DNA of 64,000 nucleotides. Source: Ornithinimicrobium sediminis. Lineage in GTDB: Bacteria > Actinomycetota > Actinomycetes > Actinomycetales > Dermatophilaceae. The position numbers and the translations under genes are program-made. The notes beneath the pieces were generated by a model. That model did no database searches and was not told the origin of the DNA. It saw nothing but the letters and a program-made list of their open reading frames with translations. Where the stretch lies: contig NZ_JAJSDQ010000002.1 in the NCBI RefSeq assembly GCF_021272345.1, positions 496,001 to 560,000 on the forward strand, written 5' to 3'. Below, piece by piece: positions 1 to 64,000 of the stretch (position 1 is its first letter; each line of letters begins with the position of its first letter).

Positions 1-1
1 G

Positions 2-466
2 GAGGATCTGCGCATACCGGTGCAGGCCCAGCTCGCGGCCGCCTGGACGAGCCTCATGTTCCTGTACGCCTACGTCGACATCTTGGCCTTCTACAAGCCC
101 GGCGTCGTCGACGACATCCTGGCCGGCGTCGTCCACGAGTTCGACACCGGCCCAACCTTTGTCGCCCTTGCGCTCACGCTCATGGCCATCCCGAGCCTCA
201 TGATCCTGCTCTCCACGACACTGCCCGCCCGTGTCAACCGCACCATCAACCTCGTGGTAGCAACGCTCTACATCCTCCCCACGATCTACAACGCGGACGG
301 GGAGTCCTGGACCTACTCCTACTTCTACGGCTTCTCCATCGGACTCGAGGTGCTGATCCTGGCCCTCATCCTGCGGCTGGCCTGGACCTGGCCACGCACC
401 TCGTCGCCGGCGACCCTGGCGGCCAGCCTCGACAGCGAGACGCTGCGCACGCCGCAGCAGGCGTGA
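2..466 (+). CDS. DUF6326-like integral membrane protein, 5' end outside the window
   Basis: The frame is open from base 2 to the TGA at 464-466, giving 154 residues. It begins EDLRIPVQAQLAAAW, which fits residues just after the start of DUF6326-type small membrane proteins, so the true start codon probably lies a few bases before the window. The GTG at 20 would remove conserved residues and is less likely. Four hydrophobic stretches are visible, starting with the segment around LMFLYAYVDILAF, followed by a hydrophilic Ala/Ser/Thr-rich tail. The family has no established function. The downstream DNA holds gene debris, so no operon context can be read. Confidence 0.7.
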   Translation, partial: EDLRIPVQAQLAAAWTSLMFLYAYVDILAFYKPGVVDDILAGVVHEFDTGPTFVALALTLMAIPSLMILLSTTLPARVNRTINLVVATLYILPTIYNADGESWTYSYFYGFSIGLEVLILALILRLAWTWPRTSSPATLAASLDSETLRTPQQA

Positions 467-583
467 CTACCCGTCCCGCTCCCGACCATGCTTCGCTCGG
501 CCTACAAGCGGTCGCGGTCACCTGCCTCAGTTCGCTGCTGAGCTCTCCGTCCACCCCATCCCATCCCCCGAGAGGTCCCGGTC

Positions 584-697
584 ATGATCGAGGCGCACGA
601 GCTCACCAAGCGCAACGGCGACAAGACCGCCGTCGACAGCATCAGCTTCACGATCGCGCCCGGCTCGGTCACCGGGTTCCTCGGGCTGAACGGTCCC
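584..697 (+). pseudogene. N-terminal stump of an ABC transporter ATP-binding protein
   Basis: An ATG at 584 starts a typical ABC-ATPase N-terminus (MIEAHELTKRNGDKTAVDSI, then a GSVTGFLGLNG run). The similarity stops at GLNG, exactly where the Walker A motif should continue with the GKS/T segment. The following codons look like random sequence. Walker A lysine, Q-loop, signature motif and Walker B are all absent, so the product cannot bind ATP. It is best read as the remnant of a deleted drug- or lipid-type ABC exporter gene. A short RBS-like stretch (gagaggtcccgg) precedes the ATG. Confidence 0.7.
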
Positions 698-888
698 CTT
701 CGTGTCTCTTTCCACGATCGTCACGCCGGGCGTCCCGCGCCTGCTTGCCTGCTTTCTTCCTGGGTCACGCAGTGCCGGCTCTCGTCATCACCCACCGCGT
801 GGTGGGCGGTGCGGCAGTACCCCCGGGCGCGCATGCCGAGACCCGACCAGCCAGCTCGCATCCCGCAGCGCACTGAGAGGACCGTGTG

Positions 889-1908
889 ATGCGCGCGATC
901 GTCCAGCACGCGTACGGAGCCAGCGGCGTCCTGCGACTGCAGGACATCGACAAGCCCACTCCCGGGCCGCACGAGGTGCTCGTCCGCGTGCACGCGGCCT
1001 CCGTCAACCACGCAGACTGGTGTGTCACCACCGGCCGGCCGTACGTCATGCGCGCGGCACTCGGGCTGCGCAGGCCACGGGTTGCCGTCTGCGGACGTGA
1101 CCTGGCCGGCCGGGTCGAAGCGGTCGGTGCCACTGTGACCCGGTTCCGTCCCGGCGATGACGTCTACGCCGAGACCACCACCGGCAGCTTCGCAGAGTTC
1201 GCCTGCGTCCCCGATCATCTGCTGGCGCTCAAGCCGGCCAACCTCTCCTTCGAGCAGGCCGCCGCGGTGCCGCTTGCTGCCGTCACCGCCTTGCAGGGCC
1301 TGCGCGACGTCGGCGGGGTGCAGCCCGGCCAGGCGGTGTTGATCAACGGCGCGTCGGGGGGTGTCGGCACGTTCGCGGTGCAGATCGCCAAGACCCTGGG
1401 CGCCGACCTCACCGCAGTGTGCAGCACCCGCAACGTCGAGCTGGTCCGCTCGCTCGGTGCGGATCACGTGATCGACTACACCCGTGAGGACTTTGCCCGC
1501 GGCGGGCAGCGCTTCGACGTGATCTTCGACCTCGCCGGCCGGCACCCTCTGGCCGCCTACAGACGCGCGCTGACCCGCGCGGGCACGCTCGTCTCGGCGA
1601 GCGGCTACGGCGGTCCGGTACTCGGGCCACTGGGGCGCTACATCGAGACGCTTGCGTTGTCGCCGTTCGTGTCCCAGCGACTGCGCGTGCTCGCGGCAAA
1701 GCCGTCCCAACAGGATCTCGAGACCCTCACCGCGCTGATCGAAGCCGAGGCGGTCACGCCCGTGATCGAGACCACCTACGCGTTAGCCGAGACCGCCGAG
1801 GCCATCCGCCACCTCGCCGAGCAACACCCCCGAACCAAGATCGTCATCGCCGTGCGCGGCAGCCATGCCGGGTCGCAACCATCAACGAAGGAGACCGAGG
1901 ATGAATGA
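889..1908 (+). CDS. MDR-family NAD(P)-dependent alcohol dehydrogenase / quinone oxidoreductase
   Basis: This 339-residue protein has the GroES-like N-terminal domain of medium-chain dehydrogenases, then a Rossmann cofactor domain with the loop NGASGGVGTFAVQIAK near residue 153, and a C-terminal region ending in HPRTKIVIAV. Zinc-ligand cysteines are not arranged as in zinc alcohol dehydrogenases, which suggests the zinc-free quinone-reductase/enone-reductase branch; NADPH is the likely cofactor. I chose the ATG at 889 over the adjacent GTG at 886 because gagagg lies at a good distance. The substrate is unknown. The next reading frame starts inside its last codons (ATGAATGA). Confidence 0.85.
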   Translation: MRAIVQHAYGASGVLRLQDIDKPTPGPHEVLVRVHAASVNHADWCVTTGRPYVMRAALGLRRPRVAVCGRDLAGRVEAVGATVTRFRPGDDVYAETTTGSFAEFACVPDHLLALKPANLSFEQAAAVPLAAVTALQGLRDVGGVQPGQAVLINGASGGVGTFAVQIAKTLGADLTAVCSTRNVELVRSLGADHVIDYTREDFARGGQRFDVIFDLAGRHPLAAYRRALTRAGTLVSASGYGGPVLGPLGRYIETLALSPFVSQRLRVLAAKPSQQDLETLTALIEAEAVTPVIETTYALAETAEAIRHLAEQHPRTKIVIAVRGSHAGSQPSTKETEDE

Positions 1909-2044
1909 CCTACGCCTCAAGGAGCAGCAGGCCGACAGCACCCTGCGATGAGGTGGTCTCGCCGGCATCCTCGGGAGCCTGCTCATGCTCGTCACCGCTG
2001 GCTTCGTGGCCGTGTTCGTGGCGATGGACATCACTCCCCAGTAG
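1901..2044 (+). pseudogene. small one-helix membrane ORF interrupted by an in-frame TGA
   Basis: An ATG at 1901 with aaggaga upstream overlaps the end of the dehydrogenase by 8 bases. It reads 16 codons to a TGA at 1949-1951. The same frame then continues as a well-formed hydrophobic segment (GGLAGILGSLLMLVTAGFVA) to TAG at 2042-2044. The coupled start and continued coding character suggest a gene of about 47 codons, or the front of a longer membrane protein, broken by one nonsense change. No selenocysteine-type structure is evident, and recoding is unlikely in this lineage. Confidence 0.4.
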
Positions 2045-2154
2045 TCGCTCACGAGGTTCCCCGACATCAGAACGGCCTATGTGGTGGGGCACCTGACCAG
2101 TGAGGCGTGCTGCGGCCCAATTGCACGTGATGCTTCTGGCGACTGTATGGGGCA

Positions 2155-2592
2155 TCACCGGCTCACCGCCAGCACCTGACGCCGGCAAGCTCCCACCCCG
2201 CTGAGGATGACCACACCCTCTGCCGCGAGCGTTTGCGTGGGTGAGTGCCACGTGGCCACGTGGCGAGCTGCCACCTGGTGGTCGGTGTTGCCGCTGGCGA
2301 TGACGAGGTCGTGGGCGTCGTCGTCGGGTGCTGGGAGGTCGATGTAGTTCAGGCCGTAGAACACGACCACCGCGAGCCATCCCAGTCGCTTGTTGCCATC
2401 GATGAGCGGGTGGTTGACGACGATGGACTCCAGGAGCGCTCCGGCCTTGACGTCGATGTCGCGGTATGCGCCACGTCCGACGCTGGCGTTTGGGCGATGG
2501 GCCGCGCAGTCCAGCAGGCCCAGGTCCTGGATGGGACCGACGCTCAGGTCCGCCGCCAAGGCGAGCAGGTCCTCGCTAGACAGGTACTCCAA
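2155..2592 (-). CDS. doc: Fic/Doc-family toxin (death-on-curing type)
   Basis: This 145-residue protein carries the Fic-fold active-site motif HPLIDGNKR, with its histidine at residue 61. The spacing matches Doc toxins, which phosphorylate EF-Tu, rather than AMPylating Fic proteins, because the second arginine of HPFxxGNGR is missing. The N-terminal region before the motif fits the Doc helical core. The start is a TTG directly after the stop of a preceding minus-strand frame, as in antitoxin-toxin operons. The tail after about residue 100 looks less conserved. Function is assigned from the motif and length; activity cannot be judged from sequence alone. Confidence 0.78.
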   Translation of the reverse strand: MEYLSSEDLLALAADLSVGPIQDLGLLDCAAHRPNASVGRGAYRDIDVKAGALLESIVVNHPLIDGNKRLGWLAVVVFYGLNYIDLPAPDDDAHDLVIASGNTDHQVAARHVATWHSPTQTLAAEGVVILSGVGACRRQVLAVSR

Positions 2593-2595
2593 GGG

Positions 2596-2844
2596 TCAGC
2601 GCCCGAGACGCTCGAGCAGGTCGGCGTACCGCTCCCGTCCATGTGCGGACAGCTCCCTTACGCGCTCCTCGTGCCCGCGCCGGCGCAGGCGTTGGTGGGG
2701 CACAGGTGGAAACCGCCGCGTGTCCGTCAGCTCGGCATGGTCTCCGAACCGGCGCGCACCCAGCCCCTTGTCGTCCTGGTTGTGCTTGGCCACGAAGGGT
2801 CCGGGAGTCGAGGCGGCGGCCTGGACGATGTGCCAGCGACCCAC
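2596..2844 (-). CDS. possible antitoxin partner of the Doc toxin
   Basis: This minus-strand frame ends with TGA three bases before the doc TTG start, the usual antitoxin-toxin arrangement. A GTG at 2844 would give 82 residues. The last 25 residues (EERVRELSAHGRERYADLLERLGR-like) are charged and helical, as expected for an antitoxin tail that embraces Doc. The N-terminal half is rich in Arg and His and does not resemble Phd or ribbon-helix-helix antitoxins. The frame stays open further upstream, so the start is uncertain and the N-terminus may have decayed. I do not recognise a family. Confidence 0.3.
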   Translation of the reverse strand: MGRWHIVQAAASTPGPFVAKHNQDDKGLGARRFGDHAELTDTRRFPPVPHQRLRRRGHEERVRELSAHGRERYADLLERLGR

Positions 2845-3147
2845 GGCGGCTACGGTGCGGTGGTTTCGATGCCGGGGGCCCGCAGCCGCGACAGCTGGTC
2901 GACCTTGTTCATCTCCAGCTCGAGCACCTGTCGCCCGTTGACGGTGCGTCGCCGATGCGTGATGTGGCCCTGCCGGCTGCTGTGAGGGTCGCCCGGTCCG
3001 GGGCGTCGGTGGGATGAGTGCTTGAGGCAGCGGTCCGCGAACGGGGTTGGGAAGTCGACCGTGAGCCGACCGGGTTCCAGTGACGTAGTGGCTGGGTTCG
3101 GAACGGTGACAGTCCCTGTCAGGCGCCCGCCACGAATGGAGGAGCTC

Positions 3148-3756
3148 ATGGTCACCCACGTCGATGCCTTCGTCTCACCGGGTCTGGTCTCGCGGTTCCT
3201 GCCCGGTCTGCACCGGCAGCTCGACCGGATTGCCCAAGCAGGTCGGCTGAGATCCCGCGTCGAGGGTGCACTGCCCCTGGTGCAGGGGGAACGCCTTCTC
3301 GCCCTGGACTGCTCACTCGACGGTGACTGGGTCGCAGCCACCGACCAGGCTCTCTACTGTCAGGTCGGGGCGGTGCGGATCGGCGCTGTCCCCACCCGCT
3401 GGTCCCGCTTCGACTGGGACCGGATCGATCGGGCCACCTGGCATGACCGTGACGGGACCCTGGCCTTGAGCCGGGTGGGCGATGATGCCATGGCGACGCG
3501 CACCGTGATCCATCTGCCAGCAGGGGCGACCCTGGGGCGTTTTGCCAGGGAACGGGTCGCGTGGACCATCGTGGTGAGCGCCACGGTACAGCTGGACGGG
3601 GGGCACGGTCCTGTGCACGTCGTGGTACGCAGACAGCCTGGTAGCGACGACATGAGATGGCAGGTGACCGTGCCTCCGGGATCGGCTGAGGTGCCAGGTT
3701 TCCGGGATGCTGTGGTGAGGGCCTTGGACGAGCTGCGTGGTCAATGGGGGCTGTGA
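3148..3756 (+). CDS. hypothetical protein of PH-like actinobacterial type
   Basis: The ATG at 3148 has a strong Shine-Dalgarno sequence (ggaggagctc) and gives 202 residues; longer upstream starts lack one. The protein has no signal peptide or membrane span. Alternating strands with tryptophans (RWSRFDWDRIDRATWHDRDG) suggest a compact beta-rich fold like those of small actinobacterial proteins annotated as PH-like or unknown. Its final residues (ALDELRGQWGL) form a helix typical of such folds. It converges on the glucosidase gene downstream. No function can be given. Confidence 0.7.
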   Translation: MVTHVDAFVSPGLVSRFLPGLHRQLDRIAQAGRLRSRVEGALPLVQGERLLALDCSLDGDWVAATDQALYCQVGAVRIGAVPTRWSRFDWDRIDRATWHDRDGTLALSRVGDDAMATRTVIHLPAGATLGRFARERVAWTIVVSATVQLDGGHGPVHVVVRRQPGSDDMRWQVTVPPGSAEVPGFRDAVVRALDELRGQWGL

Positions 3757-3788
3757 CCAGGGGGCCACGGTGGTGTAGGCGCGGCCGA

Positions 3789-5606
3789 TCAGGCGCTACC
3801 TGGTGTCGAACGTCTGATCAGCGGCCCATCGGTCTGACTGAGGAGGAAGGCGGAGTTGATCAGTCCGACGTGGGAGAAGGCCTGGGGATAGTTACCGAGC
3901 TGCCGACCGGCGACAGGGTCGTACTCCTCAGCCAACAGACCGACGTCGTTGCTCAGCGTCAGGAGCCGCTCGAACACGTCGTGCGCCTCCTCCGTGTCGC
4001 CGCGCATCACGAGGTTGTCGACGAGCCAGAAGGAGCACAGCAGGAATGCGCCCTCACCGCCGGGTAGCCCGTCCACCTCGGCGATGCCCTCGGTCACCGT
4101 CTGGTCGGTGCGGTACCGCACCACCAGACCATCCGCGCACAGCTCCTGCCGGATCGCCTCGACCGTGCCACGGACCCTCGGGTCGTCTGCCGGCAGAAAC
4201 CCGACCAGGGGAATGAGCAGAGCGCTGGCATCCAGGGTCTTCGATCCGTAGGCCTGCGTGAAGGAGCCGAGCTCGGCGTCGAACGCCTCCGCACAGACCT
4301 GGGCGTGGACCTCGTCGGCCAGTCCGCGCCAACGAGCGGCGTCCCCAGGCAAGCCGTGGTCGGTCACCGCGCTGGCCGCTCGGTCGAACGCCGCCCAGGC
4401 CATCACCTTGGAGTGCGTGAAGTGCTGACGGCCGCTGCGCACTTCCCACAGGCCGTCGTCGGGCCTCGTCCAGTTCTTCTCGACGTAGCCGACGAGCGCT
4501 TGCTGCAGCCGCCACGCGTCCTGGTCGACGGCGAGGCCGGCACAGCGAGCCTGGTGCATGGCGTCCATCACCTCGCCGTAGACGTCGAGCTGGAACTGCC
4601 CAGCGGCCTCGTTGCCGATCCGCACGGGACGCGAGCCGGCGAAACCCGGCAGCCAGTCCAGCTCCTGCTCGACCAGGCGGCGCTCACCGTCCAGGCCGTA
4701 CATGATCTGGAGCTGGGCCGGGTCGCCTGCTGCGGCGCGGAGCAGCCAGTGGCGCCATTCCCTGGCCTCATGGAGGTACCCGCTGGACATGAGAGCGATC
4801 AGGGAGAACGTGGCGTCGCGTAACCAGGAGTAGCGGTAGTCCCAGTTGCGCGGGCCGCCCAGCTGCTCCGGAAGAGAGGTCGTCGGGGCCGCCACGATGG
4901 CACCGGACGGGTCGTAGGTCAGGGCCTTGAGGGTGATCAGTGACCGGAGGACCTCGCTGCGCCATGGGCCTTCGTACGTGCAGTGGCCCGACCACTCGCG
5001 CCACACCGCGTCGCATTCGTCGAGTGCTCGTTCTGCGTCGTATGTCGGGGGTTGCCTCTCGGCCGAGCGGTGCCAGGCGAGGACGAACGGCAGTCGCTCC
5101 CCACGCCTCACGGTGAAGTCGGCCTCGGTGGCCATGTCCCGTCCGACCAGAGGCACGGGGGACTGCACCCTGATCGCGTCAGGCCCGGCCACGGCGTGCA
5201 GACCGGTGTGGTCTCGAGTCACCCAGGGCACGACCCAGCCGTAGTCGAACCGCAGCCGCAGTCGCAGCTGCATGTCCACCTCACCCTCGAGCCCTTCCAC
5301 GATGCGCACCAGGGTCGGGTGCTCGTGGCGATGGGGCATGAAGTCGGTGATCCGGACCCGACCACCGGGTGCGGTGAACGTCGTCTCCAGGATCAGCGTC
5401 TCGTCGCGGTAGCGTCGCTCGACGCTGACCGTGTGTGCTGGGGCCAAGGACCACGAACCGTGGGAGGAGTCACCGAGCAGCGCGGCGAAGACCGCTCCGG
5501 AGTCGAAACGCGGCAGGCACAGCCAGTCGATGGAGCCGTCGAGTCCCACGAGGGCTGCCGTGTGGGTGTCACCGATGAGGGCATAGTCCTCGATGCGTGC
5601 AGACAA
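3789..5606 (-). CDS. glycoside hydrolase family 15 (glucoamylase/trehalase-like)
   Basis: The 605-residue protein begins RIEDYALIGDTHTAALVG and continues GSIDWLCLPRFDSGAVF, the standard start of cytosolic actinobacterial GH15 proteins. An N-terminal beta-sandwich is followed by the (alpha/alpha)6 barrel. The conserved stretch NWDYRYSWLRDA and, near the C-terminus, GGEGAFLLCSFW correspond to substrate-binding and catalytic-base regions of the family. GH15 enzymes release glucose from maltodextrins or split trehalose by inversion. No signal peptide is seen, so it should act in the cytoplasm. The start is TTG with aggagc upstream. No other sugar genes adjoin it. Confidence 0.9.
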   Translation of the reverse strand: MSARIEDYALIGDTHTAALVGLDGSIDWLCLPRFDSGAVFAALLGDSSHGSWSLAPAHTVSVERRYRDETLILETTFTAPGGRVRITDFMPHRHEHPTLVRIVEGLEGEVDMQLRLRLRFDYGWVVPWVTRDHTGLHAVAGPDAIRVQSPVPLVGRDMATEADFTVRRGERLPFVLAWHRSAERQPPTYDAERALDECDAVWREWSGHCTYEGPWRSEVLRSLITLKALTYDPSGAIVAAPTTSLPEQLGGPRNWDYRYSWLRDATFSLIALMSSGYLHEAREWRHWLLRAAAGDPAQLQIMYGLDGERRLVEQELDWLPGFAGSRPVRIGNEAAGQFQLDVYGEVMDAMHQARCAGLAVDQDAWRLQQALVGYVEKNWTRPDDGLWEVRSGRQHFTHSKVMAWAAFDRAASAVTDHGLPGDAARWRGLADEVHAQVCAEAFDAELGSFTQAYGSKTLDASALLIPLVGFLPADDPRVRGTVEAIRQELCADGLVVRYRTDQTVTEGIAEVDGLPGGEGAFLLCSFWLVDNLVMRGDTEEAHDVFERLLTLSNDVGLLAEEYDPVAGRQLGNYPQAFSHVGLINSAFLLSQTDGPLIRRSTPGSA

Positions 5607-5796
5607 GGGTGCTCCTGGCCGTCTCTGTGTCTAGGTATAGAGGGAACCCGCGCGGAGGGCCAGGGGCTTCCGCACGGACCCTGACAGGCCACACCCCGTC
5701 AGGACGACTCCATGGCACACATCACCAGTGTGGACGGGATCGCCACTGTCGGGGCTGAGGGGATGAGCCATCCGACCGACCCCATCGGTCACTGGA

Positions 5797-5961
5797 TCAC
5801 GCCGCGTGCGAGCCCTCGATGTGGGCTTGGGCCGGACGCGAAGCGTGGGCCCAGGTCAGGAGTGCGGCGACGGCGATCGCACCACCGGCGATGTTGCCCA
5901 GCCCGGCGGGGACCACGTTCCAGGTCAGCAGCGCGCCGAGGTCCGCGCCTCCGGCGAAGGC
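5797..5961 (-). pseudogene. C-terminal stump of a formate/nitrite transporter
   Basis: Reading the minus strand toward the TGA at 5797-5799 gives about 53 residues. They include WNVVPAGLGNIAGGAIAVA, the hallmark of the last membrane helices of FocA/NirC channels (usually WN-L-P-V-T-x-GN-x-GG). Everything upstream is replaced by the right end of the IS110 element, so over 200 residues are missing. The insertion, or a later deletion next to it, destroyed the gene. I could not recognise the missing N-terminal part on the far side of the element. Confidence 0.6.
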
Positions 5962-5972
5962 ACCCCTCTGTG

Positions 5973-7150
5973 TCAAGACGCCGCTGGGAGGGTGGTTCTA
6001 GGCTTGGTGGTGGCGGGTCCGGGAAGTGGCTTGTCCGAAGAGCCGGCATCGGGTTGTGAGCCGGTCGCGCTGGAGTCAGAGTCGTCACCCAGTTGCCCTC
6101 CCGGACCCGTCGCCGTGTGCCCGGCGAGGTCGTCGAGCATCGCCTTGTAGACCAGATCCGAGAGTCTGCGTTTGAGGCATCGCATCGCTTCCATGGGCGT
6201 CTTGTCGGCCGCCACGTTGCGGTCGTAGTAGGCGCGGCCTCGGTCACGTGCCGCAGCTGGACCACGGCCATGATGTGCAGCACCCGGTTGATCTGCCGGT
6301 TGCCCTTGCGGGAGAGCCGGTGGTGGGTGTGGTCCCCAGAGGAGGCGTCGACCGGGGCGGTGCCGGTCCAGGACGCGAAGTGGTTGCGGTCCGGGAAGCG
6401 GGTGATGTCGGCGACCTCGACCAGCAGCCGCGCGGCGCCGGAGGGTCCGATGCCGTGCAGGTCGATCAGGCCGGTCCCTGTGGCTTTGAGCAGGGACTTC
6501 AGCCCCTTGTCGGCGGCCTTGGTGCGGGCGGAGATCGTGGCCAGGTCCTCTGCGAGCTCGGTCGCGTGGGCCTTGCGCACCTTGCCCACCGGGGTGGTCG
6601 GGCGGACCTTCTTGAGCAGCTCCTTGGCCTGGGCCGCGGACAGGGACCGCTTGGCCCCGCCGGGGATGAGCTCAAGCAGCAGCTTGTGCAGCTGGCACAC
6701 CTTGCGGGTGTGTTCGGCTCCCAGGGAGGCGCGCCGGTCCACGCACATGCGCAGCACCTCCGGCTGATCGTCGTCGACGACCGGGCGCAGCCCGCCCATG
6801 CGCACTCCGACCAGGGCGATGGAGTGGGCGTCGGTGGCGTCGGTCTTACGGCCCTGGCCGGTGGCGAAGACCCGCACCCGCGCGGACATCTTCGCCGGCA
6901 CGTGGACCACGGCCTCGCCGTCGGCGACCAGGCGGGAGGCCACGTGCTTGCCGATCCCGGCGCAGCCCTCGACCGCCCAGAGGCGCTGCGGCCACAGCCG
7001 CGCGTACGCCAGCATCTGGGCGTAGCCCTCGGCGTCGGTGGTGAACCGGCCGCCACCGGCGACCTGCTCGTGACTGGTCATCACCTCTATCGTCACGGTG
7101 CGCTTGTGCGGGTCCATTCCGATCACGACCAGCGGGTTCTCTGCGTTCAT
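5973..7150 (-). pseudogene. IS110-family transposase, frameshifted
   Basis: The ATG at 7150 starts a protein with the N-terminal DEDD RuvC-like domain (VVIGMDPHKRTVTIEV carries the first Asp; DATDAHSIA a later one). A Transposase_20 domain follows (LHGIGPSGAARLLVEVADI, then DHTHHRLSRKGNRQINRVLH with the serine region). Near 6231-6239 the frame breaks. Beyond it another frame supplies the expected continuation (AADKTPMEAMRCLKRRLSDL) to the stop at 5973. A one-base loss in a GC run explains the break. As it stands, the protein loses its last 80 or so residues and is probably inactive. Confidence 0.85.
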
Positions 7151-7340
7151 GCCCTTGCTCCCTTGCTTCGACAGCACTTCGTGTCGAGCTGGGAGGGCAC
7201 CGCTACGTACGGCTGGGCAAACCCCTCTCGAGCCTCTCCCGGCCCTGGCGGTGACCGGGGCGACGCAGGCCAAATGTGAGCCTCACGCCAAACGGTGTGG
7301 GCAGCCGCACTGAGAGCGTCCACCCCGGTCACCTGAGACC
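7151..7340 (-). ncRNA. candidate bridge-RNA region of the IS110 element
   Basis: In IS110-group elements the non-coding end before the transposase start encodes the structured bridge RNA that pairs with target and donor DNA. This stretch is non-coding, sits in that position and is about the expected length. It contains short self-complementary segments such as the acttcgtgtcgagct region. I could not fold it, so the call rests on position only. Confidence 0.22.
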
Positions 7341-7429
7341 GAGCCTGGCCGGGCCCGATCCTGACGTCAATGAAACACGTAGCCGGTCTGTGCTCAGGGC
7401 GGACCCGTGAGCGAGCTGCTCAGGAAGGA

Positions 7430-8020
7430 ATGCCGGCCCCGGTGGGTTCCCTGACCATGGCGGACGGGCACCCACAGACCGACCGTGAGCGGACGCGTGC
7501 GTTCCGGCAGTTCGTCGAACCTGAGATCGAGGTGATGCTGCGGGTGGCGCGCTCCCTGACCGGCAACGCCACCGACGCCGAGGACCTGGTGCAGGAGTCC
7601 CTCATCCGGGCGTTCCGGGCGGTGGACCGCTTCGACGGTCGGTACCCGCGTGCCTGGCTGCTGACGATCCTGCGCCGCACGCACATCAACATGCACCGGC
7701 GGCGGCGGCCCGACACGATCGACGACTGGGCGATGATCCGCGACGCCAGGCCGGCCTTCGGCGCCGCTGAGCACCCCAGCGCCGAGGACGCGTGGATCGA
7801 CTCGACCCTCAACCCCCCGCTCGCGGACGCGGTGGCCGCGCTGGACCCTAAGTTCCGCGCCACGCTCATCCTCGTCGATGTCCACGACCTCAGCTATGCG
7901 GATGCAGCGGCGGTGCTGGGCGTGCCCGTGGGCACCGTGATGTCCAGGCTGAGCAGGGCCCGTGACCGGATACGCCGACGACTAGGCCCGTCGGCTCTCA
8001 CCCCTGGAAGGTTCGCATGA
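7430..8020 (+). CDS. ECF-type RNA polymerase sigma factor
   Basis: The protein shows sigma region 2 (DAEDLVQESLIRAFRAVDRF, then PRAWLLTILRRTHIN) and region 4 (LSYADAAAVLGVPVGTVMSRLSR) with no sigma 1 or 3 domains, the ECF layout. The ATG at 7430 follows aggaagga closely and gives 196 residues; ATG at 7457 or 7370 are alternatives. The gene overlaps the next one by ATGA, and that gene encodes a zinc-binding anti-sigma protein, so the pair should form a redox- or envelope-stress switch of the SigH/SigR-RsrA kind. Its own -35/-10 site could not be identified with confidence. Confidence 0.88.
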   Translation: MPAPVGSLTMADGHPQTDRERTRAFRQFVEPEIEVMLRVARSLTGNATDAEDLVQESLIRAFRAVDRFDGRYPRAWLLTILRRTHINMHRRRRPDTIDDWAMIRDARPAFGAAEHPSAEDAWIDSTLNPPLADAVAALDPKFRATLILVDVHDLSYADAAAVLGVPVGTVMSRLSRARDRIRRRLGPSALTPGRFA

Positions 8021-8295
8021 AGCAGTCACTGCGGCAGATGATCACCTGCCACTGGTCAGCGCGGCGCATCCAGCGCTACCTCGACGCCGACCCCTCGGCT
8101 CCGCTGGCTCCGGGCGAGGTCGCCCGTCTCGAGGCGCACCTGGCGATCTGCGACACGTGCGCCAAGGTCGCCGAGGAGCACCGGATCCTGCACAAGGCCC
8201 TGTCCCGGTGGTCCGGTGCCGTGGTGGACGACGACGCCGCCGTGCAGCGGCTGCAGTCGTTCGTCGACAGCCTCGTCGAGGACGAGCAGCGATGA
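8017..8295 (+). CDS. zf-HC2 anti-sigma factor
   Basis: This 92-residue protein has the zinc-binding anti-sigma motif HLAICDTCAKV (H-x3-C-x2-C) near residues 46-54, preceded by another histidine in MITCHWSARRIQRYLD. This is the ZAS fold that clamps an ECF sigma factor and can release it on thiol oxidation. There is no membrane span, so it is a soluble anti-sigma factor. It is translationally coupled to the sigma gene by a 4-base ATGA overlap. Confidence 0.85.
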   Translation: MKQSLRQMITCHWSARRIQRYLDADPSAPLAPGEVARLEAHLAICDTCAKVAEEHRILHKALSRWSGAVVDDDAAVQRLQSFVDSLVEDEQR

Positions 8296-8430
8296 CCAGC
8301 GACGCCCTCAGCGACGCCGCGGCCTGAGATCTGGTCGTCGTCTCTCCCTTTGTGCTTGCGGGTGGCGGTAGGTCCAGCCCGTACACCCCCGTGACCTCGG
8401 GCCGGCCGGAGCAAAGGTCTCAGCGCCGCG

Positions 8431-9153
8431 TCACACATCGTCGCGCTCCGGACCGGACGGCCCTGTGGGAGCAGAGCTGGCGCGGCCGGCGCCGCGCCGG
8501 GCCAGTCCGCCACCGACCACCACGAGGACCACCAGGACCCCGGCCGCCACCCACACCGCCCAAGGCCGGGTCACCCCGAAGGCGCCGATCGCCGCGTACG
8601 CCAGAGTCCCGGGCAGCATGCCCAGTGCGGTGCCGAGGACATAGTCGCGGAGGGTGACCCCGGTGACACCGGCCCCGTAGTTGATGACGGTGAACGGCAG
8701 CACGGGCACGAGCCGCACCGTGAGCAGAGCGACCAGCCCACGGTCGCGCAGCCTGGCGTCGACCTGGCGCAGCCGACCGCGCAGAAGGGCGTCGACGCCA
8801 TCACGGCCCAACCATCGGGCGACCCCGAAGGCTGCGACAGCGCCGAGCATGGCTCCCAGCCAGGCCAGCATCGCTCCTGACAGGAACCCGAAGAGACCCC
8901 CGGCGAGCACGGTGACGACGTTCTTGGGCACTGGCAGCAGGGACCACAGGGCGTAGCCGGCGACGAAGACAGCGGGTGCCCATAGGCCGGCTGCGTCCAC
9001 CTGCGCCCGCAGCCGAGCGACGTCCGGGCTGCCCACGGTCCACGCCGCCGCTGCTGCCGCTGCAAGCAGCACGACCAGGAGCGCAGCTCGGACCATCAGG
9101 CCCCGGGACGCGCCCGGCTCGCTCTCCGCGTCGTCACGCGGGCAGGTGGTCAT
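8431..9153 (-). CDS. TVP38/TMEM64 (VTT-domain) membrane protein
   Basis: The 240-residue protein has an N-terminal membrane helix, then the VTT/SNARE-associated core. That core includes the PVPKNVVTVLAGGLFGFLSG and LGAMLGAVAAFGVARWLGRD segments and the re-entrant-loop stretch VRLVPVLPFTVINYGAG. Helices near the C-terminus follow before a charged tail. Members of this family are DedA relatives thought to move lipids or polyprenyl carriers across the membrane; the substrate here is unknown. It is a single-gene unit on the minus strand, divergent in orientation from the sigma/anti-sigma pair. Confidence 0.85.
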   Translation of the reverse strand: MTTCPRDDAESEPGASRGLMVRAALLVVLLAAAAAAAWTVGSPDVARLRAQVDAAGLWAPAVFVAGYALWSLLPVPKNVVTVLAGGLFGFLSGAMLAWLGAMLGAVAAFGVARWLGRDGVDALLRGRLRQVDARLRDRGLVALLTVRLVPVLPFTVINYGAGVTGVTLRDYVLGTALGMLPGTLAYAAIGAFGVTRPWAVWVAAGVLVVLVVVGGGLARRGAGRASSAPTGPSGPERDDV

Positions 9154-9276
9154 CGTCCTCGTTCGTGGTCCGGCAGCTGGTGATCGAGGTCGTCGTCGAC
9201 CGGGTCGGTCCGAGAGTGGCCGGAGCCGTGACGAGCCTCACCCGGACAGCCGGGGCCGGGTCGGGGTGTCCGGGGG

Positions 9277-10593
9277 TCACGAGGCAGCGAGGTCGACGGC
9301 CGTATCGGGTCCTGGTTGCGGTTGGGAGGTCTCGCCTGCCAGCTGTGTCATGACGACGACCTCTCGGCTGAGGGTGCGGTGCACCGGGCATTTGTCGGCG
9401 ATGGCGAGCAGCGCCTCTTGCTGCTCCGCGCTGAGCCGGGGATCGAGCGTGATCTCTCGGTCGATCTGGTCGACCATCCCCTGCGTGGTCTCACAGGTGG
9501 CGCAGTCCATGGCGTGGACGCGCCGGTGCCTCAACGTCACAGTGGCCGGCGAGTACTCCCAGCCCTTCCTGTGCGCATACATGCGCATCGTCATGGAGGT
9601 GCACGCACCCAGTGCCGACAGCAGGACGTCATAAGGCGTACCGCCCAGGTCCTCACCACCAGCCGACACCGGCTCGTCGATCAGCCACGAGTGCCGACCG
9701 ATGCTCGCCACATGCACCATGCCCTGCTCGCTTTGCTCTCGAACCGTCACCAGCGGGCTCGGCGCGTCGTCCGCGACCAGCTGCCCCTTCCCGGTCGCAT
9801 CCCCGCCGACCAGAGGCAGGTGCCGATGCGCCCAGGCGGCGATCATCGAGGCGGCGAAGTGCGAGTCCTCCCGGCGGGAGAGCAGGTGGTCGGCTCCGTC
9901 GAGACTGACGAAGGACTTGGGGTGCCGTGCCTGGTCGAAGATCGTCCTCGCGTTCTCCACCCCGACAACGTCGTCGTCGGGGGAGTGCAGCACCAGCAGC
10001 GCACCGCGCAGCGCCCGCAGGCGGGCAGCCTGTGGCTGCGTCGCGACATCGTCCAGGAACTGCCGGCTCACTGTGAAGGGTCGACCGCCGATGTCGACTG
10101 TGAGCAGGCTGTCCTCGTCAGGTATCCCGCCGCTCAGCAGGCGCGTCACATGGGCCGTATCGGCCGGAGCGCCCAGGGTCGCCACAGCCTGCACGGACGG
10201 GATGCGCGCCTCGGCGGCGATGACGGCGGCGCCCCCCAGTGAGTGCCCAACGAGGAGGGACGCAGGTCCCCAGGTGTCCGCCAGCCAGTCGGCAGCGGCG
10301 ACCAGGTCGTCGACGTTGGTGGTGAAGGAGGTATGGGAGAAGTCGCCGCCGGAACGCCCCAGACCGGTGAAGTCGAATCGCAGCACTGCATGCCCCAGGC
10401 CGGCCAGGGCCCCGGAGATCCGCGAGGCCGCGCGAGACTCGCTGGTGCAGGTGAAGCAGTGGGCGAAGACCGCGAAAGCGCGAGGTCGCCCCGCTGGGAG
10501 CTCCAGGGTCGCCGCGAGCGCTGTGCCCAACGCCCCGGGGAAGACGATGTCGGTGATCCTGGTCGGCGCGGACCCGTGCGGCAGGTGTCTCAT
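9277..10593 (-). CDS. alpha/beta-hydrolase-OsmC fusion protein
   Basis: The first 270 residues form an alpha/beta hydrolase with nucleophile elbow GHSLGG, an oxyanion region (AHCFTCTSES), an acid in HSPDDDVV and the catalytic histidine in GADHLL. The remaining 165 residues are an OsmC domain: GGEDLGGTPYDVLLSALGAC has the first redox cysteine and DKCPVHRTL the second. OsmC proteins reduce organic hydroperoxides. The fusion is a known architecture annotated as bifunctional hydrolase/OsmC, with unproven substrate. ATG at 10593 is preferred to the GTG two codons upstream. Both catalytic sets look intact. Confidence 0.9.
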   Translation of the reverse strand: MRHLPHGSAPTRITDIVFPGALGTALAATLELPAGRPRAFAVFAHCFTCTSESRAASRISGALAGLGHAVLRFDFTGLGRSGGDFSHTSFTTNVDDLVAAADWLADTWGPASLLVGHSLGGAAVIAAEARIPSVQAVATLGAPADTAHVTRLLSGGIPDEDSLLTVDIGGRPFTVSRQFLDDVATQPQAARLRALRGALLVLHSPDDDVVGVENARTIFDQARHPKSFVSLDGADHLLSRREDSHFAASMIAAWAHRHLPLVGGDATGKGQLVADDAPSPLVTVREQSEQGMVHVASIGRHSWLIDEPVSAGGEDLGGTPYDVLLSALGACTSMTMRMYAHRKGWEYSPATVTLRHRRVHAMDCATCETTQGMVDQIDREITLDPRLSAEQQEALLAIADKCPVHRTLSREVVVMTQLAGETSQPQPGPDTAVDLAAS

Positions 10594-10750
10594 GTGCACT
10601 CAACCCTTCGGCGGGGCCGGAGACATCCCGGCCGCGCACCGGGGAGTGGTGCCTGGAGGCAGCCGGGTTGCCGACGTGACTTGCCCGTAGGCACCAGGCG
10701 GAGGACGACCTGACGCGGCGCATCCCCCCCCGCGGTAGAGGGTCGTGAGC

Positions 10751-11485
10751 ATGGGGGAGGCCTGGTTGGTGAGCGTTTCGGCGGACCCTGCCGACAGTGG
10801 TGGGGTCGTGTACCTGGACTACAACGCCACGACCCCGGTGGATCCTTCGGTGCTGGACGCGGTGCTGCCGTGGCTCTCGACGGGCTTCGGCAAACCGTCC
10901 AGCTCGTATGCCGGTGGGGTGGCGGCCCGGGAGGCGTTGGAAGACGCCCGGGAGCGTGTCGCGTCGGCGTGCCGTACGTGCGCGACGGCGTGGCCATGCA
11001 TCCGGTGGTCCGCGGTGGCGGTCAGGAACGTGGTCTGCGGTCGGGGACCGAGAACGTCGCGTTCGCGGTAGGGATGGGCCGGGCCGCGGACCTGGCCGTG
11101 GACGCACCGGGACGAGGGGAGACCGCTCGGCTGACCGGGCATCGGGACCGGTTCGAGGATCGCCTGCGTGTCCTGCTGCCCGGACGGGTGCACCTCAACG
11201 GCCACCGCAAGCAGCGCCTGCCGAACACGCTGAACGTGAGCATCGACGGCGCACGGGCCCTCAGCGTGCTCCCACCTGGACACGGTCGCGGCGTCGGCCG
11301 GGTCGGCCTGCCACGCCGGGCACGACCGCCCCTCCCCGGTCCTGCAGGCGATGGGGAGCAGCACCGACCGGGCCCTGGGTGCGCTTCGGCTCCGTCTGGG
11401 TCGCTGGGCCACGGCGGCAGAGGTCGACGCCGCAGCACGGGCCATCGCCGATGCGGTGGACCGTGTCGGGACTAACACTTCATAG
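10751..11485 (+). pseudogene. cysteine desulfurase (NifS/IscS type) with internal deletion and frameshift
   Basis: The N-terminus is clear (VVYLDYNATTPVDPSVLDAV, GFGKPSSSYAGG). After about 60 residues the sequence jumps near 10970 to the C-terminal half in another frame (VPYVRDGVAMHPVVRGGGQE, RSGTENVA). About 150 residues are gone, including the histidine and the PLP-binding lysine. A second frame change near 11262 leads to the part with the catalytic cysteine loop (SACHAGHDRPSPVL) and the end at TAG 11483-11485. The product is certainly inactive. It precedes a sulfur operon to which it probably once supplied sulfane sulfur. Confidence 0.85.
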
Positions 11486-11500
11486 TTACGCGAAATGTTG
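11481..11500 (+). promoter_or_regulatory. candidate ArsR-type operator before the sulfur operon
   Basis: The 20 bases catagttacgcgaaatgttg form an imperfect palindrome centred on CGCG (six matching pairs of ten). They lie about 40 bases before the GTG of the persulfide-dioxygenase-like gene and are AT-rich against the surroundings. The operon's own ArsR-rhodanese protein is the obvious candidate to bind it. The site overlaps the stop of the dead cysteine desulfurase gene. Confidence 0.45.
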
Positions 11501-11539
11501 TAGCGTTCTGGTCGTGCTCCGACGTCTGGAGGTAGGACC

Positions 11540-12895
11540 GTGACTGACCTGAATGTTGTCCCGCTGGTCGACGAGGGCCTCGGCAACTCCGCATACCTGG
11601 TCGAGCTGGGCGACGGGCGGGCGCTGGCGGTCGACGTCAGCCGCGACCTGCGCACGCTGCGGCAGGTCGCCGCCACCAGGGAACTCCGGGTGGCGTATGC
11701 GGCGGACACCCACCTGCACGCGGACTTCCTGACCGGCGCGGTCCAGCTGTCCCGGACCGACGGGGCGCAGATCATCGGCTCGGCGGCCGGAGACCGGCAG
11801 TACCCCCACCTCGCGGTGGCCGACGAGGACGAGGTGGACCTCGGCGGCCTGCGGCTGCGTGCCCTGTCCACGCCGGGCCACACCCACGAGCACGTGGCGT
11901 TCGAGCTGCTCGACGGCCCCACGACGGAGGGCGTCTTCACCGGTGGGTCCCTGATCGTGGGCTCGGCCGCACGGACCGACCTGGTCGCCCCGGAGCGCAC
12001 CGAGGAGCTGGCCAGGGCGCAGTACCGGTCCCTGCAGCGTCTGGCGGGGATGGACGACGACGTCAGCGTCTGGCCGACGCACGGGGCGGGGTCGTTCTGC
12101 TCGGCCCCTCCCGGGAGCCAGCGCACCTCGACCATCGGGACTGAGCGTGCCACCAACGCGCTGCTGCGCGCGGAGGACGAGGACACCTTCGTCCGGGCGC
12201 TGCTGGACTCCCTGGGCACCTTCCCGCCCTACTTCCTGCGCCTGGGCGAGACCAACCGGCAGGGACCGCCGCTGGTCGGCGAGGACGACCGGCTGGCAGC
12301 GCTGCCGACCGCCCAGGTCCAGCAGCTGCTGACCGAGGGCGCCCTGGTGGTGGACGTGCGACCTGTCGCCGACTTCGCCGCCGCGCACGTGCCCGGGTCG
12401 GTGTCGATCCCGCTGCGGCCGGTGTTCGCCACCTGGCTGGGGTGGCTCACCGAGCACGACCGGCCCCTGGTCATCGTCCGCGACGAGGACCCGGGGGAGG
12501 TCCTGTGGCAGGCCCGCAAGATCGGCCACGACCTCATCGTCGGTGAGCTCGACGGTGGCCTGGGCGCCTGGACCACGGCCGGGTCGGCCACGGCCGCGAT
12601 CCCTCTGGTGGATCCCGGGGCGCTGAGCGGACGCACGGTCGTCGACGTGCGCCAGCGCCAGGAGTTCCAGACCGGGCACGTGCCGGGAGCGGCCAACATC
12701 GAGCTCGGGTCCCTGGCCCCGCCCGCGGTCGACCTGCCTGCGGGTCCCACCGTCGTCATGTGCGGGCACGGGGAGCGGGCGATGGGCGGGGCCAGCCTGC
12801 TCGCCCGTGCCGGGGCATCCGACGTCACGGTCCTGCAGGGCGGCCCCCAGGACTGGGCCGAGGCCACCGGCGGGTCGGTGGAGGTGGGGGCGTGA
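11540..12895 (+). CDS. MBL-fold persulfide dioxygenase-like protein fused to two rhodanese domains
   Basis: In this 451-residue protein, residues 1-240 are a metallo-beta-lactamase domain of the ETHE1/persulfide-dioxygenase kind (THLHADF and a later STPGHTHEH motif supply iron ligands). Two rhodanese domains follow. The first (VVDVRPVADFAAAHVPGS) lacks a recognisable catalytic cysteine, while the second has VVMCGHGERA and should be active. Such fusions oxidise glutathione- or thiol-persulfide sulfur and pass sulfane sulfur on. The start is GTG with ggaggt upstream. It begins a four-gene operon; its last codons overlap the MFS gene by GTGA. Confidence 0.88.
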   Translation: MTDLNVVPLVDEGLGNSAYLVELGDGRALAVDVSRDLRTLRQVAATRELRVAYAADTHLHADFLTGAVQLSRTDGAQIIGSAAGDRQYPHLAVADEDEVDLGGLRLRALSTPGHTHEHVAFELLDGPTTEGVFTGGSLIVGSAARTDLVAPERTEELARAQYRSLQRLAGMDDDVSVWPTHGAGSFCSAPPGSQRTSTIGTERATNALLRAEDEDTFVRALLDSLGTFPPYFLRLGETNRQGPPLVGEDDRLAALPTAQVQQLLTEGALVVDVRPVADFAAAHVPGSVSIPLRPVFATWLGWLTEHDRPLVIVRDEDPGEVLWQARKIGHDLIVGELDGGLGAWTTAGSATAAIPLVDPGALSGRTVVDVRQRQEFQTGHVPGAANIELGSLAPPAVDLPAGPTVVMCGHGERAMGGASLLARAGASDVTVLQGGPQDWAEATGGSVEVGA

Positions 12896-14199
12896 GCACG
12901 AGGGGTGCTCCCGGCACCGGACGACCGGTGAGTCTGGGGCTGCGGGCGAACGCGGCACAGTTCGCGATCCTCGTGGCGGTCAACGCGCTGGTCGGCGGCA
13001 TGGTCGGGCAGCAGCAGACGGTGCTGCCGCTGCTGGCCGAGGACGAGTTCGGCCTGACCGGCTACACGTTCATCTTCACCTACGTGACCGCCTTCGGGAT
13101 CACCAAGGCGGCGGCCAACTACGTCGCCGGGACCTGGTCCGACCGCTACGGCCGCAAGCCGGTCCTGATCGCCGGGTGGCTGTTCGCCATCCCCGTGCCG
13201 CTGCTGCTGATGTGGGCTCCGAGCTGGGGCTGGGTGATCGCGGCCAACGTGCTGCTGGGCATCAACCAGGGGCTGACGTGGTCGACCACCGTCATCATGA
13301 AGATCGACCTGGTCGGACCCCGCCAGCGGGGCCTGGCGATGGGCCTGAACGAGGCCGCCGGGTACGGCGCGGTCGCGGTGACCTCGATGGCCGCCGGCTA
13401 CCTGGCCGCCGAGTACGGCCTGCGCCCGGCGCCGTTCCTGCTCGGACTGGCCTACACCGCGCTGGCGCTGGGCCTGTCCACGCTGGTGGTCAAGGAGACC
13501 CGCGGCCACGCCAGGGTCGAGGCGGCGGCGCATACCCCCCGCGCCGACGGCCGGCACGACCACCTGCACGGTGCGCTGAGCAGCCGCGAGGTGTTCGCCC
13601 AGACCAGCTACCGGGAGCCGGCGCTGTCCTCGGCTAGCCAGGCCGGCCTGGTCAACAACCTCAACTTCGGCCTGTCCTGGGGTCTGTTCCCGCTGCTGTT
13701 CGCCGGCTCCGGGCTGCGGGTGGACCAGATCGGGGTGCTGTTCGCGCTCTACCCCGGCGTGTGGGGCGTGGGGCAGCTGTTCACCGGGGCCCTGTCGGAC
13801 CGGTGGGGCCGCAAGCACCTGATCACCACCGGCATGCTCACCCAGGTGGCTGCGCTGGTCGTCATCGCGCTCGGTGGGACCTTCACCGTGTGGGCGGTCG
13901 GCACGGTGCTGCTGGGCGCGGGGACCGCCATGGTCTACCCCACCCTGCTCGCCGCGATCGGGGACGTGGCCCACCCGGACTGGCGGGGCCGGGCCGTCGG
14001 CGTCTACCGGGTCTGGCGGGACCTGGGCTACGCCGTCGGTGCGGTCATGGGCGGCGTGGTCGCCGACCTGTGGAGCCTTCGGGCCGCCGTGTGGGTCTCC
14101 GCCGCCGTCACCCTGGTCTCTGCGCTGGTCGTGGCCGTCCGCATGTACGAGACCCACCACCGCCCCGCTGACACCACCCCCCCAGGAGCCCGCCCGTGA
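12892..14199 (+). CDS. MFS transporter of the sulfur operon
   Basis: This 435-residue protein shows about 12 membrane segments and the loop-2 motif GTWSDRYGRKPV, repeated in the second half as GALSDRWGRKHL, both typical of the major facilitator superfamily. The GTG at 12892 overlaps the preceding stop and gives a normal N-terminus. The His-rich central loop (RADGRHDHLHGA) may bind metal. Its place between a persulfide oxygenase and an ArsR-rhodanese regulator suggests export of sulfite, thiosulfate or another product of sulfane sulfur oxidation. The substrate is inference only. Confidence 0.87.
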   Translation: MSTRGAPGTGRPVSLGLRANAAQFAILVAVNALVGGMVGQQQTVLPLLAEDEFGLTGYTFIFTYVTAFGITKAAANYVAGTWSDRYGRKPVLIAGWLFAIPVPLLLMWAPSWGWVIAANVLLGINQGLTWSTTVIMKIDLVGPRQRGLAMGLNEAAGYGAVAVTSMAAGYLAAEYGLRPAPFLLGLAYTALALGLSTLVVKETRGHARVEAAAHTPRADGRHDHLHGALSSREVFAQTSYREPALSSASQAGLVNNLNFGLSWGLFPLLFAGSGLRVDQIGVLFALYPGVWGVGQLFTGALSDRWGRKHLITTGMLTQVAALVVIALGGTFTVWAVGTVLLGAGTAMVYPTLLAAIGDVAHPDWRGRAVGVYRVWRDLGYAVGAVMGGVVADLWSLRAAVWVSAAVTLVSALVVAVRMYETHHRPADTTPPGARP

Positions 14200-14861
14200 G
14201 TGACCGCTCCACCAAGCACGCACTCTTCACCCAGTTCGCCGCTGTCGCGAAGGCCCTGGGCCACCCCGCGCGACTGGAGCTGGTGGACCTGCTCGCCCAG
14301 GGACCACGCAGCGTGGAGCACCTGGCCGCCGAAGCCGGCCTGGGCATGAGCACCTGCTCCGCCCACCTCCAGACCCTACGCGAGGCCGGGCTGGTGCAGA
14401 CCCGCCGCGAGGGCAAACGGATCTACTACTCCCTGACCGGGGAGGACGTCGCCGAGCTCTGGGACCATCTCCGCACCGTCGCCCAGACCCACCGCCCGCA
14501 GACCGAGCACGCACGCCAGGCCTACCTCGGACCCGAGGACACCCAGGCCGTGGGCACCGACGAGCTGCGCGCCCGCCTCGAGCGCGGAGACACGGTCGTC
14601 CTGGACGTGCGCCCCGAGGTCGAGTACGCCGCGGGCCACCTGCCCGGCGCTCTCCACATCCCCTTGCAGGACCTCGCCGCCCGACTGGCCGAGCTGCCCG
14701 CGGACCAGGAGATCATCGCCTACTGTCGAGGCCGCTACTGCGTCCTGGCCCACGACGCCGTCCGCCTGCTCACGGCCCACGGACACCACGCCCGCCGCGC
14801 CGCCGACGGGCTTCTGGAATGGCGACTGGCCGGGCTCCCGGTCCAGACCGACGCCGCCTGA
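14196..14861 (+). CDS. ArsR-family regulator fused to a rhodanese domain
   Basis: Residues 1-100 are a winged-helix ArsR domain (ALGHPARLELVDLLAQGPRS; recognition helix around MSTCSAHLQTLREAGLV, which includes a cysteine). From residue 125 a rhodanese domain follows (VVLDVRPEVEYAAGHLPGAL) with active-site loop YCRGRYC. This architecture is known in actinobacteria. The rhodanese cysteine may carry a persulfide that tells the DNA-binding domain to let go, but that mechanism is inference. It overlaps the MFS gene by 4 bases (GTGA) and probably autoregulates the operon. Confidence 0.9.
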   Translation: MSDRSTKHALFTQFAAVAKALGHPARLELVDLLAQGPRSVEHLAAEAGLGMSTCSAHLQTLREAGLVQTRREGKRIYYSLTGEDVAELWDHLRTVAQTHRPQTEHARQAYLGPEDTQAVGTDELRARLERGDTVVLDVRPEVEYAAGHLPGALHIPLQDLAARLAELPADQEIIAYCRGRYCVLAHDAVRLLTAHGHHARRAADGLLEWRLAGLPVQTDAA

Positions 14862-14892
14862 CCCCACGAGGAGCCGCCCGAAGGAGCACCCC

Positions 14893-15246
14893 ATGAAGAA
14901 GATCCTGCTCGTCATCAACGGACCCGCCTACGGAGCCGACGAGACCTTCAACGCCGTCCGCCTCGCCGTCGCGCTGAGCAAGCGCGAGGACACCCAGGTC
15001 CAGGTCTTCCTCATGGGCGACGCCGTCACCTGTGCGATCGCCGGCCAGAAGACCCCCGACGGCTACTACACCCTGGACCGCATGCTGAAGGGCTTCATCC
15101 GCCACGGCGGCCAGGTCGCCTGCTGCGGAACCTGCCTCGACGCCCGCGGACTCATCGAGGCAGACCTCATCGACGGGGCACCCCGCTCCTCCATGCCAGA
15201 GCTGGCTGCGTGGACCGTCGAGGCAGACACCGTCCTCACCTTCTGA
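14893..15246 (+). CDS. DsrE/F-family sulfur-carrier protein
   Basis: The 117-residue protein starts MKKILLVINGPAYGADETFN and contains the DsrE signature region with MGDAVTCAIAGQ. A cluster of cysteines (VACCGTCLDARG) near residue 78 includes the position used by DsrE/TusD-like proteins to carry persulfide. A good RBS (aaggagcacc) precedes the ATG. It ends the operon and likely accepts sulfane sulfur from the rhodanese domains. The following 100 bases before the convergent EamA gene hold nothing I recognise. Confidence 0.88.
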   Translation: MKKILLVINGPAYGADETFNAVRLAVALSKREDTQVQVFLMGDAVTCAIAGQKTPDGYYTLDRMLKGFIRHGGQVACCGTCLDARGLIEADLIDGAPRSSMPELAAWTVEADTVLTF

Positions 15247-15346
15247 CCCTCACGGACCATCCCGGCTGACTGTCACCCAGCCCGCCACAGCAGGCAACGC
15301 TCATCGGCCCCCGGGGCGCTACCGCGTCGATGACGTGCTCGGTCTC

Positions 15347-16285
15347 TCAGCCGGCGACCCTGCCCACCGCGTCGACCTGCTGCGGGGCCTCCGGGGTCTG
15401 CACCGCGGGCCTGCGGCCACGGCTCTCGTGCCAGGCCAGTGCCGTGACGCTGGCCACGACGACCGCCATGCCGAGCCATCGGCTGGGGGTGAGCGTGGCG
15501 TCCAGCAGGGTCACGCCGACCACGGCCGCGGTCACCGGGAACATCAGCTCGGCCAGCGTCGCCCGGGAGGCGGCAGTGCGGCGCAGACCCACGTAGTACA
15601 GGGTCAGTGCCAGCAGACCGGGGATGAGCGCGAGCATCACGAGCGTGGGCACGTCGGAGGCAGGCATCGTCCAGTCCGACCCCGTGACCGCCACGATCAC
15701 CGCGGCGGCCGGCAGCCCGAAGGCGAAGCGCAGCACGAGGGTGTGCCGCGGACCGATGTGACCGTCGACGAGGCGGCCCAGCACGGTGCCGCCGGCCCAC
15801 AGGACCGCCGCACCCAGGGCCAGCGCCGCGGCCTGCAGGTCGCCGATGCGCACGTCGAGAGGGTCGGCGAAGGAGAGCAGCCAGGCCCCCGCCAGGGCAG
15901 GGACGGCGAAGACGGCGAACACGGGTCGCAGCCGCTCACCCAGCACGACCGCCGCCAGCACCATGGCGACCAGGGGCTGCAGCTTCTGCAGGATCTGAGG
16001 GGTGACGGGGTCACCGAAGGCAAAGGCAGCGGTGAAGAGCGTCGTCGCCAGCGCCGAGGACCCGGCCCCGATGATGACGGCGGCGGCCCGCACCCGGGCG
16101 GGGGAGGCGGCCCAGGCGCGCACCGCGCCCACCAGCCAAGGGCTGACGAAGAGCAGGAGCACCAGGTGCTCCGCGAACACGATGGTCGGGGCGTCCAGGC
16201 CCCGGGCCAGCGGCTCCCTCAGCAGCGCCGAGGTGCCCCAGAGGGCAGCCGCCAGGGCGATGACCCAGGTGAGGTCACGCCTCAC
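15347..16285 (-). CDS. EamA/DMT-superfamily transporter
   Basis: This 312-residue protein has ten hydrophobic helices in two EamA repeats. The first starts LTWVIALAAALWGTSALL; the second contains LGAAVLWAGGTVLGRL and the typical closing segment AELMFPVTAAVVGVTLLD. DMT transporters usually export amino acids or small metabolites. The GTG at 16285 overlaps the thioredoxin stop by GTGA, so the two are co-translated, but no functional link between them is known. The last 20 or so residues are hydrophilic. Confidence 0.88.
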   Translation of the reverse strand: MRRDLTWVIALAAALWGTSALLREPLARGLDAPTIVFAEHLVLLLFVSPWLVGAVRAWAASPARVRAAAVIIGAGSSALATTLFTAAFAFGDPVTPQILQKLQPLVAMVLAAVVLGERLRPVFAVFAVPALAGAWLLSFADPLDVRIGDLQAAALALGAAVLWAGGTVLGRLVDGHIGPRHTLVLRFAFGLPAAAVIVAVTGSDWTMPASDVPTLVMLALIPGLLALTLYYVGLRRTAASRATLAELMFPVTAAVVGVTLLDATLTPSRWLGMAVVVASVTALAWHESRGRRPAVQTPEAPQQVDAVGRVAG

Positions 16286-16668
16286 GAACCACTGCCCTGA
16301 GCCCCCGCGGCCTCCTGCTCGGCGATCTGGCGGCGGACGTCCTCCATGTCCAGCTCCTTCACCTGCGTGATCAGGGACTCCAGGGCGTTGGCAGGCAGCG
16401 CCCCCGGCTGCGCGAAGACGAGGATGCCCTGGCGGAACGCCATCACGGTGGGGATGGAGGTGATGTTGGCGCCTGCTGCGAGCTGCTGCTCGCTCTCGGT
16501 GTCGACCTTGCCGAACACGATGTCGTCGTGCTGCTCGGAGGCGTCCTTGTAGATGGGACCGAACTGCTTGCACGGGCCGCACCACTCGGCCCACCAGTCG
16601 ACCAGGACGATGTCGTTGTCCATGACGGTCTGCTCGAAGGTCTCTGCGGTCAGGTCTACGGTGCTCAT
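16282..16668 (-). CDS. trxA: thioredoxin
   Basis: The protein is 128 residues with the redox motif WAEWCGPCKQF and the cis-proline segment ITSIPTVMAFRQG, both at canonical positions. A C-terminal extension of about 20 charged residues (VRRQIAEQEAAGAQGSGS) exceeds the usual thioredoxin length. It should reduce cytosolic disulfides using thioredoxin reductase, which is not in the window. It is divergent from the malic enzyme gene, with about 70 bases for both promoters. Confidence 0.93.
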   Translation of the reverse strand: MSTVDLTAETFEQTVMDNDIVLVDWWAEWCGPCKQFGPIYKDASEQHDDIVFGKVDTESEQQLAAGANITSIPTVMAFRQGILVFAQPGALPANALESLITQVKELDMEDVRRQIAEQEAAGAQGSGS

Positions 16669-16740
16669 GGGAAGGCAAACCTACCGAACCGCCGCAAGAT
16701 TCCCCGCTCCGGCGTCACGGCATACGCAACAATGACGCTC

Positions 16741-18180
16741 ATGACTCCAGTGCCGTCCGTGTCCAACTCCATCACCGTCAGGCTCGAGCTCCCCGCGCGC
16801 GTGACCGCGGTGAGCGAGATCACCGGGGCCGTCGAGCGGACGGGGGGCATGGTCACGGCCGTCGACATCACCGAGTCGGGACAGCAGCGGCTGCGTGCCG
16901 ACCTGACCATCGCCACGTTCGGCAGCGAGCACGCCGACGAGTGCGTGGCGGCGATGCGCGAGGTGCACGGGGTCGAGATCGGCAAGGTCAGCGACCGCAC
17001 CTTCCTGGTGCACCTGGGCGGCAAGCTGAGCGTGGAGTCCAAGCTGCCGATCCGCAACCGTGACGACCTGTCCCTCGTCTACACCCCTGGTGTGGCCAAG
17101 ATCTGCCAGGCCATCGTCGAGAACCCCGACGACGCCCGCAGGCTCACCATCAAGCGCAACACCGTCGCGGTCGTCACCGACGGCACCGCGGTGCTCGGCC
17201 TGGGCGACATCGGCCCGCTGGCCGCCATGCCGGTGATGGAGGGCAAGGCGGCGCTGTTCAAGCGGTTCGGCGACATCGACGCCTTCCCGATCTGCCTGGA
17301 CACGACCGACGCCGACCAGATCGTCGCCATCGTCAAGGCGATCTCACCCGGCTTCGCGGGCATCAACCTCGAGGACATCTCGGCCCCCCGCTGCTTCTAC
17401 ATCGAGCGTCGGCTGCGCGAGGAGCTGGACATCCCGGTCTTCCACGACGACCAGCACGGCACCGCGATCGTGGCCCTCGCCGCGCTGCGCAACGCGCTGC
17501 GGGTGGTCGGCAAGAACATCAAGGACGTGCGCATCGTCCTCTCCGGTGCGGGTGCGGCCGGCACCGCCATCCTGCGGCTGCTCATCAAGGCCGGTGCCGT
17601 GCACCTGGTGGTGGCCGACATCAACGGCGTGCTGCACCCGGAGCGGGCCGACCTGGTCGACTCCGCGGACGAGACGCTGACCTGGATCGCGCAGAACACC
17701 AACCCCGACGGTGTGACCGGCTCGCTCAAGGAGGCTCTCGCCGGCTCCGACGTGTTCATCGGGGTCTCCGCGGGCAACATCCTCACCGGCGACGACATCG
17801 CGACGATGGCCACCGACGCCATTGTCTTCGCCATGGCCAACCCGGTGCCGGAGGTCGACCCCGCGGAGGCCAGCCGGCACGCGACCGTCGTGGCCACGGG
17901 GCGCAGCGACTTCGCCAACCAGATCAACAACGTGCTCGTCTTCCCGGGGGTCTTCCGCGGCCTGATCGACTCCGGCACCGAGCAGGTGACCGACGACATG
18001 CTCCTCGCCGCCGCGGTGGCCCTGTCCGACGTCGTCCACGAGGACGAGCGCAACCCCACCTACATCATCCCGAGCGTCTTCAACCCCCGGACCACCAAGG
18101 CCGTGGCAGCCGCCGTGGAGGCCGAGGCACGCGCGGAGGGCGGGGGGCACACCGCACCCGAGCGGCCGCCCATCACGTGA
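16741..18180 (+). CDS. NAD-dependent malic enzyme with N-terminal ACT domain
   Basis: An ACT domain occupies residues 1-80 ([18 protein letters not shown]), followed by the malic domain ([20 protein letters not shown]), the catalytic lysine region [14 protein letters not shown], the metal-binding [12 protein letters not shown] and the NAD-binding loop [15 protein letters not shown]. Its 479 residues fit the short bacterial malic enzymes that convert malate to pyruvate and CO2. ATG 16741 and ATG 16732 are both possible; neither has a clear Shine-Dalgarno, so initiation may be nearly leaderless. Its stop overlaps the VanZ-like gene by GTGA. Confidence 0.92.
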
Positions 18181-18515
18181 GCAGGGCCGCGGGGTGGGGC
18201 CTGTTCGTGCTGCTCCTCCTGGTGCAGGTGCAGGTCCTCTACCTCACCACCGGCACCGGTCCGCCACCGTTCCCGCATGCGGACAAGCTCGTCCATGCGG
18301 CCGTCTTCGCCGCGCCGGCAGCGGTGGCCACGGCGGTGCGGAGCCGCTGGGCGCTGGGCCTGCTCGTGGTGCACGCCCTCGTGAGCGAGCCCTTGCAGGC
18401 GTGGACGACGACGACCCGCCAGGCCGACGTGTGGGACACGGTGGCCGACCTCGTCGGTATCGTGCTGGGCGTGGTGGTCATGCAGAGCATGCGTCGGGCC
18501 GGGGGGCGACCGTGA
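18177..18515 (+). CDS. VanZ-like small membrane protein
   Basis: This 112-residue protein has about four membrane helices, with ADKLVHAAVFAAPAA and VSEPLQAW near the positions of the conserved DK..H and E motifs of VanZ proteins, and a final helix (DTVADLVGIVLGVVV). VanZ relatives are often linked to envelope biology, without a defined reaction. It overlaps its neighbours on both sides by 4 bases and appears to be the middle gene of a malic enzyme-VanZ-YqgE unit. Confidence 0.75.
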   Translation: MSRAAGWGLFVLLLLVQVQVLYLTTGTGPPPFPHADKLVHAAVFAAPAAVATAVRSRWALGLLVVHALVSEPLQAWTTTTRQADVWDTVADLVGIVLGVVVMQSMRRAGGRP

Positions 18516-19072
18516 GCGAGTCCCTGGCGGGGCGTCTCCTCGTCGCGACCCCCAAGACCGGCGACGTCTTCGACCGGTCCGTGGTGCTGGTCCTGGGCCA
18601 CAGCAGCGAGGGGGCCCAGGGCCTCATCCTCAACAAGCCGCTGGACGCCGAGGTCGTCGCGGTGCTGCCCGAGTGGCAGGACCACGTGGTCGCCCCGCCG
18701 CAGCTCTACCAGGGCGGTCCGGTCGGGATGGACAGCGCCATGGGTCTGGCGATGCTGCCGGAGGTCGGCGAGGACGAGGCGGTCGTGGGCGTGCAGATGT
18801 CGCTGGACGGGATCGGGCTGGTCGACCTGGATGCACCGCCCGAGATCGTCACCCACCAGGTCAGCGCGGTGCGCATCTTCGTCGGGTATGCCGGGTGGTC
18901 GCCCGGCCAGCTCGAGGCGGAGATCGAGGAGGGCGCCTGGTATGTCGTGTCGCGTGAGGACAGCGACCCGTTCTGGGCCGACGCCTCGGGCCTGTGGCGC
19001 CACGTCCTGCTGCGTCAGCGCAACACCCTGTCACTGCTGACGACCTACACCTCCCACCCCGACCACAACTGA
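18512..19072 (+). CDS. YqgE/AlgH family protein (DUF179)
   Basis: The GTG at 18512 gives 186 residues, matching the family. Diagnostic segments are RLLVATPKTGDVFDRSVV, HSSEGAQGLILNKPL and the later VRIFVGYAGWSPGQLEAEI; the end has LWRHVLLRQ. Proteins of this family are widespread and cytosolic, but their biochemical role is not settled; AlgH in Pseudomonas affects alginate regulation. It overlaps the preceding gene by GTGA. Confidence 0.92.
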   Translation: MSESLAGRLLVATPKTGDVFDRSVVLVLGHSSEGAQGLILNKPLDAEVVAVLPEWQDHVVAPPQLYQGGPVGMDSAMGLAMLPEVGEDEAVVGVQMSLDGIGLVDLDAPPEIVTHQVSAVRIFVGYAGWSPGQLEAEIEEGAWYVVSREDSDPFWADASGLWRHVLLRQRNTLSLLTTYTSHPDHN

Positions 19073-19108
19073 GCGGGCGCGCGCAGGCGGGCGGCATACA
19101 GTGGGCAC

Positions 19109-19429
19109 ATGGACCTGCCGATCCACGCGATGAGCCAGCAGCCTCTCGAGAGCCCCGAGGCGCCGAGCGCGCCCACTCCGCGCACCGCGGTGCTCGAGCG
19201 GGAGGACACCCGCACGGACCCGCAGCTCAGCGAGCCGGGCGACCACGAGCGTCTCGCGCACTACGTGCGCAAGGAGAAGATCCTCGAGAGCGCGATGTCC
19301 GGGGAGCCCGTGACCGCCCTGTGCGGCAAGGTCTGGGTGCCCGGCCGGGACCCCAAGAAGTTCCCGGTGTGCCCGACCTGCAAGGAGATCTACGAGGGCC
19401 TGCGCGCCCCGCAGGACGGCGGCGAGTGA
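19109..19429 (+). CDS. DUF3039 zinc-ribbon-like protein
   Basis: The 106-residue protein is an actinobacterial family of unknown function. After a variable N-terminus comes the conserved core (DHERLAHYVRKEKILESAMS) and four likely metal ligands in ALCGKVWVPGR...PVCPTCKEIYEGL. The gene sits just upstream of a DEAD/DEAH helicase, an order seen repeatedly in actinobacteria, so the two may work together in nucleic-acid repair or processing. That link is inferred from gene order. Confidence 0.88.
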   Translation: MDLPIHAMSQQPLESPEAPSAPTPRTAVLEREDTRTDPQLSEPGDHERLAHYVRKEKILESAMSGEPVTALCGKVWVPGRDPKKFPVCPTCKEIYEGLRAPQDGGE

Positions 19430-19551
19430 GAGCTCGCCGCACGAGCGGCTGCTCACCGGCTTCTCGCGGGTAATAACACGAGCAGGGCTGTGGGGTGCCT
19501 CACCGGCGCCCCGGGCATGTCGGTCGGCGAAGTTGCCTATCCTTCACCACG

Positions 19552-21303
19552 ATGTCCACCACTGCCGCCTCGCACCTCTCGCCCGCCTACCCGGAGCGGG
19601 CGGCCTGGGGCACCGCCGGCAAGCTGCGCGCCTGGCAGGCCCAGGCCCTGAGGACCTACCTCGCCGAGCGTCCGCGTGACTTCCTGGCCGTCGCGACCCC
19701 CGGGGCCGGCAAGACGACGTTCGCGCTGCGGGTGGCTACCGAGCTGCTCGACCGCGGTGAGATCGAGCGGGTGACCGTCGTGGCGCCGACCGAGCACCTG
19801 CGCACGCAGTGGGCCGACGCGGCCGCCAAGGTCGGCATCCGGATCGACCCGCGCTTCTCCAACGCCCAGGGCCGCCACGGGCGGGAGTTCCAGGGCGTGG
19901 CGGTGACCTACGCGGGCGTGGCCAGCAAGCCGCTGCTGCACCGTGCCCGCACCGAGGCGGCCCGGACCCTGGTCATCCTCGACGAGGTCCACCACGGTGG
20001 GGACGCGCTGTCGTGGGGCGAGGCGATCCGTGAGGCGTTCGAGCCGGCGACCCGGCGCCTGGCCCTGACCGGCACACCGTTCCGCTCCGACACCGCCGCC
20101 ATCCCCTTCGTGCGCTACGAGATGGACGAGCAGGGGGTCCTGCGCTCCAGCGCCGACTACACCTACGGCTACGCCGAGGCTCTGCGCGACGGTGTGGTGC
20201 GCCCGGTGCTCTTCCTGGCCTACGGCGGCAGCATGCGGTGGCGCACCCGCGCCGGCGACGAGGTCCACGCTCGGCTCGGTGAGCCCGTGACCAAGGACGT
20301 GACGGCCCAGGCCTGGCGCACCGCGCTGGACCCGGCGGGTCAGTGGGTGCCCTCGGTGCTGCAGGCCGCCGACAAGCGGCTCAGTGAGGTGCGCCGCCAC
20401 GTGGACGACGCCGGGGGCCTGGTGATCGCAACCGACCACCGGGCCGCAAAGTCCTACGCGCGTCGCCTGGAGGAGATCTGCGGCGAGCCGGTGACGGTGG
20501 TCCTGTCCGACGACGCGGGGGCCTCCCGTCGCATCGAGGAGTTCGCCGAGGGCACGAACCGGTGGATGGTGGCGGTGCGCATGGTCTCCGAAGGGGTCGA
20601 CGTGCCCCGCCTGTGCGTCGGGGTCTACGCCACGTCGACCTCGACGCCGCTGTTCTTCGCCCAGGCGATCGGCCGCTTCGTGCGCGCCCGGCGCCGTGGC
20701 GAGACCGCCTCGATCTTCCTGCCCAGCGTGCCACCCGTGCTCGAGCACGCCGGCAACCTGGAGCTCGAGCGCGACCACGCCCTCGACAAGCCCCGGAGCC
20801 CCGGGGACGAGGACGACCTGTGGTCCGCGGAGGAGGGGCTGCTGCGCCAGGCCCAGACCGGTGAGCAGGCCCTCGACTCCACGACGGCCTTCGAGGCGCT
20901 GGAGTCGGACGCAGAGTTCGACCACGTGCTCTTCGACGCGGAGCAGTTCGGCATGGGTGGCCTGCCGGGCAGCGAGGACGAGGAGGCATACCTCGGACTG
21001 CCCGGTCTGCTGGAGCCCGACCAGGTCGCCCATGTGCTGCGCGACCGGCAGCGCAAGCAGCAGCGTTCCGGAGGGGGGCGCGAGGTCGCCGAGCGGGTGG
21101 CCACCCACCGTGCCCTGGCTGAGCAGCGCAAGGAGCTCAACACGCTGGTCTCGGCCTACGCCCGCAAGTCGGGCCAGCCCCATGCCGTCGTGCACGCCGA
21201 GCTGCGTCGCACCTGCGGTGGCCCGGAGCTGGCCACCGCCAGCACCGAGGAGGTCCTGGCCCGCATCGACGCCATCCGCCGATGGTTCGTCGGCCGCCGC
21301 TGA
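19552..21303 (+). CDS. DEAD/DEAH-box superfamily 2 helicase
   Basis: This 583-residue protein has helicase motifs in order: Q-like KLRAWQAQALRTYL, Walker A ATPGAGKTTFA, motif II LDEVHHGG, motif III ALTGTPFRSD, then the second RecA domain with VSEGVDVPRL and QAIGRFVRARR. It resembles the SSL2/type III restriction-like helicases of actinobacteria. A C-terminal helical domain of about 190 residues follows, without a nuclease motif I recognise. ATG at 19552 is chosen because the conserved N-terminus begins there. The substrate is unknown; DNA repair is plausible. Confidence 0.88.
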   Translation: MSTTAASHLSPAYPERAAWGTAGKLRAWQAQALRTYLAERPRDFLAVATPGAGKTTFALRVATELLDRGEIERVTVVAPTEHLRTQWADAAAKVGIRIDPRFSNAQGRHGREFQGVAVTYAGVASKPLLHRARTEAARTLVILDEVHHGGDALSWGEAIREAFEPATRRLALTGTPFRSDTAAIPFVRYEMDEQGVLRSSADYTYGYAEALRDGVVRPVLFLAYGGSMRWRTRAGDEVHARLGEPVTKDVTAQAWRTALDPAGQWVPSVLQAADKRLSEVRRHVDDAGGLVIATDHRAAKSYARRLEEICGEPVTVVLSDDAGASRRIEEFAEGTNRWMVAVRMVSEGVDVPRLCVGVYATSTSTPLFFAQAIGRFVRARRRGETASIFLPSVPPVLEHAGNLELERDHALDKPRSPGDEDDLWSAEEGLLRQAQTGEQALDSTTAFEALESDAEFDHVLFDAEQFGMGGLPGSEDEEAYLGLPGLLEPDQVAHVLRDRQRKQQRSGGGREVAERVATHRALAEQRKELNTLVSAYARKSGQPHAVVHAELRRTCGGPELATASTEEVLARIDAIRRWFVGRR

Positions 21304-21349
21304 GAGGCTGAGACCGACCGCGGGCCACCCGTGCGGCTGTCGCCCCACA

Positions 21350-21564
21350 CCGGGCTCACGCTGACGGTCGAGCACTCTTTCGGCGTCCCGTGCGCTGATC
21401 GACCCGTCGAGACCGGGCCGGGGACGGGCGTAGAGGTCCCACCCTCCCGGGTCGGTCCTGACGAACAGCGTGAACGGGCCGACGTCCTCGGCGGCGGCCG
21501 TCGCGCGGGGGACCGTGTCGTCGTAGGTCTCCACGCGTTCCAGCAGGGCCGGCGACGAGGTCAC
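21350..21564 (-). pseudogene. N-terminal fragment of a GNAT-family acetyltransferase
   Basis: From a GTG at 21564 the minus strand encodes about 70 residues (ALLERVETYDDTVPRATAAA, VGPFTLFVRTDPGGWDLYAR, then AERVLDRQRE). These match the N-terminal domain that precedes the GNAT fold in many actinobacterial acetyltransferases. The similarity ends where the helicase gene's tail begins, so the acetyl-CoA-binding domain is missing. The rest of the 405-base interval between the helicase and the DUF1801 gene holds no convincing gene. Confidence 0.5.
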
Positions 21565-21708
21565 CCTCCCGAGGAGGCCCCATGGCGGCCGAGGACCCGC
21601 AGGCGGGCGCAGTGCAGCCGTGCCACGATGTGGAGGGCGGACCGGTCGCGCACCCCGGCCCGCACCCGAGAGCGATGCTCCGCCGCATACCCGAGTAGGA
21701 GTGACCCG

Positions 21709-22152
21709 ATGGCCCCCGCCACCGAGCAGGACAGCTCCGGCGGCTTCACCGCCGAGGAGAAGGCGGCCATGAAGGAGCGCGCCGCTGAGCTCCGAGCGCA
21801 GAAGGGCGGCAGGAAGAAGGAGGCCGACCTCCAGGCGCTCCTCGACAAGATCGCCGAGATGCCTCCGGCCGACCAGGAGGTCGCCGCCGGTCTGCACACG
21901 CTCATCACCGAGACTGCGCCCGAGCTGGAGCCGAGGACGTGGTACGGCATGCCCGCGTACGCCAGGGACGGCAAGGTGCTCCTCTTCGTGCAACCGGCCG
22001 GGAAGTTCGGCACCCGCTACTGCACGCTCGGCTTCAACGACAACGCCCAGCTCGACGACGGTGTCATGTGGCCCACCGGGTATGCCGTCACGCAGCTGAC
22101 CCCGGCCGTCAAGGGGAGGGTTGCCGCACTGGTGACCAGGGCGGTCGGGTAA
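21709..22152 (+). CDS. DUF1801/YdhG-like protein
   Basis: This 147-residue protein has a charged N-terminal helix region, then the YdhG/DUF1801 core (TAPELEPRTWYGMPAYARDG, FVQPAGKFGTRYCTLGF, GVMWPTGYAVTQL). The fold is shared with the Fra/frataxin-like iron-chaperone candidates and is common in actinobacteria; its function is unproven. The start ATG has taggag upstream. It is followed by a membrane protein on the same strand with no clear functional link. Confidence 0.8.
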   Translation: MAPATEQDSSGGFTAEEKAAMKERAAELRAQKGGRKKEADLQALLDKIAEMPPADQEVAAGLHTLITETAPELEPRTWYGMPAYARDGKVLLFVQPAGKFGTRYCTLGFNDNAQLDDGVMWPTGYAVTQLTPAVKGRVAALVTRAVG

Positions 22153-22217
22153 GCGCGGCCCGGCTGGCCTGGGTCCGCCGGGCTGGACACTTCGATGGGA
22201 CGGACGGTCACACGACG

Positions 22218-22787
22218 ATGGAGATCGCGCAGGCACAGGCCGACGTGCGCAGGACCTACTCAGGCGGTTGGGGCGGCCCGGCCGTCTCTGCGCTCATCTG
22301 GCTCGCAGCCGGTGTGACCGCCGACCTTTTCGGCACGAGCGCGGGTGCGGCGGTCCTCTTCCTCGCCGGGGCCGCGCTCATCTTCCCGGTCAACCTCGCG
22401 CTCAACCGGCTGGTGAGCGGTGAGGTCGACCTGCCGGCAGGACATCCGATGCGAGGCCTGGCGATGCAGACCGCAGCGACCATGGCGGTGATGCTCCTGG
22501 CGTTGTGGATGGTCTCGTCGGTGGTGCCCGGGGCCTTCTTCCCGCTCGCGATGGTGGCCGTCGGCGCTCACTACCTCCCCTTCTCGCACCTCTACGGGGA
22601 GCCCGCCTTCCTGGTCGCGGGAGCCGTGCAGTGCGTGGCGGGCCTGCTCGTCCTGGTGAGCGAGACCTCCGACGTCTTCGGTGCCTATGTGATGGCCGGC
22701 CTGTTGGCGCTGACGTCGGTCACGCTGGTCCTTCGCCACCGACGGCGCGTCCGAGGGCCGCGAGGTGAGCGCCTCGCCCGGACCTAG
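22218..22787 (+). CDS. DUF7010-like membrane protein
   Basis: The ATG at 22218 gives 189 residues with about six membrane helices, beginning GPAVSALIWLAAGVTADLFG and including LIFPVNLALNRLVSGEVDLP and HYLPFSHLYGEPAFL. The pattern of short loops with HYLPF and LYGEP is shared by uncharacterised integral membrane proteins of this type. A basic C-terminus faces the cytosol. No substrate or partner is evident. Confidence 0.7.
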   Translation: MEIAQAQADVRRTYSGGWGGPAVSALIWLAAGVTADLFGTSAGAAVLFLAGAALIFPVNLALNRLVSGEVDLPAGHPMRGLAMQTAATMAVMLLALWMVSSVVPGAFFPLAMVAVGAHYLPFSHLYGEPAFLVAGAVQCVAGLLVLVSETSDVFGAYVMAGLLALTSVTLVLRHRRRVRGPRGERLART

Positions 22788-22796
22788 GCTTCAGAC

Positions 22797-23636
22797 GTGG
22801 GGGCTGACGCCGAGGAGGAGCCGACGCCGCTGGGCACGCAGGGCGTGACTCACGTGGTCCGGGTCGGGACCACCGTCCGGCGTCCGGTGCGTCCGTTCAC
22901 CGCGACCGTCCAGGTGTACCTGGCTCACCTGCACGCCCACGGCTTCCGTTCGGCGCCGAGGCCGCTCGGGTACGACGAGCAGGGCCGGGAGGTGCTCTCG
23001 TTCGTCGAGGGTGACGTGCCGACCGAGCCCCTCCCCGACGACGCCACCGGGGACCGCGTGCTCGCCGACCTCGCGGTGCTGGTCCGGCGGCTACACGACG
23101 CATCGGCGGGCTTCGTGCCTCCGCCCGACGCCGTCTGGGGGACCCTTCCGGGAGAACCGCCGCGCGGTGTCGTCCCGCTCTTCGAGGAGCCGGAGCTGGT
23201 CTCGCACCAGGACTACTGCCCCGGCAACGTCGTCTTTGTGGGCGGCCGGCCCACCGCGCTGATCGACTTCGACCTCGCCCGGCCCACGACGCGGGTCGCT
23301 GACCTGGTCAACGCGCTGCACTGGTGGGTGCCGCTGCTGCACCCCCTCGACCGTGCGCCCTCGCTGGTCGAGGCCGACGTGGCTGAGCGCGTCCGGCTGT
23401 TCGCCGACGCCTACGACATGCCGCCCGGCATGCGGGCACAGGTAGTGCCCCTCGCCGTGCAGCGGGCGCGCAACAGCACGGTGACGATGCGGGCAGCCGC
23501 CGTCGCCGACCCGGTCTTCCGGCGGTGGTGGGAAGCCGGGGTCAAGGACCGGCTGCCCAGGGCGGAACAGTGGCTCCTGGCCGAGGCCGACCGCATCACC
23601 GAGCAGCTCATGACCTCGCCGCATCGACCCTCATGA
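22797..23636 (+). CDS. APH-family phosphotransferase
   Basis: The 279-residue protein shows the aminoglycoside-phosphotransferase/choline-kinase fold. The catalytic loop is LVSHQDYCPGNVVFVGG (HxDxxxxN) and the metal-binding segment is TALIDFDLARP. Glycine-rich ATP-loop conservation at the N-terminus is weak. Many chromosomal members phosphorylate housekeeping small molecules and are not resistance enzymes; nothing here points to an antibiotic substrate. It starts at GTG 22797, 10 bases after the membrane protein gene, without a strong RBS. Confidence 0.85.
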   Translation: MGADAEEEPTPLGTQGVTHVVRVGTTVRRPVRPFTATVQVYLAHLHAHGFRSAPRPLGYDEQGREVLSFVEGDVPTEPLPDDATGDRVLADLAVLVRRLHDASAGFVPPPDAVWGTLPGEPPRGVVPLFEEPELVSHQDYCPGNVVFVGGRPTALIDFDLARPTTRVADLVNALHWWVPLLHPLDRAPSLVEADVAERVRLFADAYDMPPGMRAQVVPLAVQRARNSTVTMRAAAVADPVFRRWWEAGVKDRLPRAEQWLLAEADRITEQLMTSPHRPS

Positions 23637-23735
23637 AGCCGGCCGCTCCGCCCCCGGCCCTCGAGCCTCCGGGGTGCGAGGTGCAGCCGGGGGTGCCAAG
23701 GTGGAAAGAACATCCACACCCGTGAGGAGAAGCAC

Positions 23736-24326
23736 ATGAGCTCGGTCGAACGGCCCCCCGCGATCGTTCGCTGGACGCGCCAGCTCGAGGAGGCCACTGC
23801 CCTCGACGGGCCCGTCCACGCGCTGGAGCCGTCGATCCGCTCCGCCTTCGGCAGCGGGACGCGTGGTGCGGTGCTGCGCGGCGACTGGCTGGGTCACGCC
23901 CTGCACCCCGTGCTCACCGACGTCGTCATCGGCACCTGGACCTCCGCCACCGTGCTGGACATCTTCGGCGGGCGCGAGTCCTCGCCGGCGGCCCAGAGGC
24001 TCGTCGGCACCGGGCTCCTGGCGGTCGGTCCCACGGCGTGGACCGGGTGGGCGGAGTGGTCGGCGGCGGACACGCGCGACAAGCGGGTGGGCCTCGTGCA
24101 CGCGGCGGCCAACGCCGTCGCGATCGGCGCGTATGCGGCGTCGTGGGTCACCCGCAGGAAGGGCAGGCATGACCTCGGTGCAGGCCTCGCACTTGCCGGG
24201 GTGACCGTCTCCGGAGTCGGCGCCTACCTGGGTGGGCACCTCGCAGCCGCGCGCAACGTGGGCTCCCACCACCCCGCCTTCGACGACGCGGGCCCCGACG
24301 TGCGTGCCGCGGAGGTCACCGGCTGA
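23736..24326 (+). CDS. DUF2231 membrane protein
   Basis: This 196-residue protein has four membrane helices after an 80-residue cytosolic start. The diagnostic stretch is GDWLGHALHPVLTDVVIGTW; later HAAANAVAIGAYAASW and VSGVGAYLGGHLA follow. DUF2231 proteins sometimes accompany heme or redox proteins, but the role is unknown. A good RBS (gaggagaagcac) precedes the ATG. Confidence 0.85.
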   Translation: MSSVERPPAIVRWTRQLEEATALDGPVHALEPSIRSAFGSGTRGAVLRGDWLGHALHPVLTDVVIGTWTSATVLDIFGGRESSPAAQRLVGTGLLAVGPTAWTGWAEWSAADTRDKRVGLVHAAANAVAIGAYAASWVTRRKGRHDLGAGLALAGVTVSGVGAYLGGHLAAARNVGSHHPAFDDAGPDVRAAEVTG

Positions 24327-24363
24327 GCATGGCTCACCACGCCCGTCGCGACGGCCTCCGCTG

Positions 24364-24582
24364 CTACAGGATCGCCAGCTTGTGGAACGGGCTCGGGATA
24401 CGCACCGTCTGCGCGCCGAAGTCGACCGTGACCGCGTCTGCCTCCACCCCGACGACGCGGCCCATGCCGTACGAGTCGTGGTTGACCCGGTCGGCGCAGC
24501 TGAACTGGGCGATTACCGGCTCGGGGTCGGGCCGGAAGGGACTCGTGGCGAGATGTCGCCGCCGTGCAGGCAAAGTTGGCAT
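24364..24582 (-). CDS. small conserved actinobacterial protein with Tudor/CarD-like sequence
   Basis: The ATG at 24582 gives 72 residues beginning MPTLPARRRHLATSPFRPDP; a start three codons earlier is possible. The C-terminal half (FSCADRVNHDSYGMGRVVGV, VTVDFGAQTVRIPSP) has the pattern of small beta-barrel modules like those at the N-terminus of CarD or the end of UvrD/PcrA, where it contacts RNA polymerase or DNA. Whether this stand-alone version does so is unknown. Confidence 0.72.
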   Translation of the reverse strand: MPTLPARRRHLATSPFRPDPEPVIAQFSCADRVNHDSYGMGRVVGVEADAVTVDFGAQTVRIPSPFHKLAIL

Positions 24583-24678
24583 CACTGTCATTATGCACCC
24601 CACAGCGGGGAGCGGCTGACCGTGGACCCGGGCGACGCGGCGCCGCAGTGCCGGCCGCCCGGGGCGAGTTGCTGCCGG

Positions 24679-25827
24679 TCAGTACAGGAACATCGGCTTG
24701 CCGCGCACGTGGCGCACCTTCGGAAGGTAGTTGTCGGCGTCGTAGAGCTCGCCCACGTCGACGCGCTTGACTCCGTCACCGGTGACCGAGATCGGGACGC
24801 TGGTGTAGGTGCCGCTGCGCAGGGCGACCATGCGGCCGGTGGAGCCGTCGAGTGCCAGGTCGGCGGCCATGACGGCGTAGTTGCTGGCCACCATGAGGTC
24901 CAACGAGTCCGGGCTGCCCGAGCGCATCAGGTAGCCGACCTGCTGGTAGACGATGTCCTGCCCGGTGCGCTCCTTGATGAGCTCGCCGGTCAGCTGCCCG
25001 ATGCCGCCGAGCTTGCGGTGGCCGTAGGCGTCCTCCTCACCGCTGAGCATCATGTCCCCGCCCTTGATGGTGGCGCCCTCGGAGATCGTCAGCATCGCGT
25101 AGGACGAGGGGTTGCGTGCCTTGTCACCGACCAGCAGGTCGCACACCTTGTCGATGTCGAAGGGCACCTCCGAGATGAGTGCGCGGTCCACACCGGCCAG
25201 GTATGCGGTGATGAGGGAGGTCTCCCCGCTGTAGCGACCGAAGAGCTCCACCACGGCGATGCGCTCGTGGGAGCCGGTGGACGTGCGCAGGTTGTGGATG
25301 AACTGCACACCGCGTGTGATGGCCGTCGAGAAGCCGATGCAGTAGTCGGTGCCGTGCACGTCGTTGTCCATCGTCTTGGGGATGGCGATCGTCGGCACAC
25401 CCTCGTTGTGCATGCGCAGGCCGTAGGACAGGGTGTCGTCGCCGCCGATCGGGATGAGCACGTCGATGCCCGCGTGCTCGAGCACCTTGAGCACGTGCGG
25501 GGTGAAGTCGTAGGGCCCCTCACCCACGGCCTGGTCGGCCAGGAATTCGGGCACCTCGCTGCGGCGCATGCGGCCGGGGTTGGTGCGCGAGCTGTGCAGG
25601 AAGGTGCCGCCGCTGCGGTCGACGGTCCTCACCCGGTTGGGGTCCAGCGGCAGCAGGTTGGCCTTGACGGACCCGGGGTCGTCGAGGTCGGTGGTGACCA
25701 GGCCCGCCCATCCCCGACGGATGCCGACGACCTCGTGGCCCTCGTCGTGGACGCGGTTGACCACCGCTTTGATGCAGGGGTTGAGGCCCGGCACGTCGCC
25801 TCCGCCGGTCAGGATGCCGATCCGCAT
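24679..25827 (-). CDS. phosphofructokinase with pyrophosphate-dependent signature
   Basis: The protein is 382 residues with the N-terminal loop [16 protein letters not shown]. The phosphoryl-donor residues are GGDDT (Asp at the position that is Gly in E. coli PfkA) and PKTMDND (Lys in place of Gly), the pair that in this family marks pyrophosphate-dependent enzymes. Fructose-6-phosphate contacts ([17 protein letters not shown]) are present. It would interconvert fructose 6-phosphate and fructose 1,6-bisphosphate in either direction using PPi. An IclR regulator is divergent from it. The start ATG at 25827 follows a weak RBS. Confidence 0.88.
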
Positions 25828-25852
25828 GCTCTTGCTGCCCTTCACTTGTGAC

Positions 25853-25870
25853 GTGTGAGGTGGTTCACAC
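25853..25870. promoter_or_regulatory. candidate operator between phosphofructokinase and IclR genes
   Basis: GTGTGA and TCACAC form a perfect 6-bp inverted repeat with a 6-bp spacer, 26 bases before the phosphofructokinase start and about 100 bases before the IclR start. The size and position fit a dimeric regulator site controlling one or both genes. Confidence 0.35.
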
Positions 25871-25968
25871 CTGGCGCCGCCATGGTACGGGTCGGCCCGG
25901 GCTGCCGGTATGCCGGGTGCGGGCCGTGTCGTGTGGCACGCGCGGGTGGCGTTGCTAGCCTGCGTCGG

Positions 25969-26703
25969 GTGAGCCGGAGCGCGTCGCCGCAGCCGCCCGC
26001 ACCCGGCTCGAAGCCTGGTCCGCAGGGCCAGGCCGACACGGCCGCACCGGCCGCCGAGAGGGCGCAGACACTCGACCGTGGGCTGCAGATCCTGCAGCTG
26101 CTCGGGTCGTCGGAGGGTCACGCCGGGCTGACCATCAGCCAGCTGGCCGTGCACCTCGGGGTGGGCCGGGCGGTGGTCTACCGGCTCGTCGCCACCCTGG
26201 TGGCCCGCGACTTCGCCACCCGGGCGGCCGACGGCCGGGTGCGTCTCGGGCCGGCCCTGTCCCGGCTCGCGGTCTCGATGCGCCCCGTCCTGGTGGAGGT
26301 GGCCAGGCCTGTCCTCCGGGACCTGGCCGAGCGTGCCGGGGCCACGGCGCACCTGACCATCGCCGAGGCGGGGGAGGCGCTCGCGCTGGTGGTCGTGGAG
26401 CCGAGCTGGACCGACTTCCACGTGGCCTACCGCGTCGGCAGCCGTCACCCTCTGCGTCAGGGCGCCGCCGGGCGAGCCATCCTCGCCGGACGGACCGGAG
26501 GCTCCGCGGTGGTGGAGACGGCCGGTGAGCTGCAGAGTGGAGCCCACGGTCTGGCCGCGCCGGTGCAGGGGGTGCCCGGGCTGGAGGCCTCGGTGGGAGT
26601 GGTCGCGCTGCAGGCCTTCGCCTCGCCCCAGGTGGCAGAGGCGGTGACGGACGCAGCGCAGGCTCTCGCGCTGGCCCTGACCGGTCCGCTTCCACGGCCC
26701 TGA
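25969..26703 (+). CDS. IclR-family transcriptional regulator
   Basis: This 244-residue protein, from the GTG at 25969, has an N-terminal winged helix ([20 protein letters not shown], then [20 protein letters not shown]) and a C-terminal effector domain shortened relative to most IclR proteins. The Pro/Gly/Ala-rich first 30 residues are disordered. It is divergent from the phosphofructokinase gene, so a sugar or glycolytic signal is possible. Nothing in the binding pocket identifies the ligand. Confidence 0.85.
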
Positions 26704-26782
26704 CCGGCAACGAGGCCGGGACTGTCGGTGGCGTGTGGTGCGGTGACAGCGTGGGAAAGGCTCAGGAGAGGAAGGTGGACTG

Positions 26783-27838
26783 ATGGTGGACCGGTCGCAC
26801 GAGGAGGCACGGGAGTCGATCCGTCCCCTCAAGGAGCGGGTCGAGGACCAGCTCATCGCACGTCCGGGAGTGGTGGGCGTCGACATCGACACCAAGCAGG
26901 TCGGGGGACAGGACACCGGCGAGCTCAGCATCGTCGTCTTCGTCCGGCACAAGCGACCAGCGGGCGAGCTGCCTCCGGACCAGCTGGTGCCGCCGTCGAT
27001 CGACGGGGTGCGCACCGACGTGCAGGAGCTCCTCGTCCAGCTCCAGCCTGGCCTGGTGGTGCCGGTCGGCGTGCAGCTCCGGGCAGGGGTGCAGCCTCGG
27101 GGCACGATCGTCGGCGGCATCAGCATGGGGCCCGAGCGCAGCATCCGCCTCGACCCTCCGGACGTGCCGAGCCCGGGGGAGTTCCATGTCGTGGGCACGC
27201 TCGGGGCGCTCGTGCGTGACCGGGCCACGGGAGTGACCATGGCGCTCACCAACTACCACGTCGCCTGTGTGGACAGCTCGTGGTCCGTGGGTGACCGCAT
27301 GGTCCATCCCTCGGTGGTCGACGACCCCGAGGCAGCCGCCCCGTTCGGGTCGCTGGCACGTGCAGTGCTCTCCGAGGGGGTCGACGGGGCCGTGGTGGAG
27401 ATCGACGAGAGGGTCTCCTGGTCCGCCGAGATCGCCTCCGTCGGTGACGTGGTGGGACACCGGCCGGCCGGTGTCGGGACGGCGGTGCACAAGAGCGGGA
27501 GGACCACCGGACACACGTTCGGCCAGGTGGTCTCCGTCGACTTCACCGTGAGCCTGGACTACGGAGGAGACCTGGGTGAGCGCACGCTGCGCCACCAGGT
27601 CAGGGTGGTGACCGACCGGGCACGCAACGCACGGTTCTCCGACGGAGGTGACTCGGGGTCGGTGGTCGTGGACCTCGAGGGCAACGTGGTCGGGCTGCTG
27701 TTCGCGGGAGCCACGGACGGGTCGATGACCTTCGCCAACCCCGTGGAGACCGTGCTCGACGAGCTCGGGGTCGACGTGCTGCGGACCGTTGCCGCTCAGG
27801 CGTCGGCAGCGGCCGAGACGAGGGGCTGGGTGCGGTAG
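26783..27838 (+). CDS. trypsin-fold serine protease-like protein (Nal1-type)
   Basis: The 351-residue protein begins with a 100-residue domain rich in acidic residues ([16 protein letters not shown]), then a chymotrypsin-like core. It has the histidine in ALTNYHVA, a plausible aspartate in [10 protein letters not shown] and the serine in [12 protein letters not shown]. The triad therefore looks intact. There is no signal peptide, so it acts in the cytoplasm unless exported by another route. Similar stand-alone proteins occur in bacteria and in plant NAL1. Its 3' end overlaps the convergent Lrp-type gene by 43 bases. Confidence 0.75.
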
Positions 27839-28284
27839 GCGATCTTCGTGGCCAACGCGATCACCGTCGAGGACCGCTCCACCAGGTCGTGCACCACGAC
27901 GAGGTCGATGACGCGTTGCAGGTCTGCGTTGTCCCGTGCCACGACCCGGAGCATCAGGTCGCCGGCGCCGGTGATGGTGTGCGCCTCGAGCACCTCGGGG
28001 ATGTCCGACAGGTGCCGGACGACCGGCTCCGGTCCCGTGCCCTGCCGGATCTCGAGGGTGCAGAAGGCGGTGACCGGGTAGCCCATGGCCGCGGGGTCCA
28101 GCTGAGGGGCGAGTGTCGTGATGACTCCTCGTGCGGTCATCCGGTCCAGCCTGCTCTGGACCGTGCCCCGGGCCACGCCTAGGGCACGTGAAGCCCCGAG
28201 CACACCGATCTGGGGCTCGTCGTGCAGGAGCTGCAACAGGCGCGCGTCGAGGGTGTCGAGCTGGTGCGAGGCGGGAAGTGGCAT
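27796..28284 (-). CDS. Lrp/AsnC-family regulator next to hppD
   Basis: From the ATG at 28284 the protein has 162 residues: an AsnC winged helix (LDTLDARLLQLLHDEPQIGV, LGVARGTVQSRLDRM) and a C-terminal RAM ligand domain (FCTLEIRQGTGPEPVVRHL, ITGAGDLMLRVVARD). Regulators of this type bind amino acids or keto acids. It is divergent from 4-hydroxyphenylpyruvate dioxygenase, so a tyrosine-derived ligand controlling that gene is the natural inference. Confidence 0.88.
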   Translation of the reverse strand: MPLPASHQLDTLDARLLQLLHDEPQIGVLGASRALGVARGTVQSRLDRMTARGVITTLAPQLDPAAMGYPVTAFCTLEIRQGTGPEPVVRHLSDIPEVLEAHTITGAGDLMLRVVARDNADLQRVIDLVVVHDLVERSSTVIALATKIAYRTQPLVSAAADA

Positions 28285-28306
28285 GGACACAGTGTGCACC
28301 GTCGCC

Positions 28307-29600
<1,294 letters not shown>

Positions 29601-29628
29601 GCCGCCGGGCTTCCTACGGCCACCGAGG

Positions 29629-29664
29629 CCAGGACCCCTCCCCGCGCACGGGGAGGGGTCCTGG
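29629..29664. terminator. strong hairpin terminator after hppD
   Basis: A perfect 16-bp stem (29629-29644 with 29649-29664) closes a 4-base loop cgca, starting 29 bases after the hppD stop. There is no T-tract, as is common for high-GC intrinsic terminators. It could also serve the convergent small gene on the other strand. Confidence 0.65.
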
Positions 29665-29713
29665 GGTCGCGACGGGCAGCGAGGCCACGGCTGCGTTGCC
29701 CGTCGCCCTGCCG

Positions 29714-29914
29714 TCAGACGGCGTGGTTGTGGGTCCGGCCGCCGGACCACAGGCCGCTCGGCGCCTCCGTGGTGGAGGTGCCGCAGCTCTCGACCGCGGG
29801 GTCGGGCTGTGCAGGCGCCTCCTGGCCCTGGGCTCCGGCCCCCGCGCCGACGGCCAGAGCGGCGCTGCACAGGAGTGCCACGCCCCACCAGCGCTTCTTC
29901 GGTGTGTGTTCCAT
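29714..29914 (-). CDS. small secreted peptide of unknown function
   Basis: The ATG at 29914 gives 66 residues with a clear signal peptide: basic start MEHTPKKRWW, hydrophobic core GVALLCSAALAVGAGA and a small-residue cleavage region near AGAQGQE. The mature part is about 40 residues, Pro/Ser/Thr-rich with one cysteine. The cysteine within the hydrophobic core (LLCSAA) is not in a convincing lipobox. A weak RBS (ggaagag) lies upstream. I recognise no family. Confidence 0.5.
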   Translation of the reverse strand: MEHTPKKRWWGVALLCSAALAVGAGAGAQGQEAPAQPDPAVESCGTSTTEAPSGLWSGGRTHNHAV

Positions 29915-30023
29915 GGTCTTCCCTCTTCCGGTGCGAAGTGCGTCGCCACGGTCGGGTGACGCACTTCCAGCGTCACGCCGACCGCACGGCCGAGGGAATA
30001 CGACGTTCGTCGGAGGCGGTGCC

Positions 30024-31274
30024 TCACCGCACGCTGTCAACCACCCGCTCCCAGGTCTGCAGCGCCTCGTCGACCTGTGCCTCGGTGACCACCAGCGCCG
30101 GGATGAACCGGACGACCTGACCCCATGCGCCACAGGTGAGCAGCAGCAGACCGTGCTCGTGGGCCGCCTGCTGTGCCGCCTTCGCGCCCACCGGGTCCGG
30201 CTTGCCTGCGGCGTCACGGAACTCGCAGCCCTGCATCAGGCCCAGGCCCCGCACGTCGGTGATCCCGTCGTGGCGGGCCGCGACCTTCTCCAGGCCGGCG
30301 CGCAGCTGCGCCCCGCGGGTCGCGGCGTTGCCGACGAGGTCCTCCTGCTGGATGACGTCGAGGGTGGCGAGGGCGGCCGCACAGGCGACGGCGTTGGCAC
30401 CGTAGGTGCCCCCCTGCGACCCCGGCCAGGCCTTCCCCATGAGGTCGGCAGACGCCGCGATCGCCGACAGGGGGAAGCCGGAGGCGAGCCCCTTGGCCGT
30501 GACCAGGATGTCCGGCCGGCCGGCGAAGTGGTCGTGGCCCCAGAACCGGCCGGTGCGCCCGTAGCCCGCCTGCACCTCGTCCACGACCAGCAGGATGCCG
30601 TGACGGTCGGCGCGCTCCCGCAGTCCGGCGAAGAACTCCGTGCTGGCGGGCACGTAGCCTCCTTCTCCCAGGACGGGCTCCACGATGAAGGCGGCCGTGT
30701 CGGCCGGTGCGCTGAGCGTCTGCAGCGTGTAGTCGAGCTGGTCCAGCGCGAACTCGGTCGCCTGCTCCTGGGACCATCCGTAGTGGGCGGGGTCGGGGAA
30801 CGGGGAGACCGTGACGCCGGCCATGAGCGGCGAGAAGCCCGAGCGGAACTTCGTGCCCGAGGTGGTCAGTGACGCGGCCGCGACCGTGCGGCCGTGGAAG
30901 CCGCCGTGGAAGACGACGATGTTCGGCCGTCCCGTCGCCTGGCGGGCCAGGCGCAGCGCAGCCTCGACGGCCTCAGAGCCGGAGTTGGCGAAGAAGAGCC
31001 GGTCGAGCCCCTGGGGGAGCACCTCGCCCAGACGGTCCACCAGGTCCAGCAGCGGGCGGTGCATGACCGTCGTGTACTGCGCGTGGATCATCCGGCCGAC
31101 CTGCTCCTGTGCGGCCTTGACGACATGCGGGTGGCAGTGGCCGGTGCTGGTCACGCCGATGCCGGCGGTGAAGTCCAGATACCGACGGTCCTGCTCGTCG
31201 AAGAGGAGCGCGCCCTCGCCCCTCGCGGCGACGACGGGGGTGGCCTGAGCCAGGACGGATGAGAGCTGGGCCAT
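30024..31274 (-). CDS. class III aminotransferase (GabT/DoeD-like)
   Basis: The ATG at 31274 with aggagga upstream gives 416 residues. Class III PLP features are the N-terminal DEQDRRYLDFTAGIGV, the cofactor segment NSGSEAVEAALRLAR, VVDEVQAGYGRTGRFWG and the PLP lysine in VTAKGLASGFPLSA. The family includes 4-aminobutyrate and L-2,4-diaminobutyrate transaminases. With the divergent aldehyde dehydrogenase and the DoeA homologue of the linked cluster, the diaminobutyrate role (DoeD) is attractive but unproven. The ATTGTCGACAAT operator lies 35 bases upstream. Confidence 0.88.
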   Translation of the reverse strand: MAQLSSVLAQATPVVAARGEGALLFDEQDRRYLDFTAGIGVTSTGHCHPHVVKAAQEQVGRMIHAQYTTVMHRPLLDLVDRLGEVLPQGLDRLFFANSGSEAVEAALRLARQATGRPNIVVFHGGFHGRTVAAASLTTSGTKFRSGFSPLMAGVTVSPFPDPAHYGWSQEQATEFALDQLDYTLQTLSAPADTAAFIVEPVLGEGGYVPASTEFFAGLRERADRHGILLVVDEVQAGYGRTGRFWGHDHFAGRPDILVTAKGLASGFPLSAIAASADLMGKAWPGSQGGTYGANAVACAAALATLDVIQQEDLVGNAATRGAQLRAGLEKVAARHDGITDVRGLGLMQGCEFRDAAGKPDPVGAKAAQQAAHEHGLLLLTCGAWGQVVRFIPALVVTEAQVDEALQTWERVVDSVR

Positions 31275-31308
31275 GGGGTTCCTCCTCGGACATCGGCAGT
31301 GTTGTCCG

Positions 31309-31320
31309 ATTGTCGACAAT
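31309..31320. promoter_or_regulatory. GntR-type operator, copy 1 (ATTGTCGACAAT)
   Basis: This perfect 12-bp palindrome lies between the divergent aminotransferase and aldehyde dehydrogenase genes, 35 and 46 bases from their starts. A further half-site (GTTGTCCGA) adjoins it. The identical sequence occurs at 34312 and a one-base variant at 45826, always in divergent promoters of the same island. Confidence 0.75.
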
Positions 31321-31366
31321 GTTGCGATGAGCGTAGCGTAGGCGCGACACCGATCAAGGAGGACGG

Positions 31367-32833
31367 ATGACCACCACTGCCGCCCAGGAGCTGCTCGCAC
31401 GGACACGCACCCGGATGTACGTCGGCGGTGAGTGGGTGGACGCGACCGGTGGGGCGACCTTCGACGTCGTCAACCCTGCCACCGGCGAGGTGCTCTGCGC
31501 GGTGGCTGACGCGAGCCCGGAGGACGGCCGCCGAGCCCTGGAGGCAGCGTCGGCCGCCCAGGCCTCGTTCGCTGCGACCACCCCCCTGGAGCGGCACGGC
31601 ATGCTGCTGCGGGCCTTCGAGCTGCTGATGGAGCGTCAGGACGAGCTCGCGCTGCTGATGACCCTCGAGATGGGCAAGCCGGTGGCCGAGGCCAGGGGCG
31701 AGATCGCCTATGCCGCGGAGTTCTTCCGTCACTTCGCCGGCGAGGCGCTGCGGATCGACGGTGGCTACCAGTCCTCCCCTCAGGGTGGGGCACGCTTCCT
31801 GGTCACCAAGCAGCCCGTGGGCCCCTGTCTGCTCATCACGCCCTGGAACTTCCCCATGGCGATGGGCACCCGCAAGATCGGCCCGGCCCTTGCTGCGGGG
31901 TGCACCAGCGTGATCAAGCCCGCGCACCAGACACCGCTGTCGATGCTGGCGCTGGCGGACGTCCTGAGCGAGGCCGGGGTGCCCGCGGGTGTGGTCAACG
32001 TGGTGCCGGCGATGCGTTCCGGCGAGGTGATGGAGCCGCTGATCCGCTCCGGGCTGGCCCGCAAGCTGTCCTTCACGGGCTCCACCAAGGTGGGCAAGGT
32101 CCTGCTCGAGCAGTCCGCCGAGAAGGTCCTGCGCACGTCCATGGAGCTGGGTGGCAACGCACCCTTCGTCGTCTTCGAGGACGCCGACCTCGACGAGGCG
32201 GTGGCCGGATGTCTGCAGGCCAAGATGCGCAACATGGGTGAGGCCTGCACCGCCGCCAACCGCATCTACGTCCACGAGTCGGTCATCGGCGAGTTCGGCG
32301 AACGGCTGGCGGCCCGGATGTCGGATCTGACGGTGGGTGACGGCACGAAGGACGGCAGCCAGGTCGGCCCGCTCATCGACGACGCGGCCCAGGACAAGGT
32401 CGAGATGCTGGTGCGCGATGCCGTGGACCGCGGTGCGGACGTCCTCACCGGGGGTCGACGCCCCGACGGGCCAGGGTTCTTCTACCCGCCGACCGTGTTG
32501 ACCGGTGTGTCGGGTGAGGCCCGGATGGCCGCCGAGGAGATCTTCGGGCCGGTCGCCGCGCTGACCCCGTTCTCCACGGAGGACGAGGCGGTCACGGCAG
32601 CCAACGACACCCCCTACGGTCTGGTCGCCTACGTCTTCACGAACGACCTGAGGAGGGCTCTGCGCGTCGCCGAGCGCATCGAGGCCGGCATGGTCGGCCT
32701 CAACCAGGGCGTGGTGTCCAACCCCTACGCACCGTTCGGCGGCATCAAGGAGTCGGGTCTGGGGCGAGAGGGCGGGTCGGTCGGGATCGAGGAGTTCCTC
32801 GAGACGAAGTACATCGGGATCGCGATGGGCTGA
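31367..32833 (+). CDS. NAD(P)-dependent aldehyde dehydrogenase (succinate-/aspartate-semialdehyde type)
   Basis: This 488-residue protein is a GabD-class ALDH. It has the catalytic cysteine in NMGEACTAANR, the general base in SMELGGNAPF, the cofactor loop FTGSTKVGK and the ITPWNFPMAM segment. In GABA pathways it makes succinate; in ectoine catabolism the related DoeC makes aspartate from its semialdehyde. Which applies cannot be told from sequence. A strong RBS (aaggaggac) precedes the ATG, and the shared operator lies upstream. Confidence 0.92.
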   Translation: MTTTAAQELLARTRTRMYVGGEWVDATGGATFDVVNPATGEVLCAVADASPEDGRRALEAASAAQASFAATTPLERHGMLLRAFELLMERQDELALLMTLEMGKPVAEARGEIAYAAEFFRHFAGEALRIDGGYQSSPQGGARFLVTKQPVGPCLLITPWNFPMAMGTRKIGPALAAGCTSVIKPAHQTPLSMLALADVLSEAGVPAGVVNVVPAMRSGEVMEPLIRSGLARKLSFTGSTKVGKVLLEQSAEKVLRTSMELGGNAPFVVFEDADLDEAVAGCLQAKMRNMGEACTAANRIYVHESVIGEFGERLAARMSDLTVGDGTKDGSQVGPLIDDAAQDKVEMLVRDAVDRGADVLTGGRRPDGPGFFYPPTVLTGVSGEARMAAEEIFGPVAALTPFSTEDEAVTAANDTPYGLVAYVFTNDLRRALRVAERIEAGMVGLNQGVVSNPYAPFGGIKESGLGREGGSVGIEEFLETKYIGIAMG

Positions 32834-32854
32834 CCCGCGGAGCCGCGGGGGTCA
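32831..32854. terminator. bidirectional hairpin between ALDH and GntR genes
   Basis: TGACCCGCGG and CCGCGGGGGTCA pair around a 2-base loop with a small bulge. The stem includes the stop codons of both convergent genes, so one hairpin can end transcription from both sides. Confidence 0.5.
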
Positions 32855-33553
32855 GCCTGCGGGGGCCTCGCGCGGCTGCTGGGTCAGGTCCGCGACCGCG
32901 TCGGCCATGTGCTGCGCCAGCAGCGACTGCGCGAGGGGGCCGTCGGCCGCACGGATCGCGTCGGCGATGCGCTGGTGCTCCTCCACCCGCAGCAGCGCGT
33001 CCTGCGGGCTCTGGCCCAGGGCCTGTATGCAGACGCGCGCCTCGGTCGCCTGCGTCGCGTGCACGCGGGCGAGGCGCTCGCTGCCGGCGCGGTCGACGAG
33101 CACCTCGTGGAACCGGATGTCGGCCTCGGCGACCCCGCGGTAGTCGGACCGGTCCGCTGCCAGCGTCATCTCGTCGAGCACGGGCTGCAGCGCGTCGGCG
33201 GTGCCCTGGGGGTCCCGTTCCACGACGACGGCGATGGCGCAGCGCTCGATCGCCTCACGGGCGAGGTACATGTCCCGCACGTTCTCCGGGGTGAGCTCGA
33301 CCACGAACAGGCCGCGGTGACGGATCGAGACCAGCAGCCCCTCCTGGGTCAGCCGCTGCAGCCCTTCCCGGAGAGGCCCCCGGCTGACCCCCAGCTGCCG
33401 GGCCAGCTCGGCCTCGTAGAGCTGTGCTCCGGGTGGGAAGTCCCCGCGGGCGATCGCCGTGCGCACCCGCGCCGCGATCATCATCGGGGTCGACTGCTGC
33501 ACCACCGGCTGCAGGGTGAGCGACGAGGGGTCGGTCACGGCAGGGGGCATCAC
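32852..33553 (-). CDS. GntR-family regulator with FCD domain
   Basis: The 233-residue protein has the GntR winged helix (VRTAIARGDFPPGAQLYEAE, then LARQLGVSRGPLREGLQRL) and an all-helical FCD domain with metal/ligand residues (LAREAIERCAIAVVVE, ADIRFHEVLVDRAGS, EEHQRIADAIRAAD). FCD regulators usually respond to carboxylic acids. It overlaps the racemase-family gene upstream by GTGA. FCD-GntR sites are short palindromes like the ATTGTCGACAAT repeats here, making it the likely controller of all three promoters. Confidence 0.9.
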   Translation of the reverse strand: MMPPAVTDPSSLTLQPVVQQSTPMMIAARVRTAIARGDFPPGAQLYEAELARQLGVSRGPLREGLQRLTQEGLLVSIRHRGLFVVELTPENVRDMYLAREAIERCAIAVVVERDPQGTADALQPVLDEMTLAADRSDYRGVAEADIRFHEVLVDRAGSERLARVHATQATEARVCIQALGQSPQDALLRVEEHQRIADAIRAADGPLAQSLLAQHMADAVADLTQQPREAPAG

Positions 33554-34293
33554 CGGGACGCCTCATGGTCGAACAGCCGCCCCAGGCCAGGTGCGTGCGG
33601 GACGTGGTCCAGCAGTCGCAGGCCGTCCCAGACGGTGACCTGGTTGGCGGTGAGCACGGGCATGCCTGCTGCCTCCTCCAGGGCAGGGACGAGCCCCAGC
33701 GTGTGCATCGCGGTGTCGGGCACGAGCAGGGCCTGCGCACCCCGCCGAGGAGCCTCCCGGACCAGACGGGCGACCTGGTCGGCGTCCAGGGTGCCCACCT
33801 CGGCAGCCGTGACGATCTCATGGCTGGTCATGTCGGTCACCGTGGCCCCCGCACGGTGGAGCAGGTCGACGAAGTGGACCGCGACGTCGCGGGGGTAGGA
33901 CGCCGCCACGGCGACCCGGGACAGTCCCAGGTGCCGCACGGCCCGGGCGAAGGCCAGGGAGGTGGAGGTGGCCGGGCGGCCGGTGTGCTCCCGCAGCTGC
34001 TTGACCTGTCGGCGGGCGCCGTCGTAGCCGAAGACGAAGCTGCCCGAGGTGCAGGCCCAGACGACCACGTCCGGGGAGTGGTCCCGCACGAGCCGGTCAG
34101 CCCCCTCGGCCAGCCGCTCCGCCGACCCGAGGTCCAGCAGTGCGTCGACCCGGTGCGCGTCCTCGCCCACGGAGGTGTGGGTGAGCGGGAAGCGATGCGG
34201 CTCCCCGGGTGCCGCCGCGTCGAGGATCCGCTCCGCGTGGACGTAGTCGTCCTCGGCGGAGTGCCCCGGGTAGAGCAGGCCGACGGTGGCCAT
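33550..34293 (-). CDS. Asp/Glu racemase-superfamily protein (maleate isomerase/EutA-like), one catalytic Cys missing
   Basis: The 247-residue protein has the family's two-lobed layout. The first-lobe motif VVWACTSGSFVFG keeps the catalytic cysteine. In the second lobe, where maleate isomerases and EutA have a cysteine, this protein reads LVPDTAMHTLG with aspartate in place. The substrate-loop ending TANQVTVWDGLRLL matches the family (SSNQ in its paralogue). It may be a decarboxylase, lyase or binding protein rather than an isomerase. It shares an operon with the GntR gene; the operator is 18 bases before its start. Confidence 0.78.
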   Translation of the reverse strand: MATVGLLYPGHSAEDDYVHAERILDAAAPGEPHRFPLTHTSVGEDAHRVDALLDLGSAERLAEGADRLVRDHSPDVVVWACTSGSFVFGYDGARRQVKQLREHTGRPATSTSLAFARAVRHLGLSRVAVAASYPRDVAVHFVDLLHRAGATVTDMTSHEIVTAAEVGTLDADQVARLVREAPRRGAQALLVPDTAMHTLGLVPALEEAAGMPVLTANQVTVWDGLRLLDHVPHAPGLGRLFDHEASR

Positions 34294-34311
34294 GTGTCCC
34301 TCCAGATCTCG

Positions 34312-34323
34312 ATTGTCGACAAT
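34312..34323. promoter_or_regulatory. GntR-type operator, copy 2 (ATTGTCGACAAT)
   Basis: The palindrome is identical to that at 31309. It lies between the divergent racemase-gntR operon and the FAD/Fe-S dehydrogenase gene, 18 and 40 bases from their starts, so GntR could autoregulate. Confidence 0.75.
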
Positions 34324-34363
34324 AGTATGGCCCGGGAGCGTCCCGGTTCGGTGAGAGGACCCC

Positions 34364-37237
34364 ATGAACCACGACATCGTGTCGACCGTGCAGCGCCTAC
34401 GGGCAGAGGTCCGGGGGCCGGTCGCCGACGACCCCACGGCCAAAGGACTGTATGCCGTCGACGCCAGCAACTACCGGGTCGTCCCCGACGCTGTGGTCAC
34501 CCCGCTGGACGTGGACGACCTCGTGGTGGCGCTGGCCGTGGCCCGGGAGGCCGGTGCGCCCACCGTGCTGCGGGCCGGGGGCACGACCATGGCCGGCAAC
34601 GCGATCGGGGGCGTGGTCCTCGACGTCTCCCGGCATCTCACCGGCATCCTCGACCTCGACCCGGTGGCCCGCACCGCCACGGTCGAGCCAGGTGTCGTCC
34701 TGAGCCATCTCAACACTGCAGCGCGCGCGCACGGCCTGACCTTCGCGGCCGACCCTTCGTCGGCGACGCGGGCCACGCTCGGGGGCATGATCGCCAACAA
34801 CGCGTGCGGGGCGCACTCGGTGGCCTGGGGTACGACGGCGGACAACGTGCTCGGCCTCGAGGTGGTCACCGGTGACGGCCAGCGCCTGTCACTGCAGTCT
34901 CCCGACGGCCGTGCGCGCGGCCGCCAGGAGATCGCGGCGCTGAGCGGCCCCGAAGGTGAGACGACCCGGCGTCTCCTGGCGCTGGGGGAGGAGCACCGGA
35001 GGCTGGTCGAGCGGCGGTTCGGCACCTTCTCCCGGCAGATCTCCGGCTACGCCCTGCAGCACCTCCTGCCGGAGCGTGGCGTAGACGTCGCGCGGTTGCT
35101 GGGTGGCAGCGAGGGCACGCTCGCCACCACCCTCCAGGCGACCCTGCGGCTGGTGGAGCTCCCGACGGCGAGCGTGCTGCTGGCCCTGGGCTTCCCCGAC
35201 GCCGGCGCGGCGGCCGACAGCGTGCCGGTCGTGCTGCCCCACCGGCCCCTGACGATGGAGTCCATCAACGCCACCCTGGTCGACCGGCTGCCGGCCGACG
35301 TGCGCGCAGCCGCGACGTCCGCAGGGCTGCCCGCCGGTTTCATGTGGCTGCTCGTCGAGGTCGGCGACGACGACCTCGACGCGGCGGGCGCCCGGGCCGC
35401 GAGCATCGCCGAGGAGGTGCGCGACCGCATACCCGGCTCCACCTCCTCCGCCGTGACCGACCCGGCGGCACAGTCCGTGCTCTGGAGGTGCCGCCGTGAC
35501 GGGACCGGGCTGGCCACGCGGCGCGCCGACGGCGCCGAGGCCTGGTGCGGCTGGGAGGACGCCGCCGTGCCGCCGCAGCGGCTGGGTGCCTACCTGCGCG
35601 GCCTGGACGAGCTGCTGGGTCGCTACGGCTACTCCGGTGCCTCCTACGGGCACTTCGGCGAGGGCTGCATGCACATGCGGATCGACTTCGACTTCCTCAC
35701 CGACGCAGGCAGACGTGACTACCGTTCCTTCCTGGAGCAGGCGACCGACCTCGTGGTCGGTCTGGGTGGCTCCGTCTCGGGGGAGCACGGGGACGGCCGG
35801 GCGCGCGGGGAGATGGTGGCGCGGATGTACGGCACGGACACCATGGCCGTCTTCGAGCAGGTCAAGAGCATCTTCGACCCGGCCGGTGTGCTCAACCCGC
35901 ACGTCATCACCGACCCTCGACCGGTCGACGAGGACCTCCGGGTGGCCGGTCGGGCCCAGCACCGGCACGTCGCCACGATCTTCTCCTACCCCGAGGACCA
36001 CGGGGACTTCGCGCAGGCCCAGCGTCGGTGTGTCGGTGTCGGCAAGTGCCGTCAGACCTCGGGCGGTGTGATGTGCCCGAGCTACCAGGTCACCCGGGAG
36101 GAGGAGCACTCCACGAGGGGACGCGCCCATCTCCTGTTCGAGATGCTGGAGGGCGACGTCATCACCGACGGCTGGCGCTCCACCGAGGTGCGCGACGCAC
36201 TGGACCTCTGTCTGTCCTGCAAGGGGTGCCTGGGGGACTGCCCGGTCAACGTCGACATGGCGACCTACAAGGCCGAGTTCACCCACCACCACTACAAGGG
36301 CCGACCGTGGCGGCGACCACGGTCCCACTGGTCCATGGGCTGGCTCCCGGTGTGGGCACGTGCGGCAAGCCTGGCGCCCAGCCTGGTCAACGCGGTCACC
36401 GGCTCGCCGGCAGCACCGGCGCTGCGGACCGTCGGCGGCATCGCCGACCGGGAGATCCCCCGCTTTGCCCGACGCAGTCTCACGCGATGGTTCGCCGACC
36501 GAGCACGGGAGGGGACCGGGCACCGAGGCCCGGTGCTGCTGTGGCCCGACACCTTCAGCACCTACCTCGCTCCTGAGGTCGGGCAGGCGGCGGTGCGGGT
36601 CCTGGAGGCTGCAGGGTTCGAGGTCCACCTCCCTCGCGGGCCCGTCTGCTGCGGGCTGACCTGGGTCTCGACGGGACAGCTGGGGGTGGCCCAGGCGGTC
36701 CTGCGCCGGTCTCTCGACACGATCGGGCCGGCGCTGCGGGCCGGAGCCCCGGTGGTGGGCCTCGAGCCCAGCTGCACGGCGATGCTCCGGCACGACGCCG
36801 CAGACCTGCTCGGTGGTGCAGACCTCGCCGTCCGGGCCAGGAGCCAGGTGGTCACCCTCGCCGAGCTGCTACGGGACCGGGCCGGCGACTGGCGACCCCC
36901 GCAGGTCGGTGGACAGGCCCTGGTCCAGGTGCACTGTCACCAGCACTCGGTCATGGGCTTCTCCGCGGACCGCGACCTGATGGCCGCCGCCGGCATCGAG
37001 GTCACCGTCCCCGACTCCGGGTGCTGCGGGCTGGCGGGCAACTTCGGCTTCGAGGCCGGGCACGAGGACGTGTCGCGCGCGGTGGGTGAGCGAGTGCTGC
37101 TCCCGGCCGTACGGGCTGCCGGGCAGGGCGTCGCCGTCGTCGCCGACGGGTTCAGCTGCCGCACCCAGATCGCGCAGGAGACGCCCCGGAGGGCTCGCCA
37201 TCTGGCGGAGCTCCTGGCGGACGGGCTGTCCGGCTGA
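34364..37237 (+). CDS. FAD-binding and Fe-S 2-hydroxyacid dehydrogenase
   Basis: In this 957-residue protein, residues 1-250 hold the VAO-type FAD domain (VLRAGGTTMAGNAIGG; GGMIANNACGAHSVAWGT), followed by a FAD-oxidase C-terminal domain (GASYGHFGEGCMHMR). From about 550 come two 4Fe-4S motifs (CVGVGKCRQTSGGVMCP; CLSCKGCLGDCP), then two CCG domains (VCCGLTW; GCCGLAGN). This is the layout of D-lactate/D-2-hydroxyglutarate dehydrogenases that pass electrons to quinone. In this island it may oxidise a 2-hydroxyacid intermediate made by the linked pathway. Confidence 0.9.
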   Translation: MNHDIVSTVQRLRAEVRGPVADDPTAKGLYAVDASNYRVVPDAVVTPLDVDDLVVALAVAREAGAPTVLRAGGTTMAGNAIGGVVLDVSRHLTGILDLDPVARTATVEPGVVLSHLNTAARAHGLTFAADPSSATRATLGGMIANNACGAHSVAWGTTADNVLGLEVVTGDGQRLSLQSPDGRARGRQEIAALSGPEGETTRRLLALGEEHRRLVERRFGTFSRQISGYALQHLLPERGVDVARLLGGSEGTLATTLQATLRLVELPTASVLLALGFPDAGAAADSVPVVLPHRPLTMESINATLVDRLPADVRAAATSAGLPAGFMWLLVEVGDDDLDAAGARAASIAEEVRDRIPGSTSSAVTDPAAQSVLWRCRRDGTGLATRRADGAEAWCGWEDAAVPPQRLGAYLRGLDELLGRYGYSGASYGHFGEGCMHMRIDFDFLTDAGRRDYRSFLEQATDLVVGLGGSVSGEHGDGRARGEMVARMYGTDTMAVFEQVKSIFDPAGVLNPHVITDPRPVDEDLRVAGRAQHRHVATIFSYPEDHGDFAQAQRRCVGVGKCRQTSGGVMCPSYQVTREEEHSTRGRAHLLFEMLEGDVITDGWRSTEVRDALDLCLSCKGCLGDCPVNVDMATYKAEFTHHHYKGRPWRRPRSHWSMGWLPVWARAASLAPSLVNAVTGSPAAPALRTVGGIADREIPRFARRSLTRWFADRAREGTGHRGPVLLWPDTFSTYLAPEVGQAAVRVLEAAGFEVHLPRGPVCCGLTWVSTGQLGVAQAVLRRSLDTIGPALRAGAPVVGLEPSCTAMLRHDAADLLGGADLAVRARSQVVTLAELLRDRAGDWRPPQVGGQALVQVHCHQHSVMGFSADRDLMAAAGIEVTVPDSGCCGLAGNFGFEAGHEDVSRAVGERVLLPAVRAAGQGVAVVADGFSCRTQIAQETPRRARHLAELLADGLSG

Positions 37238-37448
37238 AGGTCGCCGAACACGCGCCACCCGTCGGTCACGGCCGTCGCCGAGCCGGCCCTGGCCTCCGTC
37301 AGCGCTGGTCGCCGGGCGGCCGGCGTGCGACCCTGGAGTCATGCCCAGGACCACCCATGCGCCCCGACGGACTCGGCGTCCGCGGCGTGTCGCCGGCCCG
37401 CGGCCTGTCACGCCCTCCGCTCCTGTGAGGGTCTGACCGGGGGCTGAC

Positions 37449-39602
37449 ATGACGGGTCAGGAGCTGAAGGTGCTCGGTGGCCGCTACGAGATCGGGGAGC
37501 TGATCGGACGTGGCGGGATGTCCGACGTCCACGCCGGCCGTGACCTCAAGCTGGGCCGTGACGTCGCCGTCAAGATCCTGCGCAGCGAGCTGGCCCGAGA
37601 CCCCTCCTTCCTCACCCGCTTCCGCAGGGAGGCGCGCGCCGCTGCGCAGCTCGACCACCCCTCCATCGTCACCGTCTACGACTGGGGCGAGCACGAGGTC
37701 ATCGAGTCGGGAGGCGCACCGCTACCCGTGGCCTACATCGTCATGGAGCACATCCAGGGACACACCCTGCGAGAGCTGCTCAACGGCGTGGAGGGGGTCG
37801 ACCCCGACGAGGCTGCGCGCATCGTGGCCGCGGTGCTCTCTGCCCTGGAGCTCTCCCACGCACACGGCATCGTCCACCGTGACATCAAGCCCGCCAACGT
37901 CATGCTCACCGCAGACGGGGGTGTCATGGTCATGGACTTCGGCATCGCGCGGGCTCTCGCCGACAGCGGCACCACGACCCTGCAGAACGACGTGCTGGGC
38001 ACCGCGCGCTACATCTCGCCGGAGCAGGCGCAGGGCCAGGACGTGGACGCCCGCTCCGACCTGTACTCGACGGCCTGTCTGCTCTACGAGCTGCTGGCGG
38101 GCCGGGCCCCCTTCGTCGGTGACCCGATGTCCCTGGTCCACCAGCACATCCACGAGGAGGCGGCACGGCCCTCGTCGGTGCGCCCGGACGTGTCCGAGGC
38201 CCTGGACACCGTGTGCCTGCATGCCCTGCGGAAGGACCCGGCCGAGCGCTACGCCTCCGCCCGGGAGTTCCGGGAGGACCTCCTGGCGGCGCTCGAGGGC
38301 GTGCCGGCCTCCTCGCTGCCCCATGCGCCGGCGTCCCAGGGCGCGCGGAGGGCGGCTGCTGGGCTGGCAGCCCTGGGGCTGCCCATGTCGGAGGTCACGG
38401 CCGGCGGGCCGCGCGGTGGGGACGAGGCACCGGCACCGTCGCGCGGGGTCGGCCGGCGTCGCACCTGGACCGCACCGGCGGCCGTGGCGCTGCTCGCTCT
38501 GGTCGGCGTCGGATGGGTCGTCTTCCAGGTGTTCGGTCCCGGCACGGCGACCACCCAGGCAGCCGGTGTCACAGTGCCGTCCCTGACCGAACTGACGAGG
38601 GACGAGGCGGAGGCCGACCTCGCCGCGCTCGGACTGGTGGCGCAGGTCGAGCTCGTCGCCAGCACCAGGGCTGTCGGCACCGTCATCGGCCAGGACCCGC
38701 AAGCCCTGGTCTCGGTGCCGGAGGGCTCCTCGGTGCTCGTCCGTGTCTCGTCCGGCCCGGATGCGGTGACCGTGCCCGATGTCCGGGGGTCGAGCGAGTC
38801 GGCCGCGCGCACCATCCTGGAGCAACGTGGGCTCCGCGTCGCCGAGGAGGTGAGCGAGACCATCGACGTCGACCTCGCGGACGGGGCTGTGTCGGACACC
38901 GACCCGGCGGCTGGTGAGGAGGTCAGCCCGGGGACGTCGGTGACGCTCGTGCTGGCCAGCGGGCAGTCCGAGGTGCCCGACGTCGTGGGCCTGCGCTCGG
39001 TCGAGGCAGTGGGCCTGCTGCTCGACAACCGGCTGCGGGGCCAGATCGAGCGCGTGCCCACCTCCGAGGCTGCGCCCGGCACGGTGGTCGAGCATCGACC
39101 GGAGGCGGGTGCCGTGGTGGACTACGGCACCGACGTGGTGCTGGTCGTGGCGTCGACACCGCCACCGCCACCGCCGCCACCACCCCCACCCCCGGAGCCG
39201 CCGGCTCCCGCCTCGCCGGCCCCCGCCCCTACGCCCCCTCCCGCGCCGGAACCGACGACGAGACCGTCGCCGACGACCGAGCCGGAGCCGACGACCGACC
39301 CGGAGCCGACCACGGAGCCGGAGCCGACCACGGAGCCGGAGCCGACCACGGAGCCGGAGCCGACGACCGACCCGGAGCCGACCACGGAGCCGGAGCCGAC
39401 CACGGAGCCGGAGCCGACGACCGACCCGGAGCCGACCACGGAGCCGGAGCCGACGACCCCGCCACCGACGAGCGAGCCCCCTCCGACGACCGACCCTCCC
39501 GCGCCGACGACACAGACGTCCGAGCCCACCCAGGAGCTGCCGCCGTCGCCGCGGCCTCCGCCCCCACCGGACCCGTCGCCCTCGACACAGGGGCGGCCGT
39601 GA
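37449..39602 (+). CDS. PASTA-domain Ser/Thr protein kinase with long Pro/Glu/Thr tail
   Basis: The 717-residue protein has a kinase domain at residues 10-280: glycine loop LIGRGGMSDVHAG, lysine VAVKILR, catalytic loop HRDIKPANVM, DFGIARA and APE-like ISPEQAQG. A juxtamembrane stretch and one helix (AAVALLALVGVGWVVFQVFG) follow near residue 345. Outside are three PASTA repeats (VTVPSLTELTRDEA; VTVPDVRGSSES; SEVPDVVGLRSVE) and a 150-residue tail of (E/D)PEPTT repeats. PASTA domains sense peptidoglycan fragments. Unlike pknB of the division cluster, it has no rodA/pbpA neighbours here. Confidence 0.93.
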   Translation: MTGQELKVLGGRYEIGELIGRGGMSDVHAGRDLKLGRDVAVKILRSELARDPSFLTRFRREARAAAQLDHPSIVTVYDWGEHEVIESGGAPLPVAYIVMEHIQGHTLRELLNGVEGVDPDEAARIVAAVLSALELSHAHGIVHRDIKPANVMLTADGGVMVMDFGIARALADSGTTTLQNDVLGTARYISPEQAQGQDVDARSDLYSTACLLYELLAGRAPFVGDPMSLVHQHIHEEAARPSSVRPDVSEALDTVCLHALRKDPAERYASAREFREDLLAALEGVPASSLPHAPASQGARRAAAGLAALGLPMSEVTAGGPRGGDEAPAPSRGVGRRRTWTAPAAVALLALVGVGWVVFQVFGPGTATTQAAGVTVPSLTELTRDEAEADLAALGLVAQVELVASTRAVGTVIGQDPQALVSVPEGSSVLVRVSSGPDAVTVPDVRGSSESAARTILEQRGLRVAEEVSETIDVDLADGAVSDTDPAAGEEVSPGTSVTLVLASGQSEVPDVVGLRSVEAVGLLLDNRLRGQIERVPTSEAAPGTVVEHRPEAGAVVDYGTDVVLVVASTPPPPPPPPPPPPEPPAPASPAPAPTPPPAPEPTTRPSPTTEPEPTTDPEPTTEPEPTTEPEPTTEPEPTTDPEPTTEPEPTTEPEPTTDPEPTTEPEPTTPPPTSEPPPTTDPPAPTTQTSEPTQELPPSPRPPPPPDPSPSTQGRP
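39279..39458 (+). repeat. ten tandem 18-bp repeats in the kinase tail
   Basis: Ten exact-length units of 18 bases (gagccggagccgaccacg with g/c variants) encode (E/D)PEPTT. Units 2, 6 and 9 carry Asp first and the others Glu, a pattern that suggests past duplication of blocks. Copy number is likely to vary between strains. Confidence 0.9.
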
Positions 39603-39839
39603 GGCCAGATCCGGATGAGGGACCAGAGCCGACCGAGCTCGGCTGAGAGCCGACGGAAGGACGACGCTGCGTGGGCGAAGACCGGAGGAGCACGTCGCAA
39701 AGACCCTCTGACCTGGGTTCTCCGTTACCAGATCGTCATCCACAGGGTGCTGCGCACGGCGTCGCCATCGTGGGATGCTCCGTCCACACGTGACCTTCCG
39801 TGCTCGGGGCGCGAGGTCACACGGATCCAGGAGTGATGC

Positions 39840-40412
39840 ATGCAACGATCGAAGCAGGCGACCGGAGTGTTCTCGGCTGCTGCGCTGGTGGCCTTCGGGT
39901 TCCTGGGCGCGAGCGCCGCGACAGCCGACCAGCACGAGGAGGACTCGCGCAGGGTCACCTTCTGCCACGCCACCCCACCCGCCACCGCGGCCCAGGGCTG
40001 GAACGCGATCACCACCGACGGCAACGCGATCATCCGGCAGGGCCACGACGGTCACGGTGCCGACATCATCCCCGCGTTCACCTATGACGACGGGGAGTAC
40101 CCCGGTCTCAACCTCGACACCGTGTTCGGCTCCGGCGTCACCGGGGCCGAGATCCTGGCCGCCGGGTGCGTCCTGGTCGAGCCCGAGGAGCCGGAGGAGC
40201 CCGAGGAGCCGGAGGAGCCGGAGGAGCCCGAGGAGCCCGAGGAGCCGGAGGAGCCCGAGAAGCCGGAGCAGCCCGAGGAGCCCGAGAAGCCGGAGCAGCC
40301 CGAGAAGCCCGTGACCCCCGTCGAGCCCACGAAGCCGGTCACGCCCGCGGAGCCCGTCGAGCCGGCGAAGCCGGCGACCCCGGTCACCGGTGAGGTCGAC
40401 TACACCGGGTGA
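39840..40412 (+). CDS. secreted Glu/Pro-repeat protein with a CHATxx domain
   Basis: The 190-residue protein has a signal peptide (MQRSKQATGVFSAAALVAFG, cleavage near TADQ). A 75-residue domain follows, starting VTFCHATPPATAAQGWNAI and ending ADIIPAFTYDDGEYPGL, with cysteines near its ends. Similar CHxTGS...DIIPPF domains occur in many secreted actinobacterial proteins of unknown function. The tail is (EEP/EKP/EQP)n, ending in TPVTGEVDYTG, with no LPxTG anchor or final membrane helix. It lies between a PASTA kinase and an L,D-transpeptidase, so a wall or surface role is likely. Confidence 0.75.
   Translation: MQRSKQATGVFSAAALVAFGFLGASAATADQHEEDSRRVTFCHATPPATAAQGWNAITTDGNAIIRQGHDGHGADIIPAFTYDDGEYPGLNLDTVFGSGVTGAEILAAGCVLVEPEEPEEPEEPEEPEEPEEPEEPEEPEKPEQPEEPEKPEQPEKPVTPVEPTKPVTPAEPVEPAKPATPVTGEVDYTG
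40179..40315 (+). repeat. EEP-coding low-complexity repeats
   Basis: About 15 copies of a 9-base unit (gagcccgag/gagccggag forms) encode EEP, EKP and EQP triplets in the secreted protein's tail. The stretch could form an extended stalk and is prone to length change. Confidence 0.8.
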
Positions 40413-40497
40413 GGCACGCGACCCTGCGGCGGCCCGGAGGGACACCCGGGCCGCCGCCGCTACCTGGGTGCCACAGCCCGCCGCCGTCGGGGGAGTC

Positions 40498-41268
40498 GTG
40501 CACCCCCGGCTGACGAGGCACGTGGGCTGGGGGGCCGCCGCGCTGCTGCTGTTGCTCGGATGCTCGGCCCCGACGACCGACCCCTCGGCGACCACCGCGA
40601 GCGAGCGCGCGACCACGGCCGCGTCCGCCTCGGCGGTGGACGTGGGCGCCCCCGGGGACAGCGCCCGGGTCGTGCCGTCCTCGTCGCTGGCCGCGGAGTC
40701 CGTGGGCAGCACGGTGGCTGTCCGCGCGACCGTGGACGGCCCGGTCACCCATACCTTCGACAACCCCACGCCGACGGGGGTCCCGCTGACCTTCGCGGTG
40801 CTCGACAGCCGTGAGGGCTGGCTCGAGGTGCAGCTGCCGGTGCGGCCCAACGGGACCACCGGCTGGGTCGAGGCGCAGCAGGTCACGGTCCGCGAGGTCC
40901 GTCACTTCCTGCGGGTCTCCACCTCGGCCAACACGCTGGAGCTCTACCGCCACGGAGAGCTGGTGCAGCAGCTCCCGGTCGCGACCGGCACGGGCGACAC
41001 GCCCACGCCCTTGGGCACGTTCTACCTCACCGAGCTGGTGGCGCCGACGAACGAGGGCTACGGACCGTTCGCCTACGGGATCTCGGCCTACTCGGATGTG
41101 CTCAACGAGTTCCTCGGTGGACCCGGCCAGATCGGGCTGCACGGCACCGACGACGCGGGCAGCATCGGTCGAGCCGCCAGCCACGGCTGCATCCGCATGG
41201 ACAACGACGACATCACGACCCTCTCCGCTCTGCTGCCCCTCGGGACCCCGATCGAGATCACGGAGTGA
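40498..41268 (+). CDS. L,D-transpeptidase lipoprotein (YkuD)
   Basis: The GTG at 40498 with ggggga upstream gives 256 residues. A lipoprotein signal ends in the lipobox LLLLGCS. A Ser/Thr/Ala-rich linker and a beta-rich region come next, then the YkuD domain (FLRVSTSANTLELYRHGELV; TPLGTFYLTEL) with active-site histidine in IGLHGTDD and cysteine in ASHGCIRM. It should form 3-3 cross-links in peptidoglycan. Its 3' end overlaps the convergent M20 gene by 11 bases. Confidence 0.9.
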   Translation: MHPRLTRHVGWGAAALLLLLGCSAPTTDPSATTASERATTAASASAVDVGAPGDSARVVPSSSLAAESVGSTVAVRATVDGPVTHTFDNPTPTGVPLTFAVLDSREGWLEVQLPVRPNGTTGWVEAQQVTVREVRHFLRVSTSANTLELYRHGELVQQLPVATGTGDTPTPLGTFYLTELVAPTNEGYGPFAYGISAYSDVLNEFLGGPGQIGLHGTDDAGSIGRAASHGCIRMDNDDITTLSALLPLGTPIEITE

Positions 41269-42463
41269 GCAGGCGCAGGGCAGCCAGGGCGTAGGCGCGG
41301 GCGGCCACGACGAGCTCGTCCACCCCCACCGACTCGTCGGGTCGGTGCGCCTGGTCGCTCACCGAGCCGGGGCCCAGCACGACGACGGGCAGACCCCACT
41401 CGGCGTCCACGAAACCGCCGTCACAGGCCGCCGTCCACCCACCGAGCGGCAGGCCCGGTCCTCCGGCGTCGGCGAGCGCCCGGTCGGTCGCCACGACCAC
41501 CGGGTGGTCAGCCTGTGTCTCGAAGCCGGGCATGTCCATGGGCGACTCGAGGGTCCAGCTCAGCCCGCGCTCGTCCAGGCGCAGCGAGGCCAGGCGAGCC
41601 TGGACCGCCTCGACGACAGAGGCGATGGACTCACCCGGCAGGAGCCGGCGGTCCACCTCCACCCGGCACTCGGCCGGCACCACGGACCCACCGGTGCCAC
41701 CCGTGATGACGCCGACGTTGAAGGTGGGGGGCCCGACCAGGGGATGGGGGCTGCGGGCCAGCTCGGCGTGCCAGCGCTCGACCTCCGCCACGACGGCGGC
41801 CGCGCCGTGGATGGCGTTGCGCCCGTCGCCGGGCCGTCCGGCATGCGCGGCGACCCCGTGGACGGTCACGACCAGGTAGCACGCACCCCGCGCCGCCACG
41901 ATGGTCTGCAGGTCGGTGGGCTCGGCCACGAGGCACCCCAGCAGGTCGTGGCGCGGCCGCCGGGCGATCCACTCCCGCACCCCGATGCCCTCCTGCTCCT
42001 CGTCGGCGAGGGCGGCGAGGAGCACGGGGCCGGACGGCCTGACGTCTGCTGCACGGAGGGCACGCATCGCGACCAGCGCCGCAGCGAGCCCGCCCTTCAT
42101 ATCGCTGCTCCCACGCCCGTGGAGGCGGCCGTCGCGGACCTCACCACCGAAGGGGTCGAGGCTCCAGCCGTCGCCGACCGGCACGACATCGGTGTGCCCG
42201 AGGACCAGCAGGCCCGGACCGCCTCCGCCGGGCAGGACGACCTCCACGTTCGGCCGCCCCGGTCGGACGTCCCACGCGTGTGCCTCCAGTCCGGCGCCCA
42301 CCGCAAGGTCGACGAGGACGTCGGCCGTGGCGGCCTCATCACCGGGCGGGTTCTGTCCAGGTGCCTGCACCAGCCGCCGGGTCATCGCGACCAGGTCGTC
42401 GGCGTCGACGAGCGCCAGCACCCGACGCTCCAGGTCGGACAGGGTGTCCTGTCTCACCTCCAT
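41258..42463 (-). CDS. M20-family deacylase (ArgE/DapE-like)
   Basis: The 401-residue zinc peptidase-fold protein has metal ligands in VLGHTDVVPVGDGW and RGSSDMKGGLAAAL, the catalytic ALADEEQEG, and the lid-domain segment GVAAHAGRPGDGRNAIHG. Family members remove acyl groups from amino acids such as acetylornithine. In this operon, behind the ectoine-hydrolase homologue, it is well placed to deacetylate N-acetyl-diaminobutyrate in place of the usual DoeB/EutE, but that is inference. It starts 8 bases after the aminotransferase stop. Confidence 0.85.
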   Translation of the reverse strand: MEVRQDTLSDLERRVLALVDADDLVAMTRRLVQAPGQNPPGDEAATADVLVDLAVGAGLEAHAWDVRPGRPNVEVVLPGGGGPGLLVLGHTDVVPVGDGWSLDPFGGEVRDGRLHGRGSSDMKGGLAAALVAMRALRAADVRPSGPVLLAALADEEQEGIGVREWIARRPRHDLLGCLVAEPTDLQTIVAARGACYLVVTVHGVAAHAGRPGDGRNAIHGAAAVVAEVERWHAELARSPHPLVGPPTFNVGVITGGTGGSVVPAECRVEVDRRLLPGESIASVVEAVQARLASLRLDERGLSWTLESPMDMPGFETQADHPVVVATDRALADAGGPGLPLGGWTAACDGGFVDAEWGLPVVVLGPGSVSDQAHRPDESVGVDELVVAARAYALAALRLLTP

Positions 42464-42470
42464 GCCCGGG

Positions 42471-43682
42471 TCAGCCGGCCAGGCGGTCGACCGCCGCCCG
42501 CAGCCGGGCCACACCCTCGGCAATGCGCGGGGGCGGTGTCGAGGCGAAGCACAGGCGCAAGGCGTCGGGGAACCGGCGGCTGGGGGAGAACGCGTTGCCC
42601 GGGATGTAGGCGACGCCCTCGGCCAGGGCCACCTCGAAGAGCGCCTCGGTGTCCACCGCCGGGTCGAACGTCACCCAGAGGAAGAAGCCGCCCTCGGGGT
42701 CGGTCCACCGTGCCAGGTCGCCGAAGTGCTCCGTCAGCGCCTGCTGCATCGCCACCTTGCGCTCGTGGTACGCGGCCCGGGTGCGCGTGAGGTGCTCGGC
42801 GAGGTAGCCCTCTCGCAGGAAGCCCTCGAGCATCCGCTGGGCAGGCAGGTTGGTGCACGTGTCCATGGCCTGCTTGGCGTTGATGAGCAGCCGCTGCAGC
42901 GACGGGTCGGTGTCGACCCAGCCCACCCGCAGCCCAGGGGCCACGATCTTGCTGAAGGTGCGCACCGAGAAGACCAGCGGGTCGCCGTCGGCGAGCTGGT
43001 GCAGCGACGGCACGGGTTCGCCGGCGAAGCGCAGCATCCCGTAGGGGTCGTCGTCGATGACCAGGGACCCCCACTCCCGCGCCACCTCGAGCAGCTGGTG
43101 ACGGCGAGCCAGGCTCAGGGAGGTGCCGGAGGGGTTCTGGAAGGTCGGGACGGTGTAGATCGCCTTCGGCGTCCGTCCTGCGTGGTCGACCAGGGCGACG
43201 AGCGCGTCGACGTCCATGCCTTCCTGGTCGACCGGCACCTCGAGCAGCTGCGCCTGGTAGGAGAGGGCGGTCGCGCTGCCGTTGGTGTACGTAGGCGACT
43301 CCACCGTCACCAGGTCACCGGGGTCGACGAAGAGCTTGCACGCAAGGTCCAGCCCCTGCATGCCACCGGAGGTGATGGTGACCCGGTCCAGGGTGGTGGC
43401 GTCGGTCGTGCCCTCCAGCGCGGCCACGAGCGCCTCGCGCAGGGGCATGTCACCCTCGGTGGCGGCGTAGTCGAAGGAGTCGGGCCGGTGCACCCCCAGG
43501 GCCGTCGCCGAGACCTCGGCCAGGGCTCGCGTCGGGATGGCCTCGGCGGCCGGTGACCCCATCGCGAAGCGCACGATGTCGTGCGACTGCCTGGCGAGCA
43601 GGGAGGTGCTCGAGTCGATCACCGAGCCGACCAGGTCGTCGGCGCGGGCCGCGAGCGGGAGGCTGGTGGTGGGGGTGGTCAT
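42471..43682 (-). CDS. class I/II PLP aminotransferase (2-aminoadipate/MocR-type fold)
   Basis: This 403-residue stand-alone aminotransferase has the TSGGMQGLDLACKLFVDPGD segment, YTVPTFQNPSGTSLS, VIDDDPYGMLRF and the PLP lysine in VRTFSKIVAPGLRVGW. It has no DNA-binding domain, unlike MocR regulators. Relatives act on 2-aminoadipate, kynurenine or aromatic amino acids. It may transaminate a diamino- or 2-hydroxy-derived intermediate of the operon. The ATG at 43682 has aaggag upstream. Confidence 0.85.
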   Translation of the reverse strand: MTTPTTSLPLAARADDLVGSVIDSSTSLLARQSHDIVRFAMGSPAAEAIPTRALAEVSATALGVHRPDSFDYAATEGDMPLREALVAALEGTTDATTLDRVTITSGGMQGLDLACKLFVDPGDLVTVESPTYTNGSATALSYQAQLLEVPVDQEGMDVDALVALVDHAGRTPKAIYTVPTFQNPSGTSLSLARRHQLLEVAREWGSLVIDDDPYGMLRFAGEPVPSLHQLADGDPLVFSVRTFSKIVAPGLRVGWVDTDPSLQRLLINAKQAMDTCTNLPAQRMLEGFLREGYLAEHLTRTRAAYHERKVAMQQALTEHFGDLARWTDPEGGFFLWVTFDPAVDTEALFEVALAEGVAYIPGNAFSPSRRFPDALRLCFASTPPPRIAEGVARLRAAVDRLAG

Positions 43683-43717
43683 GATGGCTCCTTCGTGTTG
43701 CGGACGGGGACAAGCGG

Positions 43718-44992
43718 TCAGGTCTTGACGGTCAGGTGCGGGGGGAGATGGGTGAGCAGCTCGGCATGGTCCTCCTGCACGAGCACGGACTGGGACACCT
43801 CGTAGCCCCAGCCGTCCATCCACATCCCGAGGATCACGTGGAAGGCCATGCCGGCCTCCAGCACGCTCTCCTCCTCGGCGCGCAGGCTGATCGTGTGCTC
43901 ACCCCAGTCGGGGGGGTAGCCGATGCCGATGGAGTAGCCGATCCGCGACTCCTTGACCAGGCCGTGCCGGCCGATGGCCTCGCGGAAGGCCCGGTGGACG
44001 TCCCGTCCGCTGGCCCCGGCGCGGATGGTCGCGAGCGCGGCCTCCATACCCTCGGCGGTGGCGTCCGCGCAGTGCGCCAGCCGGTCCGGTGGGGTGCCCA
44101 GCGAGACGGTGCGGGCCAGGGGGGCGTGGTAGCGCCGGTAGACCCCGGCCAGCTCCACGGTCGTCGCCTCGTGGGCGCGCAGCCGCAGGTCCGACCACGT
44201 CAGGTGCGGGGTGCCGGCGGTGATGCCGGTGGGGAGCATCGGCACGATCGCCGGGTAGTCCCCGCCCAGCGTGCGCGCTCCGAGCGTCTGGGCGTACTGG
44301 ATCTCGGCGACCACGTCGCACTGCCGGCGGCCCACGGCGATGTTCTCGATGGCCACCTGCATGACCCGCTCGGCGATCTCGCCGGCGACCCGCAGCATGT
44401 CCTGCTCCGCCGCGGACTTCACCACCCGCACCCAGTTGACGAGCTCATGGCTGTCGACCATCGTCGCGCTCGGCAGCGCCTGCCAGAGTGCGAGGAAGCC
44501 ACGCGCCGAGAAGTAGTGGGCGTCCAGCTCGGCCGCGACGACCATCTCGGAGCTGTTGGAGACGAGCCCGAGCTCGACGGCCGTGGCCGCGATCCAGTCG
44601 TAGGGGTGCACGTCAGGGCGGTGCACGTAGGTCTCCGGGTAGCCGTGGACGTGGTCCGGGGGGAGGTATGCCGTGTGGGTCGCACCCTGGGCGTCCATGG
44701 CCCTGGCGAACAGGTGCGGCGTCCCGGTCGCCGGCACCACCAGGCACTGCGGCATGTAGAAGGACCAGGCGTTGTACCCCGTGAGGTAGTAGAGGTTGGC
44801 GGGGTCGGCGACGACGAGCGCCCCGAACCCCCGCTCGGCCATCACCGACTGGACCCGGACCAGGCGTTGCTCGTACTCCACCACCGGGAACGGTCTGGAC
44901 CAGAGCTGGTCGTGCTCGACCATGCCCACGTCGCCGTCCCCCACCACGGTCAGCCGGTCCTCGCTGAGGTCCCCCTCGGTGAACGTGCTCAT
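43718..44992 (-). CDS. doeA: ectoine hydrolase-like M24 protein (DoeA/EutD)
   Basis: The 424-residue protein has a creatinase N-terminal domain (VADPANLYYLTGYNAWSFYM) and a pita-bread C-terminal domain. Segments characteristic of DoeA/EutD are GGDYPAIVPMLPTG, PHLTW, YRRYHAPLARTVSLGTPP and IGYPPDWGEHTISLR. Metal ligands of true M24 aminopeptidases are largely replaced, as in ectoine hydrolases. DoeA opens the ectoine ring to N-acetyl-2,4-diaminobutyrate. The gene is coupled to the EutA-like gene by ATGA. Hydroxyectoine or a related cyclic amidine is an alternative substrate. Confidence 0.82.
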   Translation of the reverse strand: MSTFTEGDLSEDRLTVVGDGDVGMVEHDQLWSRPFPVVEYEQRLVRVQSVMAERGFGALVVADPANLYYLTGYNAWSFYMPQCLVVPATGTPHLFARAMDAQGATHTAYLPPDHVHGYPETYVHRPDVHPYDWIAATAVELGLVSNSSEMVVAAELDAHYFSARGFLALWQALPSATMVDSHELVNWVRVVKSAAEQDMLRVAGEIAERVMQVAIENIAVGRRQCDVVAEIQYAQTLGARTLGGDYPAIVPMLPTGITAGTPHLTWSDLRLRAHEATTVELAGVYRRYHAPLARTVSLGTPPDRLAHCADATAEGMEAALATIRAGASGRDVHRAFREAIGRHGLVKESRIGYSIGIGYPPDWGEHTISLRAEEESVLEAGMAFHVILGMWMDGWGYEVSQSVLVQEDHAELLTHLPPHLTVKT

Positions 44993-45801
44993 GCCATCAC
45001 CCCGGGTGGGCGCAGGACGCGCGGCGGCCGTGGGGCGGAGGCCAGTGCCTGGGTCGGCGTGCTGAGCTCGAGCCCGACCGCGGCCAGGGCGGCCCACAGG
45101 GTGACCTGGTTGGAGGACAGCACCGGCAGCCCCAGCTCGGCCTCGAGCGAGCCGAGGATGTCGAAGGTGGGCACGTTGGTGCACGACACGAAGACGGCCT
45201 CGGCCCCGGGCACGACGCAGCCGCGGACCATATGGGAGACCTGCTCGTAGTTCAGGGCCCAGATGCGCTCGGTGAGCCCGAGGAACGAGCACGAGACGAC
45301 CTCGATGCCGGCGGCGGCGAGGAACGCGCGCAGCCGTCCGGTCACGAGGTCGTCGTACGGCGTGGCCACCGCCAGCCGGCGCACCTGCAGCGCTGTCAGC
45401 GCGTCGACGAGGGCCCCGCTGGTCGTGACCGCCCGGGGGACACCGGCGGACTCGATCGCCTGCCGAAGGGCGACCTCACCGGTGCTTCCTCGCACGAACG
45501 ACCCGGACGTGCAGGCGTAGGCGACGACGTCCGGAGCTGTCTCGGTGATGGTCCGGGTGCAGGTGTGGAGCACCGTGGCCGCACTGACGACCTCGGCCTG
45601 GCTGACGGAGACCGGCAGCTGCTGGTGCGGGGTGCGCGTGAGCAGCAGGTTGACGGAGTCGGGCACCCAGCGCCAGAGCTCGCGGTCGAGGGCGAAGTCG
45701 TAGGGGGCGATCACACCGACCCCGACGCTGCCGATCGGGGTGACCGGCTTGGCGGAGGTGTCGGGGGCCGGCAGCCAGGCCCCGGTCACATCTGCGTTCA
45801 T
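44989..45801 (-). CDS. eutA: EutA/maleate-isomerase-like protein with both catalytic cysteines
   Basis: The 270-residue protein carries VVAYACTSGSFVRGS (first cysteine) and AVFVSCTNVPTFDIL (second cysteine), the pair used by maleate cis-trans isomerases and conserved in EutA of ectoine-utilisation operons. The C-terminal SSNQVTLWAAL loop matches. It heads the operon with doeA, an aminotransferase and the M20 deacylase. EutA's reaction is not firmly established; a role in handling hydroxyectoine-derived intermediates has been proposed. The ATTGTTGACAAT site is 25 bases before the start. Confidence 0.78.
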   Translation of the reverse strand: MNADVTGAWLPAPDTSAKPVTPIGSVGVGVIAPYDFALDRELWRWVPDSVNLLLTRTPHQQLPVSVSQAEVVSAATVLHTCTRTITETAPDVVAYACTSGSFVRGSTGEVALRQAIESAGVPRAVTTSGALVDALTALQVRRLAVATPYDDLVTGRLRAFLAAAGIEVVSCSFLGLTERIWALNYEQVSHMVRGCVVPGAEAVFVSCTNVPTFDILGSLEAELGLPVLSSNQVTLWAALAAVGLELSTPTQALASAPRPPRVLRPPGVMA

Positions 45802-45825
45802 TGGCGCATCCTGCCGTGCCCGCGG

Positions 45826-45837
45826 ATTGTTGACAAT
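45826..45837. promoter_or_regulatory. GntR-type operator, copy 3 (ATTGTTGACAAT)
   Basis: This is a one-base variant of the palindromes at 31309 and 34312. It lies in the 63-base gap between the divergent eutA-like and D-2-hydroxyacid dehydrogenase operons, 25 and 27 bases from their starts. Confidence 0.7.
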
Positions 45838-45864
45838 AAGACACACCCTACCTACGTTGGCGCG

Positions 45865-46845
45865 GTGAGCCGCAGACCCGTTGTCGTCGTGCTCGGCGAG
45901 CACGCCCAGGACCGGCCAGAGCACCTGGAACCCATCGCAGACCGGGTCGAGCTGCGGTTCACCGACGAGCACGGGCTGCCCGACGCGGTGCAGGGAGCAG
46001 AGGTCCTCTTCCTCTGGCACTTCTTCTCGACGGCCGTGCAGGACGTCTGGGCGCAGTGCACCGGGCTGCGCTGGATCCACGTCGCGGCGGCCGGTGTCGA
46101 CAAGCTGGTCTTCCCCGCGCTCGCCGCCTCGGACGTGGTGGTCACCAACGCGCGTGGGGTCTTCGACCGGCCGATCGCCGAATACGTCCTCGGTGCGGTC
46201 CTCGCGCACGCCAAGCAGACCCACCTGAGCCACGACCTGCAGCGACGACACGTCTGGCGGCATCGGGAGACCCGCTCGGCCAAGGGTGCCCACGCCATGG
46301 TGGTCGGCACCGGCGGCATCGGGCGCGAGACCGCCCGGCTGCTGCGCGCCGTGGGCATGCGCGTCACGGGTGCCGGCCGCACGGCGCGCACCGACGACCC
46401 CGACTTCGGCACCGTCGTGCCCAGCCACGCGCTGGTCGAGCACCTGGGCGACGTGGACTACCTCGTCAACGCCGCCCCCCTCACCCCGGCGACGCGCGGC
46501 CTGGTCGACGCGGCGGTGCTCACCGCCCTACCGGCCCACGCGCACCTGGTCAACGTCGGCAGGGGTGAGTCGGTCGTCACCGACGACCTCGTCGCGGCGC
46601 TGCGGGCGGGCAGCCTGGACGGCGTGAGCCTGGACGTCGTCGACCCCGAGCCGCTGCCGGAGGACTCCCCGCTGTGGGACCTGCCGGGTGTGGTCATCAC
46701 CCCGCACATGAGCGGTGACGTCGTGGGGTGGCGTGACACGCTGGCCCGCCAGTTCGTCGCCAACGCCGAGCGCTGGCTCGACGGCCGGCCGCTGCGCAAC
46801 GTGGTGGACACCCGCCTGGGCTACGTGCCCGGCGGCGGGCGATGA
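45865..46845 (+). CDS. D-2-hydroxyacid dehydrogenase
   Basis: The GTG at 45865 gives 326 residues. The NAD domain has VVGTGGIGRETARLL. The catalytic set is arginine in VNVGRGESVV, glutamate in DVVDPEPLPEDSPLW and histidine in ITPHMSG. The family reduces 2-keto acids or oxidises D-2-hydroxy acids. With the FAD/Fe-S dehydrogenase under the same operator, the island may interconvert a keto and a D-hydroxy acid. It begins a three-gene operon with amidase and DUF3830. Confidence 0.9.
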   Translation: MSRRPVVVVLGEHAQDRPEHLEPIADRVELRFTDEHGLPDAVQGAEVLFLWHFFSTAVQDVWAQCTGLRWIHVAAAGVDKLVFPALAASDVVVTNARGVFDRPIAEYVLGAVLAHAKQTHLSHDLQRRHVWRHRETRSAKGAHAMVVGTGGIGRETARLLRAVGMRVTGAGRTARTDDPDFGTVVPSHALVEHLGDVDYLVNAAPLTPATRGLVDAAVLTALPAHAHLVNVGRGESVVTDDLVAALRAGSLDGVSLDVVDPEPLPEDSPLWDLPGVVITPHMSGDVVGWRDTLARQFVANAERWLDGRPLRNVVDTRLGYVPGGGR

Positions 46846-46858
46846 GCGGGGGCGTGCG

Positions 46859-48277
46859 ATGAGCGGACCGCGCGGGCTCAGCGCCACCGAGCTGCACGAC
46901 GCGTATGCCGCCGGCACGCTCGACCCGGTCACGGCGTGCGAGGACGCGTTGGCGGCGGTCACGGAGCACGACCCGGTGGTCAACGCGGTGGTGAGCACCG
47001 AGCGGGAGGCTGCGCTCGCCGCGGCTCACGCCTCGGCGCGGCGGTGGCAGGAGGGTCGGCCGCTCGGTCCCGCCGACGGCGTCCCCACCACCGTCAAGGA
47101 CATCTTCCTCACGCGCGACCGGCCGACCCTGCGGGGAAGCCTGCTGGTGGACGCTGCGGGGCCGTGGCTCGAGGACGCGCCCGCCGTGGCCAGGCTGCGG
47201 GAGGGCGGGGCCGTCGTGATCGGTCGCACCACCACCCCGGAGTTTGCGTGGAAGGGCACGACCGACTCGCTGCGGCACGGCGTCACCCGCAACCCGTGGG
47301 ACCCACAGCTCACGCCGGGAGGGTCCAGCGGCGGGTCGGCTGCTGCCGTGGCCCTCGGCATGGGTGCCTGGTCCATCGGCACCGACGGAGGCGGGTCGGT
47401 GCGCATCCCGGCGTCCTTCACGGGCACGGTGGCGCTCAAGCCGACCTACGGGCGGATCCCCCTGTGGCCGGCCAGCCCCTACGGCACCCTGGCCCACGCC
47501 GGGCCGATGACCCGGACGGTGCGTGACACCGCTGTGCTGCTCGACCTGGTCGGCGTCCCCGACGACCGCGACTGGTCGCACCTGGCGGCCGTGCCGGGCT
47601 CCACCTCGGCCACCCTCGACGCCGGAGTCGCCGGCCTGCGCGTCGCATGGTCGCCCGACCTGGGCTGGGGAGGTGTTGCGCCCGAGGTCCGCAGGCTGAC
47701 CACAGCCGCGGTCGACGTGCTGGCCACCCTGGGCGCCGAGGTGCAGGAGGTGCGTCCGCCCCTGGGGGACCTGTCCGTGCTCGAGGAGGCCTTCCACGTG
47801 CTGTGGTTCACCGGTGCCGCCAAGGTGCTGCGGGCCTACGGGGAGGGCGCTCTCGAGCGGGTCGACCCCGGCCTGGCCGAGCAGGTGCGCCGCTACGCCG
47901 GTGCCACGGCTCAGGACTACCTCGACGCCACGGCGGTGCGGATGGAGCTGGGCCGCGCGATGGGACAGCTCCATCGCAGCCACGACGTGCTCGTCTGCCC
48001 GACCGTGCCGGTGGCCCCCTTCCCGGCAGACAGGTCGGCACCGCCGGGGTGGCCCAGCGACCTGTGGACCTCGTGGACGCCCTTCACCTACCCGTTCAAC
48101 ATGACGCAGCAGCCGGCGCTCAGTGTGCCCTGCGGGTTCACCGCCGACGGGCTGCCCGTCGGCCTGCAGGTGGTGGGCCCACGGCACAGGGATGCCCTCG
48201 TGCTGCGCGTGGGTCACGCCTACGAGCACGCCACCGACTGGCAGACCCGACGCCCACCCATGGCAGGAGCACGATGA
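46859..48277 (+). CDS. amidase signature-family hydrolase
   Basis: This 472-residue protein has the Ser-cisSer-Lys triad: lysine in PTTVKDIFLT, the glycine/serine-rich TPGGSSGGSAAAVALGMG and the nucleophile serine in TDGGGSVRIPASF. The C-terminal NMTQQPALSVPCGF fits the family. Amidases of this type cleave linear amides; the substrate could be an N-acyl or carboxamide intermediate. It overlaps DUF3830 by ATGA. The ATG at 46859 is preceded by a short near-duplicate (gatgagcgg) at 46840. Confidence 0.9.
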   Translation: MSGPRGLSATELHDAYAAGTLDPVTACEDALAAVTEHDPVVNAVVSTEREAALAAAHASARRWQEGRPLGPADGVPTTVKDIFLTRDRPTLRGSLLVDAAGPWLEDAPAVARLREGGAVVIGRTTTPEFAWKGTTDSLRHGVTRNPWDPQLTPGGSSGGSAAAVALGMGAWSIGTDGGGSVRIPASFTGTVALKPTYGRIPLWPASPYGTLAHAGPMTRTVRDTAVLLDLVGVPDDRDWSHLAAVPGSTSATLDAGVAGLRVAWSPDLGWGGVAPEVRRLTTAAVDVLATLGAEVQEVRPPLGDLSVLEEAFHVLWFTGAAKVLRAYGEGALERVDPGLAEQVRRYAGATAQDYLDATAVRMELGRAMGQLHRSHDVLVCPTVPVAPFPADRSAPPGWPSDLWTSWTPFTYPFNMTQQPALSVPCGFTADGLPVGLQVVGPRHRDALVLRVGHAYEHATDWQTRRPPMAGAR

Positions 48278-48780
48278 GCACCCACGTGAGGATCACCCTG
48301 GAGCAGCGTGGCGTGAGCTGCGTCGCTCGGCTGCTGGAGCAGGAGGCGCCCCGCACGTGCGCCGCGGTGCTGGCGGCCCTGCCCCTCGCGGCGCAGGTCT
48401 ACCACGGCAAGTACGCGCGCAACGAGATCTACGCCCTCTTCCCCCAGTTCGCCGAGCAGGACCCCGGTGCCGAGAACACCACGGTCACGCCCATCCCGGG
48501 TGACCTGTGCTGGTTCACCTTCTCCGGCGACGACCTGGGCAACCCGGCCTACGGGTACGAGACCGAGCAGGAGCACCGGGCCCAGGGCGCCATCGTGGAC
48601 CTCGCCCTCTTCTACGGTCGCAACAACCTGCTGGTCAACGGGGACCAGGGATGGGTGCCGGGCAACGTCTTCGGCACCGTGGTGGAGGGCCTGGAGCAGA
48701 TGGCGCATGCCTGCCAGGACCTGTGGATGGGCGGGGTGCGGGGGGAGTCGCTGCGCGTCGAGGTCGTCGACGGCGGCTGA
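48274..48780 (+). CDS. DUF3830 protein (cyclophilin-like fold)
   Basis: This 168-residue protein matches DUF3830: VRITLEQRGVSCVARLLEQE, RTCAAVLAALPL, HGKYARNEIYALFPQF and the closing GNVFGTVVEGLEQM. Structural members have a cyclophilin-like barrel, with no known activity. It recurs beside amidases and EutA/racemase-family genes, so it is probably an auxiliary or catalytic part of the same pathway. It is translationally coupled to the amidase. Confidence 0.85.
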   Translation: MSTHVRITLEQRGVSCVARLLEQEAPRTCAAVLAALPLAAQVYHGKYARNEIYALFPQFAEQDPGAENTTVTPIPGDLCWFTFSGDDLGNPAYGYETEQEHRAQGAIVDLALFYGRNNLLVNGDQGWVPGNVFGTVVEGLEQMAHACQDLWMGGVRGESLRVEVVDGG

Positions 48781-48807
48781 GCCGGCGGGGCGTGGCACAG
48801 TTGGGGC

Positions 48808-49692
48808 ATGAGCCAACAGCCAGGGTGGTACGACGACCCGCAGGACAACGCCCTGCTCCGCTACTGGGACGGGGTCCAGTGGACCCAGCACACCAGCCCG
48901 CGGGTGCGCCCCGACCTCGACCAGGCCGGCCAGTCCGGTGGCTACCCCCAGGGGTCCGCCGGGCAGACCTCGGCCGGGCAGGGGGGCCGGCCCTCCGGCC
49001 AGCAGGGGTACGGCCAGCAGCCCTACGGCCAGCAGGGGTACGGCCAGCAGCCCTACGGCCAGCAGGGGTACGGGCAGCAGGGCAACCAGCAGTGGGGTGC
49101 GCAGCAGGGCGGCTGGAACCAGCCGATGCCCGGCTACGCAGGCATGCAGGAAGGGCCCGTCACGCCGGACGGCCAGCGCCTGGCGGGGTGGGGTCGGCGT
49201 CTCCTGGCCCGCATCATCGACGGGCTTGTCCTGGGCATCCTCGGTCTGCTGGTCTTCCCCCTCGTTGCCCCGAACGTGATCGAGGACATGAGCTCCTGGT
49301 TCGAGGAGGTCATGGCAGTCACGGAGGGAGGGTCGTCGGCCGTCCCGGACCTGCCCGACCGCTTCTACTCCCAGCTGGCGACCTTCACCCTGGCCTCCGC
49401 CCTGCTGGCGCTGGCCTACGAGGTGGTCCTGCTCAAGACGGCCTCGGGCACCCTCGGCAAGCTGGCCCTCGGCATGCGCGTGCGCCTGCGCGACGAGCCC
49501 GGCTCCTTGGCCTGGAACACGGCGGCGCTGCGCGCCCTCGTGTGGCAGGGCCCGAGCCTGCTCGGCAGCGTACCCGTGGTGGGCTTCCTCGCCAGCATCT
49601 TCCCGGTCGTCAACGGGCTCTGGCCGCTGTGGGACGCCAAGAGGCAGTCCCTCAACGACAAGGCCGCGAAGACCAACGTCGTCCTGAAGTGA
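48808..49692 (+). CDS. RDD-family membrane protein with DUF2510 domain
   Basis: Of its 294 residues, 1-35 are the DUF2510 tryptophan motif ([20 protein letters not shown]). A Gly/Gln/Tyr-rich linker includes tandem [10 protein letters not shown]. An RDD domain then begins [20 protein letters not shown] with the namesake arginine and aspartates, followed by two more membrane helices and [16 protein letters not shown] proteins are proposed transporters or channels. The architecture is common in actinobacteria. Confidence 0.88.
48997..49076 (+). repeat. 30-bp tandem repeat in the RDD protein linker
   Basis: Two exact 30-base copies (48997-49026, 49027-49056), beginning ggccagcaggggtacggcc, and a partial third encode [10 protein letters not shown]. 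Confidence 0.85.
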
Positions 49693-49695
49693 GGC

Positions 49696-50919
49696 TCAGC
49701 GGGCGGGCAGGACCCGTCCGCTGACCTCGCCGAGGCCGATGCGGTGGCCGCCGGCTCCGGGGGCCGACGCCGAGATCACCACCTCGTCGCCGTCCTGGAG
49801 GAAGGTGCGGGTGCTGCGGTCGGCCAGGGTGATGGGCTCCGTGCCGTTCCAGGTGAGCTCCAGGAGCGAGCCGCGGGTGTCGGGCTCCGCTCCTGACGTC
49901 GTGCCGGAGGCGAACAGGTCGCCGTCGGAGAGCGCGGCGCCGTTGACCGTCAGGTGGGCCAGCATCTGGGCGGGGGACCAGTACATCGTGCGGTAGGGCG
50001 GCCGGGCCACGAGCGTGCCGTTGACCCGCACCTCCATCGTGATGTCCAGGCCGTATGACGTCTCCTCGGTGCCGTGCAGATAGTCCAGGGGCGTCGGGTC
50101 CTGGGTGGGCAGCGGCACGTGCGCGGAGGCCAGGGCCTCCATCGGCGTCACCCAGGCGGCGAGCGAGGAGGCGAAGGACTTGCCGAGGAAGGGGCCCAGC
50201 GGGACGTACTCCCAGGCCTGGATGTCCCGCGCCGACCAGTCGTTGAACAGGGCGACCCCGAAGACGTGGCTCATGGCCTCGCCGACGGGCACCCGGGTGC
50301 CGACCTGCGTGGCACCCCCGACCACGAAGCCGAGCTCTGCCTCGATGTCGAGCCTGGTGCTGGGCCCGAAGACCGGAGCGGGGTCCTGGGGCCTCTTGCG
50401 CTGTCCCAGGGGGCGGACGATGTCGGTGCCCGACACGACGACCGTCGAGGAGCGGCCGTGGTAGCCGATCGGCAGGTGCTTCCAGTTGGGCGTCAGCGCA
50501 TCGCCGTCCGGGCGGAAGATCGACCCGACGTTGGAGGCGTGGTGCTCGCTGGCGTAGAAGTCGACGTAGTCGGCCACGTCGACCGGCAGGTGCAGGCGCA
50601 CCTCGTGGAGGTCCAGCAGGTGCGGCTCGACGTCCGGGCGGTGGCCGGGGTCGGTCAGCCGGTCCTGGAGCCAGGCCCGGGCGGCGGCCCACGTGGCGGG
50701 TCCTTCGGCCAGGAACGCGTTGAGGCTGGGCTGCTGAAGCGCGGTCGACCAGCTCACCCGGGCATCCGAGGCCAGGGCAGCCAGGTCGAGCACCCGGTCC
50801 CCCACGCGCACCCCGACGCGGCGGCGGTCCGGCGAGCCGCTGGTGCTGAAGACTCCGTAGGGCAGGTGGTGCAGCCCGAACGGGTGGTCGGCGGGCAGGT
50901 CCGGCAGGGTGGACGTCAT
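49696..50919 (-). CDS. fahA: fumarylacetoacetase
   Basis: The 407-residue protein has an SH3-like N-terminal domain and the FAH core. Signature segments are DYVDFYASEHHASNVGSIFR, WKHLPIGYHGRSSTVVVSG, the metal-binding IEAELGFVVGG and VALFNDWSARDIQAWEYVPL. It splits fumarylacetoacetate to fumarate and acetoacetate, the last step of tyrosine breakdown. It overlaps the upstream gene by ATGA and is divergent from hmgA. No maleylacetoacetate isomerase is visible nearby. Confidence 0.95.
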   Translation of the reverse strand: MTSTLPDLPADHPFGLHHLPYGVFSTSGSPDRRRVGVRVGDRVLDLAALASDARVSWSTALQQPSLNAFLAEGPATWAAARAWLQDRLTDPGHRPDVEPHLLDLHEVRLHLPVDVADYVDFYASEHHASNVGSIFRPDGDALTPNWKHLPIGYHGRSSTVVVSGTDIVRPLGQRKRPQDPAPVFGPSTRLDIEAELGFVVGGATQVGTRVPVGEAMSHVFGVALFNDWSARDIQAWEYVPLGPFLGKSFASSLAAWVTPMEALASAHVPLPTQDPTPLDYLHGTEETSYGLDITMEVRVNGTLVARPPYRTMYWSPAQMLAHLTVNGAALSDGDLFASGTTSGAEPDTRGSLLELTWNGTEPITLADRSTRTFLQDGDEVVISASAPGAGGHRIGLGEVSGRVLPAR

Positions 50920-51803
50920 ACGGGCTCCTCCTGGACGGTGGGGGCGGGGGCGACCAGGCCGAGCCTGGTGAGGTCGTGCAGCGGGTCGGTCACGTCGCAG
51001 CACCCGAACGAGGTGAACTGCTGGCGCAGCTGCTCCGCCTCCTCCGTGGTGAGGGCACGCAGCTCGTGGCACAGCGGCTCCGCGTCGCTGCGCTCCAGCA
51101 GCGCCGCCACCCGGTCACGTGGCTCCCCGGCCTGGGCCGCACGGGTGGCGGCCAGCACGTTGACCACGCCGTGCTGCCACTCGTGCAGGCCGTCGCCGAG
51201 GTCGACCGTCCCGGCGACCCCGTGGTGCAGCCCGCCGGTGAGCTTGAAGGTGAGGTCGCGGGAGGCGCAGGCGACGAGGAAGCCGGCCAGCGCCACGGCC
51301 CCGGGCAACGGACGTTCTGGGGTGCTCTGGGTGCGCAGCTTGGCCACGACCGGATGACCCTGTGCGCGGGCGCGGGCGAGGTCGTCGAGCGCGGCGTCGC
51401 GCAGGCGCGGGTCGGGGTCGACCTCCACGGCCAGGGGCAGCTGCCAGGGCAGAGCGTCACGCCAGTGCTCACCGTGCGTCACCTCGACCCCGACCATGCG
51501 GACGCAGGCGACGGGCTCCAGGGTCGCCATGGCCTCGTCCACGTCGGCCAGGACGGTGCCGGCCCGCGCGACGAGCACCGTGTCGACGGGCCGGTCGGCC
51601 GGGTGGGCCCGGGCGACGGTGGCGAGCAGCTCCGCGTGCACCGGGGCGACCAGCAGCGGACCGACGTGCTCGCCCCAGGGCTGGTCGCGCCTGCTCACGT
51701 GGGCACGCCAGGCGCGGTCCACGGGGGTGCGGGCGGGGGGGAAGACGGCCGCGTCGTCCACGAGGCGGGCGCTCAGCCGCGGGGAGGGCGTCGTCGTTGA
51801 CAT
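50916..51803 (-). CDS. conserved protein of unknown function in the homogentisate locus
   Basis: This 295-residue protein from the ATG at 51803 has no signal peptide or membrane span. Visible features are LSARLVDDAAVFPPARTPVD at the start, TFKLTGGLHHGVAG in the middle and FGCCDVTDPLHDLTRLGL at the end. Regular alpha/beta alternation suggests a TIM-barrel-like fold. It is co-translated with fahA (ATGA overlap) and divergent from hmgA. A missing maleylacetoacetate isomerase function is conceivable but not shown. I do not recognise a characterised family. Confidence 0.8.
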   Translation of the reverse strand: MSTTTPSPRLSARLVDDAAVFPPARTPVDRAWRAHVSRRDQPWGEHVGPLLVAPVHAELLATVARAHPADRPVDTVLVARAGTVLADVDEAMATLEPVACVRMVGVEVTHGEHWRDALPWQLPLAVEVDPDPRLRDAALDDLARARAQGHPVVAKLRTQSTPERPLPGAVALAGFLVACASRDLTFKLTGGLHHGVAGTVDLGDGLHEWQHGVVNVLAATRAAQAGEPRDRVAALLERSDAEPLCHELRALTTEEAEQLRQQFTSFGCCDVTDPLHDLTRLGLVAPAPTVQEEPV

Positions 51804-51847
51804 GCGTCTCACGCTACTGCATGGTGAAGTCGCATCGAGACGCTGTC

Positions 51848-51862
51848 GTCCGTTTATCGGAC
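51848..51862. promoter_or_regulatory. candidate operator between the fahA and hmgA operons
   Basis: GTCCG and CGGAC form an inverted repeat around TTTAT, the only AT-rich spot in the 81-base divergent intergenic region, 22 bases before the hmgA start. It may be a -10 region with an overlapping repressor site. Confidence 0.3.
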
Positions 51863-51884
51863 ACTTCTGCAGGAGAGGCGACAC

Positions 51885-53192
51885 ATGGCCCACTACCGAT
51901 CCCAGGGGCACGTCCCGCCCACCCGTCATACGCAGCACCGAGCACCGGACGGGTCCCTCTACTACGAGGAGCTGATGGGTGAGGAGGGCTTCTCCTCGGA
52001 CTCCTCCCTGCTTTACCACCGCAACATTCCCTCCGCCATCGCCGACGCTCGCGCCTGGGACGTCGGCGACATGGCGACGACGCCCAACCACCCGCTCACG
52101 CCACGACACCTCCGGCTCCATGACCTCTTCGCCACCGAGCAGGATCCCGCCGGGGTCGACGTGGTGACCGGGCGCCGGCTGGTGCTCGGCAACGGTGACG
52201 TGCGCCTGCTCTATGTCGTGGCGGACACTCCGAGCCCGTTCTACCGCAACGGCATCGGTGACGAGTGCGTCTACGTCGAACGCGGTGGTGCCCGGGTCGA
52301 GACGGTGTTCGGGGTCTTCGACGTGGCGCAGGGTGACTACCTGGTCATCCCCCGGGCGACCACGCACCGGTGGGTCCCGCTCGTCGACGGTGACGAGGGG
52401 TTCACCGAGCCGCTGCGCGCCTACTGCATCGAGGCGAACAGCCACATCGGGCCCCCGAAGCGCTACCTCAGCAAGTACGGGCAGTTCCTGGAGCACGCGC
52501 CCTACTGCGAGCGCGACCTGCGCGGTCCGCAGGGCCCGGTGCTCGCAGAGGACGTGGGGGAGGACCCTGCGGGGCACACCGAGGTCTACCTCAAGCACCG
52601 CGGCTCCGGCGAGCAGTCCAGCGGTGGTCTGGTCGGCACGGTCCACACCCTGCCCTTCCACCCGTTCGACGTCGTCGGCTGGGACGGCTGTCTCTACCCC
52701 TACGCGTTCAACATCCGTGACTACCAGCCCATCACTGGCCGGGTGCACCAGCCGCCGCCCGTGCACCAGGTCTTCGAGGGCTGGAACTTCGTCGTGTGCA
52801 ACTTCCTGCCCCGCAAGGTCGACTACCACCCGCTCGCGATCCCGGTGCCCTACTACCACTCCAACGTCGACTCCGACGAGATCATGTTCTACGTCGACGG
52901 CGACTACGAGGCGCGCAAGGGCTCGGGGATCGGCAAGGGGTCGATCTCCGTGCACCCGGGCGGACACCCGCACGGCCCGCAGCCCGGTGCCACCGAGGCC
53001 TCGATCGGAGTCGAGTTCTTCGACGAGACCGCGGTGATGGTCGACACCTTCCGACCGCTGGAGCTCGGGGAGGCGGGCCGGGCGGTCGACGACGGGGTGT
53101 ATGCCGCCTCGTGGCAGCGCGGCCTGGCCGCGCGGGCCTCCGGGGACCAGCAGGACGACCCGGGCCGCGGTGAGGTGTTCACCACCAGCTGA
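51885..53192 (+). CDS. hmgA: homogentisate 1,2-dioxygenase
   Basis: The 435-residue cupin-fold protein shows the C-terminal iron site region (PVPYYHSNVDSDEIMFYVDG with His and Glu; HPGGHPHGPQPGA with His) and the family's GWDGCLYPYAFNIRDYQPIT segment. It opens homogentisate to maleylacetoacetate. Length and sequence match the shorter actinobacterial form. RBS aggagag lies 8 bases before the ATG. Confidence 0.95.
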   Translation: MAHYRSQGHVPPTRHTQHRAPDGSLYYEELMGEEGFSSDSSLLYHRNIPSAIADARAWDVGDMATTPNHPLTPRHLRLHDLFATEQDPAGVDVVTGRRLVLGNGDVRLLYVVADTPSPFYRNGIGDECVYVERGGARVETVFGVFDVAQGDYLVIPRATTHRWVPLVDGDEGFTEPLRAYCIEANSHIGPPKRYLSKYGQFLEHAPYCERDLRGPQGPVLAEDVGEDPAGHTEVYLKHRGSGEQSSGGLVGTVHTLPFHPFDVVGWDGCLYPYAFNIRDYQPITGRVHQPPPVHQVFEGWNFVVCNFLPRKVDYHPLAIPVPYYHSNVDSDEIMFYVDGDYEARKGSGIGKGSISVHPGGHPHGPQPGATEASIGVEFFDETAVMVDTFRPLELGEAGRAVDDGVYAASWQRGLAARASGDQQDDPGRGEVFTTS

Positions 53193-53245
53193 GCAGTGCA
53201 GCGCCGGGCACGTGACCCCGGAGCCGACGCGCGGGCAGTCCCGGC

Positions 53246-53821
53246 TCAGACCAGGGTGACGCCGGCGGCAGCCAGCTCGGTCGTGGCGCTGTCGGTGGTC
53301 TCGGGCGCGACGCCGGCCGTCAGCTCGAGCAGCACCCGGGTCCGGAAGCCCGCGTGGACCGCGTCGAGGGCTGTGGCGCGCACGCAGTGGTCGGTGGCGA
53401 GGCCGACGACGTCGACGGCCTCGACCCCGCGCTCGCGCAGCCAGCGCTCCAGGCTGATGCTCGACCCGTCGTCGAGCTCGAGCGAGCCCTCGAAGCCGCT
53501 GTAGGCCGCGGTGTGCTCGCCCTTGCGGAAGACGGCGCCCACGTGCGCGAGGGCACCGTCCAGCTCGGGACGGAACTCGGCGCCCTGCGTGCCGACCTTG
53601 CAGTGCACCGGCCAGGAGCGTGCGAAGTCAGGGGTGCTCGACCAGTGCTCACCCGGGTCGACGTGCCAGTCGGCCGTCGCGACGACCGCGTCGTAGTCGG
53701 ACCGGTGGCGCTCCACGTGCTCACTGATCCTGCCGGCGACGGCGATGCCGCCCGTGACCGGGAGAGACCCCCCTTCGCAGAAGTCGTGCTGGACGTCCAC
53801 GACGATCAGTGCGCGCTTCAT
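53246..53821 (-). CDS. pncA: nicotinamidase
   Basis: This 191-residue isochorismatase-fold protein has catalytic Asp in LIVVDVQHDFCEGGSL, Lys in FRKGEHTAAYSGFEG and Cys in GLATDHCVRATALDA; metal ligands are in TADWHVDPGEHW. It deamidates nicotinamide to nicotinate, and the next gene upstream on the strand, pncB, uses nicotinate, so the two form an NAD-salvage unit separated by 42 bases. Confidence 0.94.
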   Translation of the reverse strand: MKRALIVVDVQHDFCEGGSLPVTGGIAVAGRISEHVERHRSDYDAVVATADWHVDPGEHWSSTPDFARSWPVHCKVGTQGAEFRPELDGALAHVGAVFRKGEHTAAYSGFEGSLELDDGSSISLERWLRERGVEAVDVVGLATDHCVRATALDAVHAGFRTRVLLELTAGVAPETTDSATTELAAAGVTLV

Positions 53822-53863
53822 GACCCGACCCTAGCCCGAGCGGGCAGCCCGAGGCCGCGGTGC

Positions 53864-55162
53864 TCACTCCTGGTCGAGGAAGACGGTGGGGATGGCCGGG
53901 TCGCCGTGGGAGAGGCGGAGTGCCCGGGTGGGCAGCTCGGCCCGTGCGACGGCATGGTGTGCGCGCGCGGTGTGGGCGTCGGTGGGCACCAGGACCTCCC
54001 CACCGCGGACGAGCTGGACCATGAGGTCGCGGTCGTCCCCGTCGTCCTCCGGCGGGGTGTCGATGCCGACGATCTCCGCGTGGGCGACCCCGACGGAGTT
54101 GCGGCGGCGCAGGGCGTACTTGCGGCCGCCCACGGACGCCTTGTCCTTGCTGACCTTGGCGACACTCTCCAGGTGCCCCGAGGAGTCCTCGCGCGCCACG
54201 AGCTTGTAGACCATGCCCGCTGCCGGGGCCCCGGCCCCGGTCACCACCGACGTACCCACCCCGTAGGCGTCCACCGGCGCGGCCTGCAGGGCCGCGATCG
54301 CGTGCTCGTCCAGGTCCGAGGTGACGACGATGCGGGTGCCGGTGGCGCCGAGGGAGTCCAGCTGTGCCCGCACCTCCTCGGCCTGGGACACGAGGTCACC
54401 GGAGTCGAGACGGACACCGCCCAGTCGCTCCGGGGACGCGAGCTCGACCGCCAGGGCCACCGCCTCGGTCACGTCGTAGGTGTCCACCAGCAAGGTCGTG
54501 TCGTGCCCGAGGCTGCTCAGCTGTGAGACGAAGGCCTCACGCTCGCTGTCGTGCAGCAGGGTGAAGGAGTGGGCTGCCGTGCCCACCGTCGGCACCCCGT
54601 AGGTGCGACCCGCCTCGAGGTTCGACGTGGCCGCGAAGCCTGCGACGTAGGCCGCACGGGCCGCCGCCACCGCCGACCACTCATGGGTGCGGCGCGACCC
54701 CATCTCGAGGCAGGGACGCTCGTGCGCCGTGGCCACCATGCGAGAGGCGGCCGTGGCGACTGCGGAGTCGTAGTTGAGGATCGACAGGACCAGCGTCTCG
54801 AGGACGACCCCCTCGGCGAAGGTCGACTCGACCACGAGCACCGGGGAGCCGGGGAAGTAGCACTCGCCCTCGGCATACCCGTGGATGTCCCCGGTGAAGC
54901 GGTAGCCCGCCAGGTAGTCCAGCGTCGCCTCGTCGACCACCTGCGTGCGACGCAGGAAGTCGAGCTCGGCCTCCCCGAAGCGGAAGTCGGCCAGCTCCTC
55001 CAGGATGCGCCCGGTGCCGGCCACCACGCCGTAGCGTCGGCCCCCGGGCAGGCGGCGTCCGAAGGCCTCGAAGACGCACCGGCGGTGCGCGTGGCCGCCG
55101 GCGAGGGCGGCCTGGAGCATGGTGAGCTCGTAGTGGTCGGTCAGCAGGGCGGTGCTGGTCAT
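53864..55162 (-). CDS. pncB: nicotinate phosphoribosyltransferase
   Basis: This 432-residue protein starts [20 protein letters not shown] and shows [32 protein letters not shown] and [20 protein letters not shown], all typical of the family. It makes nicotinate mononucleotide from nicotinate and PRPP. It is divergent from clpS with only about 23 bases between start codons, so the promoters must overlap the coding starts. Confidence 0.94.
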
Positions 55163-55185
55163 GTCAGCACCTTAGAGTGGGAGAC

Positions 55186-55512
55186 GTGTCCGATGCCCCA
55201 CCCGAGCCTCCCGCCGCACCGAGCGAACCCCTGCCGCAGCGCCGGCAGCAGGTCGGGCTGCTCGACCGGCCCGAGCAGGACACGCCCTGGGTGACGCTGG
55301 TCTGGAACGACCCGGTGAACCTGATGTCCTACGTGACCTGGGTCTTCCAGACCCACTTCGGCTACCCCCGGGAGCGGGCCGAGTCCCTCATGATGGACGT
55401 GCACACCAAGGGCCGGGCGGTGGTCTCGACGGGAAGCCGCGAGAAGGTGGAGGCCGACACCGAGGCCATGCACGGCTACGGCCTGTGGGCGACCTTCCAG
55501 AAGGACGCCTGA
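55186..55512 (+). CDS. clpS: ClpS adaptor protein
   Basis: The GTG at 55186 gives 108 residues; a GTG three codons earlier is possible. The core has [20 protein letters not shown] (substrate-binding DPVN), [18 protein letters not shown] and [10 protein letters not shown]. ClpS hands N-degron substrates to ClpA/ClpC. It abuts DUF2017 with no gap, the usual actinobacterial clpS-DUF2017 pair. Confidence 0.94.
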
Positions 55513-56100
55513 GTGGCGACCGCCTTCCGCCGCAAGCGTGGACGCGTGGTCGGCCGGCTCGACGACGACGAGGTCGCGGTGGTCCTGGACCTGCTGCGCC
55601 TGACCCGGGACTTCGTGGCGCCGGAGCGGGCCGACACCGGCGACCCCTTCCTCGACCTGGTCGCCGGCCTCGGCGAGGCCGACCCGGACCCGACCGAGCC
55701 CAGTGACCCGGCGCTGCGCAGGCTGCTGCCGCCGGCGCACCGCACCGACGGTGAGCAGGCTGCCGAGTTCCGCCGGCTGACGGAGCACTCGGTGCGCACG
55801 CGCAAGGCCACCACGCTGTCGACGGCCATCTCGGTCCTGGAGGAGTCGACGCCGCCGCGGATCGACCTCGACGACGGGCAGGCGCAGGCGCTGGCCGTGG
55901 CGCTCACCGACATCCGGCTGATCCTGGGGGAGCGGCTGGGACTGCGCACCGACGAGGACTCCGAACGTCTGCACCGCGAGCTGGAGGAGGCGCTGTCGGG
56001 CGAGCGGGACATCGACCCGGCGCTGGCGCAGCAGATGGCCTACTACGACTTCCTCTCCTGGCTGCAGGAGACGCTGACCACGGCCATGCTGGAGCGCTGA
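55513..56100 (+). CDS. DUF2017 protein
   Basis: This 195-residue protein starts with GTG directly after the clpS stop. It is mostly helical (DEVAVVLDLLRLTRDFVAPE; LAVALTDIRLILGERLGL; QQMAYYDFLSWLQETLTTAM). The family always follows clpS in actinobacteria, so a role with Clp proteolysis is likely but unshown. Confidence 0.88.
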   Translation: MATAFRRKRGRVVGRLDDDEVAVVLDLLRLTRDFVAPERADTGDPFLDLVAGLGEADPDPTEPSDPALRRLLPPAHRTDGEQAAEFRRLTEHSVRTRKATTLSTAISVLEESTPPRIDLDDGQAQALAVALTDIRLILGERLGLRTDEDSERLHRELEEALSGERDIDPALAQQMAYYDFLSWLQETLTTAMLER

Positions 56101-56166
56101 GCGCGGCCCGCCCGGCCCACCACGGCAGGTCCTGTGGCCGGCCGTCGGCAGTAGTCTGTCGCCATC

Positions 56167-57720
56167 ATGACGACGCACCCCGCACCCCATTCCACGACCG
56201 AGGGCGCCGAGGTCACCGGCAGCGACGTCCGGGTCCGCTTCTGCCCGTCGCCGACCGGCACCCCGCACGTCGGCCTGGCCCGCACCGCCCTGTTCAACTG
56301 GGCCTTCGCCCGCCACCACGGCGGCACGCTCGTGTTCCGCATCGAGGACACCGACGCCCAGCGTGACTCCGAGGCCTCCTTCGAGCAGATCCTCGAGGCC
56401 ATGGAGTGGCTGGGGCTGGACTACGACGAGGGGCCGGACGTCGGCGGGCCGCACGAGCCCTACCGCCAGAGCCTGCGGCGCGACGAGCACCACCGGGTGG
56501 CCACCGCGCTGCTCGAGGCGGGCTACGCCTACGAGTCCTTCTCCACGCCGGAGGAGGTGGAGGTGCGCCACCGTGCGGCGGGCCGGGACGTCAAGCTCGG
56601 CTACGACAACGCCGACCGCGACCTCACCCCCGAGCAGCGCGCTGCCTACCGGGCCGAGGGCCGTGAGCCCGTCCTGCGGCTGCGGATGCCGGACGAGGAC
56701 ATCACGTTCCAGGACCTCGTCCGGGGTGAGGTGACCTTCCGTGCGGGCTCCGTGCCCGACTTCGTCATCGTGCGCGGCAACGGCCAGCCCCTCTACCCGC
56801 TGGTCAACCCGGTCGACGACGCAGCCATGCGGATCACCCACGTCATCCGCGGCGAGGACCTGCTGTCCTCGACGCCGCGGCAGATCGCGATGCACCGGGC
56901 GCTGACCGCGATCGGGGAGGCCGAGCGCGTGCCGGCCTTCGCCCACCTGCCACTGGTGCTCGGGGACGGTGCCAAGAAGCTGTCCAAGCGTGACCCCGAG
57001 TCGAACCTGTTCCTGCACCGTGAGCGGGGCTTCGTCCGCGAGGGCATGATCAACTACCTGGCACTGCTCGGCTGGTCGATCGGGGCGGACCGCGACATCT
57101 TCACGCCGGATGAGCTCGTGGCGGCCTTCGACGTGCGGGAGGTGAACCCCAACCCCGCCCGCTGGGACCAGAAGAAGGCCGAGGCCATCAACGCCGAGCA
57201 CCTGCGGCTGCTCGACACCGGTGAGTTCACCTCACGGCTGCTGCCACTGCTGCAGGACGAGGGAGCCATCCCGGTGCCCACGACCATGGCGCAGCTGGCG
57301 CGCCTGGTCGACGTCGCCGAGCTCATCCAGACGCGTGTCCAGGTGCTCGCCGAGGCCGTCCCGTTGGTCGCGCCCTTCTACACGGCCGACGACGAGCTGC
57401 CCATCGCCGACGACGCGCGCGCCCAGCTCAAGGAGACCGCACCTCAGGTGCTGGACGCTGCCGTCGCAGCGCTGGAGCCGCTGTCCGGCTCTGTCGGTGA
57501 CCCGCTCGGTGGAGGCGTGGAGTGGACGGCCGACCGGATCGAGCTGGCGCTGCGCGAGGCGATCGTGGACGGTCTCGGGGTCAAGCCCCGCCTGGCCTTC
57601 GGCCCGCTGCGCACCGCGGTCTCGGGCCAGCGCGTCTCCCCGCCGCTCTTCGAGTCGATGGCGATCCTGGGCAAGCACTCCACGATGGCCCGCCTGCGCA
57701 GGCTGCGCAGCGAGCTCTGA
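56167..57720 (+). CDS. gltX: glutamyl-tRNA synthetase
   Basis: This 517-residue class I synthetase has the HIGH-type motif [17 protein letters not shown], the KMSKS-type motif [24 protein letters not shown] and a C-terminal helical anticodon-binding domain. Actinobacteria generally lack GlnRS and use a non-discriminating GluRS plus GatCAB, which would make this enzyme charge both tRNAs that follow. No promoter or terminator lies clearly between gltX and tRNA-Gln. Confidence 0.97.
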
Positions 57721-57812
57721 CGGCCGCGGTGCGACGATTTGGGGTGTGAGGGCCGGACCGGTAAAGTTCCACCTCGGTTCACCCCCCGAGCGAGCTCGTG
57801 GGTGATACCCCA

Positions 57813-57884
57813 TGGGGTATGGTGTAATTGGCAGCACGACTGATTCTGGTTCAGTTAGTCTAGGTTCGAGTCCTGGTACCCCAG
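57813..57884 (+). tRNA. tRNA-Gln (CTG anticodon)
   Basis: A full cloverleaf is visible: acceptor TGGGGTA pairs with TACCCCA, the D-arm carries GTAATTGGCAGCAC, the anticodon stem ACTGA/TCAGT has loop TTCTGGT (anticodon CTG), and the T-arm contains GGTTCGAGTCC. Discriminator G at 57884 fits glutamine tRNAs. CCA is not encoded. Confidence 0.96.
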
Positions 57885-57892
57885 CGCGAAGC

Positions 57893-57915
57893 GCTCCTCC
57901 TGACCCAGGAGGAGC
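57893..57915. terminator. hairpin after tRNA-Gln
   Basis: Perfect 10-bp stem GCTCCTCCTG/CAGGAGGAGC with a 3-base loop, 9 bases after the tRNA. It lacks a T-tract and may be a terminator or processing signal. Confidence 0.5.
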
Positions 57916-57980
57916 CGATTCGGTGGACACCGCACCGTAGGGTAAGGTGTCTCCTCGGCTGCCAGGCAGTCGACAACCTC

Positions 57981-58053
57981 GGCCCCGTTGTGTAGCGGCC
58001 TAGCACGCCGCCCTCTCAAGGCGGTAGCGCGGGTTCGAATCCCGTCGGGGCTA
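57981..58053 (+). tRNA. tRNA-Glu (CTC anticodon)
   Basis: Acceptor GGCCCCG pairs with CGGGGCT (one G-T), anticodon stem CCGCC/GGCGG closes loop CTCTCAA (anticodon CTC) and the T-loop is TTCGAAT. Discriminator A at 58053. The 73-base cloverleaf is complete and CCA is not encoded. Confidence 0.96.
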
Positions 58054-58063
58054 CCCGAGGAGC

Positions 58064-58095
58064 ACGGCCCCCGACCCACTGTGGTCGGGGGCCGT
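58064..58095. terminator. strong hairpin terminator after tRNA-Glu
   Basis: Perfect 13-bp stem (58064-58076 with 58083-58095) and 6-base loop cactgt, 10 bases after the tRNA. GC-rich without a T-tract, as is typical in actinobacteria. Confidence 0.7.
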
Positions 58096-58244
58096 GTCGC
58101 ACCTGTAGCAGCGGTGGCCCAGGCTCAGGTGTCCAAGACCGTAGACGGCGACGATCCTCACGTCGTAGCGTGGAGGACAAGGGTTTCCGTGCCGATCCGA
58201 CCCGTGACGGTCACGCGCGAGCCCTCCGAGCGGAGGACGCCGAC

Positions 58245-58571
58245 ATGAACAAGGCAGAACTCATCGACCACGTGTCGGCCCGTCTGGGTGGGCGCCGCCA
58301 GGCGACGGTCGCCGTCGAGGTCGTCGTGGATGCCATCCTGCGCGAGGTGGCTGCGGGCGGCAACGTGGGGATCACCGGTCTGGGCACCTTCGAGCCCGTC
58401 GACCGGGCTCCTCGCACCGGCCGTAACCCCCGCACGGGAGAGCCGGTGCCCATCCCGGGCACGCGGGCCCCCCGGTTCCGGCCGGGCACCTACTTCAAGC
58501 AGGTCGTCGCCGACCCGGGTCTGCTGCCCGAGCACGGGCTCGCCGGGGCCAGGGTGAGCACGAGCGACTGA
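58245..58571 (+). CDS. HU-family DNA-binding protein
   Basis: This 108-residue protein starts MNKAELIDHVSARLGGRRQA and has the HU beta-arm region GLGTFEPVDRAPRTGRNPRT. The arm reads EPVPIPGTRAPRFRPG, matching the divergent short HU proteins of actinobacteria. It lacks the Lys/Ala-rich C-terminal tail of mycobacterial HupB. RBS cggagga lies 8 bases before the ATG. Confidence 0.9.
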   Translation: MNKAELIDHVSARLGGRRQATVAVEVVVDAILREVAAGGNVGITGLGTFEPVDRAPRTGRNPRTGEPVPIPGTRAPRFRPGTYFKQVVADPGLLPEHGLAGARVSTSD

Positions 58572-58579
58572 GCCCGGGC

Positions 58580-58813
58580 TCAGCGGATGGGCTGACCCTC
58601 CCCGATCCCGACGATCCACAGACGGCTGACCCGTGCCGCCGGGTCCTCGCTGTCGGCACGGTCGACCACGATGCTGACCCGCTGCCCCGCACGCAGGTGA
58701 CGCAGCCCGCTGCCGGCGAAGACGTCGCCGTCGAACGGCAGGACCCGTCCGGTGTCGAGCAGCACCGTCCCGCTGCCGTCGGTGCCGTCGAAGGTGTGCA
58801 CGCTGGCCTGCAT
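58580..58813 (-). CDS. small conserved beta-rich protein next to cofC
   Basis: This 77-residue protein from the ATG at 58813 has the look of a cold-shock/OB-like barrel (VHTFDGTDGSGTVLLDTGRV, GLRHLRAGQRVSIVV) but lacks the RNP motifs of CspA proteins. It lies 35 bases after cofC on the same strand. Its function is unknown. Confidence 0.65.
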   Translation of the reverse strand: MQASVHTFDGTDGSGTVLLDTGRVLPFDGDVFAGSGLRHLRAGQRVSIVVDRADSEDPAARVSRLWIVGIGEGQPIR

Positions 58814-58848
58814 GGCTCTCACCCTACGGCCGCGTCCTCCCCTCGGCC

Positions 58849-59478
58849 TCACGCGTGGTCGGCGTCCGCCAGCACGGCGCGGGTCGCCGGGCCGACACCC
58901 AGGCCGACGGCGCGCAGGAGGTCGTCGCGGTCGTCGACGTCCTGGCGCAGCCGTGGAAGGTCCAGCTCGAGACGGGTCGCGCCCGCCGCGTGCCGTGCCG
59001 CGGACCCGCTGCCGAAGGCCGGCCGCAGGTCGGGGCCGGTGGTGGCGAGCAGGACCGTGCCGGTGCCGGTGTGGTCGGGCACGACCGTCCGGGTGTGCCG
59101 CGCGCACTCCTGCAGGGCTGTCAGCAGGTCGGCGGGGCGCAGCGCCGGCAGGTCGCCGAGGAGCACCGCCACGTGCCCTCCCGGCTCCTCGCGACGGCAG
59201 CGCTCCAGCCCCGCCGCGACCGCGGCGTCCAGCCCGGTGCCCGGGTCCGGCACACGGTGCGCTCCCAGACGTCGCACCGTCTCGCTCGTCGACGCGTCCG
59301 AGGTGACCACGACGACCCGGTGCGGCCCGAGTCCGGCGCAGGCGGCGGCCAGGGTGTCGTGGGCCATGGCGTGCGCCAGGTCGGCGCGACGGACGCCGTG
59401 CGGCGGGCGCAGGCGGCTCTTGGCCTCGCGCGCCCGCTTGACCGGCACCACCAGCCGCCAGCAGGGATGAGTCGACAC
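58849..59478 (-). CDS. cofC: 2-phospho-L-lactate guanylyltransferase (CofC/FbiD)
   Basis: The GTG at 59478 gives 209 residues. The nucleotidyltransferase fold has RLVVPVKRAREAKSRL at its start (the conserved VPVK...KSRL), VVTSDASTSETVRRLG and VAVLLGDLPALRPADLL with the metal-binding aspartate. CofC makes the activated phospholactate or PEP precursor of coenzyme F420. cofD/fbiB are not in the window, so F420 synthesis depends on genes elsewhere. Confidence 0.88.
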   Translation of the reverse strand: MSTHPCWRLVVPVKRAREAKSRLRPPHGVRRADLAHAMAHDTLAAACAGLGPHRVVVVTSDASTSETVRRLGAHRVPDPGTGLDAAVAAGLERCRREEPGGHVAVLLGDLPALRPADLLTALQECARHTRTVVPDHTGTGTVLLATTGPDLRPAFGSGSAARHAAGATRLELDLPRLRQDVDDRDDLLRAVGLGVGPATRAVLADADHA

Positions 59479-59525
59479 CGTCCCATCCTCACCCACGGCG
59501 CCGTCGCCAGTGACAAGATGGCCCC

Positions 59526-60269
59526 GTGAAGCGTCAGCCTGCCCGCACACCAGCCCCCAAGCCCTACCGGTGGGCCGTCGCCGCGCTGCGGCCCCCGCTG
59601 ATGGCCCTGACCTCGCGGGACTGGAGCGGCGGTGAGCACCTCCCGCGGGAGGGCGGCTTCATCGTGGCCGCCAACCACATGTCCGAGATCGACCCCTTCA
59701 TGGTGGCCCACTTCCTGGTCGACCACGGGTGTCCCCCCATGTTCCTGGCCAAGTCCACGCTCTTCGACATCCCGGTGCTCGGCAAGGCCCTGGGCCCGCT
59801 GGGCCAGGTGCCGGTCCACCGCGGCACACGGCGTGCGGCCGACGCGCTCAAGGCGGCCGAGGACGCCGTGCGCGCCGGCCAGTGCGTCGCGATCATGCCC
59901 GAGGGCACCCTGACCCGGGACCCGGACCTGTGGCCGATGAAGGCACGCAGCGGTGTCGGCCGTCTGGCGCTGGCCACCCGTGCCCCCGTCATACCGGTCG
60001 GCCAGTGGGGCGCGCAGGAGCTGCTGGCACCCTACGCGCGCCGGCCCACCAACCTCCTCTCACGGGTCACCATGCACGTGGCCGCAGGACCGGCGGTGGA
60101 GCTGTCCGACCTCTACGGCCGCGAGGAGGACCCCACGGCGCTCAACGAGGCCACCGAGCGGGTAATGCGGGCGATCACCGACCTGGTGGCCGGCCTGCGG
60201 GGCGAGGACCCGCCGGAGGAGCCCTTCGACATGGCCCGGCAGCGGCGTGACCGGGGAGACCGCGGATGA
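59526..60269 (+). CDS. plsC: 1-acyl-sn-glycerol-3-phosphate acyltransferase
   Basis: The 247-residue protein has the acyltransferase HX4D motif in VAANHMSEIDPFMV, the FLAKSTLFDIPVLG and PVHRGTRRAADALK stretches and the substrate motif IMPEGTLTRD. It places the second acyl chain in phosphatidic acid. The GTG start at 59526 is 48 bases from the divergent cofC start. Its stop overlaps gpsA by ATGA, so lysophosphatidate supply and use are co-translated. Confidence 0.93.
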   Translation: MKRQPARTPAPKPYRWAVAALRPPLMALTSRDWSGGEHLPREGGFIVAANHMSEIDPFMVAHFLVDHGCPPMFLAKSTLFDIPVLGKALGPLGQVPVHRGTRRAADALKAAEDAVRAGQCVAIMPEGTLTRDPDLWPMKARSGVGRLALATRAPVIPVGQWGAQELLAPYARRPTNLLSRVTMHVAAGPAVELSDLYGREEDPTALNEATERVMRAITDLVAGLRGEDPPEEPFDMARQRRDRGDRG

Positions 60270-61267
60270 GGCATGCCGCCGTCTTCGGCGCGGGGTCCTG
60301 GGGCACGGCCTACGCGGCCATCCTCGCGGACGCCGGCACCGGCGTCACCATCCATGCGCGCAGGGAGGAGGTCGCGACCTCCATCCGCGAGGAGCACGTC
60401 AACCACGACTACCTGCCGGACCTCCTGCTCCCGGAGAGCGTGACGGCGACCACCGACCCGGCCGAGGCCGCGGCCGGGGCCGACCTGGTCGTCGTGGCCG
60501 TCCCCTCGCAGACGCTGCGCGGCAACCTGGCCACCTGGGCCGACCTGCTGCCGGACCAGGCCGTCGTCGTCTCCCTCATGAAGGGGATCGAGCTGGGCAC
60601 CGGTCTGCGGATGAGCCAGGTCATCGCCGAGGCCGGCCATGTCGACCCCGCACGCATCGTGGTGGTCTCAGGGCCCAACCTCTCCAAGGAGATCGCGGCC
60701 AAGCAGCCTGCGGCCAGTGTCGTCGCGGGTCTCGACCACGCAGCGGCCGAGCTGGTCGCCGAGGCCAGCGCCGCGCCCTACTTCCGGCCCTACACCCAGA
60801 CCGACGTGGTCGGCACCGAGATCGGCGGCGCGGTCAAGAACGTCGTCGCCCTGGCGGTCGGGATGGCCGAGGGGCTCGGCTACGGCGACAACACCAAGTC
60901 GAGCATCATCACCCGGGGGCTGGCCGAGACGGCGCGCCTGGGGTCGGCGCTCGGGGCGGACCCGGCGACGCTCATGGGGCTCGCCGGTGTCGGGGACCTG
61001 ATCGCGACCTGCATGTCGCCGCTCTCGCGCAACCACTCTGTCGGGGTCAACCTCGGCCGCGGCAGGTCCGTCGCGGAGGTCTCGGCGGTCCCGCACCAGA
61101 CAGCCGAGGGGGTCAAGTCCTGCCGCTCGGTCGTGGACCTGGCGCACTCCCTGGGCGTCGACGTGCCGATCTGCGAAGGGGTCACGGCCGTCGTCGAGCA
61201 GCACCTCTCGCCGCGTGAGCTGGCCGAGGCCCTCATGTCCCGGGCCCGCAAGCACGAGCGGCACTGA
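60266..61267 (+). CDS. gpsA: NAD(P)-dependent glycerol-3-phosphate dehydrogenase
   Basis: The 333-residue protein has the Rossmann loop FGAGSWGTAYAAILAD, the substrate-domain lysine in GAVKNVVALAVGMAEGL, SGPNLSKEI and GLAGVGDLIATCMSPLSRN. It reduces dihydroxyacetone phosphate to sn-glycerol 3-phosphate for phospholipids, feeding plsC upstream. Confidence 0.95.
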   Translation: MRHAAVFGAGSWGTAYAAILADAGTGVTIHARREEVATSIREEHVNHDYLPDLLLPESVTATTDPAEAAAGADLVVVAVPSQTLRGNLATWADLLPDQAVVVSLMKGIELGTGLRMSQVIAEAGHVDPARIVVVSGPNLSKEIAAKQPAASVVAGLDHAAAELVAEASAAPYFRPYTQTDVVGTEIGGAVKNVVALAVGMAEGLGYGDNTKSSIITRGLAETARLGSALGADPATLMGLAGVGDLIATCMSPLSRNHSVGVNLGRGRSVAEVSAVPHQTAEGVKSCRSVVDLAHSLGVDVPICEGVTAVVEQHLSPRELAEALMSRARKHERH

Positions 61268-61336
61268 CCGGCGGAGCACCGCACCGCGGCGAGGCGCTCG
61301 TCCCCCGGTGTCGCGGGGCGGCTAGGCTCGGCGGCG

Positions 61337-62494
61337 ATGGACACCGAGCAGCCCTCCCACGACGCCGTCCACGCCGCCTCGGCCGGCCGTGCCCGACCAC
61401 GGGTGGCGGTGGTGTTCGGCGGCCGCTCCGAGGAGCACGCGATCTCGTGCGCGACGGCTGCCAGCGTGCTGCGCGCCGTCGACCGCGAGCGCTACGACGT
61501 GGTGCCGATCGGCATCACCCGCGAGGGCCACTGGGTGCAGGTCGCCGACGACCCCAGGGCGCTGGAGATCCGGGACGGGCGGCTGCCGGAGGTGCCGGAC
61601 ACCGGTGACCAGGTCATCGTGCCGATGGGAGGGCTCGACCAGGTGCTGCGGGTGCAGCGTCCCGGGGAGGTGCCCCGGGTCCTGGGCGAGGTGGACGTCG
61701 TGTTCCCGGTGCTGCACGGGCCCTTCGGCGAGGACGGCACCATCCAGGGCCTGCTGGAGATGGCCGACATCCGCTACGTCGGCTGCGGGGTGCTGGCCTC
61801 CGCGGCCATGATGGACAAGCACGTCATGAAGGTGATCTTCGCCTCGGCGGGACTGCACGTGGGGCCCTACACGGTGATCACCGACACGCAGTGGCGCAGG
61901 GACCCGGCGGCCGCCCTCGATGCCGTCGCCTCCCTGCCCTTCCCGGTCTTCGTCAAGCCGGCACGTGCCGGCTCCTCGGTGGGCATCACCAAGGTGCTCT
62001 CGCCCGACGGGGTCGAAGCGGCGGTCCACGAGGCACGCCGCCACGACCCCAAGGTCGTCGTCGAGGCCGGCGTCCTCGGGCGGGAGGTGGAGTGCGGGGT
62101 CCTCCAGGGCCGGGGCTCCGACCATCCCCGGGTCAGCGAGGTCGGGGAGGTCACCGTCGTGGGCGGGCACGAGTTCTACGACTTCGAGGCGAAGTACCTG
62201 GACGAGGCCAACGTGCGCCTCTCCTGCCCGGCGGACCTGCCTGCGCAGGCGCGGGCCGAGGTGCAGCGCATCGCCGCCGTGGCGTTCGAGGCCGCGGGGT
62301 GCGAGGGCCTGGCGCGCGTCGACTGCTTCTACACCGAGCAGGGTGAGGTGATGGTCAACGAGGTCAACACCATGCCGGGCTTCACCCCCTGGTCGATGTA
62401 CCCCCAGGTGTGGGGGGCGAGCGGGATGACCTACCCCGAGCTCGTCCACGAGCTGATCGACCTCGCCCTGGCGCGTCCTCTCGGGCTGCGCTGA
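61337..62494 (+). CDS. ddl: D-alanine-D-alanine ligase
   Basis: The 385-residue ATP-grasp protein has VVFGGRSEEHAISCATAAS, LHGPFGEDGTIQGLLE, KPARAGSSVGITKV and the metal-binding VNEVNTMPGFTPWSMYPQ. It supplies the dipeptide for peptidoglycan. The order plsC-gpsA-ddl-(DUF3515)-thiL is common in actinobacteria. Confidence 0.96.
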   Translation: MDTEQPSHDAVHAASAGRARPRVAVVFGGRSEEHAISCATAASVLRAVDRERYDVVPIGITREGHWVQVADDPRALEIRDGRLPEVPDTGDQVIVPMGGLDQVLRVQRPGEVPRVLGEVDVVFPVLHGPFGEDGTIQGLLEMADIRYVGCGVLASAAMMDKHVMKVIFASAGLHVGPYTVITDTQWRRDPAAALDAVASLPFPVFVKPARAGSSVGITKVLSPDGVEAAVHEARRHDPKVVVEAGVLGREVECGVLQGRGSDHPRVSEVGEVTVVGGHEFYDFEAKYLDEANVRLSCPADLPAQARAEVQRIAAVAFEAAGCEGLARVDCFYTEQGEVMVNEVNTMPGFTPWSMYPQVWGASGMTYPELVHELIDLALARPLGLR

Positions 62495-62539
62495 ACACGG
62501 GTCTCACCGGCGGGTCGGTGACGAGCCTGGCCGCAGCCC

Positions 62540-62986
62540 TCAGGTGCAGCCAGGGCCGGTCTGCTCGACGATGCGGGCGACCTCCCCGAAGGCCGGCATC
62601 AGGAGGGTCTCCGGGGTGTAGGAGTCGGGCACCAGCACCTCGACGGCGGGGTCACGGCCGTAGGTGGTGAACTCGATGCCGTCGTCCAGCTGGACGGCGA
62701 TCCAGTCCACTCCGTCGATGTCGAGGCACTGGGCGGTGGTCGGTCCGGGCACCGGGGCCCCGCAGCGGGCAATGACGGCCGGGTCCCCCCATGCGGCGAC
62801 GGTCGCCGACTCCACCGCGGTCTCCCGTCGCTCCAGGCCGGCCACCGCGGCCGGCCAGGCACCCGCGACCGCAGCGCAGCCCGCCGAGGCGTCGGCACCC
62901 TCGTAGGGGACCACCTTCACGGCCGAGCTGCACCCGGCCAGGAGCACGGTCGTGAGGGTCAGCCCGAGAAGTGGACGACCGTGCAT
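62540..62986 (-). CDS. DUF3515 lipoprotein
   Basis: The 148-residue protein has a lipoprotein signal with lipobox LLAGCSS after MHGRPLLGLTLTTV. The extracytoplasmic part has paired cysteines (CAAVAGAWP, ARCGAPVPG, AQCLDI, PGCT) that probably form disulfides. The family is actinobacterial and of unknown function, and usually sits between ddl and thiL, as here. Its start overlaps the RAM gene end by 28 bases. Confidence 0.9.
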   Translation of the reverse strand: MHGRPLLGLTLTTVLLAGCSSAVKVVPYEGADASAGCAAVAGAWPAAVAGLERRETAVESATVAAWGDPAVIARCGAPVPGPTTAQCLDIDGVDWIAVQLDDGIEFTTYGRDPAVEVLVPDSYTPETLLMPAFGEVARIVEQTGPGCT

Positions 62987-63198
62987 GTGGTGGTGCGGGT
63001 GATGTGCGGCACGTCCTGGATCTTGGCGATCACCAGCCTGCCCAGGTCGTCGACGGTCGGTGCCTCGATGCGGGCGATGACGTCGTAGGGTCCGGTGACG
63101 TCCTCGGCGGCGCTCACCCCCTCCAGCTCGCCGATCGCCTGCGCGACGGCCGAGGACTTGCCGACCTCGGTCTGGATGAGGATGTAGGCGTGCACCAT
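62959..63198 (-). CDS. stand-alone RAM (Lrp/AsnC ligand-binding) domain protein
   Basis: This 79-residue protein consists only of the RAM fold (VHAYILIQTEVGKSSAVAQA; VTGPYDVIARIEAPTVDDL; HITRTTTCTVV). There is no DNA-binding helix. Such short proteins form rings or pair with full Lrp proteins and sense amino acids. Its position between DUF3515 and thiL is conserved in related genomes. Confidence 0.88.
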   Translation of the reverse strand: MVHAYILIQTEVGKSSAVAQAIGELEGVSAAEDVTGPYDVIARIEAPTVDDLGRLVIAKIQDVPHITRTTTCTVVHFSG

Positions 63199-63280
63199 GG
63201 TGGGCCTCCGGCTCGGGTGACTGGGGCTGACAGTCCCAGACGCTACCGTGCCCGTGACGGACACCGGCGGAGGAGGTCGT

Positions 63281-64000
63281 ATGCAGCATCAGGAGTCGTC
63301 GGAGCCGGGAGCGGGCGGGCCGACGCTGGGCGAGGTGGGCGAGGCCGGCGTGCTGGCGGAGGTGTTCGCCCGGCTGCGGCCCGACCGGCACGGGCGGGTG
63401 CTCGTGGGCCCGGGCGACGACACGGCATACCTGCGCACCGGGGGGGCGGTGCTGGCCACCACCGACACCGTCGTGCAGGGCAGGGACTGGGTGGACAGGT
63501 GGTCGGGTGCGGCCGACGTCGGGGCGAAGGTGGTCGTGCAGAACCTCGCGGACATCGCGGCCATGGGGGGTGTGGGCACGGCGCTGCTGGTGACCCTGGT
63601 GGCGCCGGAGACCCTGCCGCTGTCGTGGGCCGTGGCGCTCACGGAGGGACTGGCGGCGGCCGCGGACAGCGCCGGTGTCCCGGTCGTCGGCGGTGACCTG
63701 TCCTCCGGTGAGGTCGTCATGGTGTCGGTCACGGCGCTGGGCGAGCTCGCGCCCGGTGTGTCCGCGCCGGTGCGTCGCAGCGGAGCGGTGCCGGGGCAGG
63801 CCCTGGCGGTCTCGGGTCCGCTGGGCCGGTCGGCTGCGGGCCTGGAGCTCCTGCGTCGCGGCGACGCCGACCGGTGGCCACCGCCGGAGCAGGCGGAGCG
63901 GGCCGGCGACTACGTCGGCTACCACTGCGCGCCGGACCCCGACCTGAACCAGGGGCCGGTCGCGGCCGTTGCCGGAGCCGGCGCGATGATCGACGTCTCG
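63281..64000 (+). CDS. thiL: thiamine-monophosphate kinase, 3' end outside the window
   Basis: The ATG at 63281 with aggaggt upstream opens a frame that runs through the last base, giving 240 residues. Signature parts are VLVGPGDDTAYLRTG, TTDTVVQGRDWVDRW, NLADIAAMGG and VVGGDLSSGEVVMVSVTALG. ThiL phosphorylates thiamine monophosphate to the diphosphate cofactor. The C-terminal third lies beyond the window. Confidence 0.93.
   Translation, partial: MQHQESSEPGAGGPTLGEVGEAGVLAEVFARLRPDRHGRVLVGPGDDTAYLRTGGAVLATTDTVVQGRDWVDRWSGAADVGAKVVVQNLADIAAMGGVGTALLVTLVAPETLPLSWAVALTEGLAAAADSAGVPVVGGDLSSGEVVMVSVTALGELAPGVSAPVRRSGAVPGQALAVSGPLGRSAAGLELLRRGDADRWPPPEQAERAGDYVGYHCAPDPDLNQGPVAAVAGAGAMIDVS

Follow-up and report, generated by a model that had tools for sequence, protein, structure and literature searches.

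Three copies of a 12-letter palindrome lie in divergent promoter regions of one catabolic island of Ornithinimicrobium sediminis, which raises the question of whether they mark a single regulon, and if so which protein reads them and which substrate the genes serve. In the 64 kb window (the whole stretch of DNA analysed here), ATTGTCGACAAT occurs exactly at 31309–31320 (operator 1) and 34312–34323 (operator 2) and, with one change at its centre, as ATTGTTGACAAT at 45826–45837 on the + strand (operator 3). Up to two mismatches allowed, the window holds six strand-matches compared to a shuffle mean of 0.56, and none of 100 shuffles reached six. Across the whole genome (16 contigs, 3,529,222 bases) ATTGTYGACAAT is found in three places, all of them divergent gaps of the island, with no matches to the reversed-pattern control; the expected number of exact copies per genome is approximately 0.009, assuming independent bases at the composition of the window. 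At up to two mismatches to ATTGTCGACAAT the genome holds 22 places, compared to five for the reversed-pattern control: the island's three differ from it at 0, 0 and 1 positions, and each of the other 19 at exactly two. Two of these 19 were inspected: one, C16:47034, lies by eye between seemingly unrelated genes, and the other is the site near a BCCT transporter gene described below. The initial annotation had reported the three copies, one with a single change, and both the window and the genome scan confirm them; its prediction that a genome scan would return only these promoters and perhaps a transporter was borne out, the transporter site being weak and degenerate.

All three copies lie, as had been claimed, in gaps between divergent genes of the island, 18–46 bp from the flanking start codons (which were our choice). 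Operator 1 separates the class-III aminotransferase AT3 (30024–31274, − strand, start 31274; PF00202, 5.2e-120), for which we propose the diaminobutyrate transaminase (DoeD/Atf) role and which reached no NCBIfam cut-off among the matches listed (25 of 69), from an aldehyde dehydrogenase resembling succinate-semialdehyde dehydrogenase (31367–32833, + strand; PF00171, 2.2e-162; TIGR01780 at 565 bits, below the cut-off of 646), with a proposed DoeC/Ssd role. Operator 2 lies between EutA1, an EutA/arylmalonate-decarboxylase-like protein (33550–34293, − strand, start 34293; PF17645, 8.3e-25; TIGR02990 at 87 bits, below the cut-off of 318), and a YdiJ/GlcD-like FAD/4Fe-4S D-2-hydroxyacid dehydrogenase (the FAD oxidase; 34364–37237, + strand; domain and NCBIfam matches, the latter under cut-off). 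EutA1 and the gene for a GntR regulator share a strand and overlap by 4 bp, which makes operator 2 the promoter site of the regulator's own operon, as the annotation had it. Operator 3 lies between the operon of a second such protein, EutA2 (44989–45801, − strand, start 45801; PF17645, 2.8e-28; TIGR02990 at 96 bits against the same cut-off of 318), and a D-2-hydroxyacid dehydrogenase (HADH; 45865–46845, + strand; PF02826, 3.3e-46) with an amidase downstream (46859–48277, + strand; PF01425, 5.7e-95). The set also includes, all on the − strand, an M24 protein of the DoeA/EutD ectoine hydrolase type (43718–44992; TIGR02993 at 414 bits, below the cut-off of 613), a MocR-type aminotransferase that lacks a DNA-binding domain according to its profile matches (42471–43682), and an M20 deacylase of the ArgE/DapE type (41258–42451; TIGR01910 at 237 bits, above the cut-off of 218), the proposed replacement for DoeB/EutE.

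Between the FAD oxidase and the M20 gene stands a block encoding a PASTA Ser/Thr kinase, a repeat protein and an L,D-transpeptidase (37449–41268, + strand), which gene order in relatives places outside the regulon. The annotation had described the sites as linking genes split by an unrelated cell-surface block. The linkage holds; the set is contiguous in relatives, the M20 gene directly following the FAD oxidase where the latter is present, and the block is therefore an intrusion into it.

Column conservation of the motif among relatives is partly circular, since a match to the motif was what admitted a site to the alignment, and we therefore counted divergent gaps chosen by gene order alone, using aligned gene starts. 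Exact ATTGTNNACAAT is present in 72/72 orthologous gaps from 40 loci of the family and in 69/71 from 80 loci of many actinobacterial genera, the other two holding one-mismatch copies. By type, the counts in the family and wider sets are 29/29 and 20/22 for gaps corresponding to operator 1, 10/10 and 9/9 for operator 2, and 30/30 and 26/26 for operator 3 (facing EutA2 or M24). The family loci represent 40 of the 64 family genomes with a relative of this regulator (nine further GntR-positive genomes, and the second GntR of one, were inspected outside these counts), and ten loci are shared between the family set and the wider 80. Genes in relatives were mapped by tblastn, with the window proteins as queries, and by a crude gene caller based on codon scores, such that genes counted as absent may be diverged. 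Over whole loci, exact sites occur in 38/40 of the family (92 sites; none in shuffles) and 74/80 of the wider set (169 sites; 0.1 in shuffles), and 84 of the 92 and 152 of the 169 have a detected set gene or transporter no more than 300 bp downstream. The half-sites are 2 bp apart; among other spacings of 0–10 bp, the 40 and 80 loci yielded only 1–8 occurrences, at 9 or 10 bp. Four of the six wider loci with no exact site are on contigs shorter than 8 kb, and the remaining two (L166 and L195) have one-mismatch copies only.

The motif also follows the regulator across genomes. Of 186 genomes of the family, 64 encode a relative of this GntR and 63 of these contain the exact motif, compared to 12 of the 122 without (Fisher 4.7e-36, treating related genomes as independent); the safer count by genus is 17/17 against 6/36 (p 3e-9), and within the genus of the window 22/22 against 1/9. 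Genome G030 has a GntR (55%) with neither motif nor set. Three of the 63 co-occurring genomes carry their sites away from this set: in G144 and G175 the exact motif adjoins divergent GntR paralogues (34%) whose neighbouring genes are different, and in G147 (GntR 48%) the sites lie about 6 kb from the GntR gene, beside other genes. The 12 motif-positive genomes without GntR are G129, G153, G154, G162, G167 and seven that were inspected (G004, G017, G026, G027, G039, G104, G105); in these seven no set was found in the stretch covered (6.9–13.5 kb; two stretches of 8 kb for G026). Sites in G017, G026 and G027 precede transporter-type genes, that of G026 also standing beside another GntR-like gene (by eye); in G004 and G104 the site falls within a called gene, in G105 within a weak M20 match, and in G039 it is near no called gene. 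For an orphan eutD-like gene in the GntR-negative genome G134, the 19.9 kb examined contain no site at up to one half-site mismatch. The regulon reading is, on this comparative evidence, strongly supported. A chance origin of the palindromes, or their being −35 boxes common to promoters, which the TTGACA within operator 3 might suggest, was rejected as having a negligible probability given the genome-wide uniqueness of the motif, the CG-centred copies without a −35 box, its presence in relatives' gaps that were selected on gene order, and the shuffles.

The proposed binder is the GntR/FCD regulator of the FadR subfamily encoded at 32852–33553 (− strand), a protein of 233 aa with an N-terminal GntR winged helix-turn-helix (wHTH; PF00392, 1.2e-16) and a C-terminal FCD domain (PF07729, 3.1e-20), both over cut-off, and no other domains. 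In an 18-member alignment of homologues the FCD residues D145, H149, H193 and H215 are invariant, and by analogy with HypR and TM0439 they may bind metal (PMC6608401). A site lies upstream of EutA1 or GntR in 20/40 family and 48/80 wider loci, suggesting that autoregulation may be common but not constant. The operator consensus described for the FadR subfamily is a palindrome, TKGT/ACMA, with 2–3 nt between GT and AC (PMC4494728), and ATTGT-NN-ACAAT fits it at the less common distance of 2 nt. Two other readings were rejected: binding by the MocR-type aminotransferase of the set, which has no DNA-binding domain, and an orthologue of EnuR, given the missing aminotransferase domain and the different spacing of half-sites.

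It is unlikely that some other DNA-binding protein uses the palindrome while the GntR gene merely travels with the set. Since the regulator shares its inheritance with the set, the two cannot be fully separated by co-occurrence, and our locus maps were searched for genes of the set and transporters; but in three of the four loci with GntR and no other set gene detected (L142, L145, L151) a site is kept just upstream of GntR, the fourth (L156, on a 6.3 kb contig) having a one-mismatch copy and no retained exact site, and the fit to the FadR-subfamily consensus also argues against another binder. The assignment of the palindromes to the FCD-GntR in the initial annotation is thus supported by co-occurrence, the orthologous gaps, the site kept near GntR and the consensus, and it is very probable that the palindrome is where the set's own regulator binds.

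We consider it likely that this protein is a putative FCD-GntR repressor of an ectoine/hydroxyectoine catabolic regulon in Actinomycetes, the role that EnuR has in Proteobacteria, with operator, repression, inducer release and substrate as follows. We infer that a GntR dimer would bind ATTGT-NN-ACAAT, overlapping core promoter elements of the three divergent promoters, and would repress six transcripts, among them its own; a pathway intermediate bound in the FCD pocket would then release it. This would follow the FadR-subfamily pattern, in which a small acid frees the dimer from its operator. At operator 2 a −10-like box, TAGTAT (34323–34328), overlaps the last base of the palindrome (by eye); operator 3 contains the −35 element TTGACA (45830–45835) of a predicted promoter (45830–45858, + strand) with a 17 bp spacer and −10 element TACGTT (45853–45858), 6 bp before the GTG start of the hydroxyacid dehydrogenase, a leaderless-like arrangement. 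Among HADH-side sites with TTGACA, 32/36 have TANNNT 17–19 bp on (15–19 allowed), compared to 2.9% in a shuffled control. FadR-subfamily regulators can also activate, depending on site position (PMC6608401), but an activating role for GntR at part of these promoters seems improbable, since sites overlapping −35 or −10-like elements at such short distances from the start codons suit repression.

The initial annotation named no substrate. The set would most likely degrade ectoine, hydroxyectoine or a close relative: the DoeA-like M24 protein would open the ring to give N-acetyl-diaminobutyrate, the M20 protein would deacetylate this, and the class-III transaminase and aldehyde dehydrogenase would carry the product to aspartate, while EutA1, EutA2, the two 2-hydroxyacid dehydrogenases and the amidase may handle a hydroxylated or side product. 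The closest solved proteins to M24 are DoeA chains (6twk, 6twj; 353 bits over the full length), the next solved protein scoring 92 bits. Set against the known route of ectoine degradation (PMC5924519), homologues of Atf and Ssd are present in the set, under equivalog cut-offs; there is no TIGR02994 (EutE/DoeB) match in the genome, the M20 deacylase standing in the set instead, and scanning of the set's proteins gave no EutB or EutC. M24, EutA1, EutA2, EhuB and EhuC all fall under NCBIfam cut-offs, and that of the TIGR02993 equivalog was reached in 0/31 genomes of the genus.

Transporters add to this picture. In relatives the motif also stands upstream of EhuBC-like, ProP-like or BCCT transporter genes; the motif-bearing EhuBC-like proteins of one of four such loci scored 177 and 165 bits (cut-offs 191 and 197), and the same transporter type in other relatives rests on first residues or tblastn. 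The 3.9 kb EhuBC-like locus of the window genome (EhuB homologue approximately 60% identical) contains no site at up to two half-site mismatches. A degenerate site, ATTGTCGACAAT with one inserted base (or two mismatches), lies 108 bp upstream of a BCCT gene on another contig of that genome; 15/20 BCCT orthologues of the genus, the window's own included, have a copy with up to two half-site mismatches 78–162 bp upstream of the anchor, so this transporter is an optional target. The orthologues of G114, G106, G123 and G119 (GntR-positive) and G116 (GntR-negative) have no copy under three half-site mismatches, and two further matches without the anchor (L230, L231) fall outside the count of 20.

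That the GntR regulon is real and its substrate another cyclic amidine, a hydantoin-like compound, an acylated diamino acid or another osmolyte is a lesser but substantial possibility. The enzymes fall under ectoine cut-offs and EutE is absent; two arylmalonate-decarboxylase-like proteins, an amidase and two 2-hydroxyacid dehydrogenases exceed the needs of the known route; and the closest plasmid relatives of M24 (48%) include Shinella M24–M20 pairs, the one inspected having no annotated ectoine gene within 12 kb. However, M24 and the motif-bearing ABC transporter genes both have ectoine proteins as their best relatives, carriers of the BCCT and ProP-like types are in keeping with a compatible solute, and Gram-positive ectoine clusters without eutE, with an amidohydrolase and MFS or BCCT carriers, were proposed in 2026 (PMC13188858). 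The DoeA/EutD-type M24, ArgE-like M20, class-III transaminase, dehydrogenase, EutA-like pair and transporters of relatives indicate that the substrate is probably ectoine-like.

The regulator resembles described FadR-subfamily members in its wHTH and FCD domains, A/T-rich palindrome and divergent promoters, but the gene content differs from that of the groups named in PMC4494728, and no ectoine-type regulator is among them. HypR of Streptomyces coelicolor is likewise an FCD-GntR repressor of an actinobacterial catabolic set and of itself, but is described with the motif CTNTGC(A/C)ATGTCAC and hydroxyproline genes (PMC6608401). The MocR-type EnuR/EutR of Proteobacteria is described as governing an EutD/Atf/Ssd/EutA-type set and its transporter through the same half-sites, ATTGT and ACAAT (PMC8739950, PMC5320631), but it fuses its wHTH to a PLP aminotransferase domain in place of FCD, and its consensus has 6 bp between half-sites (PMC8739950), a spacing that occurs nowhere in our 40 and 80 loci. 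The putative Gram-positive clusters share with ours a eutD-like gene without eutE, an amidohydrolase and MFS, BCCT, Ehu or Ueh transporters, and the actinobacterial ones could be this cluster; the main text of that paper names PucR for Bacillota and does not mention GntR, Streptomyces, Janibacter or Ornithinimicrobium (PMC13188858). Neither this operator nor an FCD-GntR of an ectoine set was described among the literature matches listed (title and abstract opening).

We tentatively suggest, at a little under an even chance, that Actinomycetes have their own FCD-GntR for ectoine and hydroxyectoine, reading the EnuR half-sites set 4 bp closer, with a deacylase other than EutE and a route for the hydroxylated form that would replace EutB and EutC by two EutA-like proteins and 2-hydroxyacid dehydrogenases. 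The two EutA-like proteins, the FAD/Fe-S and NAD-type 2-hydroxyacid dehydrogenases and the amidase share the operator and therefore probably belong to the route, the known ectoine pathway having no agreed step for most of them. The regulon extends to Arthrobacter, Kocuria, Gordonia, Kribbella, Nocardia, some mycobacteria and others, and for a route that is only putative in Gram-positives in the 2026 paper (PMC13188858) it would provide a testable operator, a regulator and a list of genes.

The pattern ATTGTYGACAAT occurs three times in the whole genome (3,529,222 bases in 16 contigs), and the three occurrences are the copies of a 12-bp palindrome that the initial annotation had placed at 31309–31320, 34312–34323 and 45826–45837 (operators 1–3). 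The genome-wide scan proposed in that annotation therefore confines the pattern to the three claimed promoters; the reversed pattern, used as a control, had no match in the same sequence, and about 0.009 exact copies per genome are expected by chance under independent bases. With up to two mismatches to ATTGTCGACAAT allowed, 22 places are found genome-wide, among which the operators have 0, 0 and 1 mismatches and the other 19 have two. Each operator is flanked by divergent start codons at a distance of 18–46 bp, in agreement with the location originally described.

Pfam and NCBIfam scans identified the putative ectoine-type catabolic genes around these sites (the set) as a class-III aminotransferase, an SSADH-like aldehyde dehydrogenase, a GntR-FCD regulator (32852–33553, minus strand), two EutA/arylmalonate-decarboxylase-like proteins (EutA1 and EutA2), an FAD/4Fe-4S D-2-hydroxyacid dehydrogenase (the FAD oxidase), an M20 ArgE/DapE-type deacylase, a MocR-like aminotransferase without a helix-turn-helix (HTH) domain (42471–43682), an M24 protein, a D-2-hydroxyacid dehydrogenase and an amidase. 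In relatives having the FAD oxidase behind EutA1 (e.g. loci L059, L063, L068 and L069) M20 follows directly after that oxidase, and in those of the other gene order M20 follows EutA1. Because the set is contiguous in relatives, we regard the kinase/cell-wall block at 37449–41268 (encoding a PASTA Ser/Thr kinase that carries long TEPEPTTDPEP repeats, a protein with PEEPEEP repeats and an L,D-transpeptidase) as an intrusion, a predicted insertion or rearrangement in the lineage of the window. Tyrosine/homogentisate genes frame the island, namely 4-hydroxyphenylpyruvate dioxygenase (assigned by eye), fumarylacetoacetase and a homogentisate-dioxygenase-like gene (28392–29600, 49696–50919 and 51885–53192); the first of these positions (28392–29600) has its counterpart near the set in several relatives too.

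A relative of the window GntR is present in 64 of the 186 genomes of the family (E at most 1e-30) and exact ATTGTYGACAAT in 75, the two coinciding strongly: the motif is found in 63/64 genomes with the regulator vs 12/122 without it (Fisher p 4.7e-36), in 17/17 vs 6/36 when counted by genus (p 3e-9), and in 22/22 vs 1/9 among the genomes of the window's genus. Three of the 63 co-occurring genomes (G144, G147 and G175) have their sites away from the set. Among 40 family loci of up to 20 kb, taken from 40 of the 64 regulator-bearing genomes, 38 contain exact ATTGTNNACAAT, with 92 sites in all and zero after shuffling (20 rounds). Where orthologous gaps were picked by gene order alone, an exact site was present in every one: aminotransferase/aldehyde dehydrogenase (29/29), EutA2 or M24/hydroxyacid dehydrogenase (30/30), EutA1/FAD oxidase (10/10) and aminotransferase/hydroxyacid dehydrogenase (3/3).

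The association extends beyond the family. A GntR-alignment scan of one genome per species (84,980 species) gave 571 relatives, of which the best 80 were analysed, 10 of them being places already among the family loci; the 80 come from Ornithinimicrobium, Serinicoccus, Arthrobacter, Mycobacterium, Cryobacterium, Kocuria, Gordonia, Kribbella, Amycolatopsis, Nocardia, Streptomyces and others. In these 80 loci exact ATTGTNNACAAT occurs in 74 (169 sites; shuffles average 0.1), and 2 bp stands alone as half-site spacing among the 0–8 bp tried. Exact sites occupy 20/22, 26/26, 9/9 and 14/14 of the same four gaps, the two aminotransferase/aldehyde dehydrogenase exceptions having one-mismatch copies instead. 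Of the 169 sites, 152 lie at most 300 bp upstream of a detected set gene or transporter and five within a detected gene. Four Kribbella loci (L158, L160, L180 and L184) have unusually numerous near-copies around the set, part of them intragenic.

At the EutA2 or M24/hydroxyacid dehydrogenase gap, all 35 sites read ATTGTTGACAAT, with TTGACA directed to the dehydrogenase gene. TANNNT follows 17–19 bp past TTGACA (15–19 allowed) in 32 of 36 dehydrogenase-side sites, i.e. these 35 and one more of the same kind, vs 2.9% in shuffled sequence; the predicted window promoter comprises TTGACA at 45830–45835 and TACGTT at 45853–45858, before a GTG start at 45865. At the seven sites between this dehydrogenase and the aminotransferase TTGACA points in the opposite direction, and the L067 site between GntR and dehydrogenase is without it. 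The aminotransferase/aldehyde dehydrogenase pair has a CG centre in 20/34 sites and an invariant G four bases before the outer G of the site. The outer G, 5' of the site, is conserved (2.0 bits at this pair, 1.3–1.4 at the dehydrogenase), as is a C on the 3' side (1.4–1.5 bits), and together they lengthen the dyad in relatives; at the window sites it ends at 12 bp. The putative operator overlaps predicted core promoter elements, an arrangement that would suit a repressor.

Proteobacterial ectoine catabolism is governed by EnuR, a MocR-type GntR protein (PMC5924519, PMC8739950, PMC5320631), whose quoted consensus, ATTGTnnnnnnACAAT, has half-site letters identical to those of the window motif but 6 rather than 2 bp apart (PMC8739950). 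The stand-alone MocR-type aminotransferase and the GntR lacking an aminotransferase domain resemble the halves of an EnuR-like protein as separate genes; the former (42471–43682) scores higher with the PdxR model and shows nothing that would indicate descent from EnuR. A 2026 paper proposes ectoine clusters for Bacillota and Actinomycetota, with eutE missing in the Bacillaceae examined and MFS, BCCT, Ueh or Ehu carriers; it gives PucR as the regulator for Bacillota, and the word GntR is absent from its main text (PMC13188858). No paper on the FCD-GntR/operator regulon was found among the literature matches listed.

Among solved proteins M24 best matches the ectoine hydrolase DoeA, along its whole length (353 bits; the next has 92 bits), and its NCBIfam score of 414 bits is below the equivalog cut-off of 613, as are the matches in every one of the 22 same-genus genomes (of 31) that have one. 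A profile search of the window genome gave no match to EutE. Shinella M24–M20 pairs are among the closest M24 relatives on plasmids, and no annotated ectoine genes lie near the one inspected. Homology below equivalog cut-offs points to ectoine or hydroxyectoine as the substrate, which we consider somewhat more probable than not. Relatives carry extra sites ahead of transporter genes: BCCT carriers (one protein scanned), ProP-like symporters (two scanned) and, in G107, G110, G111 and G112 of the window's genus, an ABC transporter; the one scanned of these four (L095) best matches EhuB (binding protein) and EhuC (permease), just below cut-off. EhuB-like genes belong to the set in Arthrobacter and others, with 11 sites at most 300 bp upstream of such a gene. 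In the window genome a degenerate site lies 108 bp 5' of the start of the BCCT orthologue, and none was found in the EhuBC-like locus. In two genomes of another genus in the family an ABC transporter gene is preceded by a pair of motif copies spaced by about 73 bp (L087, 6915/6988; L102, 6198/6272).

The window GntR carries an FCD domain, and SRGPLRE and FCD residues D145, H149, H193 and H215 are invariant in 18/18 homologues. The site matches the FadR-subfamily consensus at its rarer 2-nt distance (PMC4494728). It lies upstream of EutA1 or GntR in 20/40 family loci and 48/80 wider loci (best 80 of 571). Where GntR is the lone detected set gene (four loci), three, from Cryobacterium, have an exact site about 70–90 bp upstream of the GntR match and the fourth, a 6.3-kb contig, a one-mismatch copy. 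Against exclusivity, the same exact motif stands beside two divergent GntR paralogues (34%; G144 and G175) with other genes around. Exact ATTGTCGACAAT copies at L112 9484 and L114 10748 are close to a divergent GntR paralogue (34%) and to a transporter gene of the binding-protein type, and perhaps represent a second regulon sharing the operator. For the set itself, we consider it highly probable that the FCD-GntR and the palindrome form one regulon, with binding of the regulator to these operators predicted from sequence.
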